A DNA stretch of 64,000 bases from Zoroaster sp. YZ-2022 (Eukaryota; Echinodermata; Asteroidea; Forcipulatida; Zoroasteridae): positions 3,891,423-3,955,422 of the forward strand of contig CM055827.1 of NCBI GenBank assembly GCA_029582265.1, in the 5' to 3' direction. A program made the translations under genes and the position numbers. The notes beneath the pieces are model-generated. The model was given only the letters and a program-made list of their open reading frames with translations, had not been told where the DNA came from and searched no databases. Shown here one piece after another: positions 1-64,000 of this stretch (position 1 is its first letter; each line of letters begins with the position of its first letter).

Positions 1-1229
1 GCCTGAAAGCACATAAATCTAGTCCACAATCTAAAATGTCATCTAAACATGGCGATGCGTTCTCAAGTATTTTTTTTTTGCCTACTCCGTGAATCCTGTG
101 GGTTGTTTTGCCCTACTTTATTCATTCAGACTTTAAAGGAGAGAAGTATCAAAATTGGGTCACTTAGAAATTCCCCTTTAATTATCCACACTGGTGAACA
201 TCCCACGTACACGTTTCAATCAAAAACTTCTCCCTTCCTGACCTAAAACAAACATCCCCAGTGCATTCTCCCAGGGGAAAAAACCAATACAGGGTGGTGG
301 TGCTTTTGGCCATTTTGTTTCTAGTTGATAGGATGTCACAATCATTCAATGAATCGGACTGCAGGGGTCAGTGAAAAGACTGGATTCTCAGCCGATCAAA
401 TTGGACATGTCATGCAGTCCCCTCCGATGCTGTCCATGTCGGTTTGTGTAAGGGGAAATTGGATGGAGCAAGAAGCCAAACCAATGGCCCACACGATATG
501 AAGCAATTTGTCCAAGTGTTAGCCCGGCTAACAAGGCAGAATGATTGGACATCTTGGAATTGATTAATGAGGTTATTTCTGCTTTACAGCACTTGGCCAC
601 TGTAGCGCAGGATGGTGGTCTCAGTTGCAGTTGTATTGTTTCAGGGACAAATGTTATGATTACACTGTAGTACATGTTCAATTTAGTGATGTATAATTTA
701 CATTTTACAACAATTACATTTTCTTATAATTTTAATAAAAGAATTACCAGTATTTGGTTTCTTTTGAACCTTTGATCAATAGATTAGAATACTACTGAAA
801 CTCAAACTTATAAGACTCAATGAAGATGACTCAATGTGAACCATTTCCCTTGTAAATATTTGAAGAAAAAAAATGGAAAGATTGTAATGAAGACAAAACT
901 CCCCATGGGAAAATTTTTATGTATCTGAACATCGGAATCCAATATTTGTTAAAATTCTTGCTAAAGGTTTATTTTGAAAGGACTTGTGACTTGACTTGGA
1001 CTTGACCTTTAGGACTCGTGACTTGGACTCAGCCTTGAGATTCATGACTGGAGACTCAGACTCGCACTCAACACTGAGAACTCAGACTCGGGTATTGAGG
1101 ACTCAAAAGTCTGCTGAAGCTTCTTTAGAAACTTCCTTCGTGTCTTACGTCATGTCTGAAATGGTATACTTTGGAGCATGGGATTTTGTTCAACTGTACA
1201 TGTAATTTCTGTAGGAGTTATCATGTATG

Positions 1230-1392
1230 TTAGATTTGAGGCTTTGCATGGTGGAGATAGATACTTGAGTTCTTTCGGGTGACACCATGTAATGATCTCT
1301 TCTTGGAAGAAGTGATGGCTCTGAGAAGAGCCGGTTGGTTTGTTCTCAACGTTTCGACTAGTCTACTCTAGCCGTCATCTCCTGGTGACCCC
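1230..1392 (-). repeat. Hairpin-family repeat, diverged copy
   Basis: Read on the minus strand this has, in order, a foldback with GGCTAG and CTAGTC arms, GAAACGTTG, a hairpin GGCTCTTCTCAGAGCC (plus-strand 1317-1332), the word ACATGGTGTCACC and finally CACCATGCAAAGC. The same order of parts occurs near 12.6, 22.3, 29.3, 47.5 and 51.2 kb. Both stems differ in sequence from the other copies but still pair, so base pairing seems to have been kept. Family identity is unknown; it may derive from a Penelope-like element. Confidence 0.6.
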
Positions 1393-1599
1393 TCCATATT
1401 CCTCCATATTCAGATTGACAAAAAGTCATTTTGTACTGAAAACTATTTTTAAAAAAATAAATAAATGCTTGTGTTTTTGCTGGAATTTCATGATAGTATG
1501 CTGTGCACGTACATTTACTGTATCACCCTACTACCTTCTTATTTCTCCCTGGAGTTAAGGGGGTATGTCACACCTTTGGTAATTACCCAATTACTGAAT

Positions 1600-2916
1600 T
1601 ACAATGTACACAGGTCTGTATTGACCCTAACCTTCCCAAATCCTCCAAAATCCTCTTTGCCAAAGTGAAGGATTTAGAAGGATTGAGGTTACATGCACAT
1701 GCTCTTTGCTAAAGTGAAGGATTTTGGAGGATTGAGGTTATTAGGCATTCTTGCCTTTCCATAGTACATGTACATCCATGTTTGTTGTAGTGACTGCAAG
1801 GTCAGTGCTTGGGTCAGTGGACACTGTTTATTGCTCCATGCATGCAGGGAGGGTCCTTGGCCATGTAATAATAATAATAATAATAAAGATTTGTAGTGCG
1901 CACATATCCACCCTGCTGGGCGCTCAAGGCGCAGAAACAAAGAAAAAACATGAATACAAACAATATACAATGATAGCATAGGAAAAAATTATGTACTGAG
2001 ATACATGCACCTACAATGCAATTACAAATATACATCATCTTTGAAGAATTGTGACATAAGATGAGTTTTAAGCATCGACTTAAATCTAGTTATACTATGA
2101 CAAGATTTGAGTTTAGTTGGAAGATGATTCCAGAGTCTCGGAGCTGCGACAGAAAAAGACCTATCACCCCAGTTCCGTTTTGAAGTTGGTTCCTTTAGGA
2201 GTGACATGTTGCTGGAGCGCAAATTGCGTGATGGAGTGTAGACTTTAAGCAGTTCAGAAATATAAATTGGAGCAATGTTATTAAAAGATTTGTGAACAAT
2301 TAGCATAAGTTTAAAAACAATTCTCTGTGAAACAGGAAGCCAGTGCAGCTCTTTCAAGATTGGCGTGATATGGCATGACTTTCTGGACAAAGTCACAACA
2401 CGAGCTGCTGTGTTTTGTATACTGTGCTGAAGACGAGATATTTGATTCTGCGGGAGACCGTAGAGGAGAGCATTCCCGTTATCGAGCCGTGATGTGACAA
2501 ACTAATGTATAATTTGTTCAGCAGCATTTTTATTCAAGTATTTCCTTATTCGGCTAATATTTCTGATATGAAATGATGATATGCGAACAATGTTGGAGAT
2601 ATGAGATTTTAAAGTCATTGTCGAGTCAAATATAACACCCAAATTATCTGCGAGTCATCAATTGTAATAAATGGAAGAGAAACTTTAGACAATTGCTGAC
2701 GTGATCCAAATAGAACAAATTCTGTTTTTTCATCGTTCATTACAATTTCAGGAAGTTTTGCCTCATTCAACTTCGAATCTCTTCGAATGTACATGTATCA
2801 CAGATTAGAAACACTGTATTTGTGCATACATGTCATGTGCTTGCTTTACTACTGATGGATTTTGGAGGATTCAGGTTATGTGTCAAGCAAATGGGCCTAG
2901 GGAGTTGGGGTTAACG
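1600..2916. repeat. AATCCTCCAAAATCC-type repeat split by a LINE
   Basis: This repeat is rich in the word GGATTTTGGAGGATT and its complement and ends at 2916 in GGGAGTTGGGGTTAA. A second copy lies at 24690-25375. The copies align up to GGCCATG (1860-1866) and resume at TACATGTATCACAG (about 2790). The bases between are an L2-like insertion here and a hAT-like insertion plus empty LINE site in the other copy. Confidence 0.65.
1867..2789 (-). mobile_element. L2/CR1-like LINE, 3' end with reverse transcriptase C-terminus
   Basis: The minus strand encodes the C-terminal part of a non-LTR retrotransposon polyprotein. Recognisable pieces are KTEFVLFGSRQQL, then NLGVIFDSTMTLKSHI after a small frame slip, TSRLDNGNALLYGLPQ, HITPILKELHWLPV and SFSVAAPRLWNHLP, ending near FKSMLKTHLM. 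An in-frame stop lies just before the TSRLDNGN segment, so the copy is dead. The 3' end carries GCGCCTTGAGCGCCC and a (TTA)n tail at 1867-1885, typical of L2-like elements. It is 5'-truncated; the paralogous repeat at 24.7 kb shows the empty site. Confidence 0.85.
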
Positions 2917-3100
2917 GGTCTGGAATTTCATTCTTGTAGGGGCAAGGCCTCTTTTCCTGAGTAAAGGGCACTTCCATTAGAATATCAGAATGTCTGTGGG
3001 AACACTTCTAATGGAGCATCAAGGCCAAAACCTGGGCAATGGAGGGTCTACGTGGCCTTTGTGAAATTTCAGGCCGGTATTAATCTAAAAATTTGAATAC

Positions 3101-3351
3101 TTAACCAGTTCGCGTCAGAGGCCGTGTATACACGCAAATTTTTTTTGCACCACGGATCGGAGAGCATCTAAACACGCCATAGGAAACTCCGATATATTTG
3201 TATGCATGCTCGGTTGAGCCACGCGTGTACAGTGACATGCTCGGAAGACGTGGCCACGAGCTGTGGAAGCATCCATTAACGTGTGTGTGTGGGAAAAAGA
3301 AACTCGCACAGGGGCCCAGAAAAACTTTTATTCCCGACGCGAACTGGTTAA
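3101..3351. mobile_element. TTAA-flanked MITE, CCAGTTCGCGTC family, copy 1
   Basis: Ends are TTAACCAGTTCGCGTC and CCGACGCGAACTGGTTAA, inverted and bounded by TTAA. The interior has short inverted words (GTGGCCAC, CGAGCATG). Copy 2 lies at 14959-15217 in the opposite orientation. TTAA target use suggests mobilisation by a piggyBac-like transposase (inference). No coding capacity. Confidence 0.8.
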
Positions 3352-3376
3352 ATATAAAGTTGCTGATGGTACCAAA

Positions 3377-3458
3377 TAGTGCTGGGCGATAAGTGAAATT
3401 CAATACTCGATTAATTGCATAGCAATTACTCGCGAGTAATCGAATAATCGCAAAGCTT
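3377..3458. mobile_element. hAT-like element end, ACTCG-word family
   Basis: Begins TAGTGCTGGGCGATAA and is full of TACTCG/CGAGTA words. The opposite end of the family (CGCCCAGCACTA) is seen at 20089-20100. I could not locate the right end of this copy, so it is probably truncated. Confidence 0.55.
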
Positions 3459-3570
3459 AATTCATCTGTTATTCACGTTTTCAAAAGTACACTATTTCAA
3501 ATATACTTTATTATGATGTTTTATGATAATTATTCTGAAAAAATCTGATATTATTTCTGATTTTGAATGT

Positions 3571-3893
3571 TTAACCCTCCTACTATTGCACTTTAGTGGG
3601 AAGTTGCTATAGAGATCAAAACCAGTCAACTGACTGTTTTGACGGTTGACCCATAATGTGCACACAGGGGCATTTTTGACTGGTGTTTACTGTCATTTTG
3701 ACCACCCTGAACAATACCAGACAATGCTTTTACCAGTCAAAAATGGTCGACACATTTTGACCTGTAAATGTACTTACTGCATGTAAGGTTTGACAGTGTT
3801 CGACTTTTTAAGTGCACTAGATATGTACCTTGGCAAGTATATCAATATTTTGACTGATTTTGACCCTTGTGGTACATGTAGTAGGAGGGTTAA
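3571..3893 (+). mobile_element. TTAA-flanked MITE, CCCTCCTACTA family with GACTGG words
   Basis: Runs from TTAACCCTCCTACTATTGCA to GTAGTAGGAGGGTTAA (interrupted here by a CATGTA insertion at 3873-3880). The interior repeats TTTTGAC and GTCAAAA in both orientations. Other copies: 47037-47356 (minus), 52608-52981 (plus), 39366-39507 (partial, minus). TTAA ends followed by CCC/GGG resemble piggyBac termini. Confidence 0.8.
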
Positions 3894-4041
3894 CTGCACT
3901 AGATGTACCTTGGCAAGTACATCAATATTTTGACTGATTTTGACCCTTGTGGTAGTAGGAGGGTTAATTGCACTAGATGTACCTTGGCAAGTACGTCAAT
4001 ATTTTGACTGATTTTGACCCTTGTGGTAGTAGGAGGGTTAA
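3894..4041 (+). repeat. Two extra tandem copies of the MITE right end
   Basis: The last 74 bp of the preceding element (from GCACTAGATGTACC to GGAGGGTTAA) is repeated twice more in direct tandem, each ending in TTAA. The two extra units lack the CATGTA found in the first, giving an internal comparison. Confidence 0.85.
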
Positions 4042-4734
4042 AGATGGATGCCATTTATTCATTGCTTAAATGAGTTGCTTCTACTGTACATCATTTCTTT
4101 CCTAAGGAAAGATGATATTATGTTAACACCTTGCAGGAAACCTCCCCTTCAGGCTGATCAACTTTGTACATGTACAGTAACATGAATGAACATCACAGAT
4201 TTTTTTTACTCCTTGAGTTCATGTTCACAGATGGAAAGTGCAGAATTTACATTTTAACAAGATTTAATATCGGTAATGATATAAAGTGCCGTGATGAAAT
4301 GCATAATTTAATCTAAGAAGCAGAGTAATATGAATCTTAAGATGCACACATGTGTATAATGTATGTTTCATGTACACAGTGTGATCTTGTACATGTGTCT
4401 GCATCGAGTTTTGAATTTTGAGATATTAAGTACTCATAAATTTGAAATGTTTGTTTCGAGTGAACGTGCATGTACTGTAAATGAATCCATTTTTTTTTTT
4501 TAAGTAAGGTTTTTATATATTGATTTTGAAAATGCAAATTAAGTTTTGTGGCTATGGAAAGCGGGTTGGTGTATTACTACATGAACTGTGTACTTTCAAA
4601 GTCTGTTCACCTCAGTGGACCTTGGTTCGAAACCGCTCTAACCAAGCTGACACTAAGATTTCCCCCCCCCCCCCCCCCCGTTCCTACCTGATATAAAGTA
4701 CATCAAGCTGGCAAAACTGCTCCTATGGGTACAT
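4042..4734. other. No gene recognised
   Basis: AT-rich sequence with homopolymers, including a C run at 4663-4679. I see no convincing open frame, splice-bounded exon or complete transposon. Confidence 0.5.
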
Positions 4735-4985
4735 GATAAGTAATTTCATCATCATCACGATCAACAGGGCATGGAATCAGATAGCTAGTTTTATATGAAC
4801 TCAGTGACTGAAAATAATACCCCACATGATGAGGTCATATTACATGTACAGTACCATTGCTGCTGCATTTATAAATGAGCCAGTAGTTTTCAGTGACTGT
4901 GTTCATCTTAAACTAGGACACCGATTCCATGCCCTGTAGAAAGTCTGCTCAGGTTATAGTGTTTCCTCCCACATCTTAAACTGAG
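4735..4985. mobile_element. Degenerate copy of the CAGGGCATGGAATC MITE
   Basis: Contains CACGATCAACAGGGCATGG near the left and GATTCCATGCCCTGT near the right, matching better copies at 26857-27086, 29934-30164 and 30834-31054. Here the TA in CATATTACC of other copies has become TACATGTACAGTACC (4841-4853). Confidence 0.65.
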
Positions 4986-5231
4986 CATTACATGTACATG
5001 TACACGTTATGTATGTACATGTACTTCATCATCTTCTCTTCACATATTTCCATAGAATTATTCTTACAGCGTACAGAATAAATCCCTAGCTTCCCTTGGC
5101 ATTCTTGCTAGGAACCATCCCAAATCTTCCAAAATTCATCATCATCATGCAGTAAAAAGGTACCCTACCATGTAGTTGTTGGACTTTGTTGGAATTGGTA
5201 CAGTGGCAAATGCAAAGCATCCATGGCTTGG

Positions 5232-5440
5232 CTATACACAGTCCTGAATCCAACAAAAGCAGCCAGTGGAGTCTGATGGATTTGGTACACATGGCTACAT
5301 GCTCTATTCGCTGGGCTATACTGTGGAGTACTTACTGAATCCAACAAAAGCAGCCAGTGGAGTTGGATGGATTTGGTACACATGGCTACATGCTCTATTC
5401 GCTGGGCTATACTGTGGAGTACTGAATCCACCAAAATCAA
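5232..5440 (+). repeat. Tandem duplication of about 104 bp
   Basis: The block from GAATCCAACAAAAGCAGCC through GCTGGGCTATACTGTGGAGTAC occurs twice in tandem with very few differences; a third partial start follows at about 5420. No function apparent. Confidence 0.8.
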
Positions 5441-5475
5441 GCAAAACCAGGTGGTGGATTTTGATGGACTTGGGG

Positions 5476-6309
5476 TAGGGTTTTAATGGCATGATTTGGG
5501 CTTTTCCCCATGCTGAACATGTAATGGTGTGTCTAGGTGTGAAAGATGCACTTTTTGTGCAATTAATGAGCTACACATGTACGTACACTGTGCCCAGACT
5601 TTGTACATGTAGGAGCCATGCTTGGTTGCACCGCAAATAGGTCTGCATGTAAATCTGTGTGCTTGAGGGGTAATTATGGAATCGATGGACCCTGATAGCT
5701 GGCTTGGAAATGTTTTTTATATGAGTGGTATCTTGTACGCCTGGCATTTCGGATCAATCAAAGTGAACGGCTGATTAACTCCTCAAACTGAAACAGCCTC
5801 ATGATTTTACATACGTCCATCACGCCTGGCGTTGGTTGATTACATCTGTGAATTTGATATTCCTTCTGTTCTTTGCTCTTTTCCTGTCAAATTTGATCAA
5901 CGGTGTTCATGTAAATATTGCTAAAATACTTAGGAAAAGGGTAGACAAGTACATACTTGTGTGTCATTTCTAGTGTCTTTTTTTTCCCCCCCATTAAAGA
6001 TGTACTGTATGTATTGCCCATGCTTTACAATTTCTGATTTTTTTTTTTCATTGGAACATTGATAATTTCCATTTAGAAAAGGGAAAAAATACACTAAGCA
6101 AACTCATTCCTTTTGGTATGAATCCATTGTTTAGCATCCTTCACTTTCACTTCAATCACTTGCACTTTCCCCGGACATGTTTTTTCTTTGGAATTACACA
6201 GATTTGACCAATGTTTTTATATCAAAATCCCATTTTAGAGAGTTGGGTTTGTTAAGCATGTGCACTGTTCGTAAAATATAATAAAAGGCCATTATCTTCA
6301 ACAAGCTTC
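5476..6309. other. No gene recognised
   Basis: Only short chance frames and homopolymer runs. No repeat family I could match elsewhere in the window. Confidence 0.45.
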
Positions 6310-7095
6310 ATAGACCTAACCGTATACATACACGTACATGTATGTACACATATATGCGTACATATATGTACACATGTATGCGTACATATATGTACACATG
6401 TATGCGTACATGATATGTATATATACACATGTATGCGTACATGTATGTACACATGTATGCGTACATGATATGTGTATACACATGTATGTGTACTAGTACA
6501 CATGTATGCGTACATGATATGCGTACATATACACATGTATGCATGCATGTATGTACACATGTATGCGTACATGATACAATGTATGTATACATGTATGCAT
6601 ACATGTACATGATATGTGTAACACATGTATGCGTACATGATATGTATATACACATGTATGCGTACATGTATGTACGCGTACATATACACATGTATGCGTA
6701 CATGTATGTACACATGTACATGTATGCGTACACATGTATGCGTACACATGTATGCGTACACATGTATGCGTACATGATACATGTATGTATATGTACATGA
6801 TATGTATATACACATGTATGCGTACATACGTACACATGTATGCGTACATGATATGTGTATACACATGTATGTGTACATATACACATGTATGCGTACATGT
6901 ACAAAATGTATGTACACATGTATGCGTACATGATATGTACTATATACACATGTATGCGTACATACATATGTACACAAGTATGCGTACATGATATACACAT
7001 GTATGTGTACATATATACACATGTATGCGTGCATATATACACATGTATGTGTACATGTATGTACACATGTATGCGTACATGTACATGATATGTAC
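6310..7095. repeat. Minisatellite built on CATGTATGCGTACATG
   Basis: About 0.8 kb of imperfect repeats of ACACATGTATGCGTACATG, often followed by ATATGTAT. The core is a near-palindrome, so the array reads alike on both strands and gives long spurious frames (His/Cys/Met/Tyr-rich) in several frames. It abuts a GC-rich block at 7096. Confidence 0.9.
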
Positions 7096-7290
7096 AGTAC
7101 CGGCTGCAAGTAATTCCAAATCCCCGCGAGTACGAAACGGGGCCCCGCGAGTAAACTGCGTGGCGGGTACGGGGCCCCACGCATCCCCGCGGGGATTTTG
7201 CGTGGACACAGCGAGGGCCTCGCACGCGGCGTACGTGTCGTGGACAAGCTTTGCGGGGCCCCACAAAGGCCCCGCAACAGAACCAAGCAC
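7096..7290. repeat. GC-rich CCCCGCGGGG-word repeat, copy 1
   Basis: Starts CAGTACCGGCTGCAAGTAAT and is dense in GGGGCCCC and CCCCGCGGGG. A related block at 12310-12522 is inverted, ending in the complement of the same first 30 bases or so. It is far more GC-rich than its surroundings. Class unknown; the CAGTACCGG end suggests a DNA transposon terminus. Confidence 0.6.
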
Positions 7291-7299
7291 AACTTTATG

Positions 7300-9331
7300 C
7301 TTGGGTGAACATGAATACCTTCTATGATCACCTGGCGATCCCGAGTAAAAGAACGGCAGACTTCGTTCATGCTTTTGTTGAGGTTTTCTTGAGCGTGCCC
7401 GCAAAACGTTTGATCAACTTCCTGTATTATTTTTGTGCATTCAACGGCCATTACCTTGGTAATATCACGAACTTTTAACAAATCCAACCTTTTTCTTTTT
7501 TCGTGATTATCGGTGCTCTTTGAGACTTCAAACGTCCGGTTCGCCTGAAAATGCAACTTCCCGCCATGACCCACCGCGCCTGATTTTTCGGCCGATCACG
7601 CGGCTGGAATTAACTTTAGGGAATTAACTCCGTGCACGATTGGCAGCTGCTTGCTTGCCCGTGATTCCGCATTTTCCCCAAATTGAGTCTGTGTTTGTTT
7701 TAGATCACGGACCGCCATTACTTAAGTTCGCTAGCACAACTTACATTGACGATGCTAAACCGTTAATGAACTGTGTTGTCCTCTATTTCTGTATTAAACT
7801 GTTTTCTATTTAAGTTCTGTCCACAGATATCTTCAGTGTCGTTATCACATTATTTTCATCAACAATTCTGGCGGTTTTCAGCAAGAATCCTTTTGATGGT
7901 TTATGAACTAGGGCGAAAGTTAATGTACTATCAGTAGAACTGTCAATCATTCTCCTTGGAATGAACTTATTTATTCTCCAGGCATATTGAAGGTTTAGGG
8001 CATATTGAAGGTTTAAGGCCAATGGAAATTATAGTGGCTAACAATCAAAATATAATTTAACAAAAATATTCTACAACATATTTTACTGAATAAAAATAAA
8101 TTGTTGGTTTAATAAACTAAATATTAAAACTTAAGCACATGATGTGAATGTACTAAATAAATGACTGAGGTTGTTAATGGATCAGCCATGACGCCGGTGA
8201 TGCAGAGGATTCGTCATGCAGGTAAATTTTAATACACGTTAACAAAAATGTTAAATGCATCAGGCCAAAAACAAAATCTCCCGCTTGGTCATCGGTTGGC
8301 TTCAAAATCGGTGCGGGACGGTGACGCAAGGAAATACGTGTATACTCGGGGACCAAATTTCTCATATACAAAGTATGGTGACCAGAAACCGGATACTTTT
8401 TTGGCCAAGGTTGTAAGTAAAATATCAAATTAAAACCCAAAATTCTTTGGGCGATATTTTAACTTACAATCATTTGTTCAGAATATACAAGTGATGCTAT
8501 CCAGCATTGGCATTCCGGGGACAATAGTTTTAAAAGATCGTATTTATTTTTTTAAACGGGAACATTTTTAAACACGAAATACGCATGGGGCCTGGGTAGG
8601 ATGTGGATGTGTAGGACGACAATGTCTCCTCAGATTTATCGTCACCTATAAAAGAGTGCAGAAATGATCATAGGCGTATGGGAATGTGTTTATCTGGGGG
8701 CGAGATCACTTTTGCCCAAAAAATAGACCAATTGCCCGAATTTTGAAATGGGTTAAATTGGGTGCGTATAAAGATAAATAGAACAGATTGCATGACCAGC
8801 GTAATTAACAAAAAAGTATCAGACTTTTGAACTTTGTTTTTGAACTGCTGAAAAGGCCTAAAAAGAGGTTTTCTTGTTTATTTAAAATAAAATTAATCAA
8901 TCATGTCAATTCACCCTTCTGCCCGAAAAATATGACCGTTTTTCGAAACTGGGGGGCAATTGCCCCTGCCCCCTTGCCCAATACGCCTATGGAAATGATT
9001 ACATAATTCTTTTCTGCTGACAATGATTCCCTATCACACATTTAAATATGATGGGTGTTTCTGTTTTAACCAACACAGTCTTTATTGCAAATGCCCACTT
9101 ATAGAGTTCATTGACGTTAAGCTCTTTGTGCGGCGATTTCCAGAACCTCAAAGGGCTGCTTCAGCGAGCTACGCTTCTGGAACAACAATAGAGCTGTCAA
9201 TCTTTCCTTCCGATTGGCAATTTATTTTAAGTTTAAGAAACTCTGCTGGCAAGGAATTTATTGTAGGGGAATATATATATTGGTACAAACTCATTCTGTT
9301 CTGCCAGCTCTCTCAGTATAGTCGTGCTAAA
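7300..9331. other. No host gene; partial dispersed repeat at 8255-8412
   Basis: The segment 8255-8412 matches the dispersed repeat seen at 17.9, 23.7, 54.0 and 57.4 kb (GGCTTCAAAATCGGT, AAATACGTGTATACTCGGGG, ATACAAAGTATGGTG). The remainder shows no supported gene. The open frame from 9023 simply runs into the transposase below. Confidence 0.5.
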
Positions 9332-10366
9332 ATGGGCCGTCGTCTCCCAATTTACGCAAAACATCGTATCGCTGTCTTAAATCAGAAGGGAAAAACTGCT
9401 TCAGAAATTCGTCGAATGCTTTTACTAGTTTTAGAGGACGACATAACAACGTCAACCAGAACTATTCGCCGGTTTCTTGAGCGCTATGCTGAAACTGGAC
9501 GCTTTGTTGACAGACATACATGTAGATCGGGTCACCCATCAGGTTTTTTGCCTGAACATCTTAGATTTATTGACACCCTCCTTGAAAATGATGATGAGTT
9601 AACGGCTCCTGATCTTCAACGTTGCCTGGCTGAAGCTGCTGGTCTTCATGTCTCACTTACGGCTGTGAAGCGAATTCGTCGAAAGTTACAGTGGATCTGT
9701 ACTGGTGCAAAGTATTGTCAACTCATCAAGATCGCAAACCGTCAGAAGCGTCTTGATTTTTGTAGACTAGCCGTGCAAAATCATGACACTTTCGACAATG
9801 TGATTTTTTCTGATGAGTGCAGTATTCAGCTGGAAAGTCACAGTCGAATAACATTCCGAAAGAAAGGTTGTCCCTGAAAGCTGAAATAAAGAGTAAAGCA
9901 CCCAACTAAAGTTCATGTTTGGGCTGGTATATCAAAGCGCGGGGCGACGCCAGTCCTTGTGTTTGAAAAAATCATGAACGGCCAATTCTATTGCAACGAC
10001 ATCCTCCGTGACACTCTCAAGCCATTCATCGACGAGCACTTTCCAGACGGGCACAGGTTCCAGCAGGACAATGACCCGAAGCACACCAGCAACGTCGCCA
10101 AAACTTATATGGAAGAGGCCGAGATTAACTGGTGGAAAACTCCAGCAGAAAGTCCCGATCTGAACCCCATCGAAAACTTCTGGCACCAACTCAAACACCA
10201 TCTCCGGCGGCGGGTCAAACCAAAGACGAAAGATGAACTGGTTGACGGCATATGTTCTTTCTGGCGAGAGGTTCCAACCCCAGAACTGTGCACGAAGTAT
10301 ATCAACCACATACAGAGGGTGATTCCTGCTGTTATTGAAAGGAATGGATGTGCGTCTGGCTACTGA
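9332..10366 (+). pseudogene. Tc1-like (DD34E) transposase, two in-frame stops
   Basis: One continuous frame of 345 codons starts at the ATG of MGRRLPIYAKHR and ends in CASGY plus TGA, the usual length of a Tc1 transposase (about 340 residues). It is broken only by TGA at 9875-9877 and TAA at 9887-9889. The N-terminal third looks like the paired helix-turn-helix region (HRIAVLNQKGKTASEIRRML; TAVKRIRRKLQW). The catalytic triad is visible: D in FSDECSIQLE, D in FQQDNDPKHTS, and E in SPDLNPIENFW exactly 34 residues after the second D. The enzyme family cuts and pastes DNA at TA sites. The frame is otherwise intact, so inactivation looks recent. I could not identify the element's terminal inverted repeats. 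A histone-type 3' end follows 18 bp after the stop. Confidence 0.93.
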
Positions 10367-10384
10367 TAAGTCATTAAACCAAAC

Positions 10385-10419
10385 GGCTCTTTTCAGAGCC
10401 ACCAAAAATTCAAAAGAGA
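10385..10419 (+). terminator. Histone-type 3' stem-loop with downstream purine element
   Basis: GGCTCTTTTCAGAGCC at 10385-10400 forms the 6-bp stem and 4-base loop of replication-dependent histone mRNAs, with the usual flanks CCAAAC before and ACCA after. Ten bases later CAAAAGAGA (10411-10419) matches 7 of 9 positions of the sea-urchin-type downstream element CAAGAAAGA. It lies 18 bp past the transposase stop, where a histone mRNA would carry it. No histone coding sequence is visible nearby. Confidence 0.75.
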
Positions 10420-10439
10420 TAATGATCTTTGTTGTCATG

Positions 10440-12309
10440 TTACTTATCTAACATCATGATTTTGTGTGAATAAAAAATAAAAAAAAAAATAAGCAATAAA
10501 ACCAATACAAGTGGGTTTTCTAAAAATGTTGTTTACGGTTATGATTTTTTTATTCTTCAATTAAGTATAAGTTACATACAATGTAAGTATTTCAATAAGT
10601 AAAGTTTTCTAAGTGAACAAACTCAACAAAAGAAAGTATAGGCAAAACTTACCTTGGCACGAACATAATAAAATGTTGTCTCTGAACGAACTTGGACAGA
10701 TGATGCTGTTTCAAAACGTCCAATATTTTTGGGGGAGGGGACGGCTATGGCAGTGTCTAAAATCTAAAATCCCGGAAATGTTGTTGCCTTTTAATTATAT
10801 CCATCAGTTTTTAAATATAACAATTAGTTTTATGATATATTTTTGTGGGGCAAATTTCATTTCAAATATGTCTTACTCTGCCGGAACATCAATTTAGGAT
10901 TTTCAAAATTTTTATTTTTTTTCCTGTTCATGTGGAGGGAGTGTTTTTGTTTTATTCTGTACCTGTGAATAAAAATAAACCATTATTTTTTTTTGACAAA
11001 AATGATAAGATGAGGTCTTCATGGAAGGTTTTGTGTTGTGGTGTTCTAGCAAATTTTCGAAAGGAATATACATGTAGTCAACTTTGGGTAAATCTATAAT
11101 CTGTTGGGGTGGACATGGGCCATAACAACGAAAGAAATAAACCACATTGCGTCCAAACCAGTAGTTAAGTATTTCTGGTAATGCAGTGAAACGATTTCCC
11201 TTGATTCGCATCGCAAAATGCGACGTAATTTGGACAATCTGCGATGGAATTTCAAACAATACATCGCAGATTGTTCGATACATATTTTCACTATTTTGGT
11301 TTAATAATAAACATTTTTGAAATCATATTCACAAACCTTTTCCCGAAATAATGTTTACATGTATGTATATTTCCGTCCAAAAAACATAAAAGATTCCATC
11401 CTGACCAGGTTTGTTTCCATATGTCCAAACCACGCCGGAGTTACGTCTATCCAACGACGTGGTCAACGATGGTGTTGATGCAATGGGTTGATGCAAAATG
11501 AACGCGTGCAATGGTTTTACCTAGGTGCAAGGTTGTACATGCAACTTTATTTTCCAGCAATCCGTAAGGATTTTATCTGCACTGCCCAAAATTCTATGTG
11601 CATGCAATATTTTTCTGCTGTTGAAGTAACTACGGGCGAAATCCCCGAAATGGAAAACACGCAACAACCGCCCAGATTTTGTTTAGCCGCACATGTTTAT
11701 TTTGTTCTCCTGAGTTTGGGGTTGGAGCATTGAGCAATTGAGCCACCCCCTATATACACAATAGTAGTACTGCGCTCAGTTTACACGTGCGCTTTCATAC
11801 GATCACGACAGCCGTATTGAAAGGGAACTCTAGAAACGTTACAATAACAGTTTTTGAACATTTAACAAAATGTGCATTCATTTATATATGTATGTGGTGG
11901 TGAGGTTTAGAATCATTTCGGCACACAATATGATCGTACTTTCAACAACGGTGGGTCACGTATTTTCCCGACAAATTTTTAATAATGCAAGTTCTTTTTT
12001 GCATCGCAGTTTTGTTATGCAAAATTTTCAAAAGAAATCGTTCGCTGTTGTGACATGCCAAACGTCATTGAATAAAAGCAACATGAATTTGTCTGAGTTA
12101 AATAATGACACAAAACACAGGTGTGGTATTTTATTAACTCCTGGCTGTATTTCATAGTAAAATGTACTGTTGAAAATTTGTGCGAGGTGTGTAAAAAACC
12201 TTTGGACGCCAGCGTACATGTACATTGTACTATTGCTGCACTTGGTACGGGTACAGCTGCTGCACTTCGCCGTTGTATTGAACTCAACAAGCCAGTTTTA
12301 CGCCTCAAT
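10440..12309. other. No gene recognised
   Basis: AT-rich sequence with short frames only. AATAAA-like signals follow the transposase at about 10470-10500. I see no splice-bounded coding exon or matched repeat. Confidence 0.45.
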
Positions 12310-12522
12310 GATTGACAACAAAGCCCCCCCGTAACAGCCCACGGCTAACGTGCAGATTGTGCGGGGCATTTGCGGGCCCGCAAGTCTTCTTCCCCGGCAC
12401 GGTACTTTTCTCGTGGCTCCCCGCACACTCGCGGGTATATTGCAGGGATCCCCGGCACGTACTCGGAAGCCCCTGCGGGTTACCCGCAGGGATTTGGAAT
12501 TACTTCCAGCCGGTACTGTATG
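12310..12522. repeat. GC-rich CCCCGCGGGG-word repeat, copy 2 (inverted)
   Basis: Carries GGGCCCGC, CCCCGGCAC, CCCGCAGGG words and ends GGAATTACTTCCAGCCGGTA, the inverse of the start of the block at 7096. Like that copy it abuts ACATG-rich sequence (TGTACACATG). Confidence 0.6.
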
Positions 12523-12570
12523 TACACATGTGTATGTACATGATATGTACATTATGTATTTGTAACGAAG

Positions 12571-12671
12571 GTTGAGATACGAGTTGTGCGATACGGTTCT
12601 TTTCAGAACCTGTACCTCAGCTTCACGTTAGTTGAGATAAACACATGGTGTTACCGCAAACCGAAACGATA
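12571..12671 (+). repeat. Hairpin-family repeat, solo copy
   Basis: Contains hairpin GGTTCTTTTCAGAACC (12595-12610) followed by CACATGGTGTTACCGCAAAC. It is nearly identical over about 100 bp to 29290-29390. The hairpin differs from the canonical histone stem by one compensated pair (C-G to T-A at the third pair). Confidence 0.75.
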
Positions 12672-12815
12672 TGCGTGCATATGTATACATGTACACATGT
12701 ATGCGTACATGATATGTATTATACATGCGTGCATACGTGTACACATGTGTGCGTACATGATGCGTGCATGTGTACACGTGTGCGTACATGATATGCGTGC
12801 ATATGTAACGTGTAC
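12672..12815. repeat. Short GCGTGCATATGTATACATG satellite
   Basis: Imperfect repeats of CATATGTATACATG, GCGTACATGATATG and GTGTACACGTG, related to the 6.3-7.1 kb minisatellite. Confidence 0.7.
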
Positions 12816-12819
12816 ACTT

Positions 12820-12963
12820 AATAATTGTTGCCTGGCGTGATGGGGTCCATGGCGTTTTGTACACCCGAGGGGGCTGATGGCACCCGAGGCGAAGCCGAGG
12901 GTGCCATCAGCCCCCGAGGGTGTACAAAACCCATGGACCCCCATCACGCCAGGCAACAATTAT
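12820..12963. repeat. Foldback element with about 65-bp arms
   Basis: Nearly perfect palindrome running from AATAATTGTTGCCTGGCGTG to the complementary CACGCCAGGCAACAATTATT. The loop is only about 15 bp around GAGGCGAAGCCGAG. CACCCGAGG and its complement recur inside the arms. An RNA of this region would form a very stable hairpin. Confidence 0.85.
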
Positions 12964-13455
12964 TTTGTTATACCATGGTATTAGATTACGTTACCGAAGA
13001 AATCTTCCAGTAAACTGTCTAAGTCTGTAACTGGAAGTGTCTGGAAGTTGCTGTCATCTCGTCCCGTTCGTTTGCAGTATTCGCGAACTATTCGTACTGC
13101 ATGGTCGGCGAACAAATTCACACACGGCAGACAAGTTGTTTAGCTGGTCCCTACAGTGCATCAAATTGAAATATAGCGTGTTCTGCGGAGTACCAGCAAT
13201 ATAACAACCTCGGTCGCTGTTTTCACTTCTTGCAATCAAAAGTAGCACTTGTGAAAGATATATGGGGATGATACTCCTGGGGACGATCAGGGTGATGTAC
13301 CACTCTTGAGAGGTGAACATCACTTTTTGAGTGACGTCAGAGGTGAACATCACTTTTTGAGTGACGTCACGAGGGTAACATGAAGATTTGTGATTTGTCA
13401 TGTGACAGGCTTTCGACCAATGAAATTACACAATCTAAGACCATGATATAACAAA
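12964..13455. mobile_element. TIR element, TTTGTTATACCATG family
   Basis: Ends are TTTGTTATACCATGGTATTA (12964) and its imperfect complement ending TGATATAACAAA (13455). The interior holds a tandem duplication of about 30 bp (GGTGAACATCACTTTTTGAG) at 13312-13370. A 115-residue minus-strand frame (13054-13401) resembles no family I know and is probably not a gene. It directly abuts the foldback at 12820-12963. Confidence 0.6.
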
Positions 13456-14958
13456 TGTATTTGTATATGTACAGTGAATTATTTTGCTTGTCTCTACATG
13501 TACGTGTATCAAAGTGCTGTACAAAATTGACAATTTGATAATCAAATGTCAGGATTTGCTACATGTACATGTATACTCAACATCAACATTGCATACATGT
13601 TTGTACTGTACATACATGTATACACAAATTCAGTCATTTTGTCAAAAATTTTTGCTTTATTATATGTGCCAAATTTTCGAACGAAATCATTTCCTGCACG
13701 TGATGTACATGTATACATTGTACATATTTGTCCCACCTATATACACATGTGTACACATACATGTTCACACTACATGTACATATGAAGAAATATTAAGGAA
13801 AATAGAATTGATTTGCCATAACACAAGCTGTATGTATGTGTACAGTACATGTTTAATAGCTCATTTTATGCATCTTTACATGTACATGTACCTTTAATGT
13901 TTACGAAAACAATCATGGATGTTCAGTGTACCCCGTATATCATCACCAATATCGCTTCATATTTCCATATAAGTAGTACAGAAAATTACTATTAAAAACA
14001 AGTGATTGAAAATACCCACATAGATGTAACCTATCTTTTGATTTGTGATGTAGGTTTTTGAACGCTGATTACACCTAACACCAAGGGCATCTAGGGCAAT
14101 AGTTGTACATCACACCACAGTAATTGATAGACTGACCACGGGTCAAAAGATCCATGGACTGACCCCCTCGGGTCATTTAATATGGCAGCGAAGAAAAAAA
14201 TAATAATCAACTGTATCGGTGAAATCGGAAACGTGACAAGTTTGGGATTGAAGTTTCATGGTTTGGTTGTTCACAACGAGTCGTGGAGGTGGCAGGGAAT
14301 ATAGCGTGGGAAATGGAGCCAATGTGTTTGTGTCACGACTCGTGACAGACTTCATAGCATGAGTTTATAGTATGGTACACCCAATTTGATATGAGTGCAC
14401 ATGTTACAATTACAATTGTAAGTGAAAAAGTTAGTACATTGTTATGTCTTTCCATGTGTACACAATATTTATGTACATACTTTAACATGTACATAATGTA
14501 CATATACATGTATATGTACAGTACAAAAGGGACAGACTACATACATGTACATGAACAGAGGGTACGACATTCATGTACTCATGTATTTATACGTGTACAC
14601 GTACATGTACCTGTACATCCACATACATGTACATGTACGTCCACATACAAGTACATGTACGTCCACATACAAGTACATGTACGTCCACATACATACATGT
14701 ACATGTACATGTATGTACTGTATACATATGTCCATGGTTTCCCCTCACTTGCATGTAAGTGCATTACGTACGTATACATACGGTCCTATTCGCACCGTGA
14801 AGAGGCTGGTTATTAACTTGCCTTGTTTCGGTGCAAGGGGCTGGTTTCTTCAGTGTGGAGTTGTTGTAACAACTCAATGACTTAGTAGTCCCCACCTTGG
14901 AGTGGCCATTGGCCTTGTGTGGGGCCGATTTGCATAAAACAATTAAAAACATTTTTTT
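13456..14958. other. ACATGT-rich noncoding DNA
   Basis: No gene seen. The stretches 13560-13880 and 14540-14735 are saturated with TACATGTA, GTACATGTACGTCCACATAC and similar words. A 20-24 bp unit (GTACGTCCACATACAAGTAC) is repeated three times at 14630-14695. Confidence 0.6.
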
Positions 14959-15217
14959 TTAACCAGTTCGCGTCGGGAATAAAAAAGTTTTTCTGGGCCC
15001 CTGTGCGGGTTTCTTTTTCCCACACAAACACGTTAATGGAAGCTTCCACAGCGCGTGGCCACGTCTACCGAGCATGTCACTGTTCGCTCGGCTCGTTGCC
15101 ACGTCAACCGAGCATGCATACAAATATTCCCGAGTTTCCTATGGTGTGTTTAGACGCTCTCCAATCAGCGGTGCAAAAAAAAATTGCGTGTACACGGCCT
15201 CCGACGCGAACTGGTTA
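14959..15217. mobile_element. TTAA-flanked MITE, CCAGTTCGCGTC family, copy 2
   Basis: TTAACCAGTTCGCGTCGG at the left and CCGACGCGAACTGGTTAA at the right, both flanked by TTAA. Inverted relative to 3101-3351 and slightly longer because of a duplicated GCTCGGCTCGTTGCC-type segment. Confidence 0.85.
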
Positions 15218-17890
15218 AAAAAACATTAAAAAACATGTACATGTTGTCACATGTACATGTTTTTTAATGTAATTAATGTAATTAATTATGTTAATTAAAA
15301 TGCTAATTGCTGGAACATTTCTGTAATGTTTATTATTATCAAATACAAAAATTAGCTGTTGCAAACTGCTTACCAACCTGTAGTATAAATGCAAAATAAT
15401 TGTTATTGGCCTTACGTTTGGAACCTACATGTAGCCTGTTCTTTCTCAAAGGCAAATACATACACTTACAGGTATTGTGTATTTTGCCTTTGAGAAAGAA
15501 TCTGAGCTAGGTTTGAAATAACAATTAATTTGTATTTAGTATTATCCCATAACAACATTACACTGTACATGTACATGTATACATGCTTAGCATAATTTGT
15601 CATCCATTGTACAATTGTAATATGTACAGTGAACATTTTAATATTATTGTAAGTTTTTGTCAAGTTTAAGTAGAGGTCCTATGAGAGTTAATTGATTTTG
15701 GTTCATGTGTAAGTATATATGACATACGTGTAGTAGTGATACTCTTTGATCTGAAAAGAGGTCAAACGTTGCACTGAATAACAAGGAGTTGACAAATGAC
15801 ATTACACCTGCTACACATGTATCCCTATTGCACTATATTATCATGCAGTTTACCAAAAATAGCTGCAAAATAGTCGAGCTGCCAAGAGGAATTTTCTTGC
15901 TGATGATGAGCAAAAAAAGAAAAGAAACAAATAAGCTAGAGCTCAAGTGTTTGTTCGAACAAACACACGGTGTTCGTGTCAACTTCCGGTTCAATCAAAT
16001 TATCATCGATGATGTCAATATCATATTTTGCAAAGGTGTATCATCTGTTATTATAACAATTTCAATTTTATATTCAAAAGACCTGTATCAATTTTGCGTT
16101 AGAATGTGTTGAATTTGAACTTCCTGTTTGGACCGGAAGTAAAGGTCATATCAGGTGATTTGAAGGTCATATATATATATGTGATGCGATCTGGGAAAAC
16201 CCGTCGGATGTCGGCAAACTTGTTTTGAAGATAATGGCAAAATAGTCCCCCAATTTTTGTTGTTGACAATTTGAGTTTTTTAACTGTTAATATCCAAATG
16301 ATCATTATTGAAAATATTAAATAAAAATTCCATCGTTTTAGATGTAAAAACATATGATGATAGATCATTAAAAAACCGTCTTTGTTTTTCGTTTCCGCCA
16401 TTGTTTTTTAAGGACAGCGGCGGTTATAACTTCCCGAGAGCATAACTCAAGTTATAGACAACCTAGAATCATGAATAAAACAGTTTTGAAAACAGCACAG
16501 TGTCCTCGTTAATTTGATGTACATGTATATAACACAAAAATTACAAATTTCACCATGTGAAGGGTTTTCCCAGATCACATCACATATATGACACATTAAA
16601 ACTTCCTCATGATCATGAAAAAATAACGTTAGTACCTGCTTTGGTTCAATATCTGCTTTGGTTCAATATCTGAGATTGGAAAATAATCCCTTTTTAAAAG
16701 GGTGCACTCTGAACTTTGATGATGTCATCAAACATATTTTTTTTAAAGATAAGATGTCACTAATCACTTAAATATTCACAGAAGTCATATTCAAATTTCC
16801 TATGGTTTTTGAGATAGAAAATTATTATTTTTCTAAACCCGCTGCCAGAGGGTGCTGTGATAGGTGATGACGTCATCAGTCACATTTTTGAAAAGGTCAC
16901 ATGTCAATAGTAATTTCGTCCACGGAAGGCACGCCAAAAGACCATATCATGTTGGCTGCAGACCCTAAAAAAGTGCTTCAGAATATTTTTTTCACTTAAA
17001 CTTCCGGTTTTGACCGGAAGGAGAGGTCAGATTGGATCATGTCTGTGTACGAAATGTCACGTAATTCAAGATCTGTAAGATGATGCAAAGATTGTGTAAA
17101 TATCTTTTGTGGTTCATGAGATATGATTTTTTGAAATATTAAAATTGGATTTTAGTGTATTTCGATATCTGATGACGTCACCATGACATCACAACTTTAC
17201 CTGAAACTATATGTCATAAATTTAATGACAACTACATGTTATGGTCTAAATGTGTCAAGTTTGAAGGCTCTGTGAACTTTTGAACTATGGTTTTTTTGTT
17301 CGATAAGTCTCATTGAGAAGGGAAAAAAAAAAAAAAAAATTCAAGAGGTGTTCGCGCTGTCACACGAACACCTAAAAAAGGGGGGAAAATGGCACAATGT
17401 CCCAGCATGCTACAGACTCCAATCATGTGATTAATTATTCTCAGTGGGGTTAGTCTGGTCTGTACCTTGGGATTATGAATCATGCAAGAGTCTGTATGTG
17501 TACAGCATGGGGTCTAAAATATGCCTATTTCTGGTACATGTACATGTACATGTACTTCAGCTATACCGTACGATGATGTGAAATATGGGAAAAGGGGTCA
17601 GTCTACTGATTCCATTGGCAACTCAAAATCTGGTTCAAAGGAGCCAGTTTGTCTTGTGGAATACAATAGAACAACTTTGTGTTGGAAACTACAACAAAAT
17701 TCAAGTTCATCTGTTGGCAACCATTTTTATGTGTCATGTATGTATACACATACATGTACATGTAGGTGGCTCATCACAGCTGTATTCTCTCTACATCTAC
17801 ATTGTACCACTTTGTAGCCATATTGAAATTCACACATTGCCTGCCACTTTTTTGCATCCACATTCAAATTTACCAATTGGCTGTCATTTT
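15218..17890. other. Unassigned noncoding block with paired GTGTTCG motifs
   Basis: No gene recognised. CTCAAGTGTTTGTTCGAAC and CGGTGTTCGTGTCAACTTCC near 15940-15990, and AGGTGTTCG...CGAACACCT at 17346-17373, may mark the two ends of a 1.4 kb repeat. Between them AACTTCCGGTT/GACCGGAAG and GGTCATAT words recur. (AT)n at 16172-16180. Class undetermined. Confidence 0.4.
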
Positions 17891-17895
17891 ACTTT

Positions 17896-18215
17896 AGTCC
17901 CCCCCCCCCCCCCCAAAAAAAGTCTCAGGTTTCTGGTCATACATGTAGGTCGACTTCAAAATCGGTGCAGTGACGCGCTTTTTATTTGGCCAAGCAGTGA
18001 AAGACGTGATACATGTACATACTCGGGTATTGGAATCAGACCAGATTTCCTATACACAAAGTATGGTTGCTAATAGAGGCCTTACAAATTGGGCAAACGT
18101 TCATACCCCTCTGACTATGTGAAAAAGTCGTTTAAAGCACAGCACGGCAGAATTCCAATTGATCCAGCAATTTTGGCTGCAATTGGACAACTTTTCATAC
18201 ATGTAGCAAGGCCTC
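17896..18215 (+). repeat. Dispersed repeat, GTCTCCGGTTTCTGG family, copy 1
   Basis: Conserved blocks in order: AAAAAAGTCTCAGGTTTCTGG, GACTTCAAAATCGGTGCA, CAAAGTATGGTTGC, GGCAAACGTTCATACCCC, TGTGAAAAAGTCGTTTAAAG, TTTGGCTGCAATTGGACA. Full copies also at 23690-24035 and 57355-57690 (plus) and 53830-54215 (minus). No terminal repeats seen; class unknown. Confidence 0.75.
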
Positions 18216-18595
18216 TTTGCTTGCTCCTTGCCCACCATGTTGCGTCCTCCACAAATTGTACACTAAAGATGAGAGTGTCTTAAAAAAAGGGCTCAGAGGC
18301 ATTATTTATCATGATAATGGAATGTGGACTGTGTAATGAATTGACCTTCACTATAGCTTGACAATGCTAGATCCATTAGCTATTCAAATGATGTGAATAC
18401 AAAGTAGGGAACTTAACATTGCCCGTGGGTGTGGGGTTAGCTCATGGACGAAGGAAAATAGCTAATCGACAAAGGAAAATTGCTAATCATGGTGTATGCA
18501 TTTTACAAATTGTGCGTCATTCAAGGTTGAGGAATTAAACATTAGAAACATTACATACACATGTACAATGTAGGTCCCGTGTGTTGTGTAATGCA

Positions 18596-18676
18596 CGTAA
18601 AAGAATGCGCCTTGAGCACCACTTAGTTGGTGGATACGTGCGCTATATAAGTCCACACATTATTATTATTATTATG
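18596..18676 (+). repeat. L2/SINE 3' tail
   Basis: GCGCCTTGAGCACCACTTAG, TGGATACGTGCGCTATATAA and (ATT)n. This is the shared 3' end of the window's SINEs and L2-like elements, here as a short 5'-truncated piece. Confidence 0.75.
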
Positions 18677-19925
18677 TCAGTATGTAAAAAAAAAAAAATT
18701 AAAAATAATTTTTTGCTCAATGTTTAGCCCTTGTATACATGCAGTCTCCAAAATGCTACAAAAAGTACATGGATACCCCAAAATGCCCCTGGGTATGGGA
18801 CAAAAACAAAGTGTTCTGACCTTCACACAGTATGTGTATACCCCAAGTTACTGCACTGGTTTATTTCAAGTTAGCCTTGCAATGAAACAAAGCAGGTGGC
18901 TGCTTCAGTTTACCTCATCTCTCTGAAGAGCCTTGGGCTAATGCCATTAATCTTTAGATAAGAAAGTGTGTACTGCAATATGTCCCAGTTGAGACATTTT
19001 GAAGTATGGGTCCACTTTGTGAAGAACTACACTGATAATACATAGGAGGGTTAGTGTGTACAATTATCATTTGCATTGAAAAATTATTTTAAAATTTCAC
19101 TTTCAATGATTTGATACAAAATGCACAAATATTTCTGCCTAAACGTTTGCCAGGAAAATCTTTCCAACAAAATCGTTCCCTGGAATATGTGCATCTTTAA
19201 TCTTTTTGGACATGTTGTGCTTAAAGGAGAATCCATGTACTCGGCATCAATTTTATCCATCATCCCTGCGGCATGTGTCCTCGCCAAAGACCTGCGTAGT
19301 CCAGAACCCATCAATAACAAATGAGGCGGGACAAACCAAATATCCCCTCATGACATCACAGGAATCACCTTCTCGTCATGTAGCTTTCTGCGGGCTGAGA
19401 TGATCAACTTAAATAAGGAACTGTGATGTGTCCCCCCCCCCTACATAGCCTACAGTGGATGCATTTGTGGGGTGATGGACAAAGGTGTCAAAAAATGAAA
19501 ATGGGAGAATTCAATTAAGGACCATAACAAGAAATTAGATTGAATGTCAGAGGTACAGCATTAGTATTTGGAAACGCACATACATGACTGTATACAGGCA
19601 TGATATTCTTCCTACTTTTGTAGGAAATCCTACCATGAAGCCGGGTTCCGACTTAACTTCAGACCATGGAAACTTTCCTTGTGTATCATTTTATTGTAAA
19701 TACCAAGATAAAAAAAAACAGTTTCCTTGCTATACATGTCTATAGAGGTAAACCGCTATAGGTATGCCTAATGATAATGGCAAACATTTTTCCTACCTTT
19801 TCATTTTCTCACAATATCATCCCCGAGGTATACCGTTTGCTCATTCCAACCATCTGCAAGGTACCTGTACATGGGTGTACATATGTACATTTGTACATCA
19901 CATATATGTAATCAAAACACAGTAA
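18677..19925. other. No gene recognised
   Basis: Short frames only; no exon with both splice borders and no matched repeat. A C run lies at about 19433. Confidence 0.45.
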
Positions 19926-20100
19926 GAATTTCCAAATCGTGAATCAGTAGGTACTCGTGAATGTGTTATTACTCGTGAGTACTTTTGCGGTAATCGCAGC
20001 GGGACAATTACTCGAGTAGTTAAAATGCACAAGTACGAGTACGATTAGTAATTACTACTCGTGAGTAGTACTATACTATCGCACTACTCGCCCAGCACTA
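19926..20100. mobile_element. hAT-like element, ACTCG-word family, right end
   Basis: Dense in ACTCGTGAGTA and CGAGTA in both orientations and ends CGCCCAGCACTA, the inverse of the TAGTGCTGGGCG start at 3377. Left terminus not clearly found. Confidence 0.55.
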
Positions 20101-20426
20101 ATTGTAACTGAGAAGTCTAACAGAGTAACATATCAACATTGTAATTGAGAAGTCGCACCAAGAAAGTAGGGCATAACATATTTTTTTGCTAGAATTACTC
20201 CCAAGATATGTTTTTCCATTCCCATGCGGAATTTAACTTTCCTACAATGACTTATAAATGGCAGAAAAACGACCAAACTTTCACACTCAGTTTTCTTGAA
20301 ACACAATTTTGCACATTAATTTCTTACGACCTTTTGGCGGTCACACTTGCGGTACGTCGTCCTTCCGGGCACACGACGATATGTACGTGTACATTGATCA
20401 CATTATGTGAGAAGAAATTATGGTCT

Positions 20427-20692
20427 TTAAAACCCCCTAGGTATTCTGGCTAGGAACCTTCCTGAATCCTCCAAAATCCATCAGTGCACTTTTGGAAAAA
20501 TGCCCTTATCTTCAAAATGCACCATGCACTTTCGTTGATCTTTCATATTCAGCACTTATGGCCTGTACTTCTTGCCATATAGTAATTTTGTCCCATTTGA
20601 AGAGGTGAAAGTACCAGTTTCCAACAGTGCTGAATATTCCCCAAAAAGTGCCCCTTGGAGGATTTTGCAGGATTTGGGGTGGTTAGGGTTAA
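20427..20692 (+). mobile_element. TTAA-flanked MITE, CCTAGGTATTCTGGC family, clean copy
   Basis: Begins TTAAAACCCCCTAGGTATTC and ends GGGTGGTTAGGGTTAA. The interior repeats AATCCTCCAAAATCC and GGAGGATTTTGCAGGATT. Related copies: 43042-43305 (minus), 46140-46507, and parts of 26.4-28.7 kb. The GGTTAGGG end resembles a telomere repeat only by chance. Confidence 0.8.
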
Positions 20693-21163
20693 ATATACAA
20701 TCAATACATGTACATTACATGTGCATGTGTATACCTCAATGCTTTGCACTGGTACAAAAACTGTGAAGTTACATGTCAGAAGGTCTGCATTATGTCCATT
20801 GTCAGTATTTTCAATTCAGAGACTTCTATTTTTATGTAAACATGTTCTGAAACATGTTCTTTCACAGCCTGTCAGTAAGGTTAGCCCCATGAGAGTGTCA
20901 TTTTGTCAACAGGGTCAGAGGTCAGGACATTTTGGTCTGCATGTGGTTCCCCTTACAATATTCCCTTGGAAACTCAATAACGTGAGCAGACAGCAGCCTT
21001 GATGAATATAACCCAAGGGCGTGAAATACCAAAGAATCTCTGATCCTCTTCTGTGATACCCGGTAGATGTTTTAAAAGTAACTGTCCTGGATCCTACTGC
21101 ATAGTGCATGTTAAAACCAGTATAAACTTTGGTAACATTTCTGTAAATGCATCCACATCTTAT
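20693..21163. other. No gene recognised
   Basis: Nothing supported beyond short chance frames. Confidence 0.4.
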
Positions 21164-21433
21164 ATGTGACCCGCCCTGGCAAAACCCGAAACATGGACCC
21201 AACTTTTCGCAGTGACCTCCCAAATTTATCATGAATATTAACAATTTTCCCAACAGCGTTTCAGGATTTTTCCTTTTCCATCAAAATCTAGAGAAAATGC
21301 TCTAGGCCCTACATGTATATGGTGACATGAAAATCTCAAACTGGTCCCTGGGGTCAGTTTTTGACCTTCTCATGGCCGTTACACATTATGGTAAATGCCG
21401 AGAAGTTTTCAGGTTTTGGCAGAGCGGGTCACA
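21164..21433. mobile_element. MITE with TGTGACCCGC ends, copy 1
   Basis: Left end ATGTGACCCGCCCTGGCAAA and right end TTTTGGCAGAGCGGGTCACA are inverted. Opposite-orientation copy at 36518-36770. At 21310-21317 TACATGTA replaces the single TA of the other copy (CTCTATATGGTG). Confidence 0.75.
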
Positions 21434-21921
21434 TTATAAAGTTTCAGCTTATAATGTGGTTAACATGGAAAATAGTGAAAATGCATCCAGTGTGGAAATT
21501 AGTTCACAATTATTTTTCTAAAATGATAGCAACTGAGACAGAAATACTTAAACTACATGTAGGATGTTTGATACCATGATCAACTTTATACCAAGTAATA
21601 TGTAAAACTTTGTTTATTTGAGTAACATGTCAAATTAAAAAGAGGAGTGTTAAATATGGTTACAGTGGCTGATTTTTTTTTGCTTGTATAGCATATACAT
21701 GCTTCAGATTATTCAAAATTTGATAATCAAAATTCTAGATTTCATACTCATAATTAGCGTTACTAAGTCATTCTCTGGTTGTACTACACATGTGTAAAGT
21801 CATACTGATTGTAATGTTATGTCGTTACAAACTTGTGTACATGTCTGCAATCTCAGTAACTTGCACTGCCCATGAAGGAAAGATCCTTCCTCCAAGCACC
21901 GCCCTACTGTCAGGCATGCAC
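21434..21921. other. No gene recognised
   Basis: AT-rich; no supported feature. Confidence 0.4.
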
Positions 21922-22122
21922 CAGGGGCCAATTTCATCGAGCTGCTATAAGCAGAGAATTTTGCTAAGCAAATATTTTTGCTAGGCGATATAAAACAGAC
22001 TACCAGCCAAAATGCAAACATTTTGTATGAAAGTTTGGCTGGTAGCCAAATAAATTTTCTAAGCAAATGGTTCTGGTAAGTAATATTTTTTTCTGCTTAG
22101 TAGCTCTGTGAAATTGGCCCCA
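21922..22122. mobile_element. MITE with CAGGGGCCAATTTCA ends, copy 1
   Basis: Ends CAGGGGCCAATTTCATCGAG and CTCTGTGAAATTGGCCCCAG are inverted. The interior is itself nearly palindromic around CCAGCCAAAATGC...TTTGGCTGG, with TTTTGCTAAGCAAAT words. Partial copy at 39206-39363. Confidence 0.75.
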
Positions 22123-22261
22123 GATGTGTACTGACATCAAAAGGTGTCATAATGTCATAATGTTTAGCTTGAAAGGACATTGTGATTTTGTAGATGTGTG
22201 TTCAGTGTGTGGCTTGATGGTTGCTGTCACAGAAATGACTGAACATTATGAATATGTGTAA

Positions 22262-22475
22262 GACTAATTTTGGTGACACCATGTGAAATTCTCTATTGAG
22301 TAGTACATGTCATTAGTTCTAAAAAGAACTGGAGGTTACAACTCGACGTTTCAACTTCTCGTGACGACGATCAGAGCATACTGATCGAAATGTCGAGTTG
22401 TAACCTCCAGTTCTTTTCAGAACTAATTACTACTCAATAGAGAATTTCACATGGTGTCACCGCAATTAGTCTTAC
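22262..22475. repeat. Palindromic hairpin-family element, copy a
   Basis: Two inverted copies of the hairpin-family unit meet at a central CGATCAG-AGCATA-CTGATCG foldback. Left hairpin AGTTCTAAAAAGAACT (22315-22330) and right hairpin AGTTCTTTTCAGAACT (22409-22424). Outer ends GGTGACACCATGTG and CACATGGTGTCACC. Followed by CACCATGCAAAGC as in other copies. Confidence 0.85.
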
Positions 22476-22479
22476 TTAA

Positions 22480-23033
22480 TCCTCTTCACCATGCAAAGCT
22501 ACAAGTTTTATCTATTATGAATATGAAGAAATAGTTAAATATTATTTTATTTCTCTCGGCATTCGAATGAGTCGTATTTATGAATCATCCTTCTTGGCAC
22601 TGGTTCTGTGAATTCCACAAGATAGAAACGTGATGCCACAATATTAAAGGCAGTACAAACATGCAGGCATTGAGTTTCATTTACCAGTACTGTTAGTGAC
22701 AAGGACAGCGAGGTTAAGCTTAAAGGGCATCTTCATTACATCTTGATCCTCGTTGAAATACAAGAGATTGGAAATACAGTTTCACAATTCAATTTCTTCT
22801 CAGAAAGGTGAATAGCACAGAACTGAAACTCAGGTGTATCCACACTCGACCTACATGTACAGTGTACATGTTATTCAACTAAATTTGTGTAAATGTATGT
22901 AAAGGGATGATTTTTCCATAAAGTGAATGTTAATGGTGATGATCAAACATCCCTTGAAATATTTTTATATCATGAGGCACTACTATTTTTAAGAACAGTC
23001 AAATAATCACCTTTAAAATATTTCCCCAATTAA
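22480..23033. other. No gene recognised
   Basis: Nothing supported beyond the CACCATGCAAAGC extension of the preceding element (to about 22505). Confidence 0.4.
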
Positions 23034-23085
23034 AACCCTACTACACATGGAGGCCACTCTGATCCTGTAAGTTTAAGGCTGACCA
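23034..23085 (-). mobile_element. Fragment of the TTAA MITE with AGTGGCCTCC words
   Basis: AAAACCCTACTACACATGGAGGCCACTCTGATCC matches, inverted, the right end of the elements at 28889-29285 and 32720-33141. Confidence 0.6.
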
Positions 23086-23089
23086 ATAT

Positions 23090-23436
23090 TAGGGCTGTGC
23101 GTTTTCGGTTATTTCGGGAATCGGATACCCGAAATTTGAAATCTTCGGATACCCGGGTACTCGTAAACACTTCTGTAAAAACACAAAAACTCCCGAATGT
23201 ATAAAATAACCAATGTGAATACAAGTTTCAAACAAGGCAGTTGGCAAATGTTACTTCTGAAGCCTTCATCCAAGTTTTCTTCATTTTGTTAGCAAAAAAT
23301 CAGTGACTTATTATTTTGTGTGGCTTAAAATGTTCAGTCGGAATTTAAAAAAATCGTTAACGGGTAATTGGAATCGAAAAATGGAACCGGGTAATGACAT
23401 TTTCAGTCGGGTATCCGGATACCCGGCACAGCCTTA
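23090..23436. mobile_element. hAT-like element, CGGATACCCGG family, copy 1
   Basis: Ends TAGGGCTGTGCG and CGGCACAGCCTTA. CGGATACCCGG words cluster at both ends, consistent with subterminal transposase-binding repeats. Flanks ACCAATAT and GCCAATAC match at 6 of 8 positions, a decayed 8-bp target duplication. No coding capacity. Confidence 0.8.
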
Positions 23437-23689
23437 GCCAATACACAACATCACATATTATAAGTAAAACGGATATATTGCTTCTGTCCACATCCTATTA
23501 GTTTTAATCAACGGATACATGTGCAGGTCCAGCTCAGGAAACGCCTAAACCAATAATGACTTCCTCTTTTCCTCTTCGGAAGTACTCTGTAAGTAGAACT
23601 GTGTTTGTCTCTTCTGAGTGAAAAGGAGTGAGCTTTCTTTGTCTAGCCATTTCAGGATGAAATACTTCGCAAAATATTGCTGCTTCATT

Positions 23690-24035
23690 AGGCCAAAAAA
23701 AAAAAGTCTCCGGTTTCTGGTCATTGGTTGGCTTCAAAATCGGTACATTGATGCATTTTTTATTTTTTCGGCCATCATTTTTTTTTTTGCCAACAGGGAA
23801 ATACGTGATACATTGTATACGCGGGGACCAAATTTCCCATATACAAAGTATGGTGGCTAAGAGAGGCCTAACAAATCTGGCAAACATAGTCGTACCCCTA
23901 TGTGAAAAAGTCGTTTAAAGCACAGCACAGCAGAATTCCAATCGATCCAGCAATTTTGGCTGCAATTGGACATCGTTTCATAGCACACAAAAAATGCCGA
24001 AGCGCGGGTCTGAGGCGATGCATGCGGAGACCAGA
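23690..24035 (+). repeat. Dispersed repeat, GTCTCCGGTTTCTGG family, copy 2
   Basis: The most complete copy of the family: AAAAAGTCTCCGGTTTCTGG, AAATACGTGATACATTGTAT, CATATACAAAGTATGGTGGC, GAATTCCAATCGATCCAGC. At 23809-23817 it has TACATTGTA where the 8.3 kb copy has a simple TA. Confidence 0.8.
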
Positions 24036-24689
24036 CACCTATACAGGCCTTATACAGTCCATGTACATTGTACTACATGTACATTGTGTACATGTAGGTG
24101 TGAAGTGAATAAAATATTGAACTTTGAACACATTGTACATGATTGTTTGCTCTACTTTGGCCACTGGTGATTTACCTTCAAACTATTCCATGGTCATTTT
24201 GAATGAAAACCAACTTTCAAGTTATTTACTTAAATTTCCCCACATGCTTTTGGATATTAAATAATGGACTACTTAATTAGTCCTTTATTTGTTTTTAAAG
24301 GGAAGGGACAACATTGGTAATTGCAAAATATACATTGTAGGTTCATTTCAATTCCAAGATAAAAAAAAATCAATCTGTGACAGCTTCATCACAGATGAGA
24401 AAACTATATTTTTACAGGATTTCCCTCCCCCCCCAAAAAAAAATTTACGTAACAAATCTTTTTTTATCTAAATATTTGTGTTTAGACAATTTACATTGTT
24501 TATTGTACATGAACATACAGTACTGTATGTAACGTCAGTTTTTAATAGCATCTTGAAGTTTGATCAGGAAAGTAATTTTATGTAGCATTTTAATATACCA
24601 GCCTCAATCTTAACCACGGCCACTGCGGCCATTGACGTGGTTCCCCTCAGAGTTGGCTGCAGTGCCCCTTAAGTTGTCCTTGAAGTTTT

Positions 24690-25375
24690 TATGCAGGCAA
24701 GGCCAAATCCTACAAAATCCTCTTTGTTAAAGTGAAGGATTTTGGAGGATTGGGTATACTTGCCTTTCCATGGTACATGTACATCCATGTTTGTTGTAGT
24801 GATTGCAAAGTCAGTGCTTGGGTCAGTGGACACTGTTTATTGCTCCATGCATGCAGGGAGGGTCCCTGGTAGGGCTGTGCGTTTTCGGATATTTTTGGAA
24901 CCGAAATCAGGAAACTTCGTATACCCGGATACCCGTTTTCATTTTTGTTGAAAACATGCCTCCGGTGGTGTTCAAATACAAATTGACTTTTATAATACAG
25001 AGGATACCATACTATCAATCTTTTCTTTATTGGAGTGTGATCTCTTGAATTTAAAGTTAACTGTCTGCACAAGTGCATTGTTCAAGAGTCACAGATTTCT
25101 GTTTGCACCACTCAAATGTTAAGTTCGAATTTTAAAAAGTCGTTTACGGGTAATTGGAACCGAAAAATTGAACCGGGTAATGACCGTTTCGGTTGGGTAT
25201 CCGGATACCCGGATACCCGGCACAGCCCTAGTCCCTGGCCATGTACATGTATCACAGATTAGAAACACATGTGTGCATAGTACATGTACGTGTCATGTGC
25301 TTGCTTTACTACTGAAGGATTTTTGAGGATTCAGGATATGTGTAAGCAAATGGGCCTAGGGAGTTAGGGTTAAGG
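24690..25375. repeat. AATCCTCCAAAATCC-type repeat carrying a hAT insertion
   Basis: Second copy of the repeat at 1600-2916, ending GGGAGTTAGGGTTAA. It is interrupted at GTCCCTGG by the hAT-like element below, but lacks the L2 insertion of copy 1, so each copy gives the other's empty site. Confidence 0.8.
24870..25230. mobile_element. hAT-like element, CGGATACCCGG family, copy 2
   Basis: TAGGGCTGTGCG to CGGCACAGCCCTA, flanked by a perfect 8-bp duplication GTCCCTGG (24862-24869 and 25231-25238). The paralogous empty site reads GGGTCCTTGGCC at 1852-1863. A non-autonomous element of the hAT superfamily. Confidence 0.9.
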
Positions 25376-25379
25376 TCGA

Positions 25380-26003
25380 GGCCTGATATACATATACGAT
25401 ATAAGGAAAATTGTTCAATGTACACGTACATGTATACACTCATCCAATACCTCATGTACATGTACTAATAATACCAAAAAATCTGCCATTTGGACATTAT
25501 TTTTAGATTCCAGACGTAATCAGAGAGGACATAATTGACCAGAAATAAACCTCTGGCTCGCAAGAATGGCCTTGACTGTTATGGCTAACATGTTCACATG
25601 GAGAGACTAACACTATTCAGTGCATTCATCATGAACAGTACTATAATGTACACTTGCATAGATAAAACTGTTTCATATGGGTTTTGTACAAACTGTAAGC
25701 ATGTACTAACTTGTTTTGATTGTTGTGACTGATTTGTTTTTCTTGCGTGGAAGATAAAAATTGGTGAACACCTGCAATGTAAATACACATTGTACAGTGT
25801 ACCTAATGTACTAGTCCATTGTAATTCTACACAGTTGTGCACAATGCATTAAACTTATCCTTGATTTAAGTGAGTGTTGAATGGTTACAATGGTTGGTTC
25901 AGTGGTGTCCCAAGGGATTATATGCAAACCTTTTCTTTGTTCCGAAATCACCCCCCCCCCACCTCTCTGAACAAAAGGGGGAAGGTATTGAATAAAAGTC
26001 ATT
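25380..26003. other. No gene recognised
   Basis: No supported gene or element; a C run lies at 25949-25960. Confidence 0.4.
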
Positions 26004-26700
26004 TCAAGAGGTTTATGGGTCAGTGTTGGCTCAACTGACAGTGTGGACACATCCTGAGCTGATTAACCCTTTGGCATTAATCAATCAAAGAGCTTGGGTG
26101 GCCTTGAATGGTGTGAGGAACATTCATGAAATTCCTTTATTTTGTGAATATTACATGTACCTTACATTAAATTTTAAAAACAGAATTTATTTTTGATTGA
26201 TTCAATGGGGAAAAGATACACAGCCAATCACTAGACATTGATCTTTCATGTTCAGCACTTATGGCCTGTACATGTACATGTACTTCTTGCCAGGTAGTAA
26301 ATTTGTCCCATTTGAAGAGGTGAAAGTACCAGTTTCCAACAGTGCTGAATTTTCCCCAACAAAGTGCCCCTTGGAGGATGGATTTGGGGTGGTTATGGTT
26401 AACCCTAACCCTCTAGGTATTCTGGCTAGGAACCTTCCTTAACCCTAACCACCCTGAATCCATCAAAATCCATCAAAATCCATCCCCCTGTTTTGGAGGA
26501 TTTCGGCGGATTCAGGATATCTCCACATTGAGCATATGGCGGACTTTGATGGATTCAGGATTTCAATAGTTTTTAACTGCTTGGTCATGTTGGTTGATGT
26601 ATTTTGATGGATTATAGTTACATGTACATGTACTGTACATGTACAGCCAACACTTGTATGTGTTAGATTTTGATGGATTCTATGCAGCAACATACTATAC
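26004..26700. repeat. Segmental duplication block A, first copy
   Basis: About 697 bp, apparently identical to 27541-28238. It contains a fragment of the CCTAGGTATTCTGGC MITE and GGATTTTGATGG words. Part of the A-B-A'-C-B' arrangement at 26.0-30.6 kb. Confidence 0.9.
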
Positions 26701-26704
26701 ATAC

Positions 26705-27543
26705 TATGGCACCCTTGATTGATTAAATGGGGAAAAGTACACAGCCAACTACTAGACATTAAGATGCCCTGACCCCCCCCCCCCCCAAAAAAAAGAAAAA
26801 AAAAGAAAAAAAAGACACACACTCACTCACAACAACAACCACCAAAATTTCTTGTTTTAAAGGGACGGTATCGTCACGAACAACAGGGCATGGAATCGGA
26901 GTGCTTGTTTTATATTAACTGAGTTACTGAAAATAATACCGTACATGTACATAAGGTCATATTACCGTTGCTGCTGCATGAATGAGCCAGTAATTTGCAG
27001 TCACTGTGTTCATCTTAAACTAGGATATTGATTCCATGCCATGTTGTTGAAAGTCTGCTCTGGTCGTGACGATACTGCCCCTTTAAAGGTAAAGTGCAAC
27101 ATTGATAATATGTGACCTGTTACAACGAAATGAGCGTAAAGTCGCATTAAACCATTTCACAGTACAGCGGGAAAGTGAGAAATCAGAGGGAGGTCTAATT
27201 TTGTTTGGTTATTATATTTGCAATTTGTAAATCTCCTTATATCGAATTCCAAATTTTCAGTTCGATCAGACAATTAAAAACCTCAATTCCAGGCCAATTT
27301 CTTTGGTAGCTTTTATCGTGTTCTGACAAACAACTTGAAACAACGACGGACACAAAGCCACAAATCCCCCTCTGGTGGTCTGGGGGGAAATCGCTGTAAC
27401 CCCAATTGTTATCATTGGAAAGCTCTTGTTCTACTGAATCCAGAAATACCAATAACTCAGTTGTTTAAATTTCTGACTTTAAGCTCATTTTGTGGTGACA
27501 GGTCACATATTGGCAAAGTATTCATGCTTACTTTCTTTGAATC
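26705..27543. repeat. Segmental duplication block B, first copy
   Basis: About 839 bp matching 29783-30629 at roughly 99 percent by eye. Differences are mainly homopolymer length, a TAT insertion and a small indel near CTCAGTTGT. It begins with GGCACCC, the head of the SINE that precedes block B', suggesting that this copy lost block C by deletion. Confidence 0.9.
26857..27086. mobile_element. TTAA-flanked MITE, AGGGACGGTATCGTCACGA family
   Basis: TTAAAGGGACGGTATCGTCA at the left and GTGACGATACTGCCCCTTTAA at the right (last four bases TTAA). Internal inverted words CAGGGCATGGAATC and GATTCCATGCC. Lies inside block B; its duplicate is at 29934-30164. Confidence 0.8.
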
Positions 27544-28238
27544 AAGAGGTTTATGGGTCAGTGTTGGCTCAACTGACAGTGTGGACACATCCTGAGCTGA
27601 TTAACCCTTTGGCATTAATCAATCAAAGAGCTTGGGTGGCCTTGAATGGTGTGAGGAACATTCATGAAATTCCTTTATTTTGTGAATATTACATGTACCT
27701 TACATTAAATTTTAAAAACAGAATTTATTTTTGATTGATTCAATGGGGAAAAGATACACAGCCAATCACTAGACATTGATCTTTCATGTTCAGCACTTAT
27801 GGCCTGTACATGTACATGTACTTCTTGCCAGGTAGTAAATTTGTCCCATTTGAAGAGGTGAAAGTACCAGTTTCCAACAGTGCTGAATTTTCCCCAACAA
27901 AGTGCCCCTTGGAGGATGGATTTGGGGTGGTTATGGTTAACCCTAACCCTCTAGGTATTCTGGCTAGGAACCTTCCTTAACCCTAACCACCCTGAATCCA
28001 TCAAAATCCATCAAAATCCATCCCCCTGTTTTGGAGGATTTCGGCGGATTCAGGATATCTCCACATTGAGCATATGGCGGACTTTGATGGATTCAGGATT
28101 TCAATAGTTTTTAACTGCTTGGTCATGTTGGTTGATGTATTTTGATGGATTATAGTTACATGTACATGTACTGTACATGTACAGCCAACACTTGTATGTG
28201 TTAGATTTTGATGGATTCTATGCAGCAACATACTATAC
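27541..28238. repeat. Segmental duplication block A, second copy
   Basis: Starts at TCAAGAGGTTTATGGG directly after block B and matches 26004-26700 without differences that I can see. Confidence 0.9.
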
Positions 28239-28888
28239 AAATTTTCATGTGAGCATGTATCCTGAATCCGCCAAAATCCGCCAGAAATTTAGTGGTGGAT
28301 TTTGGCGGATTCAGGATACATGTATGTCCAATATCTACACTGGCGGATTCTGATGGATTCAGGACACCAGCATTTTGTGTGTGACAAAAATGGTGGATTT
28401 TGGTGGATTCAGGATACTTTCTAGTAAAAATACCCAAGGGGTTAGGGTTAATCCTCCAAAATCCATCAGTGCACTTTTGGAAACATGCCCTTATCTTCAA
28501 AATGCACCATGTATTTTCGTTGATCTTTCATATTCAGCACTTATGGCCTGTACTTCTTGCCAGGTAGTAATTTTGTCCCAACTGAAGAGGTGAAAGTACC
28601 AGTTTCCAACAGTGCTGGATTTTCCCCAAAAAGTGCGTGCCCCTTGGAGGATTTTGCAGGATTTGGGGTGGTTAGGGTTAATCAATCAAAGAGCTTGAGT
28701 GGCCTTGAATGGCCTGAGGAACATCCATGAAGTTCATTTGTTTTGTGAATGTTACCTTATAAAAATACATGTACAATGTACATGTAACTGCACTGATTTT
28801 TTTAATAATAATAATAATAATAATGGACACTTATATCGTTTCGGTTTGCGGTAACACCATGTGTTTATCTCCCTGGAACCTTTCTCAC

Positions 28889-29285
28889 TTAACCCTCCTA
28901 CTATCAGTACAAATTTATGAACAAACCATTGATGCCACTCCAAGCCACTGCTATGGAAGGCAGTGGCTCCTAATGGCTATACTACATACATGTAGTGACA
29001 TAATACCTCATATGTCTGTTGGTTTTAGTGGTTTGTGATTGATGTATTGCAGGGCATACTATTATGTTCCAGTCTCAGTGGCTGTTGGTGGCTTACTCTT
29101 GAGAGTCTGTGTTTACAAAATAACTCCTGAAAATCCCAATGGTCTCCAGTGGCCTCCAGTGGCCTCAGAGTTTTACATACAAGATTACTTAAAAGGGTTA
29201 GTGTGGCTTATATGCATAAATGATATGTGTACAACATATTGGACATTTAGTGGTTGGGATTGGCCTCCATGTGTAGGAGGGTTAA
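28889..29285 (+). mobile_element. TTAA-flanked MITE, CCCTCCTACTA ends with AGTGGCCTCC words
   Basis: TTAACCCTCCTACTATCAG to GTGTAGGAGGGTTAA. It has the same terminal bases as the GACTGG-word family but an unrelated interior made of CAGTGGCC/GGCCACT words. Second copy at 32720-33141, fragment at 23034. Confidence 0.8.
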
Positions 29286-29289
29286 TGAA

Positions 29290-29412
29290 TGTTGAGATAC
29301 GAGTTGTGCGATACGGTTCTTTTCAGAACCTGTACCTCAGCTTCACGTTAGTTGAGATAAACACATGGTGTTATCGCAAACCGAAACGATATCGATATTC
29401 CACCATGCAAAG
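29290..29412 (+). repeat. Hairpin-family repeat, solo copy
   Basis: Hairpin GGTTCTTTTCAGAACC at 29315-29330, then CACATGGTGTTATCGC and CACCATGCAAAGCC. Nearly identical to 12571-12671. Confidence 0.75.
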
Positions 29413-29418
29413 CCTCAA

Positions 29419-29792
29419 AACTTATAATGGACACTTATATTGCGCAGGTATCTGCCAAGTTTGACACTCATGACACATGAACATTATTACCCCTGTCATC
29501 AGGCCAGTTATATCATTCCTAGAACCATCTCAACTCCCTGTGGAGTATGCAGCCCATGCTGCCAAATGTGTAGCGCAACGAGCTTAATCAAACACAATTA
29601 CCATCTCTGCCCTCAAAGGTCCCCATTTATACTCCTGGGTGAAGAGAAGCAATTATAGTTAAGTGTCTTGCTCAGGGACACAAGCACCACGTTCGCGACC
29701 AGGATTTGAACCCACATTCTGACGACTCGGCCATCAGAACACAGCTCCGATGCACTTACATACATATGTAACCACTCGGCCATGGCACCCTT
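29419..29792 (-). mobile_element. tRNA-derived SINE with L2-like tail, diverged copy
   Basis: On the minus strand the tRNA-like head carries an A-box-like TGGCCGAGTGG and a B-box-like GGGTTCAAATCC. The body contains CTTAACTATAATTGCTTCTC and GGAGTTGAGATGG, and the tail GCGCAATATAAG. More decayed than the copy at 45655. Confidence 0.8.
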
Positions 29793-30629
29793 GATTGATT
29801 AAATGGGGAAAAGTACACAGCCAACTACTAGACATTAAGACGCCCTGACCCCCCCCCCCAAAAAAAAAAAGAAAAAAGAAAAAAAAGAAAAGACACACAC
29901 TCACTCACAACAACAACCACCAAAATTTCTTGTTTTAAAGGGACGGTATCGTCACGAACAACAGGGCATGGAATCGGAGTGCTTGTTTTAGATTAACTGA
30001 GTTACTGAAAATAATACCGTACATGTACATAAGGTCATATTACCGTTGCTGCTGCATGAATGAGCCAGTAATTTGCAGTCACTGTGTTCATCTTAAACTA
30101 GGATATTGATTCCATGCCATGTTGTTGAAAGTCTGCTCTGGTCGTGACGATACTGCCCCTTTAAAGGTAAAGTGCAACATTGATAATATGTGACCTGTTA
30201 CAACGAAATGAGCGTAAAGTCGCATTAAACCATTTCACAGTACAGCGGGAAAGTGAGAAATCAGAGGGAGGTCTAATTTTGTTTGGTTATTATATTTGCA
30301 ATTTGTAAATCTCCTTTTATCGAATTCCAAATTTTCAGTTCGATCAGACAATTAAAAACCTCAATTCCAGGCCAATTTCTTTGGTAGCTTTTATCGTGTT
30401 CTGACAAACAACTTGAAACAACGACGGACACAAAGCCACAAATCCCCCTCTGGTGGTCTGGGGGAAATCGCTGTAACCCCAATTGTTATATATCATTGGA
30501 AAGCTCTTGTTCTACTGAATCCAGAAATACCAATAACTCAGAACTTTGTTTAAATTTCTGACTTTAAGCTCATTTTGTGGTGACAGGTCACATATTGGCA
30601 AAGTATTCATGCTTACTTTCTTTGAATCA
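29783..30629. repeat. Segmental duplication block B, second copy
   Basis: About 847 bp matching 26705-27543, including the TTAA-flanked MITE at 29934-30164. Ends at TTTGAATCA, after which the units diverge. Confidence 0.9.
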
Positions 30630-30833
30630 TATGCATACATACAGTGTACATCAACCAACCTACATACAAGTTTCAGCTTATTCAACTTCTGAAAATATTA
30701 TTGGCAATGAATTTAGTAAACATTTATATTTGACTATTGGTTATTTTTTTAATTACCAATCATTTTTTAAATTATCTTTGAAGGCATTATAGACATTCTC
30801 AATAAGCATAACTTTTCTCAGTTTTATTTAGTG

Positions 30834-31054
30834 TTAAAGGGACAGTATCGTCACGATCAACAGGGCATGGAATTGGAATGCTAGTTTTAGATTAACTCGG
30901 TGACTACCGTAATACCCCACATGATAAGGTCATATTACCGTTGCTGCTGCATAAATTAGCCAGTAATTTTAAGTCACTGTGTTAATCTTAAGCTACATGT
31001 AGGACATCGATTCCATGCCCTGTCGAATTAAGTATTGATGATACTGCCCCCTTA
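30834..31054. mobile_element. TTAA MITE, AGGGACAGTATCGTCACGA family, further copy
   Basis: TTAAAGGGACAGTATCGTCA to TGATGATACTGCCCCC. Has TACATGTA at 30994-31001 where other copies read ACTAGGA. Its right TTAA is replaced by TTACCC of the next repeat. Confidence 0.75.
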
Positions 31055-31058
31055 CCCT

Positions 31059-31141
31059 AACTCCCTAGGCATTGTATTAAAACAATAAAAATCCTTCAAA
31101 ATCCTCCAACTGGCTTTGTTGTCTAGGGAGTTAGGGTTAAG
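31059..31141. repeat. Short AATCCTCC-word inverted element
   Basis: CCCTAACTCCCTAGGCATTG on the left and CTAGGGAGTTAGGGTTAA on the right are inverted around AAATCCTCC words. Same right end as the repeats at 2916 and 25375. Confidence 0.6.
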
Positions 31142-31317
31142 TTGATAATAGTATCAAACATACAGTGTACCATGAAATATTTCTGTTTTGAGGTGAAATC
31201 CTTTCTTAAAAAAATTTCAAATGTTATTCCAAATTATTCTGAACTTTGATGATGAACGGCACTAAAATTTCAGGTTATAATGAATACGATGTTCGTGTCC
31301 GCCGATCCAAGTTTCTG

Positions 31318-31495
31318 ATTTCATTTTCACTGTTTTTCTTGATTTCATTTCCACTGATTTCATTTTCACTGTTTTTCATTTTCACTGTTTTTCATTTTCA
31401 CTGTTTTTCATTTTCACTGTTTTTCATTTTCACTGTTTTTCTTGATTTCATTTTCACTGATTTCATTTTCACTGTTTTTCTTGTTAATGACAGCG
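31318..31495. repeat. TTTTCATTTTCACTG simple tandem repeat
   Basis: Irregular tandem array of CATTTTCACTGTTTTT and TTGATTTCATTTTCACTG. It produces a Phe/Ser/Leu-rich frame that continues past the array to 31797 (183 residues), with hydrophobic stretches but no recognisable family; I do not call it a gene. Confidence 0.85.
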
Positions 31496-31799
31496 TATTT
31501 GAGCTGAAACATTCACTTTATCTTCGTTCAGATGAAGTGAATCACAGCATGGTGGGAGTTGTTTACAAGTGGTATATTTTCCACATTTTATTACTTTGTT
31601 ATCCTGTATTCACGACTCCTTCTGGCGAGAACATCTCTGCATTTGTGAAATATTGCGTTATTGTAGTTTGCATTGTAATCTCTCTGGTCATTGCTCTTCA
31701 TGACTCACCTCCAAACATCAGGAATTCACCCTGTGCTTCACGGGAGAAGTTCAGACCTGTCCTTGGCAGCAGTCTGGGCCCCTGGAGTCATCCATAGAA

Positions 31800-32079
31800 C
31801 CAAACAAAATCTATAAATATCTTGTATGCATGGTTTGTGTCAGAGATTGGTGTAGTGAAATATTGCAATCGTGCATCAACAAAGCATCATGTTACATTGT
31901 ACAATGTAAATGTATGTGGTTTGTGAGCTCTTGGTATTGTACAATGTATGATGTGTACATATAGGCATACACTGTACATGATTGTGTTAGTGCATACAGT
32001 TGTACATGTACATGTACATTATACTGTATAGTACAGTGTACAACATGCAAGGAAGGGTGACAACATGTTTATGTGTATA
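31800..32079. other. ACATGT-rich spacer
   Basis: No gene; several TACATGTACATGTA, TACAATGTA and TACTGTA words. Confidence 0.5.
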
Positions 32080-32480
32080 TAATAATAATAGTAATTTAGA
32101 CTTATATAGCGCACGTATCCACCAAACTGGTGCTCAAGGCGCATTACATTATTAGCCCTGCTCATCAGGCGCATTACATTATTAGCCCTGCTCATCAGGC
32201 GCATACTGTAAATCATTCCTGAAACCATCTCAGCTCCCTCGGGAGTATACAGCTCAATTGCTGCCATTTCGGCGCATATCGGGCTAATCAAACACAACAA
32301 CCAACTCTGCCCTCACAGGTGCCCATTTACTCCTCCTGGGTGGAGAGAAGCAATTATGGTAAAGTGTCTTGCGGAAGGACACAAGCACCATGGTCGCGGC
32401 CAGTATTCGAACCCACATTTTGACGACTCGGCCATCAGAACACAAATCCGATGCACTAAACCGCTCGGCCATGGCACTCC
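32080..32480 (-). mobile_element. tRNA-derived SINE with L2-like tail
   Basis: Minus-strand order: tRNA-like head (GCCATGGCCGAGCGGTTTAG as A box region; GGGTTCGAATACTGG as B box region), body with CACTTTACCATAATTGC, then GCGCCTTGAGCACC and GTGCGCTATATAAG and a (TTA)n tail. Internal duplication of AGCAGGGCTAATAATGTAATG. Confidence 0.88.
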
Positions 32481-32719
32481 ATCATGTCCATTGTATGTGT
32501 ACATGTACATGTATGTATGTACAGCATGTTCAATGTTTGAGCACTGCAGACATGCATGTACATGTACATGTACATGTACATGTACATCACTATCAGATTA
32601 AAGGGAAAGTACAGCTTCAAGTCTATTAGTATTACATGCTGTGCTAGTCACGTAGGTGTGCAGTATGTATGCAGTCCACAGCATACCATGTACTTACTCC
32701 TAGAAGAATGGATTTGGGC

Positions 32720-33141
32720 CAAACCCTCCTACAATCAGTGCAATTTTTTAAACGACCCATTCAGGCCACTCCAAGCCATTAGCTGTTGCCAGTGGCCTCC
32801 TATGGTTACCCTTCTGTGCACTGTCACACCACTTCTACAATCAGTGCAGTTTTTGAAACAACCCATTCAGGCCACTCCAAGCCATTAGCTGTTGCCAGTG
32901 GCCTCCTATGGTTACCCTTCTGTGCACTGTCACACCACTGAGATTGCAGGGTAAGGTGGTCTCCCATTGATACATTGCAGGCCATACTAATATGTTCAAA
33001 CATGTACTGTGGCCTTGTGTGGCACACAGTTGATTTTGTCAGATTACTTGGAAAGGACAGCAGGCTTGTATGTACTAAAGGTTGGTGAAAAACATTGAAA
33101 ATTTAGTGGATCGGAGTGGCCTCCGTGTGTAGTAGGGTTAA
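32720..33141 (+). mobile_element. TTAA MITE with AGTGGCCTCC words, second copy
   Basis: AAACCCTCCTACAATCAGTG to GTGTAGTAGGGTTAA. The left TTAA has decayed. About 102 bp (ATCAGTGCA...CACACCACT) is duplicated in tandem inside it. Confidence 0.75.
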
Positions 33142-33209
33142 TAACATTAGTAATAATAAAAACCATTCTTGTGTAGTGCATATCACCGTGAGGTCCCTAT
33201 GTGCTTTTA
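33142..33209 (-). mobile_element. L2-like LINE 3' tail, downstream half of a split element
   Basis: AATAATAAAAACCATTC and GTGTAGTGCATATCACCG form the 3' end (minus strand) of the LINE whose coding end continues at 35900. The two halves are separated by the 33210-35899 element. Confidence 0.7.
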
Positions 33210-35899
33210 TATGGGTCACTCCATGAACCTGGGACACATGGGTACATTGCTACCTTGTAGTTATTTAACCATGTTTAAGTTGTTGGTGTTAAATGTTTCA
33301 AGGTAATTATTTTTTTATAATGAAAGCTGGTATAGAAAAGTAGCTTTTGAGGAAAAGAGAGATTTTTTTTTTCTTTTGTTTTATTTTATATGACCGAAAA
33401 TTTGTCCGTGTCCAGTGCCATTTTTTATAAAAAATTGTGACATACAAAGTGTTCCAATTTTATCTCCGTATTTTCAAAGAAAATCTACTGCGAACCCACA
33501 CAAACCATGCTTATCCGTTTTTTTACTTTTCAAATAGCATATAAATAATAAAATATTAGTTTAAAAATGTTCAGATTTCCAACGCCATATCGGTGAATTC
33601 ACGCGTACCGACGCTACATGGGGTGTCCGCGTAAAATAAACACGTAGCATCGGTATTCCCCACTGCTCACGACTCGAAAGATATACTTTCATTGGGGGAA
33701 TCTTGTTTCACGGCTTTAAAAACATCCATAAATCACAATGAGAAGTAAAAACTTGAAGTGTGATTGCAAATTTCCATGCGATTGGGAAATATACGATCGG
33801 TTGTTATTTGGGTGTCCGCGAGTGAAATGTAGCGTCGGTAACGAAAACGCTTCCGCATAAATAAAACACCACCCATTTTGAAATGGTACCGGCCATAGGT
33901 TGACCTCGGGAGGTCATGGCACTCGTTTGAACCAATACCTGTGGCAAAACCGCTTACATAAGCACAGTACGATTGACTGTGTGTGGGGTGTCCGCATGTA
34001 GCGTCGGTGTCCCGGAACTACCACGAGGATTGTTCCGTTCCCGTATCACTATTTACGGCATTCGGGAATGTCGAACGTAGTCCCGCTGGTTACCTGCTTT
34101 CTGCACAACGTACATGTAATCACTACAACGGCAACCAACGAAACGATGACTCATCGCCTGCCACGCGTAACGAATTTTCCTATTGGCTCCTTCCATAGAC
34201 TACGATATAACGAATTTTCCCATTGGCTCTCTGGTACACGCATGGCATAGACTACGATCTACGTAGTGGATTCTGATGTCGCTGGCGCTAAACGTTGCAA
34301 CAGTTTTTTCAGAAGTTTTGAATAAATCTGTGTGTATCGAGGTCCGCTCACTAAAACTGACAATGACCAGACCATTTTCGCTACGAACAATAAAGGTTTT
34401 TAGGTTTCTGTTTCTGTCTGTTTACCAACGATTTTTGCTTAGTTGTGCATTGTGTTTTGTTCTTCAAGATCATACCTCGGCGTATAAGCCGCAGGCAACT
34501 TTTACCGTTTCAAAATCAACGTATAAGCCGCGGCTTATATTCCGGAAATTACGGTACATGTTTTTTTTAAATTTTTTTTTTTACAGTTGACAGAATGTAG
34601 CATTTGTCCTCCTTAATCGAACGGAAACAAGTGGTAATTTCAACAGCAACAAAGGGTGATTTTGAGTGCAAAATTGGCTTGGAGTTTTTAAGTATCGCTG
34701 ATTTCAAAGTTCATCTCATATACTGTCATAGTTGTTTTCCTGGGTCCGGATTTTTCGTAGATCTAAACGATTTTTAGTTTAAATTAATCTTACTTTAGTT
34801 ATTGTTCCAGATAGTCATTTATGACAGACATGGCGCATTATAAATGTACACCATTTATAAACATGTTTTAACTAAAAAATTATTGTAAAACAATTGCACA
34901 AAAAATTAAAAATTATCTACTCTACATGGACATGGTTCATGGTGTCCATGTAGCATAGGTATTTGGGAAAAAAGGGTTAAGTCAAAATTTTAGTCTGATT
35001 AAGTCTAGCATTATATAACAATACATGACTAGTGTATGTTTTAACAAACTGATGTGATGCTATGATTAAACTTTTCTTTAAAGAGAGACAATTAGACAAC
35101 ATTTCAACAATGTATACCTACACTACATGGACACCGTGTCCATTTAGCATAGGTATTGGGAAAATGGTTTGCACAGATGTGTAATTTTAGTCAGAGTAAG
35201 TTTCTATAACCATAGAACATGACTAGTGTATATTACAAACTGATGGGATGCTATGATTAAAACTTCTTTGAAGGGGGACAATAGACAAAGATTTCTACAT
35301 TATATACCTATGCTACATGGACACGGTGTCCATGTAGCATAGGTATTTGGAAAAAGAGGTACTCATAATATCCGATTTTAGTCTGAGCAAGTCTTTATTG
35401 TTATATAACATGATAGTGTATGCTTTTAACAAACTGATGGGATTCTATGATTCACATTTTCTTTAACGAGGAACATGTAACAGAATTTCAAGTAATTATT
35501 GCCAAATTTTGTTAAAAACTATCAAAAAAGCTCAATTGTCATGTCTTGTTAGGGTATTAAGTGGTCAATAATAGTAATGTTAGTTTTATGTTATTATTAC
35601 ACTCCCCTGAAATGGTTATTAAACATTGGATAAAGTTGGAATATGATGAACTGTTTACAAAATAAAACACAAGAAATATGACAAAGGTGTCCATGTAGCA
35701 TAGGTATTTTCACCAGCGTCAATCTCTCATTGAACAAGGATCACTGATGATCAGGAAACAATCAGCAATAATGTGTTTTGATTTTTCTTAATTGAATATT
35801 TGGAGAAACTAAAAATGGTAAAATTATATAAATATATTGATTTTGAAAATTCAACCCTTATGTCACACTTTGTGCCCCAACTTCATGGAGTGACCCATA
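33210..35899. mobile_element. 2.69 kb TA-flanked element with palindromic ATGTAGC words
   Basis: Inverted ends TATGGGTCACTCCATGAA and TTCATGGAGTGACCCATA, bounded by TA on both sides, inserted into an L2-like LINE. The left half repeats GGTGTCCGC with GTAGCGTCGGT (33603, 33650, 33810, 33986). The right half has three tandem units of about 190 bp (34921-35350), each centred on a palindrome CTACATGGACAC/GTGTCCATGTAG followed by CATAGGTATT, plus a half site at 35688. A segment with TATAAGCCGCGGCTTATA (34480-34555) may be a nested repeat. No transposase frame found. Confidence 0.75.
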
Positions 35900-36165
35900 T
35901 ACAAATTGAACAAATATGTTTTAACCCGGGTTTTGAATTGTTCTGATGTTTGTGCCTGTTTGACAGCATCTGGTAAGTTGTTCCATAACTGAACTGCAGC
36001 AGATTGAAAAGATCGGGAACCATAAGACTTAGTATTAATAACAGAGGGGTCAAAAGAGATTGATGGGTAGAATACAGATTTCTAGCAGGTTGGTACTCCT
36101 GAACTAAACCTTTAGAACTTGTGTATAATTGGGGATTAACATATTTGTCTGGTCAAAGCGAAAGC
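35900..36165 (-). mobile_element. L2-like LINE, C-terminal coding end, upstream half of a split element
   Basis: Minus-strand translation gives YGSRSFQSAAVQLWNNLP, DAVKQAQTSEQFKTRVKTYL and FNLY, the typical C-terminus of L2/CR1-like polyproteins, preceded one frame away by PARNLYSTHQSLL. Removing the 33210-35899 element rejoins this to its 3' tail. Confidence 0.85.
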
Positions 36166-36492
36166 GCCTCCAACAGAAAGATTTCAAGATACATGTATTT
36201 TTTATACCATCATTAACTTTACACCATGTACATGTACATTATATAAAACCGAATGTTATGCTTTTTGAGAATGCCAAAGGTATATACATGTATATACGCA
36301 GCCTTTAACAGTTTATTCTTGGAACTGATGTCACATCATACCAACCTTGTGGTAGGTGAAACATAGCCTGGGAAACTCACCATACACTGTTCATTTACAT
36401 GTACATACTGTACAAGCATGGTGGAATGTATCCATTTGTCAGGCTAGGAAAAACATTAATACAAGCCAGTTATTAGCTTATATACATGTGTA
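36166..36492. other. No gene recognised
   Basis: ACATGTA-rich, no supported feature. Confidence 0.4.
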
Positions 36493-36793
36493 TGGTATGC
36501 ACACTAGGCAGTGAGCTTATGTGACCCGCTCTGACAAAACCCGAAACTTCTCGGCATTTACCATAATGTGTAACAGCCATGAAAAGGTCAAAAACTGACC
36601 CCAGGGACCAGTTTGAGGGACCAGTTTTCATGTCACCATATAGAGTTAGAGCATTTTCTCTAGATTTTTATGGAAAAAAAAAATCCTGAAACGTTGTTGG
36701 GAACATTGTTAATTTTCACGATAAATTTGGGATGTCACTTTTGAAAATTGGGTCCAGAGCTAGTCACATACGGTATGCACACTAGGCAGTGAA
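36493..36793. mobile_element. MITE with TGTGACCCGC ends, copy 2, between 22-bp direct repeats
   Basis: TGTGACCCGCTCTGACAAAA (about 36519) to AGCTAGTCACA (36770). Its interior aligns, inverted, with 21164-21433. GGTATGCACACTAGGCAGTG occurs immediately outside both ends (36495 and 36772), longer than any normal target duplication. Confidence 0.75.
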
Positions 36794-37082
36794 TTGTCTA
36801 CACTGCATGATCTACATAGTACACGGATAATATGCAGAAGGGAAATTACAATGTCTAAGTACATACATGTATGAGTACTGTATTTTTTCCCCTGCTTGTT
36901 ACATGTACACGTATGCTAATGTCAATTTTACATTGAATATGATGGGACAACTTTGTCATGCTGAGAGTTCATTTCCCAATATCATGACTCTGTTTATCGT
37001 AAGCGAAAATCAGCACTTTCTATTACATGCATATGCAGCAGAGCATTTTATGCTACATTTGTATACTGTATGAAAAAAAAAA
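36794..37082. other. No gene recognised
   Basis: No supported feature. Confidence 0.4.
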
Positions 37083-37195
37083 AACATGATCAAGCGGGGC
37101 CTGACAACCAAATCCGCATGTCAGCTCGGGTCCAAGTGGGATTCGAACCCGTGTCCACAGAGGTGAAAGTATCACTGCACCCACCTGATCTACCT
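37083..37195 (-). repeat. tRNA-like SINE head
   Basis: On the minus strand GGGTTCGAATCCCACTTGG forms a good B box, with a short A-box-like region near GTAGATCAGGTGGG, followed by GAGCTGACATGCGG and a poly-T/A stretch. Head only; different from the other SINE family here. Not folded as a functional tRNA. Confidence 0.55.
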
Positions 37196-37506
37196 TAGTG
37201 TGGTTCATTTGTTTACATGAAACAGTAGTTGATTTGTTTACATGAAACAGTAGTTGACTGGCACTAAAAACACTTGATGACATCATGACTGTATGTATGT
37301 ACATGTACTCCATCCTGAACTTATAAATTACTTTGCGCATCTCAAATTCTGAAGTCAAATCGTCTTGTGGAATTTTTTTTAATTTATTTAAAAAAAAAAA
37401 AAAATTATGCAAATTGCCCCACACAAGGCCAATGGCCACTCCAAGGTGGGGGCTACCAAGTCATTGAGTTGTTACAACGACTCCACACTGAAGAAACCAG
37501 CCCCTA

Positions 37507-37566
37507 TAATAATTTAGACTTATATAGCGCACGTATCCACCAAACTGGTGCTCAAGGCGCAGAACA
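37507..37566 (-). repeat. SINE/L2 tail fragment
   Basis: AATAATTTAGACTTATATAG and CGCACGTATCCACC with TGGTGCTCAAGGCGC match the 3' 60 bp of the SINE at 45655. Confidence 0.75.
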
Positions 37567-38530
37567 GGTATCATGAGTTTTGACCAGGGAACCTCCACCA
37601 TACATTTTCACATATCCAATGTACATGTCCATTCTGAACCTGTGAATTACACTGTATCTTCTTGTTGAAGGTTTGTGACATAACAGTATAAATATTTTGA
37701 GTACATATGGTATGGTACATTGGTTTTATTTGTTTGACTGGCAGCTGGCACTAACAAGTTTGTTGACATCAGTTTTGACCCATGTACTCCATCTTGATTC
37801 TTGATCCATGGTCAGTCATCTTAAACATGCCTCTCCCATTCTATGTCCAGATGATTCTTTCTTTATGGTCAAAAGCAAACCCTCTGGCAACAAGGGAACT
37901 TTGCTGATTGATTCATGCACCAAATACCAGAGGGGGTCATTGCTTTGTTTTGAGGAACCAGCGTCCTTACATGTACCTTACCAGAACCCTCCTTGCCAGA
38001 ACCCAGTGTCCTTACCAGAACCCAGTGTCCTTACCAGAACCCAGTGGTGATCAGTTGACCTTGTTCCCCAGGATCAGAGATGACCTCATCATGTACAGAG
38101 GATCTGTGCTTCATTACAGTGCCCTGTTTGGTGTCTGCTGCTGGACTTTTGCTAGACTTCCGGGCACTGGACCATGCATTGATGGATGATAGAGCATTAT
38201 GGCTGGACCATGCATTGACGGATGATAGAGCATTATGGCTGGACCATCTCCCACATGGTGTTCTCTTGCCTAGATACTGGACATGGTTGATTTCTAATGA
38301 CAGATCTGCTAGGATCTGTGATACAAGAGTTCAGTTGTTCTGGAAATGTTTTAAAACAAATGAAATTTGAGCTTAGTGTGGTATCAGGGTTTTTCCTTGT
38401 TGTCAGAATATATATTGTCTTTGCCTAGCATTGTCTGACCAGGGCCAGTCGGTCTTTTTACAACCATTGTTCCTTGTAATTTTATAGTACATTGTTCTTA
38501 CCATGTATTTTGTTTTCTTGTTTACACTGA
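37567..38530. other. No gene recognised; two small tandem duplications
   Basis: CCAGAACCCAGTGTCCTTA is repeated at 37995-38045 and a 35-bp block (GGACCATGCATTGA, GATAGAGCATTATGGCT) is doubled at 38168-38245. Frames here do not resemble known proteins. Confidence 0.5.
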
Positions 38531-38620
38531 TGTGTCACTGCGCCATGAGCGTCTCTTTTGACGGATACCGGCGCATTACAAATGTTCATTATTATTATTA
38601 TTATTATTATTATGGGTGTG
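38531..38620 (+). repeat. LINE-like 3' tail with (ATT)n
   Basis: GATACCGGCGCATTACAAAT followed by (ATT)n at 38587-38612, the form of a non-LTR retrotransposon 3' end. No coding part recognised upstream. Confidence 0.5.
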
Positions 38621-38629
38621 TTCAGTGGT

Positions 38630-39072
38630 ATATGACATAAAACACAATAAAGGGGGCCACTTTGCATCCGTCACGTTAGCAGTTTTTCCAATGGTTGTTA
38701 TTTATTTTTAAGTACCTGAAACCGACCAAAAAGTGTTTCAACATGTGAATGGACATGCAGGCTTATACTAGAACTAATTTGAGTTGATTTATTTTATTTT
38801 TTTATTTATTTTTTTACCCTCAAATTTCCATAAAAATTGGACGGAAAAAGTTACCTCACTTTTCCGTCCATTTGTTGATGGAAATTTTAGGGTAATTAAA
38901 AAAATAATAGTAATAATCAACTCAAATTATCTTTAGGATAAGCATGCATGTCTATTCAAATGTTGAAATTCTTTTTGGGTGGTTTCAGATATTAAAAAGT
39001 TTTTACAACCATTAGAAAAACTGCTAATGTGACGGTAGGAAAGTGGCCCCCTTTATTGTGTTTTATGTCATA
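38630..39072. mobile_element. Foldback element with about 210-bp arms
   Basis: Left end ATATGACATAAAACACAATA then AAGGGGGCCACTTT; right end is the complement, ending GTGTTTTATGTCATAT. The arms continue inwards to a centre of GGACGGAAAAAG/CTTTTCCGTCC, so almost the whole 443 bp is one imperfect palindrome. Confidence 0.85.
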
Positions 39073-39205
39073 TGTACATGTAATGCAAATATCTACTGAA
39101 TCCATGTAAAGTCAAAACATAGATTTAGAAGAATTACAAGATTTAGAAGAATTACAGATGATGATCCCAATAATCTTTGATTTTGGAATCTGTACAGTAA
39201 GGTCC

Positions 39206-39363
39206 TGGGGCCAATCTCATAGAGCAGCTAAGCAGAGAATTTTGCTAAGCAAATATTTGTGCTAAGCAATGTAAACCAGACTACCAGCCAAAATGCATAC
39301 ATTTTGTATGGAAGTTTGGCTGGTAGCCAAAACAATCCGCTAAGCAAATTTTTTTTTCTGGTC
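39206..39363. mobile_element. MITE with GGGGCCAATCTCA end, truncated copy 2
   Basis: CTGGGGCCAATCTCATAGAG to about CTAAGCAAATTTTTTTTTCT. Matches 21922-22122 but the right end is replaced by the next element. Confidence 0.7.
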
Positions 39364-39365
39364 AG

Positions 39366-39507
39366 CAATTTTAATACTGTCAAAATGACAGTAAAAACCA
39401 GTCAAAAATGCACATTTGGATCAACAGTCACAACAGGCAGTTGACTGATTTTGACCACTACAGCAACTTCCCACTAAAAGTGCAGCTACATGTATAGTAG
39501 GAGGGTC
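39366..39507 (-). mobile_element. Partial GACTGG-word MITE
   Basis: AATGACAGTAAAAACCAGTC to ATAGTAGGAGGGTC, inverted relative to 3571-3893. TACATGTA at 39487-39494 replaces the TA of GCTATAGTAGG in other copies. Confidence 0.75.
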
Positions 39508-39819
39508 AAAAAGAAACACATCATCTCTGACATTATCTGTGGTTCAAATTGAAAGCAGTGCATAATGCAGTATATGGGTTGTTCAAAGGTCTCACTTGTA
39601 ATTGTATTGTTACATTTTCCTAAACTTGTTATGTGCGTGTTTATGTACAGCTTTTTAGCTTGAACGGAATTCATGTAGTTATTTAGAAGCTTGACAACAA
39701 TTATATGAAATCTCTCCTAGTTTTTTTTTTTACAGGAACATCGTCATTGTTTCATTTTTCAGGTACTGATGATAGCAAGTTAACACATACATGTATACGT
39801 ACATGTAGCTATCCACATG

Positions 39820-39953
39820 AACAGAGTCGAGTACGACTGGGTGATTGTGCTTTTGAATATATGCTGCTCCGGCTCTTTGGAATAGTTTGCCTGTTTTAGT
39901 TAGAAATGCTAGTACTGTAATTAAATTTAAAAGTCTGTTAAAGACACACCTTT
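39820..39953 (+). mobile_element. L2-like LINE C-terminus, upstream of a MITE insertion
   Basis: GDCAFEY, then one frame later AAPALWNSLPVLVRNAST, VIKFKSLLKTHLF. The reading continues after the MITE at 40336 (NVAFNG then stop) and ends with CACAATATAAATG and (TTA)n at about 40500. Confidence 0.85.
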
Positions 39954-40335
39954 TTAACCCTCCTACTTCTGGTACCTTTTTCATACAAGTTGATCCACCA
40001 TTTGAAACCATTCGCTTTTGTGGTTTTGAATGGTGAAATAACTGTGTACAGTATTGATTCCCCCATATGGTTTTGAATGGTACATGTAGATCAGCTAATA
40101 CAAAACCTTGTTTGGATCTTTCCAAATGGTAGTACAGCTAATACAAAACCTTGTTTGGATACTTATAAGTGGTGAATCAATGGACCCTCTATGCATTTGA
40201 ATGGATTTGAATGGTAGTAAAGCTTGCTACCAACACTGTTCAAATGTTATCACCACGTGTGTACAAAACCAATGGGCATTTTGGTAAGTGGAAATTTTGA
40301 ATGGTTTCAAATGGTAAAACAGTAGGAGGGTTAAT
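39954..40335 (+). mobile_element. TTAA MITE, CCCTCCTACT ends with GAATGGT words
   Basis: TTAACCCTCCTACTTCTGG to AACAGTAGGAGGGTTAA. The interior is built of TTTGAATGGT and ACCATTTGAAA words. It sits inside the LINE C-terminus; removing it with one TTAA restores the LINE frame exactly (THLF-NVAFNG). Confidence 0.88.
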
Positions 40336-40500
40336 GTAGCTTTTAACGGTTGAAATTGTAATTGTCCTATTATTTTTATTTTTTATTTTACTTGGGTTAT
40401 TTTTAATTTTTATCATTACATAATCCTTCTTTTAATTGTGATGCGCATCTGAACATTTCTGTATGGAACTTGCACAATATAAATGTATTATTATTATTAT
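40336..40500 (+). mobile_element. L2-like LINE 3' end, downstream of the MITE
   Basis: Last codons (NVAFNG, stop), an AT-rich 3' untranslated region, then GAACTTGCACAATATAAATG and (TTA)n. Continuation of 39820-39953. Confidence 0.8.
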
Positions 40501-40502
40501 TA

Positions 40503-40725
40503 TTAAATAATAATAATAGTGGCTTCTTGTATAGCGCACAAATCCATCACGTACTGTAGCTTGACGAAGGAAGAGGGGAAGACTGTTCTGAAGAGTAGGG
40601 CCAGCATGTGAAAAGCTGTGGTCACCCCAAGAGCGTAGCGATCTGGGAACTTGAAGAAGGGAAGAGTCTGATGACCTGAGTCTGCGTGGAGGGTTGTATG
40701 CCTGTATTGAATTCTGTATATACAC
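40503..40725 (-). mobile_element. L2-like LINE C-terminus, second subfamily
   Basis: Minus-strand reading: AYNPPRRLRSSDSSLLQVPR, SLRSWGDHSFSHAGPTLQNS, LPLFLRQATVRDGF, then GCGCTATACAAG and (TTA)n. It meets the plus-strand LINE tail-to-tail at about 40500. An (ATT)n tract follows at 40726-40772. Confidence 0.85.
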
Positions 40726-40775
<50 letters not shown>

Positions 40776-40806
40776 TAACCTGAATGTTCTGTTTTGTTAC
40801 TTAAAG

Positions 40807-40962
40807 GCGCAACCACAATGGAGGCTGACCCCGTCCACTGTCCATGCTGTCATGAGGCGTACGACAAGAGCCGCAAGAGGAAATTAACAGACGCCTGTGG
40901 ACATTCTCGCTGTTATGCTTGTATGTTCAACACCGAAGCCTGTCCCATATGCACTAACAAAG
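40807..40962 (+). CDS. RING-finger protein gene, exon encoding a C3HC4 RING
   Basis: Acceptor TTACTTAAAG and donor AAAG|GTTGGT bound a 156-bp exon, phase 1 at both ends. It encodes about 52 residues including a complete RING finger: C-x2-C-x15-C-x-H-x2-C-x2-C-x6-C-x2-C (CPCC at the first pair, ACGHSRCYAC in the middle, CPIC last). RING-HC domains bind two zinc ions and usually recruit E2 enzymes for ubiquitin transfer, so a ubiquitin-ligase role is likely but inferred. The methionine in ATTMEADPVHC could be a start, but the acceptor and open phase suggest an upstream exon I did not find. The family is not recognised. The next exons add a proline-rich linker. Confidence 0.85.
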
Positions 40963-40993
40963 GTTGGTACATGTACATACTGTGTCTGGCTCA

Positions 40994-41882
40994 CCGGGTT
41001 GAGAAACCCCAATCGGGAAACCCTTGGGTGACAACAACACCGTCTGCTATACTATCCTGATTGGGAGATAATTTATCCCAATTGAAACCCTCTTATCCCA
41101 ATGGGGATACCAATAGGCCCCAATCAGGAAACCCTTGAGAAACACCGTCTGCTATGGTATCCTGATTGGGAGATACTTTATCCTGATTGAAACCCTCTTC
41201 TCCCAATGGGGATACCAATAGGCCCCAATCAGGAAACCCTTGAGAAACACTGTCTGCTATACTATCCTGATTGGGAGATACTTTATCCTGATTGAAACCC
41301 TCTTCTCCCAATGGGGATACCAATAGGCCCCAATCAGGAAACCCTTGAGAAACACCGTCTGCTATGGTATCCTGATTGGGAGATAATTTATCCCAATTGA
41401 AACCCTCTTCTCCCAATGGGGATACCAATAGGCCCCAATCAGGAAACCCTTGAGAAACACCGTCTGCTATGGTATCCTGATTGGGAGATACTTTATCCTG
41501 ATTGAAACCCTCTTCTCCCAATGGGGATACCAATAGGCCCCAATTGGGAAACCCTTGAGAAACACCGTCTGCTATGGTATCCTGATTGGGAGATACTTTA
41601 TCCTGATTGAAACCCTCTTCTCCCAATGGGGATACCAATAGGCCCCAATCGGGAAACCCTTGAGAAACACCGTCTGCTATGGTATCCTGATTGGGAGATA
41701 CTTTATCCTGATTGAAACCCTCTTCTCCCAATGGGGATACCAATAGGCCCCAATCAGGAAACCCTTGAGAAACAACACCGTCTGCTATACTCTCCTGATT
41801 GGGAGATAGTTTATCCCGATTGAAACCTTCTCCCAATGGGGATACCAATAGGCCCCAGTCGGGAAACACTTGGGTGACTGTG
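40994..41882. repeat. 105-bp minisatellite, about eight units
   Basis: Units contain GGCCCCAATCAGGAAACCC, ACACCGTCTGCTATGGTAT, CCTGATTGGGAGATA and CTCTTCTCCCAATGGGGATA. The period is 105 bp, so frames stay open: the minus strand gives 258 codons of a 35-residue repeat (GFPDWGLLVSPLGEEGFNQD...). It lies in the intron right after the RING exon. I regard the frame as a by-product of a period divisible by three. Confidence 0.92.
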
Positions 41883-41889
41883 ACACCTT

Positions 41890-42800
41890 CTGCCTTGGTA
41901 TGTCATAAATATGTACCCATAAGGTACCCTTCACTAGTCTCATTCCCCTCCACTGTGGTGTAACTTTGGTGAAAGCTAGAACCTCTCACACCCATAAATA
42001 ATAATATCAGTGAATAAAACCAAACCTCATCACCTTCATGTATAACAACAATCGACAATTTGATTTTTTCTTTTATTTTTGCAAAAAATGTACATTTTAG
42101 AGGACTTATATATATTGAGTTATATTGTTAAGTGTTACATATACTTGAATAATTTCAAAGGACCTAAAGTGCCGGTTATTTACAGCAGCTATAGTGAACA
42201 TCTTTGGGTAAACATAAAGCGTTCTTTTATAAACCACCACTTTCATTGCAACTGAGCATTTGCAAATTGAGAAGCTGTTGATAAAAACAAATGAACCGAA
42301 AAACGGAAAAGTCGGGGAAAAAAGCTTCTGCCTACACTTAAGCGTCCCAAGGGTTGACGATGGTCACGTTTCCATGAATTCACCTGAACCCGGTTAACTG
42401 CACTTTTCTTCAGAATTAAAGAAGAAAAACATAAAAGGTTCGTAGCCGGTAGTTCGTCCAGGCGGGTTCACAGAGGACTGTTTCGTGAGCATGTGTGTAG
42501 ACATAGGGTGAATCAGCTCTCGTTGACTCCCACAAGGAGCTAATATTATAGGGTTAAAATGGCTAATCAAACAATTAAAGGAAAGAGTATACGACGGATG
42601 GTTTCATCTGGGACATTCCTCTTTTGTGATGCTGATTAAAGGGGTTTTAAACCGTCGAAAATCACCCAAAAAACAAACCAAGAGAATTTTGAACTTTAAG
42701 CTTTCAAAAAGCTTGGTTTTAAAATGATAATGGTACCAACATCCGGAGAATTTGTTCAGCAAAATATTTTTTAATTTTTGAAGGGGGGGGGGGTTTCAAC
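41890..42800. other. Intronic, no exon recognised
   Basis: No splice-bounded coding segment or matched repeat seen; a G run lies at 42784-42793. Confidence 0.4.
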
Positions 42801-42929
42801 ATGTTCAAGATGGGCCTTTCAGCTAGCCCAGCCTGCGTGTGCGGCGTTGCCCTCCAGACGGCCGCCCACATCATCACTGACTGCCTGGTTCACAACTGGC
42901 CTGGTGTTGTCTCAATGAAAAAAATCTAG
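42801..42929 (+). pseudogene. Non-LTR retrotransposon C-terminal zinc-finger remnant
   Basis: A 42-codon frame reads GLSASPACVCGVALQTAAHI then ITDCLVH. C-x-C-(x)-QT-x2-H-x4-C is the pattern at the C-terminus of Jockey/R1-like LINE polyproteins (form CxCG..QT..H....C). The frame ends in an in-frame TAG shortly after. Too short to name the clade. Confidence 0.6.
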
Positions 42930-43041
42930 ATGATCTAGCCATACATGTAACCTTAGAAGATAAACCTGAGGCATACATCTGAATGCATTTTCTCGTTAAT
43001 GACACAACAAAATCAGATGAAACTATTATGTACATACTACC

Positions 43042-43305
43042 TTAACTCTAACTACCCCCATATCCTGCAAAATCCTCCAAGGGGCACTTTTTGGGAAAAA
43101 AACAGCACTGTTGGAAACGTGTACTTTCACCTCTTCAAATGGGACAAAATTACTACCTGGCAAGAAGTACAGGCCATAAGTGCTGAATATCAATGAAAAT
43201 GCATGGTGCATTTTGAAGATAAGGGCATGTTTCCAAAAGTGCACTGATGGATTTTGGAGGATTCAGGAAGGTTCCTAGCCAGAATACCTAGGGGGTTAGG
43301 GTTAA
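43042..43305 (-). mobile_element. TTAA MITE, CCTAGGTATTCTGGC family
   Basis: TTAACTCTAACTACCCCCAT to TACCTAGGGGGTTAGGGTTAA (last four bases TTAA), inverted relative to 20427-20692. It shares its right TTAA with the next element. Confidence 0.8.
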
Positions 43306-43480
43306 AGGGCTAGTATCGTCATGATCAGAGCAGACTTTCAACAGGGCATGGAATCATTTATGCAGCTGCAACGGTAATATGGCCTTATCATGTGGGGTAT
43401 ATTTTCAGTCACTAAGTTAATCTAAAACAAGCACTCTGATTCCATGCCCTGTTGATCGTGACGATATTGTCTCTCTTTAG
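43302..43480. mobile_element. TTAA MITE, CAGGGCATGGAATC family, abutting copy
   Basis: TTAAAGGGCTAGTATCGTCA to ATCGTGACGATATTGTCTCT. It begins at the same TTAA that ends the preceding MITE, so two families used one target site. Confidence 0.75.
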
Positions 43481-44008
43481 CTTTTTAATAGTAAGATTGA
43501 TCTCCTTAAACGATTGGTTCATTGCCTTAATTTTTTCTCAGCCTGTCATCTGAGGCATACTAATGTACTTTGTCTCGTCCCTGGAGTCACCTCTCACAGC
43601 TTGATGTACCTCTGAGAGCCTATCATTTGTACCAGTCATGTGTGAAATTCAAAGCAATTGTAACTAAATACAGATCTAGCTTCAACAGAGGAAATGTAGT
43701 ACAACAGAGGAAATGGTTCGACACACGAAGAAAATGTCGCAGTGATCCCTTCTTTAAACATCGTCAGAATCCTTGGAGACCCCTTCCCCCCCCCCCCCCC
43801 GCCTCAATTATTGGAATAATTGGTCACGAATATTAAGGCTAACTCACAAGGCTGTTTTTGTGAAGGGGAGGGTACATGGAGTGACGATCAGACACCATGA
43901 CTCATCGTTATTCCCCACCCTCAGGGGTTGCTTCCGGTGCACAAGACATCTTTTTTTCTCGCTCTCGATTTTATTTTATGATATATATATATATATATTT
44001 TTTTTCAG
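43481..44008. other. Intronic, no exon recognised
   Basis: C run at 43785-43800 and (AT)n just before the next exon. A 104-codon frame around 43570-43836 shows no known domain. Confidence 0.4.
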
Positions 44009-44053
44009 GCCGGTTCCAGTCGGTGGGTCTTTATCACAGTATCAATCAGACAG
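44009..44053 (+). CDS. RING-finger protein gene, candidate 45-bp exon
   Basis: A strong acceptor (a long T run then CAG) and a good donor (ACAG|GTATTA) bound 45 bp that is phase 1 at both ends and open in the frame demanded by the neighbours. It encodes RFQSVGLYHSINQT with split glycine and glutamate codons at the joins. The size is a multiple of three, so it could be skipped without frameshift, as alternative exons often are. No domain recognised. Support is only splice-site quality and phase. Confidence 0.55.
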
Positions 44054-45654
44054 GTATTATTGTAATGTCTGGTGCTTGTGTTTGCAATTCATTGTCAGTT
44101 GCAAGGGTTGTTATTGTCAGTTGTTGGTTTTTTTTTCTTCTTTTATTTTGGCTGTGAGCCATTTCTCTCGGATGTTTGGTCAAGGATTTAGGGGAGCTTT
44201 AGTAAAAACCCAGAAGTGGATTTTGTAGCCGTGGGATTTCCTTTGGTATTCAGAGGTTAGGTTACTTTTTTTATTATTATTTATTGTGTTGGTTTTTTTT
44301 TTTTGGGGGGGGGGTGGTAGGGGAGAGTAATAAATTTGATTTTTGAACTAAAAATATTAATGCTACCATTTACCCAAATGTATTTACATTTAGTAAATTA
44401 CCCAAGAAACACTATTCCAAAAAGTGCAGTGAGATCAACAAGAGCCCATTAATGTGTTGAGGATGTCATATTATTGGGTCAAGATATCTGTAGCTGAGTC
44501 ATACTATCATTGATACAGTAAGAGCAATATACATGTACTGTAGCCCAGTAAAACAGACGGATCTCACTACACGTTTATATACACGTTTATAAAAAAAAAA
44601 AAGTCAAAAGGTTCACCGACGATGATAACTCTAGCAGACAAAGAGCATTAATAATCATTCCGACACTCGGAAAATATATCGTTAGCATCATCCAGCGGGA
44701 ATAATTGAAAGCTGATTCCTTGTTCCGTCACAGTCGCTGAGTCATTTTTCTTAAGAGCAATTGATCGCTATACATTCTAACTAGATTTGACGCTGAGGAA
44801 AAACAAATCAAAAATTAGTTCATTACGCAGAAACGAGGGTTCACGTTTCATGGGATTATCACATTTGAAATAAGATACAAGCAGACGAGTGCAATGGTTC
44901 CTTTGTTAGTGCTTGTAATAAACAACTGTTGAAGAGCGTAAAATGAGAAACACAATCCATGAGGATTTAATAAGGTTTTTTTTTCTTTTTGGTGGGGAGG
45001 GAGAAGAGAATTCAAAACTCAAATTCAGTACTTGAGGGATAAAATTGGCACTGCTTTCGATTCATTTAGCAAGTAAAAATAGGTCATCCTCAAAGTTTAG
45101 TCACAGAATTATGCCGACATTAGGAGACTGAGGAGTGACGGGTGTTTGTCAATTACGCGGCATCGCAAAAAAAAACACGTGGAGGGCATTGAAACGCTTG
45201 TATGTACATACGTACGTATGCAGTACACACGTGGCAACCCACGTGTAAGCACATGCCTCAGGCAATGATTAGCACAGTTTTCCTGAACAGAATCTAAAAG
45301 AATCCAAGTGAATTTAGACGTCGTAAATACGCCCAATGGAAGCATACATACATGTACAATGTACATACATGATATACCACAGAGGTACATTGTAAAGGGA
45401 AATTCACAAGCTGGTTCGTACATGTGTACATGTATTGAACGTCAAGGGCAGTAATCAGTAGTCTACTTTTGTAAATTATGAAATATTGCTGCTGTGGCCA
45501 AGGTTATACTGTATTCATTACTAGAATTTGAATGATGAGAAGGACGGTGGCTATTGAATGAGACGTCTTCACCCCACCCAACCCCCACATGAAGCTGATT
45601 GTACTGTAATCATTCTGTATTGCTTTTTCTAATTCATTTTAAGCCCCTGTGCAC
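44054..45654. other. Intronic, no exon recognised
   Basis: AT-rich with homopolymers (T/G run at 44290-44312, A run at 44590). Nothing further supported. Confidence 0.4.
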
Positions 45655-46026
45655 TAATAATAATAATAATAATAATAATGTGGACTTATATAGCGCACGT
45701 ATCCACCAAACTGGTGCTCAAGGCGCATGACATTATTACCCCTGCTCATCAGGCTCATAAATCATTCCTGAAACCATCTCAGCTCCCTGGGGAGTATACA
45801 GCTCAATTGCTGCCATTACAGCGCATGTAGGGCTAATCAAACACAACAACCAACTCTGCCCTCACAGGTACCCATTTACCCCTGGGTGGAGAGAAGCAGT
45901 TATGGTAAAGTGTCTTGCTCAAGGACACAAGCACCCCGGTCGCGGCTGGGATTCGAACCCACATTCTGACGACTCAGCCATCAGAACACAAATCCGATGC
46001 ACTAAACCGCTCGACCATGGCACTCC
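45655..46026 (-). mobile_element. tRNA-derived SINE with L2-like tail, best copy
   Basis: Minus strand: CCATGGTCGAGCGGTTTAGT (A-box region), GGGTTCGAATCCCAGCCGCG (B-box region), body with CACTTTACCATAACTGC and GGAGCTGAGATGGTTTC, then GCGCCTTGAGCACCAG, GTGCGCTATATAAG and (TTA)n. The tail matches local L2-like LINEs, so retrotransposition probably used the L2 machinery (inference). Confidence 0.9.
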
Positions 46027-46139
46027 ACTCTTGGTTATCTTGAAAAACATATGTGCTACACTGAGATTTACGTAAAATTTTCCTTGGTGTGCAAAGTTTG
46101 TGATGGCATCAAACATCCCTTGAAATTGTCTCAGTAAAA

Positions 46140-46507
46140 TTAACCCTAACCCCCTACATGTAAGTATTCTGGCTAGGAACCTTCCTGAACCCTAACCCCC
46201 TATAGGTATTCTGGCTAGGAGCCTTCCTGAACCCTAACCACCTACATGTAGGTATTCTGGCTAGGAACCTTCCCGAATCCTCCAAAATCCATCAGTGCAC
46301 TTTTGGAAACATGCCCTTATCTTCAAAATGCACCAGGCATTTTCGTTGATCTTTCATATTCAGCACTTATATGGCCTGTACTTCTTGCCAGGTAGTAATT
46401 TTGCCCCATCTGAAGAGGTGAAAGTACCAGTTTCCAACAGTGCTAAAAAAAATTCAAAAAAGTGCCCCTTGGAGGATTTTGCAGGATTTGGGGGTGGTTA
46501 GGGTTAA
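46140..46507 (+). mobile_element. TTAA MITE, CCTAGGTATTCTGGC family, with triplicated left end
   Basis: TTAACCCTAACCCCC at the left; the first 60 bp or so (ACCCTAACC to GAACCTTCC) is present three times, two of them with TACATGTA (46155-46162, 46243-46250) where the consensus has CTAGG. Ends GGTTAGGGTTAA. Confidence 0.8.
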
Positions 46508-46843
46508 AGAAATACTTTCCAAGACAGGAATTCCACGTTGGAATGAATAACAACAATTTGAATGAGTTTTCACCATTTTCTCATTAAAACAAAAATTGTA
46601 TAAATTATGGATGAATTTATAGACATTATACCAAAAGTGTATACTGGCTTGAAGAAAGTTTGTTTTGTTTTGCTTTGTTGATTTATTTGCTTGCTTTTAG
46701 TTATTACAGTTTTATTTCATAGTCGGAATTGCTACCTGTTTAACAAAGTGGTTTTCAGCAGTATCGTTAATTGGTGATGTGTTAAGTGATGTGCGTGTCA
46801 CTGTTTATTTGTTTTTGTTTACTTGTTTTGTTGCTCTGTGTAG

Positions 46844-46987
46844 AGTCCAACCTTCAGAATGGAGAGAAGGACACGGGCAGGACGCAACGCGGCAACAAAC
46901 CGCCCACCCCGCCCCCTAAGCCCAAAAACAGAACGTCAAGAAGCTCCTTGCATGCTACTCCCCTTATTTCTCCCATCTCCCCACAAG
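46844..46987 (+). CDS. RING-finger protein gene, proline-rich exon
   Basis: Acceptor CTCTGTGTAG and donor CAAG|GTAATG bound 144 bp, phase 1 at both ends. The encoded 48 residues are SNLQNGEKDTGRTQRGN, then KPPTPPPKPKNRTSRSS, LHATPLISPISPQ. PPTPPPKPKNR is a basic proline-rich segment of the kind bound by SH3 domains (inference). CpG and codon use differ from the surrounding AT-rich intron, and no matching repeat exists elsewhere in the window, supporting a real exon. Confidence 0.8.
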
Positions 46988-47036
46988 GTAATGTATGCAT
47001 GCCCACCAGATGTACTCGCAACTAGTTTATTTCTTA

Positions 47037-47356
47037 GAACCCTCCTACTACAACAATTGCCAAAATCAGTCAAAATGTTGATATACTTGCCAAGGTATAT
47101 CTAGTGCACTTAAAAAGTCAAACACTGTCAAACCTTACGTGTAGTACATGTAAGTGTACATAGACAGGGCAACATGAGTCGACCGTTTTTGACTGGTAAA
47201 GCATTGTCTGGTATTGTTCAGGGTGGTCAAAATGACAGTAAAAACCAGTCAAAAATGCCCCTGTGTGCACATTTGGGTCAACAGTCAAAACAGGCAGTTG
47301 ACTGGTTTTGACCTCTATAGCTACTTGCCACTAAAGTGCAGCTATAGTAGGAAGGT
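47037..47356 (-). mobile_element. CCCTCCTACTA MITE with GACTGG words, inverted copy
   Basis: AACCCTCCTACTACAACAAT to CTATAGTAGGAAGGTTAG. Full-length relative to 3571-3893. TACATGTA at 47145-47152 interrupts GTAGTAAGT of the other copies. Its decayed end (GGAAGGTTAG) directly abuts a palindromic hairpin-family element; the same junction occurs at 52673. Confidence 0.8.
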
Positions 47357-47590
47357 TAGTAAAGACTGTTTGCGGTGACACCATGTGAAAAATTCTCTTT
47401 TGAGTAGTAATTAGTTCTGAAAAGAACCGGGTGGTTACATTCCCCTGAAGAAACATGCTCCTGAAGACGATGAGAGCATACTGATCGAAACGTCGAGTTG
47501 TAGCCACCAGTTCTTTTCAGAACTAATTACTACTCAAAAGAGAATTTTTCACATGGTGTCACCGCAAACAGTCTTTACATGTATTTACTT
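47357..47590. repeat. Palindromic hairpin-family element, copy b
   Basis: Outer ends GTAAAGACTGTTTGCGGTGA and the complement ending CAGTCTTTAC. Hairpins at 47413-47428 and 47509-47524. The centre has CTGAAGACGATGAGAGCATA and CTGATCGAAACGTCG. Arms of roughly 85 bp. Confidence 0.88.
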
Positions 47591-50500
47591 TTTTCACCAT
47601 GCAAAACTACAAATCTTACTTAGTTTATTTATTTATAAACATTTTTTTGGGGTGGGGGTTTCTCCTTTTTTCATCATCATACATATAAAGGCAGTGGCGG
47701 ATCCAGGATGGGGGGGGGGGTGGCAATGAGACTGTACCTACCACCAACTGACAATCAACATACATGTACATGTACCCACCAAAAGTGAAAATAAAACAAC
47801 AAAAAACTAAAAGAAAAAGGTTGCACAATACTGTTGTGTGTAGTGGAGCTGAGGAGGGTGGGGTGGGTGGCGGGGCGGGGGCAGGGGGACAACACAAATT
47901 ATCAACAACCAACAAAAAAATTCAAAAAACATGTATATTGTAGAGCTGAAGGGGGGGGGGGGGCACCAGGAAATTAGCATTCACAGGTAAAATATAGTAT
48001 TGTATAATGCAGAATATTTGTAATTGCAGACTTTTTTTTAGTTCCCCCAACCCCTTCTGAAATTCTGATTCTGCTCCTGGCAAATTATACTATAACATTT
48101 GTATGTGCTCCCTTTTGTTTTGGTAGTGTACTCGGTTTTTGTCACTCCCTCTTCCCTTTTTGCCACTCTAGATTCGCTCCTGTCACTCTGTAATTATGGA
48201 TCAGTTTGTTCTTTTTTTTTTGCTAGAGCTCATGGGAGAAATAAAACACGGAGAATATATCAATGGTTCATTTTAATGAAAAATATGTAAATTATTAGTA
48301 AATTATTAAAAGAAGATTACTTTCCTTTAAAAAGAAGTGATTAATGTCACTTGCAATCCATTCATACATGACCCAATTATTAGATCCTCCTTCCAAATCA
48401 GAACGACATACCATAGGTCATGTGCTGTTTACATCACGGATTGTGGGCCACCCTTCAATTTGTGCCTAGCGAAAATTGTTTCCATTCAATATTTCCTGTC
48501 CAAACACAATCACCCTGGCAGGTTGTTTATTTTAGACTACCACCCCTTGCCGAATGATGCAAGGAGAACTGCCAGCATTATTCATGGACTTGCTCACCTG
48601 ACTTTAAAGCGATTTCGTGCCTTGTAAATTGTTTTGATATTTCTTGGTTACTGTTTGAGGAGATTTATGCTATTTTTTTTTTTTTTTAATGATTTTGAAC
48701 TCCAATCTACTATTAACACGCTGCATGTTACACACTGTTTCAAATTCTTATATATATTTTTTTTTTTTACAAATGATGTATAAACATCATGTGTCAGCGT
48801 TTGTTTGTTCGTGGTTTTGTTCTTGGTTTCTTTGGTTTGTTTTGATTTTTTTTTTTTTTTTAAATAATTATGACCTGCTCTCACAAAACCAGGACAAAGT
48901 CACCTGAAGTACTTTTTTAATGAAGGTGATAGTGTTTTTATCACCTAGTCCCATCCCCAGTGGGTGGGTACAGTTGGGTACCACACACTGGGGATGGGAC
49001 TGGGTGATAAAAAAAATCTGAAAACACCCTGAAAATTGATAAAAACCATCAAGTATTTTTGGCCACTTTATCGTGGTTTTGAGGGAACAGGTGTCATTGT
49101 TTTATTTGCTTTTTTGAGTGCTTATTTGGAATGTGCATGGTTTATGGGGTCAGCCCACGAAGGTCATTACAAATTGTTATTATGTACTGTCTGGTCTTGT
49201 AGTACATTAGTACATATACCTACACCTGTTCATTTATTTGAAAAAGAAATTCTAAGAAATGATCCAATGTAATGTTGAAATATCTCACAGCTACTCTATA
49301 CTATTTTTTAATCTTGAATAGTTTTACAAAACAAAACTTACTTGGTTTAAAAACTCAGGACGGTTTTAAACATCCCATGAAATATTTGTGTCTGAGGTGC
49401 TGTCGTTGTAGTGAAATTAGAGAAATAATTCCCAAAATGTATTTCTGTCATCTGAAGACGGATATTCCACTTTAAGAATGAATACCAACAATCTGAATGC
49501 ATTTCCACTATTCTCTCGTTTAATAACACCATGAAATAAGCTGAAACTTTCATAGGATGGTTTTTATACATATATCTTGATTCTTATGAAGTATGGCTGC
49601 ATTTATCAGACCATCATCAAGTTGACGCTACTCGAGCCGTAACTCTCCTGCGGCTCGAGACGTTGTGACCAAAGGTTATTTCAATGCTTGAACTCGTTTC
49701 TGCCATCACCCAGCTCGATTTTTTTTGGGCAGCACGAACAGCCTGATCATGTTTTAAGGCCGATGGCGTTACGGTCGTCTATGATCTGTGAAATGTTCCA
49801 ATGGTCACAGATGCAGGGGCAGATGTTGTTTGCCTCATGGCCCGAGCTGGCAGATATTTTACCGACAAAAGTGAATACTACGTGTACATGTAGCTTTAAG
49901 CAGCTTTCACACACAGCCAAAACAAATAAAAACCTAAACACAGTTTGAGTATGTTTTGAGTATGTTTATGCTTGAGACGTCACACTTGAGACAAAACACA
50001 CCTGGTGTCCATGAATGTTTCCTCTCAGTCATATTACATGTACAGTTGTACACGTATGTCATGTCAACATTCTGGACCCCCCTAACTTATTACAATGTAC
50101 TGTATACACATGTTCTTCCAATTTTATTGACAGAATTGTACAGGGTGGTCAACGGTAGCCAAGCACCCACTTTGTTCTCTCACCATGGTTGTCAAACTTT
50201 GCCAAACTTGTCTTCCCAATTTCTTTCTCCAGAAAGTGGGGGAATTGTAAAAGGGTACACTTTTGCAGTGCCCCCCCACTTTTGACCACACTGGATCCGC
50301 CACTGATTATTATAGTATATATTTCTTGCCTATATACGTACGAGTGATTCACTCTTTAGCATTCATTGAGTTTGCTTGGCAGAAACTTGGCATGGGGGGG
50401 GGGGGGGTTGGTTCACTGCAATGTGAGTTCTAGTTCAGTTCATTGGTGTGATCCCTGTGAACCGCAAACTGTTGGCACTGCCGTTGTTATCGTTTCCTTC

Positions 50501-50936
50501 AGAGGGGCAAAGTTTGGATGGTTTTCTTGACCTTAATGGGGGTCAAACAGGGTTGCTATGGTTATTACCCCTGTCCGCATTTACTCTGTGTCGACATGTT
50601 CATGATGTGTATGCATGTACACAGTGCAGTATGTGTACTTCCGTACCGTAACCATACATATCATACAGTTCCCTACCAGACAAGCAACAACTACATACGT
50701 GTGTTTTTGTACAACGTCTTTCTCTGTTACTGTTTAACTCCTTGGTTAATTAACCAAGAAGAAAAAAGGAAGACACTGAAAATGAAATACGTAAAATAAC
50801 ACTACAATTTTCGGGGTGTCAACTATTTTGAAAAGGGAATTTACAACATTGGTAATATTGGCAAAACTGCTTTTATATGCAAATATACATGTACAGTACA
50901 TGTTAACTCATGTTGAATCAGTAAAGTGAAGAGGAT
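47591..50936. other. Intronic; hAT-type ends at 47692 and 50286-50303
   Basis: CAGTGGCGGATCCAGGATGG at 47692 and CTGGATCCGCCACTG at about 50289-50303 are inverted hAT-like termini, but flanks do not match as a duplication, so they are probably separate remnants. G/C homopolymers follow. CCCATCCCCAGTGGGTGGGT (48952) and CACTGGGGATGGGACTGGGT (48987) form a local inverted pair. No exon found. Confidence 0.5.
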
Positions 50937-51320
50937 AAGTAAAGACTATTTGCGGTGACACCGTGTGAGATTCTCAATTGAGTAGTAATTGATTCCGAAA
51001 AGAACTGGAGGTTACAACTCGACGTTTCGATCAGTATGCTCTGATCGTCTTCAGGAGAATGCCGGACTCTGGGTAAAGACCGTTTGCGGTGACACCATGT
51101 GAAAATTCTCAATTGACTAGTAATGAATAGAACTGGTGGTTACAACTCAACGTCTCGATCAGTAAGCTCTGATCGTCTTCAGGAGAACGAAGACGATCAG
51201 AAGACAATCGGAGCATTCTGATCGAAACGTCAAGTTGTAAACACCAGTTCTTTTCAGAACTAATTACTACTCAATTGAGAATTTCACATGGTGTCACCGC
51301 AAACAGTCTTTACTTATCTT
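50937..51320. repeat. Hairpin-family cluster: one inverted solo unit plus one palindrome
   Basis: 50937-51070 is a solo unit on the minus strand (TTTGCGGTGACACC, then CGACGTTTCGATCAG and CTGATCGTCTTCAGGAG). 51074-51315 is a palindrome with two differing central foldbacks and a right hairpin at 51246-51261. Three units with identical word order lie within 385 bp. Confidence 0.85.
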
Positions 51321-51580
51321 CTTCACCATGCAAAGCTACAAATATTACTAATCAAGAAAATAGTGAAAAGACATTCAGATTTATTGTATTCAATCTAACA
51401 TCTAGTACAGGAAAAAGTTGTTTCTTAAATTCAAACCCGAAACTAATTCTTAGACAAAATTATTTCTAGGGGAAGATTGATACCATCATCAGCTTAACAC
51501 AATGTACAGTATAAGCTCAATTAAATTTGACTATTTGATCAGTTTGGAATTACCAATTTGATACCTTACCTTTATAGTCC

Positions 51581-52585
51581 TTAACTCTTTCTACCCGGAG
51601 TTATTTTACATGTGTGGACGGAATTAATGTAATTAGTGTAATTTGATACTGTAATTTGATACTCTAAACATCAAGGTCAAGTGTGGAAATTATTAATAAT
51701 TTTTTTCATCTTTTGCCAATTGAAGAGAGTAAGGTATCAAAATAAAGGTTATGACTTACTGAGTGTGAATATTGAGATGGGGTCATGTTGGGGATACCCA
51801 TAATGCATTGCAGCCATCCAAATATAAACTTATGTTTATCGTTCCGTAGAATAAATGTCAATAAATCTACAAGGTATTGGAAATATGCATTGTATAATAA
51901 ACAAAGGTGGTTTGTTTATGTTAGAATATGTCAGGGCATAATAAAATTACCCATAATGGTTTGAAACCCACTGTTTATGTAACAAAAATCATAATTTACA
52001 ACATTGATACAACATACCGTATCGCTATATCGCTATTGTACTTGGTACATATGACCTCAGATTAACAGCTTTTACGGTCGTTTTTTCCCTAAAAATCAAA
52101 ACTTCCATCACTGTCAGGGTGTTCAAAGTCAACATCGTCAGCATAATCACCTTCATCAGCACTTCCCACTTCATAATTCCATGAAAATTTTGTGTGTTTC
52201 GCATCTTGTTGTGAGTTCCATGGAGGCCGTCCATTTTTTGATTTAACGTGTGTGGTAAACCGCATAGGGTCGTGTGTAATTAACATAAACAAAAACTTGA
52301 CACAATCTCTGAGCTCTCGGATCGGAATGTTTCGTGAGTTCTCGTAGTCATAAACATCATCAATAATCAATATTTATTAGCTAATTTGCATTGAAGGTAC
52401 ATGACCTCGAATTCTTATTGGTTAGTTGTGTATTCTGTTGTCAAAACAAGTCAAAACACAACGATGTTGTCAGGTGATGACGTCGGGCCTATGTCGTGTG
52501 TGTGTCGGGCTTCTAAAGTGGCGCACCGTTCGCGTACGACGCGCATATGGGCTTCTAAAAGGGCGCGCCGTCCAGAAAGAGTTAA
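51581..52585. mobile_element. 1.0 kb TTAA element, CTCTTTCTACCCGG / CCGTCCAGAAAGAG ends
   Basis: TTAACTCTTTCTACCCGGAG at the left; CGCGCCGTCCAGAAAGAGTTAA at the right, TTAA on both sides. Terminal bases resemble the CTCTTTCGCTACCG family at 62873-63586. It is the only TTAA element here with a notable frame (52089-52370, minus). Confidence 0.7.
52089..52370 (-). CDS. Unrecognised acidic frame inside the TTAA element
   Basis: 93 codons, MIIDDVYDYENSRNIPIREL through a central basic part (THVKSKNGRPPWNSQQD) to a very acidic C-terminus (SADEGDYADDVDFEHPDSDG). The composition is unlike the simple-sequence frames around it. I recognise no family. It may be a captured host-gene fragment or the remnant of an element-encoded protein. 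Confidence 0.3.
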   Translation of the reverse strand: MIIDDVYDYENSRNIPIRELRDCVKFLFMLITHDPMRFTTHVKSKNGRPPWNSQQDAKHTKFSWNYEVGSADEGDYADDVDFEHPDSDGSFDF

Positions 52586-52607
52586 AATAATAATAACAAT
52601 AAAAAGT

Positions 52608-52981
52608 TTAACCCTCCTACTATAGCTGCACTTTAGAGAATTTTTCACATGGTGTCACCGCAAAGTCTTTACTAACCTTCCTACTATAGCTGCACTTTAG
52701 TGTTAAGTAGCTACAGAGGTCAAAACCAGTCAACTGCCTCTTTTGACTGTTGACCCAAATGTGCACACGAGGGCATTTTTGGCTCGTTTTTACTGTCATT
52801 TTGACCACCCTGAACAATACCAGACAATGCTTTTACCAGTGAAAAACGGTTGACTCAGTTTGACCCGTAAATGTACTTACTACACGCAAGGTTTGAAAGT
52901 GTTCGACTAGATATACCTTGGCAAGTACATGTATATCAACATTTTGACTGTTTTTGACCCTTGTAGTAGTAGGAGGGTTAA
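52608..52981 (+). mobile_element. CCCTCCTACTA MITE with embedded hairpin-family end
   Basis: TTAACCCTCCTACTATAGC starts a 28-bp stub, then GAGAATTTTTCACATGGTGT...GTCTTTAC (hairpin-family end, 52636-52672), then a second MITE start (TAACCTTCCTACTATAGC) that runs full length to GTAGTAGGAGGGTTAA. TACATGTA at 52926-52933. Confidence 0.8.
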
Positions 52982-53336
52982 TATAAACTTGGAGTTTAGG
53001 GTGTAAACTCTTAAAGGTTGTTTTATTGTCTGAACTACATGTACATTTATCTTGTGTTATCACGCACTTGTCAGCAGATGCTTATTGTTCTGATCAGCTT
53101 ATTATTTCCGAAATTATCCAAATAGACAGATCGCTGAGACAACTTTATACCCACTTAACCTGATCACTCAGCTCCGCATACATCTACCTGCATCTGCATG
53201 GATTGCACAAAAACCATTATATTTTTTTGTTTTCAAAGATTCCAAACATTAATTTAATTAACCAGCATGATGTTGTTATGATTTGCCAAGTAATTTTGTT
53301 GTTCTCTTTTGCAAAATGCTCTTGTCCCTGTCACAG

Positions 53337-53498
53337 CCACCCAAGAAGTGAATGGAAACGCAACGCCCAATTTGCCTGATATTCAGCCCCCACCCTCCCT
53401 TACCAAGCCCTACCCAGTGCCACAAGGGGTGATAGATAGCCAGAAAGACAAGCCCCTGGATGTGGTCAAAACCACAGAGGAAACCCAACAACCAAAAG
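53337..53498 (+). CDS. RING-finger protein gene, second proline-rich exon
   Basis: Acceptor TCCCTGTCACAG and donor AAAAG|GTAGAT bound 162 bp, phase 1 at both ends. It encodes TQEVNGNATPNLPDIQPPPS, LTKPYPVPQGVIDSQKDKPL and DVVKTTEETQQPK: polar, proline-rich, no hydrophobic core, so likely disordered. Together with the exons at 40807, 44009 and 46844 it forms one frame. The GC-rich, repeat-free sequence contrasts with the flanks. Confidence 0.8.
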
Positions 53499-53829
53499 GT
53501 AGATCTTTCTTTTCATACGTGTATTTCGCAAACGAAATGGAGGTGTTTTTACAAATGGAAGTGACTTCACAATAGTCAGCATTGAAATGCTATTAATGAA
53601 TGCCTCGGACAGTCAACTGAGCTGAGAAAATTTGATTGGTCAAGAGATATGAGTATGTGAGAGTGCATCAACGGCTGATATATCAAAATCAGATCAATGC
53701 ATATGTTCGTGTCTGCCAGCTGTTACATTATTCCGGCGCACAACGGCTGATGCGGAATTGAGCCAAACGGAATGTAGATGTTTATTTTGCGTCACGCTGA
53801 ATCATGCTTAGTTTTGTGTATACATGTAG

Positions 53830-54215
53830 CTGCCTATAAAAAAAATAATTAAAAAAAGTCTCCGGTTTCTTGTCTCTGCGTGCGTCGCCTCAACCTGTGT
53901 GTCGGCATTTTTAGTTTTCTTTTCATTTGCTATGAAAGGATGTCTAATTACAACCAAAATTGCTGTATCAATTTGAATTCTGCCGCACTGTGTTTTAAAC
54001 GACTTTTTCACATAAGAGTATGAGCCGATTTGTGAGGCCTCTCTTAGCCACCGTACTTTGTGTATGGGAAATTGGTCTGATTCCAATACATAACTGCATA
54101 CACATGTATCACTTATTTCACTGGTTGGCTCAACAACAACAAAAACCAAAAATCACCGATTTTGAAGCCGACCCATGACCAGAAACCGCAGACTTTTTTT
54201 TGGCCTTATGTTCAT
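53830..54215 (-). repeat. Dispersed repeat, GTCTCCGGTTTCTGG family, inverted copy
   Basis: AATTGAATTCTGCCGCACTG, GACTTTTTCACATAAGAG, CTTAGCCACCGTACTTTG and GATTTTGAAGCCGACC match, inverted, the copy at 23690. An AAAAAGTCTCCGGTTTCTTG segment occurs at each side (53854 and, inverted, about 54180). Confidence 0.75.
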
Positions 54216-55599
54216 ACCTTGCCATAAGCAAACTGTCCGGAACAATTAATATTTGGTAATAATAATAACTAACAATTTATAACATTTCGGTATCTGTCAG
54301 AAATGATGCCCAGGGCAAAATACAAACAAACAAAACCAGTACAACCAAAAATAAACTGTACTTAATTGTAACAACTCTTCTGAAACAGGTAGTCTCAAGA
54401 AAATATTGAGTCAATTACCAACACACAAACATTTACCCTATTTTACAGTTGATGAAAAAGAAAACCTTGACACAGCATTACTGAGCAAAAACATCTATAA
54501 CCAAGTAATTGCCCTTGTAGTATACACTGCTGACTGTTGACTAATATATTGCGTGAAGTGCTTCGAATGAAGAGGTGATCGCTGCCCATTCATAATCACC
54601 TCTAACCTGTAGATAACTCACATTTCATATCTTAGTCATCTTCCCTTCTCATCTTGATTACCACACAAGTGCCCCCAAAATATGCTCTCCCCCTCAACAA
54701 AGCCATCATGGATTTAATTCCCCCCCCCTTCTTCTTCTTCATTCTAGCTTTTTCACCCTAATGTTATTAAATTTTACCAACTTGGATATATTCTCTCGAG
54801 AACAAAAGCGGGGGTGATTGCCTCCAGGTGTTTTATACCAAACGCAAGGAATGACTCATGCAATGAGAACCGACTTTGTCAGGAAACTAATACCGTTTCC
54901 TTTTATCAGCGGTTTTTTTTTCGCATTCTTTTTTTCCTTCTTCATTTTTGTCTTCCTTTAAATTTGCATTGATTGTGTGTGTGTGTGTGTGCATGCTCAG
55001 TGTAATGTCAGTTATTACAGACACATTTTTTATGCGCTCTTAGCGCTCCTGGCGTGAATAGGAATTTTTTCCTTTCATTTTTTGGTATTTTCTGTTACGA
55101 GGTAGGAGATCTGGCAGAGGAAACCTTTTATTTGATCGTTTAACAAAATGCTTTGTTGAAAACCTCCGTGCATTGTCAGTTAACAGACACATTTGACAAG
55201 CTCGTACATTATATTAAGCTCTTCTACTATGAACGGTTTTATTTTTTTATTTTTGGAAGAAATATAATTAAGGTGGAAGGTGAGAAAGTGCTATTTGTTT
55301 ATACACAAAATAGTTGGTTGAAAGCCTTTTATCTTCGAGCCGAATGTTTACAATGAGTGTGATATGGATGCCAAAAATACCCAGTGACATTACAATGTTG
55401 AATCCATATCACCATTTTCACAAATGTTTAACTTTAGATTTTAAATTAACCAAGATTTTACAGCTGGATAAAGCTGGTTACTGAAGGAAAAGGTTACTGT
55501 CGGAAGAAACAATGAACAGGAAATTCCCTTATAGTTTTTGAACTGTTCAGTACATGACATGTACTATACATGTACATATATGACAGATAACATGTAATC
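54216..55599. other. No exon recognised
   Basis: (GT)n at 54975-54991 and poly-pyrimidine stretches. No supported exon or element. Confidence 0.4.
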
Positions 55600-55800
55600 A
55601 TCAAGGGTTTGATTTGTCCAGATTTTTCCGGATTTTCAGATTTTTACGAATCGCAGTGTTGTGATCCTCCAGATTTTAAAGATTTAAGCAATAGAGGAAA
55701 GCAGAGCAAACGTTCAGAACTATAGATTTCACCCAATCGCTGTTCACAACAGCGGCCCCAATACCCCTAGGAAAATTTACATGGATATTTTCAAAACTGC
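55600..55800. repeat. CCAGATTTTTCCGGATTTTC repeat, copy 1
   Basis: GGGTTTGATTTGTCCAGATT to CAATTACACTCCTGA. A second copy at 58225-58440 runs CAGGGGTTTGATTTGTC to CAATCACACCCCTG; these ends are inverted and hAT-like (CAGGGGT). Confidence 0.7.
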
Positions 55801-56089
55801 CCAATTACACTCCTGAATTATGAAGATGTCTTTGGTTTATCTGTTAGGATAACATTGTTTTTTTTTTTTAAACCAAACGCATTCATCAGGGCTGGATCCA
55901 AGGTGGCAGGGCGGGAGGGAGGACGGACATACTTGAAAATTAAGTCCCTTTCATGCGGAGACCAGTTTATTTGTTGGTTTAATCCTTCTATTCATTGGCC
56001 ATTCAATGTTATTCAAAAGGTTTTGAATGATAAATGTACTATGCCAGTGTGCCACACTATATAGTGTGGATAATGCATCTTAAACAGGC

Positions 56090-56430
56090 CAGTGATTTCT
56101 CAGGATTTTTGCTGATTTCAGGATTTTATACAAATCTCCCTTTGCCTTAAAAATGTGTTGATTTCTCAGGATTTTTCCTGATTTCGGGATTTTATACGAA
56201 TCTCCCTTTGCCTTAAAATTGTCTTGAAAGAAGAGAAGTAACTACCAAGGAAAAAAAGAAGTAGCCTGTATCGTGTCCAAACCTCTAGTTTCTTGTTTGT
56301 GGGGATGTGGAGAGTTTGTAAATCCTCCAAAATTAAATATCCTGGAGGTTCAGTGGTTTTGCCCTCTAGACCCAGGCCTGCTACCCATTTTTCAGGATTG
56401 TTTACGTGTGTCAAATCACGCCCCTGACCT
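56090..56430. repeat. TCAGGATTTTTCCTGATT repeat, copy 1
   Basis: TTCTCAGGATTTTTGCTGAT, CAAACCTCTAGTTTCTTG, GGGGATGTGGAGAGT, AGACCCAGGCCTGCTACCCA, TCAAATCACGCCCCTGA. Copy 2 at 62625-62872 continues at 63587-63620 after a TTAA element inserted in it. Confidence 0.75.
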
Positions 56431-56787
56431 AAACTGTACACGGTCCATTTTCTGCAAAGTTACTCCGCCAGTCACAAAAACTAGACGGTCTTTCTGGGTT
56501 CGACTTGTCAGTCAACTCGCTGTACAAATGTATGTCGAGTTTCATTTTAAAGAGTTATTTAGTTGTTCAATATTATATAATTAACTCTGAAGGACACTCA
56601 TATTGAATGAGCCACTTAGGGTAAAACCCTTAATTGTTTCAGATCTGGTATCAAAAGGTAATAAAAGCAGGATTTCCCCTGCATGTAAACTTGGAGTCAT
56701 TTAACCTACTGTACATGTATTATACAAGTAATTAGCACATGTAAGGTACAGAGTGATGCAATAGAGAGGTAGCCATGGTGTCCAGGG

Positions 56788-57301
56788 TTAAAGAGGGGCT
56801 CTAAGGTCAAATTTAGTTTTGTGATTTTCCAATAACTAGAGTCCTTATTAAAGTGTGAAAAAATTACAAAAAAAAATAGCCTCTAACCTCTAACAAGTGA
56901 TGTAAAATGTCATTTTATTTGATAACCTTCCTGTGAAATTTGTTAACATCCAAAGACAACAGTGACGTCACATTTCAAATAAATGGATCTCTACATTTTT
57001 GTACGGTGAATTTGCAGTTCATTCCTGAATCTCCACAATATTTGATCAAATCGGCGTTAAAATTGACTTTTTGACAAACAAAAAATTCCTGTATGAAATG
57101 TTACAGACTCATTTACTGTAAGAAAATAGTGACGTCATGTTTCAAATATCGCTCTGAAAGGGCATCAAATAAAATGATATGTTACACCACTTTAAAGTGA
57201 AGTTAGAGACTTGTAATTTTTTTCACACTTTAATAAGGACTCTATCTATTGGAAAATGAGTGCATCACAAAACTGAATTTGACCTTAGAGTGCCTCTTTA
57301 A
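56788..57301. mobile_element. TTAA MITE with about 100-bp inverted ends
   Basis: TTAAAGAGGGGCTCTAAGGT at the left and ACCTTAGAGTGCCTCTTTAA at the right, TTAA on each side. The pairing continues through TAGAGTCCTTATTAAAGTGT/ACACTTTAATAAGGACTCTA. The interior has AGTGACGTCA twice. Confidence 0.85.
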
Positions 57302-57354
57302 GATCAAAAAGTGTATTTTTTTTTTGGGGGGGGGGGTGGTATCACAGACTGCAT

Positions 57355-57690
57355 CCATCTTCGTCAGATCATGGTCAGATTCCCTACACACAAAAGATTA
57401 CCAAAATAAATTTTTTGTTTGGCCAACAGGGAAATACGTGATAAATGTATACGCAGGGACCATATTCTCCATATACATGTACAAAGTATGGTGGCTAAGA
57501 GAGGCCTCACAAATCGGGCAAACGTTCATACCCCTATGTGAAAAATTTGTTTAAAACACAGCACGGCAGAATTCGAATGGATCCAGCAATTTTGGCTGCA
57601 ATTGGACATCGTTTCATAGCAAACAAGAAAGAGAATTAAAAATGCTGATTTGCGGGTCTGAGGCGACACGCACAGAGACAAGAAACTGGA
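57355..57690 (+). repeat. Dispersed repeat, GTCTCCGGTTTCTGG family, copy 4
   Basis: GGGAAATACGTGATAAATG, GTATGGTGGCTAAGAGAGG, GGCAAACGTTCATACCCC, GAATGGATCCAGCAATTTTG. TACATGTA at 57474-57481 interrupts CATATACAAAG of the copy at 23841. Confidence 0.78.
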
Positions 57691-58224
57691 GACATTTTAT
57701 TTTTTTGGCCTTCACAGGTTTCATTAGTTTCATTACCAGATAATAATCCCACAGTTTTGTAATACAAACATGTACATGTAGGCCTACAATGTACACGTTT
57801 GTAGTAGGCCTTTACAGTAAATTCTTCATAAGCTCAGCCTCAACTGTCAGTATGCTATTGTGATTCTCACTTCAACATCAGCAGGGTTTAAAAGACCAGC
57901 CATCATGGGAACTCAATTAGTATTGAGCTTGCCAACGTAGCACCACAGGTCGCGCACTAATTTACCATTTAATGAAATTGGATATGACATGTCCGACGGG
58001 CACGTGTTTACCAAAACAGAGCTGAACATACACGTGCAGGTAAATGATATCTTCAATGTGTGTAACGTAAATATGTGATTTAAAGGGATTGTGCACCATT
58101 GGTAAAATGTCTGTAAATACAGCCATACTTTCCGAGAATCAAGAGATGGATATGTTTCAACAGTAGTCGACTTAGGGGACAAAAATTAAAAAATAATGAT
58201 GTGTGTTAGATATTCAAAGCAGGG
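57691..58224. other. No exon recognised
   Basis: GGTAAAATGTCTGTAAATAC (58100) recurs at 59215, a short dispersed word. No gene seen. Confidence 0.4.
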
Positions 58225-58440
58225 GTTTGATTTGTCAGGATTTTTCTGGATTTACAGATTTTTACAAATCGCAAATGTTGTTGATCCTCCGGATTTTAAA
58301 GGTTTAAGCAATAAAGGAAAGCAAAGCAAACGTTCAGAACTATAGATTTCATCCCAGCGCTGTTCACAACAGCAGCCCCAATACCCCTCGCAAAATTTAT
58401 GTGGATTTTTTCAAAACTGCCCAATCACACCCCTGACAAA
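58225..58440. mobile_element. hAT-like small element, CAGGGGTTTGATT ends
   Basis: CAGGGGTTTGATTTGTCAGG to CCAATCACACCCCTGA with inverted ends; interior as at 55600-55800. Flanking 8-bp duplication not clear. Confidence 0.6.
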
Positions 58441-58542
58441 GCTTATACCTGAAATTAACATAAAGAATGTTACTCTAGTTGATAAAGTACCTTTAACTTT
58501 TTCACTCATTTAAGTCTCGATAAAATTAAATGTGTTCTTCAG

Positions 58543-58623
58543 ATTCCTGGAAAAACTCATCTCTAGCGATTCCGTCTGACATGCCGACCTTTTCAGCATT
58601 AAAACAAAATGAAATAAAATTGA
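58543..58623 (+). CDS. Weak candidate exon of the RING-finger gene
   Basis: Acceptor TGTGTTCTTCAG and a weak donor A|GTGAAA bound 81 bp, phase 1 at both ends, giving SWKNSSLAIPSDMPTFSALK then QNEIKL. Length and phase fit the upstream exons. The donor is poor and no homology is recognised, so this may be chance. Confidence 0.25.
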
Positions 58624-59284
58624 GTGAAAATATACATGTAATGTCCTGTGCCATTACTGACAGTCTGCGCTGTACACTGAATAAAAAAAAGAGTGATCCA
58701 GGGTCATTCCATGTCAAATCACACACTTTCCGAGGTCAACCTCACAGATTATTTGTTTTTTTTACTTTCTAGGTTTGTTTGGTTGTATGACAAAAACTCC
58801 AAAACTGAAATTTGAGCGTTTTTGGTCATGTGGTTTGTGAGCTACAGGTCGTTGAACTTTTTACCTTCTGTTTGACCTCTACAACTTTGGAAATTTGTAA
58901 CTCCAGTTAAGAATATCGTAAGAAAGTGATTTTTAAGTTAAATGAAAACTCTTATTATCACAAATTATCCAATTTGGATATTTTTTTTTAAAATAAAGAA
59001 GTGGTCAAGCAAAGTGTACCTTGACCTTTGACCCAGCACGGGCCGCAAAATTAAAATTCATGAAACAAAATTTAATCCTCAATCAAAAATGATAGCAAGC
59101 TTTTCTGTCAAATTCCGTGCGACATGATTTTGAACACTTTTGAAACAAGCCCGGATAGCGTGCATACATGTATAGAAACCAACATGTGAAAGTACATGTA
59201 CACGTATACACATTGGTAAAATGTCTGTAAATGATGTATCCATACATGTACTTTCTAAGAATCAAGAGATAGAGTGCGTACACT
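58624..59284. other. No exon recognised
   Basis: AT-rich; nothing supported. Confidence 0.4.
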
Positions 59285-60440
59285 GTAGAAACTGTCAAAG
59301 TTTCAGTGATAATGCATTCACATTTGTTTGTACATGTGTAGAAACTGTCAAAGTTTCAGTGATAATGCATTCACATTTGTTTGTACATGTATGTACAGTG
59401 TACATGTGTAGAAACTGTCAAAGTTTCAGTGATAATGCATTCACATTTGTTTGTCCATGTACAGTATGTACATGTGTAGAAACTGTCAAAGTTTCAGTGA
59501 TAATGTATTCATGTTTGTTTGTCCATGTATGTACATGTGTAGAAACTGTCAAAGTTTCAGTGATAATGTATTCATGTTTGTTTGTCCATGTACGTACATG
59601 TACATGTGTAGAAACTGTCAAAGTTTCAGTGATAATGCATTCACATTTGTTTGTACATGTATGTACATGTGTAGAAACTGTCAAAGTTTCAGTGATAATG
59701 TATTCACGTTTGTTTGTCCATGTATGTACATGTGTAGAAACTGTCAAAGTTTCAGTGATAATGTATTCACGTTTGTTTGTCCATGTATGTACATGTGTAG
59801 AAACTGTCAAAGTTTCAGTGATAATGCATTCACATTTGTTTGTACATGTATGTACATGTGTAGAAACTGTCAAAGTTTCAGTGATAATGTATTCACGTTT
59901 GTTTGTCCATGTATGTACATGTGTAGAAACTGTCAAAGTTTCAGTGATAATGTATTCATGTTTGTTTGTCCATGTATGTACATGTGTAGAAACTGTCAAA
60001 GTTTCAGTGATATAAAACTGATAATGTATTCATGTTTGTTTGTCCATGTATGTACATGTGTAGAAACTGTCAAATTTTCAGTGACAATGTATTCACATTT
60101 GTTTGTCCATGTATGTACATGTGTAGAAACTGTCAAAGTTTCAGTGATAATGTATTCATGTTTGTTTGTCCATGTATGTACATGTGTAGAAACTGTCAAA
60201 GTTTCAGTGATATAAAACTGATAATGTATTCATGTTTGTTTGTCCATGTATGTACATGTGTAGAAACTGTCAAAGTTTCAGTGATAATGTATTCACGTTT
60301 GTTTGTCCATGTATTGTAGAAACTGTCAAAGTTTCAGTGATAATGTATTCATGTTTGTTTGTCCATGTATGTACATGTGTAGAAACTGTCAAAGTTTCAG
60401 TGATAATGTATTCATGTTTGTTTGTCCATGTATGTACATC
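59285..60440 (+). repeat. 63-bp minisatellite, 18 units
   Basis: Unit: GTAGAAACTGTCAAAGTTTC, AGTGATAATGTATTCACGTT, TGTTTGTCCATGTATGTACA, TGT. The 63-bp period keeps frames open on both strands (about 260 codons plus, 193 minus), an arithmetic effect. Unit starts at 59338, 59408, 59476, 59539, 59608, 59671 and 59734 give lengths 70, 68, 63, 69, 63, 63. The excesses are CAGTGTA, CAGTA and CATGTA. Two later units carry an 11-bp TATAAAACTGA insertion about 200 bp apart, showing duplication of a three-unit block. Confidence 0.93.
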
Positions 60441-60702
60441 TATTGTACAAAATAGATCATGGCTGTGACACATTTCAAATTAGGAATACATTTCAGGTTT
60501 TCTCAAAGATGACTTTATGTCAGACGGCATTGTTTCTCAGTATTTTTGGTATCATTACCAACTTCACATCAAGTAAGGTTTAGATTATCATGAAGTTAGG
60601 TTGTCATCTAACCTAACATGAAGTTAGGTTACCAAAGTTGTGCACTACATGTACACTGTACACATGTACCTTTAAACCTAGGGCTGACACTTAGCTATTT
60701 AC

Positions 60703-61182
60703 TAGGGCTGTGCGTTTTCGGATATTTTTGGAACCGGACACCCAATATCAAGAAACTTCAGATACCCGGATACCCGTTTTAATTTTCAATTTCAACAAAA
60801 CTTTTTTTATTAATAGCGCAACAAATGTGGACGTTCCCTGTAATAATATCCCCTGTGTTAACAGCTCATGGCACATACTCCCAGTGCGGACATAAAGCAT
60901 GCGCTAATCCAATAACTGCAAACAATAGGCAAACATTGTATCACACTGAATCGGTTACAGGAAACCGTCCGTAAAAATACTACAAAAGCGTTATCTGGTG
61001 TAATCTCTTGAATCTCTTCTTGACAAAATAAAATCTGTGACTCTTAGATTATTCAAGATGTCACAGATTTCTGTTTGCACTGCTCAAATGTTAAGTCCAA
61101 ATTTTAAAAAGTTGTTTACAGGTAATTGGAACCGAAAAATGGAACCGGGTAAAAAATGACAGTTTAGGTCAGCACAGCCTTA
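60703..61182. mobile_element. hAT-like element, CGGATACCCGG family, copy 3
   Basis: TAGGGCTGTGCGTTTTCGG to GCACAGCCTTA; flanks CTATTTAC and CTGTTTAC match 7 of 8. Longer interior than the copies at 23.1 and 24.9 kb. Confidence 0.85.
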
Positions 61183-61921
61183 CTGTTTACTAAATTTTGA
61201 AAATTTGACTCTTGATAATAAGACACAATAGGTTAAAATGAGAATTTTAAAAATCTGTCTGAGATGTTATCATTTATACCCCCCCCCCCCCCCCCTTATT
61301 CTCAGTCCATTTTGCCAGCAGGTTGACAGACCCACCAAAACCCGTCGTCTATCAGTTTTTTAAAGGCGGAATAACTGTGTAGAACATATCGAGGGCTTAA
61401 AATCAGAACTGGGTATGTCCACTTTTGCCTAAAATGTGTTATGGGGAGTTTCGGATTTTTCAGAAAGATTCAAACTTTTAAACTCATTTTTTTCCTTCAA
61501 AATGCCGATTTTGGACATAACCAGTTCTGGTTTTCAGCCATTACCATGTACCACGTACAGTGCAGATGCATTCCCACACAAAACCACGACACATCCCTAG
61601 CAAGTGCTTTTTACCTTTCAGAACCTTTCAAAGGATCAAACTATACAAGGGTTAAGGTAAAAATGAGTAAAATAATTTCCGAGCTGACTCGGGATGATTG
61701 ATACTTGCACCAAGTAAGCTTGTTAATTTTTTGCAGTTAGGTAGGATTAGTTTGTAGGGCTCCCCACCATGCCTTGCCAGGTGTCATTTCTCTAATTAGT
61801 TTAGTTCAATTGAGTTCATTCATGTATTCATGTATGTCACCTTTGCATAATATGTTTATATATATATATATACATGTATATAAAAAAATTCTTTTTCTCT
61901 TTTTTTCACTCTGGTCTGCAG
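61183..61921. other. No exon recognised
   Basis: C run at 61280-61295; CAGAACTGGGTATGTCC and GGACATAACCAGTTCTG (61405, 61513) are an inverted pair about 110 bp apart, perhaps a small foldback. Confidence 0.45.
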
Positions 61922-62004
61922 TGAACCATTTGATTGGCCTATCAGATGACCTCTTTAGTCATTTACTGATGTGGCTATTGTTCACAGTTGCTTTTATATA
62001 TTAA
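61922..62004 (+). CDS. Candidate terminal exon with a hydrophobic tail
   Basis: A very good acceptor (TTTTTCTCTTTTTTTCACTC, then TGGTCTGCAG) opens in phase 1 and reads NHLIGLSDDLFSHLLMWLLF then TVAFIY and TAA. An AATAAA-like signal follows within 10 bp. If joined to the RING exons it would give a short hydrophobic C-terminus, as in tail-anchored membrane proteins. Evidence is splice site plus phase only. Confidence 0.35.
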
Positions 62005-62009
62005 AAAAA

Positions 62010-62624
62010 AATAAAAAATCCGGTAACAACATGTACCAGTGGTGTACCTTCCCTTTTAATGTTGTATTTTATTGTGCATTCTGTGACACACACGAAAAAG
62101 ATGTTAAAGGCAGGTTTTTTTTAATTGACTGACAGTGACAAAAGAATGTGAAATTGGAAGTTGGTAATTCACATTCACCCGATCATTTTTTTTGGGGGAT
62201 AAATGAACTAGTGTTGAAACATGGAGGAATGTATGTCTGCCCCCCCCCCCCCCCCCCTCTGAGGCAGAAAACACTTGGGTTAGTTTTTGCTGCTTTGAGG
62301 GCTATCCACTCCATGCATGAGCTATTGAGGGGCACCTGCTTTAAGATCAGTGCTGATCGACAAGGGGCAATGATAGTGTGTCACGTTGAGGAATAGATAC
62401 ATGTACATGTAGTTTGCAAAATCGGTCGTGTTAACTGGCAATGTCTATACATTTTTTCTCTTATACAATGTACATGTATCTGTGCATTATGTATAATCAC
62501 TGTGTGTGGCATGCGGGTGTTTCCGTGCATCATTAGCCGGTGAAACACTTAGCTTAGAAATATTAGAACAGTTTGACCCAGCTCAAAGCCTAATTCAAGT
62601 TGCTTGTAAAGATGACATCTACAG
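62010..62624. other. No gene recognised
   Basis: C run at 62241-62257; an 82-codon frame around 62148-62396 has no known domain. Confidence 0.4.
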
Positions 62625-62872
62625 GCCTGTGATTACTCAGGATTTTTCCTGATTTCAGGATTTTTTACAAATCTCCCTGTGCCTCAAAATTTTCTTGAAA
62701 GAATAGAAGTAGCCACCAAGGAAAGAAAGAAGTAGCCTGCATTGTGTCCAAACCTCTAGTTTCTTGTTTGTGGGGATGTGGAGAGTCTGTAGATCCTCCA
62801 AAATTAAACATCCATGATGTTCAGGGGGCTTTGTCCTTTAGACCAAAGGGAGACCCAGGCCTGTTACCCATT

Positions 62873-63586
62873 TTAACTCTTTCGCTACCGCGAGCCGCTC
62901 ACAGTGGCTTGAAAAATGTCTGCTGCTGCCCGCAAGCCGCTGTCAGCGGCTCGATGTAAACATCATGTAAATCGGCCCTCTATATACATGTATCTCAGCT
63001 TCCATATTTTTATTACTTGAATAAACAATTATTCTGAGACTTGATTCACATTTACAATGTCCTCTGCTTCATTTTGATGTAATAATAATAATAATAATGT
63101 GTGGATTTACATAGCGCACGTATCCACCAACTAAGTGGTGCTCAAGGCGCATTATATTATTATCCCTGCTCATAAGGCTCATAAGGCTCATAAATCATTC
63201 CTGAAACCATCTCAGCTCCCTGGGGAGTATACAACTCAATTGCTGCCATTTCTAGCGCATATAGAGCAAACCAACTCTGCCTTCACAGGTACCCATTTAA
63301 CCCCTGGGTGGAGAGAAGCAATTATGATTAAGTGTCTTGCTCAAGGACACAAGTGTCACGGCCGTGATTCGAACCCACATTATGTTGCTAACACCAGAAC
63401 TTGAATCCGGCAAGCTAGACCGCTCGGCCACGACACCCCATGTACAGTATAACACATGGGTACATGACTGTGAAATACCTACATTGTAGTTACAACTATT
63501 TTATTCAAATGTTGTCTATGCGGTGTGTATGTGTGAAATTTAATTCGGTCACAGCATGCACACAAATTCGGTAGTGAAAGAGTTAA
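62873..63586. mobile_element. TTAA element, CTCTTTCGCTACCG family, carrying a SINE
   Basis: TTAACTCTTTCGCTACCG to CGGTAGTGAAAGAGTTAA, both ends TTAA. Words AGCCGCT/AGCGGCT near the left. It is inserted in the TCAGGATTTTTCCTGATT repeat and itself contains the SINE at 63080-63439. Confidence 0.82.
63080..63439 (-). mobile_element. tRNA-derived SINE nested in the TTAA element
   Basis: Same family as 45655-46026, with the tRNA-like head rearranged (GGGTTCGAATCACGG then GGATTCAAGTTCTGG) and a short AAGGCTCAT duplication. Confidence 0.82.
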
Positions 63587-63764
63587 AGGTTTTTTTACTT
63601 TTGTCAAATCACACCCTTGCATCTATCAGAAGCTACAGTGTACATGTACAATATCTATAATAACAAGTTCTTATAAAGAGCTTTTTCATAAAAGATCACG
63701 ACACTGTGATTAGCATCAAACCACTCATCGGATGGAAAATATAACATAGCATGTTATCGTGTGA

Positions 63765-64000
63765 GTAATAATAATAATAATAATAATAATGTAGACTTAT
63801 ATATCGCACGTGTCCACCAAACTGGTGCTCAAGGCACATTACATTATTACCCCTGCTTATCAGGCTCATAAATCATTCCTGAAACCATCTCAGCTCCCTG
63901 GGGAGTATACAGCTCAATTGCTGCCATTTCAGCGCATGTGGGCTAATCAAACACAATAACCAACTCTGCCTTCACAGGTACCCATTTACCCCTGGGTGGA
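63765..64000 (-). mobile_element. tRNA-derived SINE, cut by the window end
   Basis: (AAT)n tail, GCACGTGTCCACC, TGGTGCTCAAGGCAC, body up to CCCCTGGGTGGA at the last base. The tRNA-like head lies outside the window. Confidence 0.85.

Follow-up and report, generated by a model that had tools for sequence, protein, structure and literature searches.

The 64,000-nt stretch of the Zoroaster sp. YZ-2022 genome analysed here (hereafter the window) raises the question of why the short motif TACATGTA is so common in it, and why it stands in some copies of a repeat at the very place where sister copies have a bare TA. Tc1-type footprints are textbook knowledge, and TACATGTA is the footprint of Tc1; the Tc1/Tc3 excision footprint was reportedly described in Caenorhabditis elegans by Plasterk in 1991. 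A sequence-only reading of the window had proposed Tc1/mariner-type excision scars as the source of the motif, and had named three outcomes that would speak against it: inserts at TA being random in sequence, TACATGTA being no commoner than comparable words, and local Tc1-like termini being incompatible with CA/TG remnants. All three were tried and came out in favour of the proposal. Judged from sequence comparison, TACATGTA in this genome is probably for the most part an excision footprint of TA-targeting cut-and-paste elements, a reading to which we assign a probability of roughly 86%.

Insertions at lone TAs in unrelated repeats

Nine sites had been named at which a TA was thought to have become TACATGTA. 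When the pairs were re-aligned, seven proved to be clean 6-bp insertions, belonging to four repeat groups. They lie at 3873..3880, in a tandem set of three 74-bp repeats whose other two members have the bare TA; at 30994..31001, in repeat family A at a site that was also surveyed genome-wide; at 39487..39494 (bare sister 47342); at 46155..46162 and 46243..46250 (bare sister 20437 for both); at 52926..52933 (bare sister 3835); and at 57474..57481 (bare sister 23841). The remaining two were not clean, the adjoining bases also differing at 21310 and the gap measuring 8 bp at 47145. The more complex scars described earlier were borne out in two cases, with 11 bp inserted in a family A copy at 4841..4853 (the double mosaic scar TA-CATG-TA-CAG-TA) and 12 bp, two CATGTA units, at 26269..26282 (TACATGTACATGTA, with a bare TA in sister copies). 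The insertion claimed for TA-CATTG-TA at 23809 could not be confirmed, since the sister copy reads GATAAATGTA and has no bare TA. All-against-all alignment of 276 kb added a scar TACATGTA at 17940..17947 with a bare TA in sister copies, a copy of the 26269 double scar at 27807-27820 which is a duplicate of it, a TA-CTG-TA insertion (TACTGTA) in a SINE family at 32204..32210, and two insertions on locus L016. At L016:5458 the two arms of an inverted repeat align over 619 columns with 10 substitutions and one gap, which corresponds to CATGTA inserted at a TA.

A further scar lies within a gene. The plus strand of the window carries a broken Tc1-like transposase gene at 9332..10366, recognized by profile matches (DDE_3 above and HTH_Tnp_Tc3_2 below the cut-off) and interrupted by in-frame stops at 9875 and 9887. 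Its reading frame contains TACATGTA at 9517..9524, where the relatives on L039 and L040 have a bare TA and six bases fewer. The ends of this transposase family (F2) were looked for and not found.

In these alignments the empty copies have one TA where the scarred copies have the TA duplicated around the remnant, which is what is expected of a Tc1/mariner excision footprint. The same holds for independent recurrence in unrelated host sequence, insertions of the TACATGTA type being found in the four repeat groups of the window, two places on L016, one transposase gene and, genome-wide, a SINE and a family called C. This breadth bears on the idea that CATGTA was gained once in a few repeat copies and then amplified or spread by gene conversion. 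The argument against such a course of events is that unrelated repeat groups, two adjoining TAs of the SINE, a transposase gene and just one arm of an inverted repeat all have an identical insert.

Words and inserts enriched at TA

Expected word counts were taken from a second-order Markov model with large arrays masked. On this basis TACATGTA occurs 118 times in the window versus 4.5 expected, and 42 times versus 7.1 expected in a comparison sample of 20 other 10-kb stretches (200 kb). The window is unusually rich in the motif, with 144 occurrences per 64 kb unmasked compared with the 42 in the 200-kb sample. Scar density is very uneven between regions. The possibility that TACATGTA is no commoner than comparable words was refuted, the motif exceeding the other words in which a palindrome stands between two TAs. 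Words of the form XY-CATG-XY are enriched in the window only where XY is TA, and TA-CANTG-TA is seen 30 times versus 3.9 expected while the other 15 forms of the same shape reach at most 5. This TA specificity is weaker in the 200-kb sample, where GC-CATG-GC (8 versus 1.4) and TT-CATG-TT (25 versus 9.0) are both raised. A second enriched word is TAGGCCTA (14 versus 1.1 expected in that sample, some of the occurrences being copies of one another); TA-GCNGC-TA is found there 16 times versus 0.7 expected, and CATTG and CAATG 13 times and not at all, respectively. As words, the 3-nt forms stand out little in the window, with TACAGTA seen 11 times for 8.6 expected and TACTGTA 23 times for 9.2.

The genome-wide surveys of repeat-family sites took inserts of 3-14 bp with intact flanks, of which the first 100 matches were listed. 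They show that inserts at TA are not random. Site 2 of family A, which is a TA, has 143 inserts (and 5,827 bare copies, many within one satellite array), and among the matches listed exactly CATGTA accounts for 40 of 100 and for 40 of the 53 that are six bp long. At two TAs of the SINE (147 inserts, 27,232 bare copies), TA-CATG-TA makes up 29 of the 100 matches listed and 29 of the 40 six-bp ones, 21 at one TA and 8 at the adjoining one. The CAG, CTG and CAGTG variants predicted beforehand are present at these TAs, the 3-nt forms as a minority: the matches listed include CANTG 7 times, CAG three times, CTG once and GGCC four times, together with CA and TG variants. CCGG inserts occur as well. 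At a non-TA position of the SINE none of 16 inserts contains CATG; bare copies were counted at family A site 2 and at the SINE TAs. Family C has 240 inserts; among the 100 listed ATA is commonest, and 18 are six bp long, including by eye GGCCTA 6 times and CATGTA 3 times. Site 1 of family A has 41 inserts, all of them listed, with CATGTA in 2 and TTA slippage in 17 (by eye).

These spectra also bear on the alternative that CATGTA units arise as a microsatellite and spread by replication slippage, without a transposon. Of the four TA sites surveyed, two (family A site 1 and family C) have slippage-type inserts as their most frequent kind, and CATGTA-like tandem arrays are present in the window. 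Against this, where copies were aligned the empty ones offer a lone TA and no CATG as a template, GGCC and CCGG inserts are not copies of CATGTA, and the effect is confined to TA both in the words of the window and in the survey of the non-TA position. For single scars, no adjoining unit is there whose copying would yield the new one, as a hexanucleotide microsatellite would demand. Pure slippage was rejected on the ground that single scars arise at lone TAs, and we regard an origin of the motif by slippage as improbable.

Selection for the site of a CATG-binding protein, for example of the BEN-domain type, might in principle also keep TACATGTA in excess; NACC1 is a BEN-domain protein preferring CATG-containing sequences, as described in the excerpt used here (PMC11472053). 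Selection acting on point mutations does not yield precise 6-bp differences at TA among copies of a repeat, and it accounts for neither the CANTG nor the GGCC class; this explanation was discarded as extremely improbable.

Chains of scars and the tree of family A

Chains of CATG units number 140 in about 261 kb. Outside masked arrays, 85 of 100 are single units, and the aligned ones stand at lone TAs. Chains of at least two units are five times commoner than a random choice of TA would give (15 versus 3.0), an excess that slippage could also produce. Mosaic chains, in which different units follow one another, were found 23 times, whereas 20 simulations gave 0.2 on average; one at 57773..57793 (TA-CATG-TA-GGCC-TA-CAATG-TA) strings together three kinds of scar word, and with its GGCC is no copy of CATGTA. 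Since every scar has two TAs, later elements can land there and leave such mosaics, and the mosaic chains support the proposal of serial insertion and excision at the TA ends of earlier scars. CAG, CTG and CANTG are each one indel away from CATG, so that mutated units could account for some of the mosaics. The earlier statement that slippage cannot explain insertion into a lone TA stands for single scars, the empty copies having just one TA; slippage may add to the longer chains and to the arrays. A preference for ATG-TA-CAT flanks around all scars was considered and set aside: by eye the pairwise-verified sites do not share it, and such flanks are taken as relics of neighbouring scars.

The palindromic family A was used to follow the insert among related copies. 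The tree comprises 43 copies. A filter for length and identity passed 18 of 20 fetched for carrying CATGTA and 16 of 20 comparison copies, and to these were added nine copies belonging to the window or to other loci, of which one has CATGTA. The CATGTA label needs 13 changes, and none of 200 bootstrap trees (0%) gives a single origin. Resolution of the tree is weak, with 25 of 40 inner branches open, and its well-supported branches force only 2 changes. On this weakly resolved tree the copies with the insert do not appear to group; seven of the 19 fall in one clade, and the other 12 are scattered. The single clade and the 2 forced changes, together with family C, in which five of the six GGCCTA inserts lie by eye on chromosome C3, are what a few events followed by amplification could have left. 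The scatter of the other 12, the many different footprints at one site and the recurrence in unrelated contexts led us to reject a single origin with amplification, which we hold to be very improbable.

Resident elements, a proposed mechanism and known systems

If TACATGTA is an excision footprint, elements with fitting ends should reside in the genome. Two TA-duplicating families with CA ends were found, so that incompatibility of the local termini with CA/TG remnants does not hold. F1 (terminal inverted repeat CAGTTTTTCTC, TA flanks, about 35 copies) matches DDE_3 with 35 residues between D and E; F6 (CACTGCTC, TA flanks, about 13 copies) has 34 residues between D and E, its transposase matches Pfam PF01498 and PF13358, and its best solved-structure match is Sleeping Beauty. 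Both families are young. Their TA duplication, inverted repeats and DDE transposase place F1 and F6 in the Tc1/mariner superfamily as candidate donors, and the CATG remnant equals the terminal bases of both their ends. In families F3, F4, F5 and F8 the inverted ends read GGTTTTC..GAAAACC and are flanked on the outside by TATA, 32-33 residues separate D from E, and DDE_3 is matched (Pfam was run on one, L027). TAGGCCTA fits these GG-ended families, with the exact ends ambiguous: every copy seen has TATA adjoining GG or CC. The true start may therefore be TAGG, in which case GGCC would not be expected, and the fit depends on a start point for which TA and TATA, or GG and TAGG, cannot be told apart. 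The excess of TAAATTTA predicted by an AA-ended family (ending AACCCCTC) is absent from the word counts.

We propose that an element of the Tc1/mariner superfamily would insert at TA, duplicating it, and that on its exit the transposase would cut one of the strands two bases in from the element's end, leaving the terminal CA on the flanks as a 3′ overhang. End joining would then seal the CA overhangs to give TA-CA-TG-TA, GG-ended elements would by the same rule leave TAGGCCTA, and bases gained or lost at the join would yield CANTG, CAG, CTG, CA or TG. The same process probably lies behind most of the genome's word excess.

Scars far outnumber the surviving CA-ended elements in the sequence examined, and this shortage of donors counts against the footprint reading. 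F1 and F6 are candidate donors with few copies. In 276 kb, a scan for CA-ended inverted repeats, of a kind that would miss decayed elements, returned three candidates of which one is credible (L024:6500-6727), and tblastn with six transposase queries found one Tc1-like gene. The shortage would suit a process that puts terminal dinucleotides alone into TA sites where no element resides, as might happen if an abortive or domesticated transposase joined only the tips. We know of no transposase activity of this sort, and under ordinary cut-and-paste a scar can be left whenever an element departs; over time, few elements may therefore make many scars. Tip insertion is in our judgement highly improbable.

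Excision footprints may thus make short TACATGTA motifs a readable log of transposon jumps. A more far-reaching version, which we offer tentatively and regard as somewhat short of an even chance, is a stratified log with in the order of 100,000 end-joined footprints naming the terminal bases of departed elements, with chains where later elements settled in older scars, with CATGTA simple-sequence DNA owed largely to serial jumping and with a regional scar mix reflecting local hopping of families. If the footprint reading is right, the departures of long-gone elements could be tallied, put in order and traced to families, germline end joining would be open to study in very many natural events, and one class of simple-sequence DNA would have an origin other than slippage. 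Anyone searching such genomes for motifs would then have to consider TACATGTA, and perhaps TAGGCCTA, as scars first and only then as regulatory sites. In the literature searched, footprint build-up as a main source of a genome's word excess was not found.

What had been known as a footprint in assays of single sites seems here to be one of the main forces shaping the short-word content of a genome. Tc1 and Tc3 of C. elegans share with the present case the TA target, Tc1 leaving non-complementary 2-nt 3′ overhangs on excision, as far as the excerpt of PMC4490562 goes. In the reversion assay described there, which selects for frame-restoring products, polymerase theta deletions dominate, whereas in this genome it is the clean 4-base remnant that prevails and has accumulated genome-wide. 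Sleeping Beauty, ZB and Passer, according to excerpts of the respective reports, leave 0-4 bases of the 3′ overhangs behind at their TA sites once the ends are joined (PMC7827188, PMC7913693, PMC9976928); the 3-nt CAG and CTG footprints are found here as well, as a minority, but those were single-element assays while several footprint classes coexist here as genomic sequence. Excision sites were read by sequence comparison, as here, for Stowaway in Triticeae (PMC1925063) and in rice, where the passage used gives only 8 of 94 excisions as perfect, flank losses averaging 18 bp and fillers 13 bp (PMC4423477); in contrast to rice the inserts here are short and stereotyped, although our search took only those of 3-14 bp with intact flanks. 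A (CATGTA)n hexanucleotide microsatellite would resemble the tandem CATGTA arrays of the window, but differs from the chains described here, of which most are single units and some mix different units.

Insertions at lone TA dinucleotides

The sequence-only reading had taken nine TACATGTA words (TA-CATG-TA) for insertions into a lone TA, left by departing Tc1/mariner elements. On re-alignment seven of the nine were clean 6-bp insertions, distributed over four repeat groups, and those at 21310 and 47145 were not clean. With the named pairs re-aligned, the longer inserts at 4841 and 26269 were as described; the supposed insertion at 23809 was not confirmed, its sister copy carrying no bare TA. 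Among the 6-bp insertion rows of an all-against-all alignment of 276 kb, which took in the sequence without large arrays, TA-CATG-TA was found at eight distinct places, six in the window and two on another locus of the assembly (L016), and by eye no other 6-bp sequence recurred across contexts in these rows; slippage and tandem duplication also contributed entries to the insertion list. Ten substitutions and a single gap separate the two arms of an inverted repeat on L016, and the gap consists of CATGTA at a TA. TACATGTA is also present at 9517-9524, within a broken Tc1-like transposase gene of the window; here the gene's relatives at two other loci (L039 and L040) have TA.

Word expectations were derived from a second-order Markov model with arrays masked. 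CATG flanked by equal dinucleotides is in excess in the window only between TAs (118 vs 4.5 expected; 0 to 6 for the other fifteen dinucleotides). It is also the outstanding word when the sixteen palindromic tetramers are compared between TAs; TATA (15 vs 1.8) alone is notable besides it, and looks like a microsatellite. TA-CANTG-TA occurs 30 times in the window (3.9 expected), other forms of this shape at most five times. The picture is less clean in a 200-kb sample of twenty 10-kb stretches from chromosomes C1 to C13 (L005-L024), where GC-CATG-GC (8 vs 1.4) and TT-CATG-TT (25 vs 9.0) are raised as well. Between TAs this sample has 42 CATG (7.1 expected), 7 CCGG (1.6 expected) and 14 GGCC (1.1 expected), the last including mutual copies (L012, L020), and TA-CANTG-TA is found 18 times (7.5 expected; CATTG 13, CAATG 0). 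The sample also contains 16 TA-GCNGC-TA words (0.7 expected), which may belong to a repeat.

The unmasked window, at C12:3891423-3955422 of the assembly, contains 144 TACATGTA words and the 200-kb sample 42, with 0 to 14 per stretch, which makes the window a rich region and the excess a patchy one. Extrapolated from this sample to the assembly (1.0 Gb, 616 contigs), the genome-wide excess would very roughly be 180,000, subject to large regional variation. Two arrays in the window, one of CATGTATG type (6333-7094) and one of 63-bp tandem repeats (59284-60439), are rich in CATGTA-like words and were masked in the counts. The regional distributions of TACATGTA and TAGGCCTA differ, the window being nearly all CATG-type. 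CATG and GGCC words stand at 118 to 1 in the window vs 42 to 14 in the sample (Fisher p ~4e-7, with sites partly dependent). Local hopping, reported for Sleeping Beauty in a review (PMC7827188), would explain this contrast.

Insert spectra and independence of the inserts

For the genome-wide spectra the flanks around a TA were fixed, a gap of 3-14 bases was allowed and the inserted letters were read directly, a design that detects short inserts with intact flanks only. Site 2 of repeat family A gave 143 matches; among 100 listed, 53 inserts were 6 bp long and 40 of these were CATGTA. Further inserts among the matches listed were CATTGTA, CATGTA-CTGTA, CAATGTA-CATGTA and single-base variants. 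Many of the 5,827 bare copies of this site lie within one satellite array. At C1:1718357-1727983 a family-A piece is repeated about every 65 bp as a satellite array. Site 1 of the same family (41 matches) holds 17 TTA, by eye, and two CATGTA. At two adjacent TAs of a SINE there were 147 matches vs 27,232 bare copies. The 100 listed included CATG at the first (21) or second TA (8), CATGTACATG (3), CANTG (7), CAG (3), CTG (1), CA (2), TG (5), GGCC (4), GCC (4) and CCGG (2). Elsewhere in this SINE, at a position other than a TA where inserted copies alone were counted, there were 16 matches, none with CATG. Repeat family C gave 240 matches; the commonest insert of any length among those listed was ATA, and 18 of 100 listed were 6-bp inserts by eye (GGCCTA 6, CATGTA 3). 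The GGCCTA inserts listed at this site number six, and five of them lie in C3:33.9-58.4 Mb, which may reflect shared descent or local hopping. Pooled over the four TA sites, the matches listed hold 116 six-bp inserts, including 74 CATG, 10 GGCC and 4 CCGG (hand-entered counts).

Repeat amplification could also have multiplied an early insert. A maximum-likelihood tree was built for 43 family-A copies, of which 19 have CATGTA at site 2. The CATGTA label requires 13 changes on it and is no more clustered than expected from shuffling, which gave as low a number in 161 of 500 trials; the 19 copies come together in 0% of 200 bootstrap trees. The tree is poorly resolved, with only two changes forced by well-supported branches, and the inserted copies were picked because of their insert. 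Seven CATGTA-bearing copies form one clade; therefore, amplification adds some copies.

Chains of CATG only (n=100) in the masked window include 15 with at least two units, vs 3.0 expected under random choice of TA. With all scar types, about 261 kb contain 40 chains of at least two units, 23 of them mosaics of different words; twenty Markov-simulated sets, in which scar number was free to vary, gave a mean of 0.2 mosaics and a maximum of 2. Two of the 23 (26619 and 28157) are copies of one duplicated segment. Since CAG, CTG and CANTG are one indel away from CATG, some mosaics may reflect mutation within slipped chains. The GGCC-bearing chain at 57773 and doubles like CATGTA-CTGTA at surveyed sites favour serial insertion and excision.

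Candidate donors and their ends

Resident DDE_3 transposons (1,709 first-look candidates, 150 scored) were followed through one pair of copies for each of eight families. F6 (~13 copies, 99.4% identical, with a 387-aa frame) and F1 (~35 copies, 99.2% identical) show TA duplications and end in CACTGCTC and CAGTTTTTCTC, respectively. Over its whole length the F6 transposase is up to 91% identical to named and 92% to unnamed salmonid Tc1 transposases, a likeness that suggests horizontal transfer or a common aquatic source. The copies examined of this young element lie around C1:35549287-35550872 and C19:26341825-26343410, and most of the sites seen are ATATATA-like targets. The inverted ends of F3, F4, F5 and F8 read GGTTTTC..GAAAACC; because TATA lies outside every end seen, the first bases of these families are either GG, in which case the target must be TATA, or TAGG. 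F7 has ends AACCCCTC with TA.

If a footprint consists of TA, the two terminal bases of the element, their complement and TA, F1 and F6 are predicted to leave TACATGTA, the GG families TAGGCCTA provided that they start at GG, and F7 TAAATTTA. The first two words are enriched; TAAATTTA shows no enrichment. TA-CCGG-TA, present at the SINE TAs and at family-A site 1 and counted 4 times among the pooled 6-bp inserts, suggests a third scar class from a CC-ended donor, and the families examined include no resident donor for it. The 276 kb yielded a single credible MITE candidate with CA ends, a short element whose inverted ends, TACATAACAGCAAAAGAAAC, are perfect over 20 bp (L024:6498-6729), and in the sequence scanned there are more than a hundred scars for every credible CA-ended element. 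Each cut-and-paste departure can leave a scar, so many scars from few elements are possible; putative older donors would escape a scan that requires well-preserved ends.

Probable excision scars and known footprints

We consider the excision reading, with an overall probability of about 0.86, well supported for single scars, and such scars are likely to be the source of most of the word excess. The stronger version, in which the scars form a chained log of transposition, stands close to even, slightly on the doubtful side. Insertion duplicates the TA (PMC2170065), Tc1 excision produces non-complementary 2-nt 3′ overhangs (PMC4490562), and those of Sleeping Beauty and mariner are 3 nt, the footprint being made by end joining of overhangs (PMC7827188). 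The spectra are mainly consistent with 2-nt overhangs joined whole, with a minority of fill-in, loss or 3-nt forms. In rice, 8 of 94 excisions were perfect according to one report (PMC4423477), whereas here the four-base remnant is clean, in surveys limited to short inserts with intact flanks. This kind of footprint is already known; as far as our literature searches reach, the scale, the classes fitting resident termini and the chaining are new.
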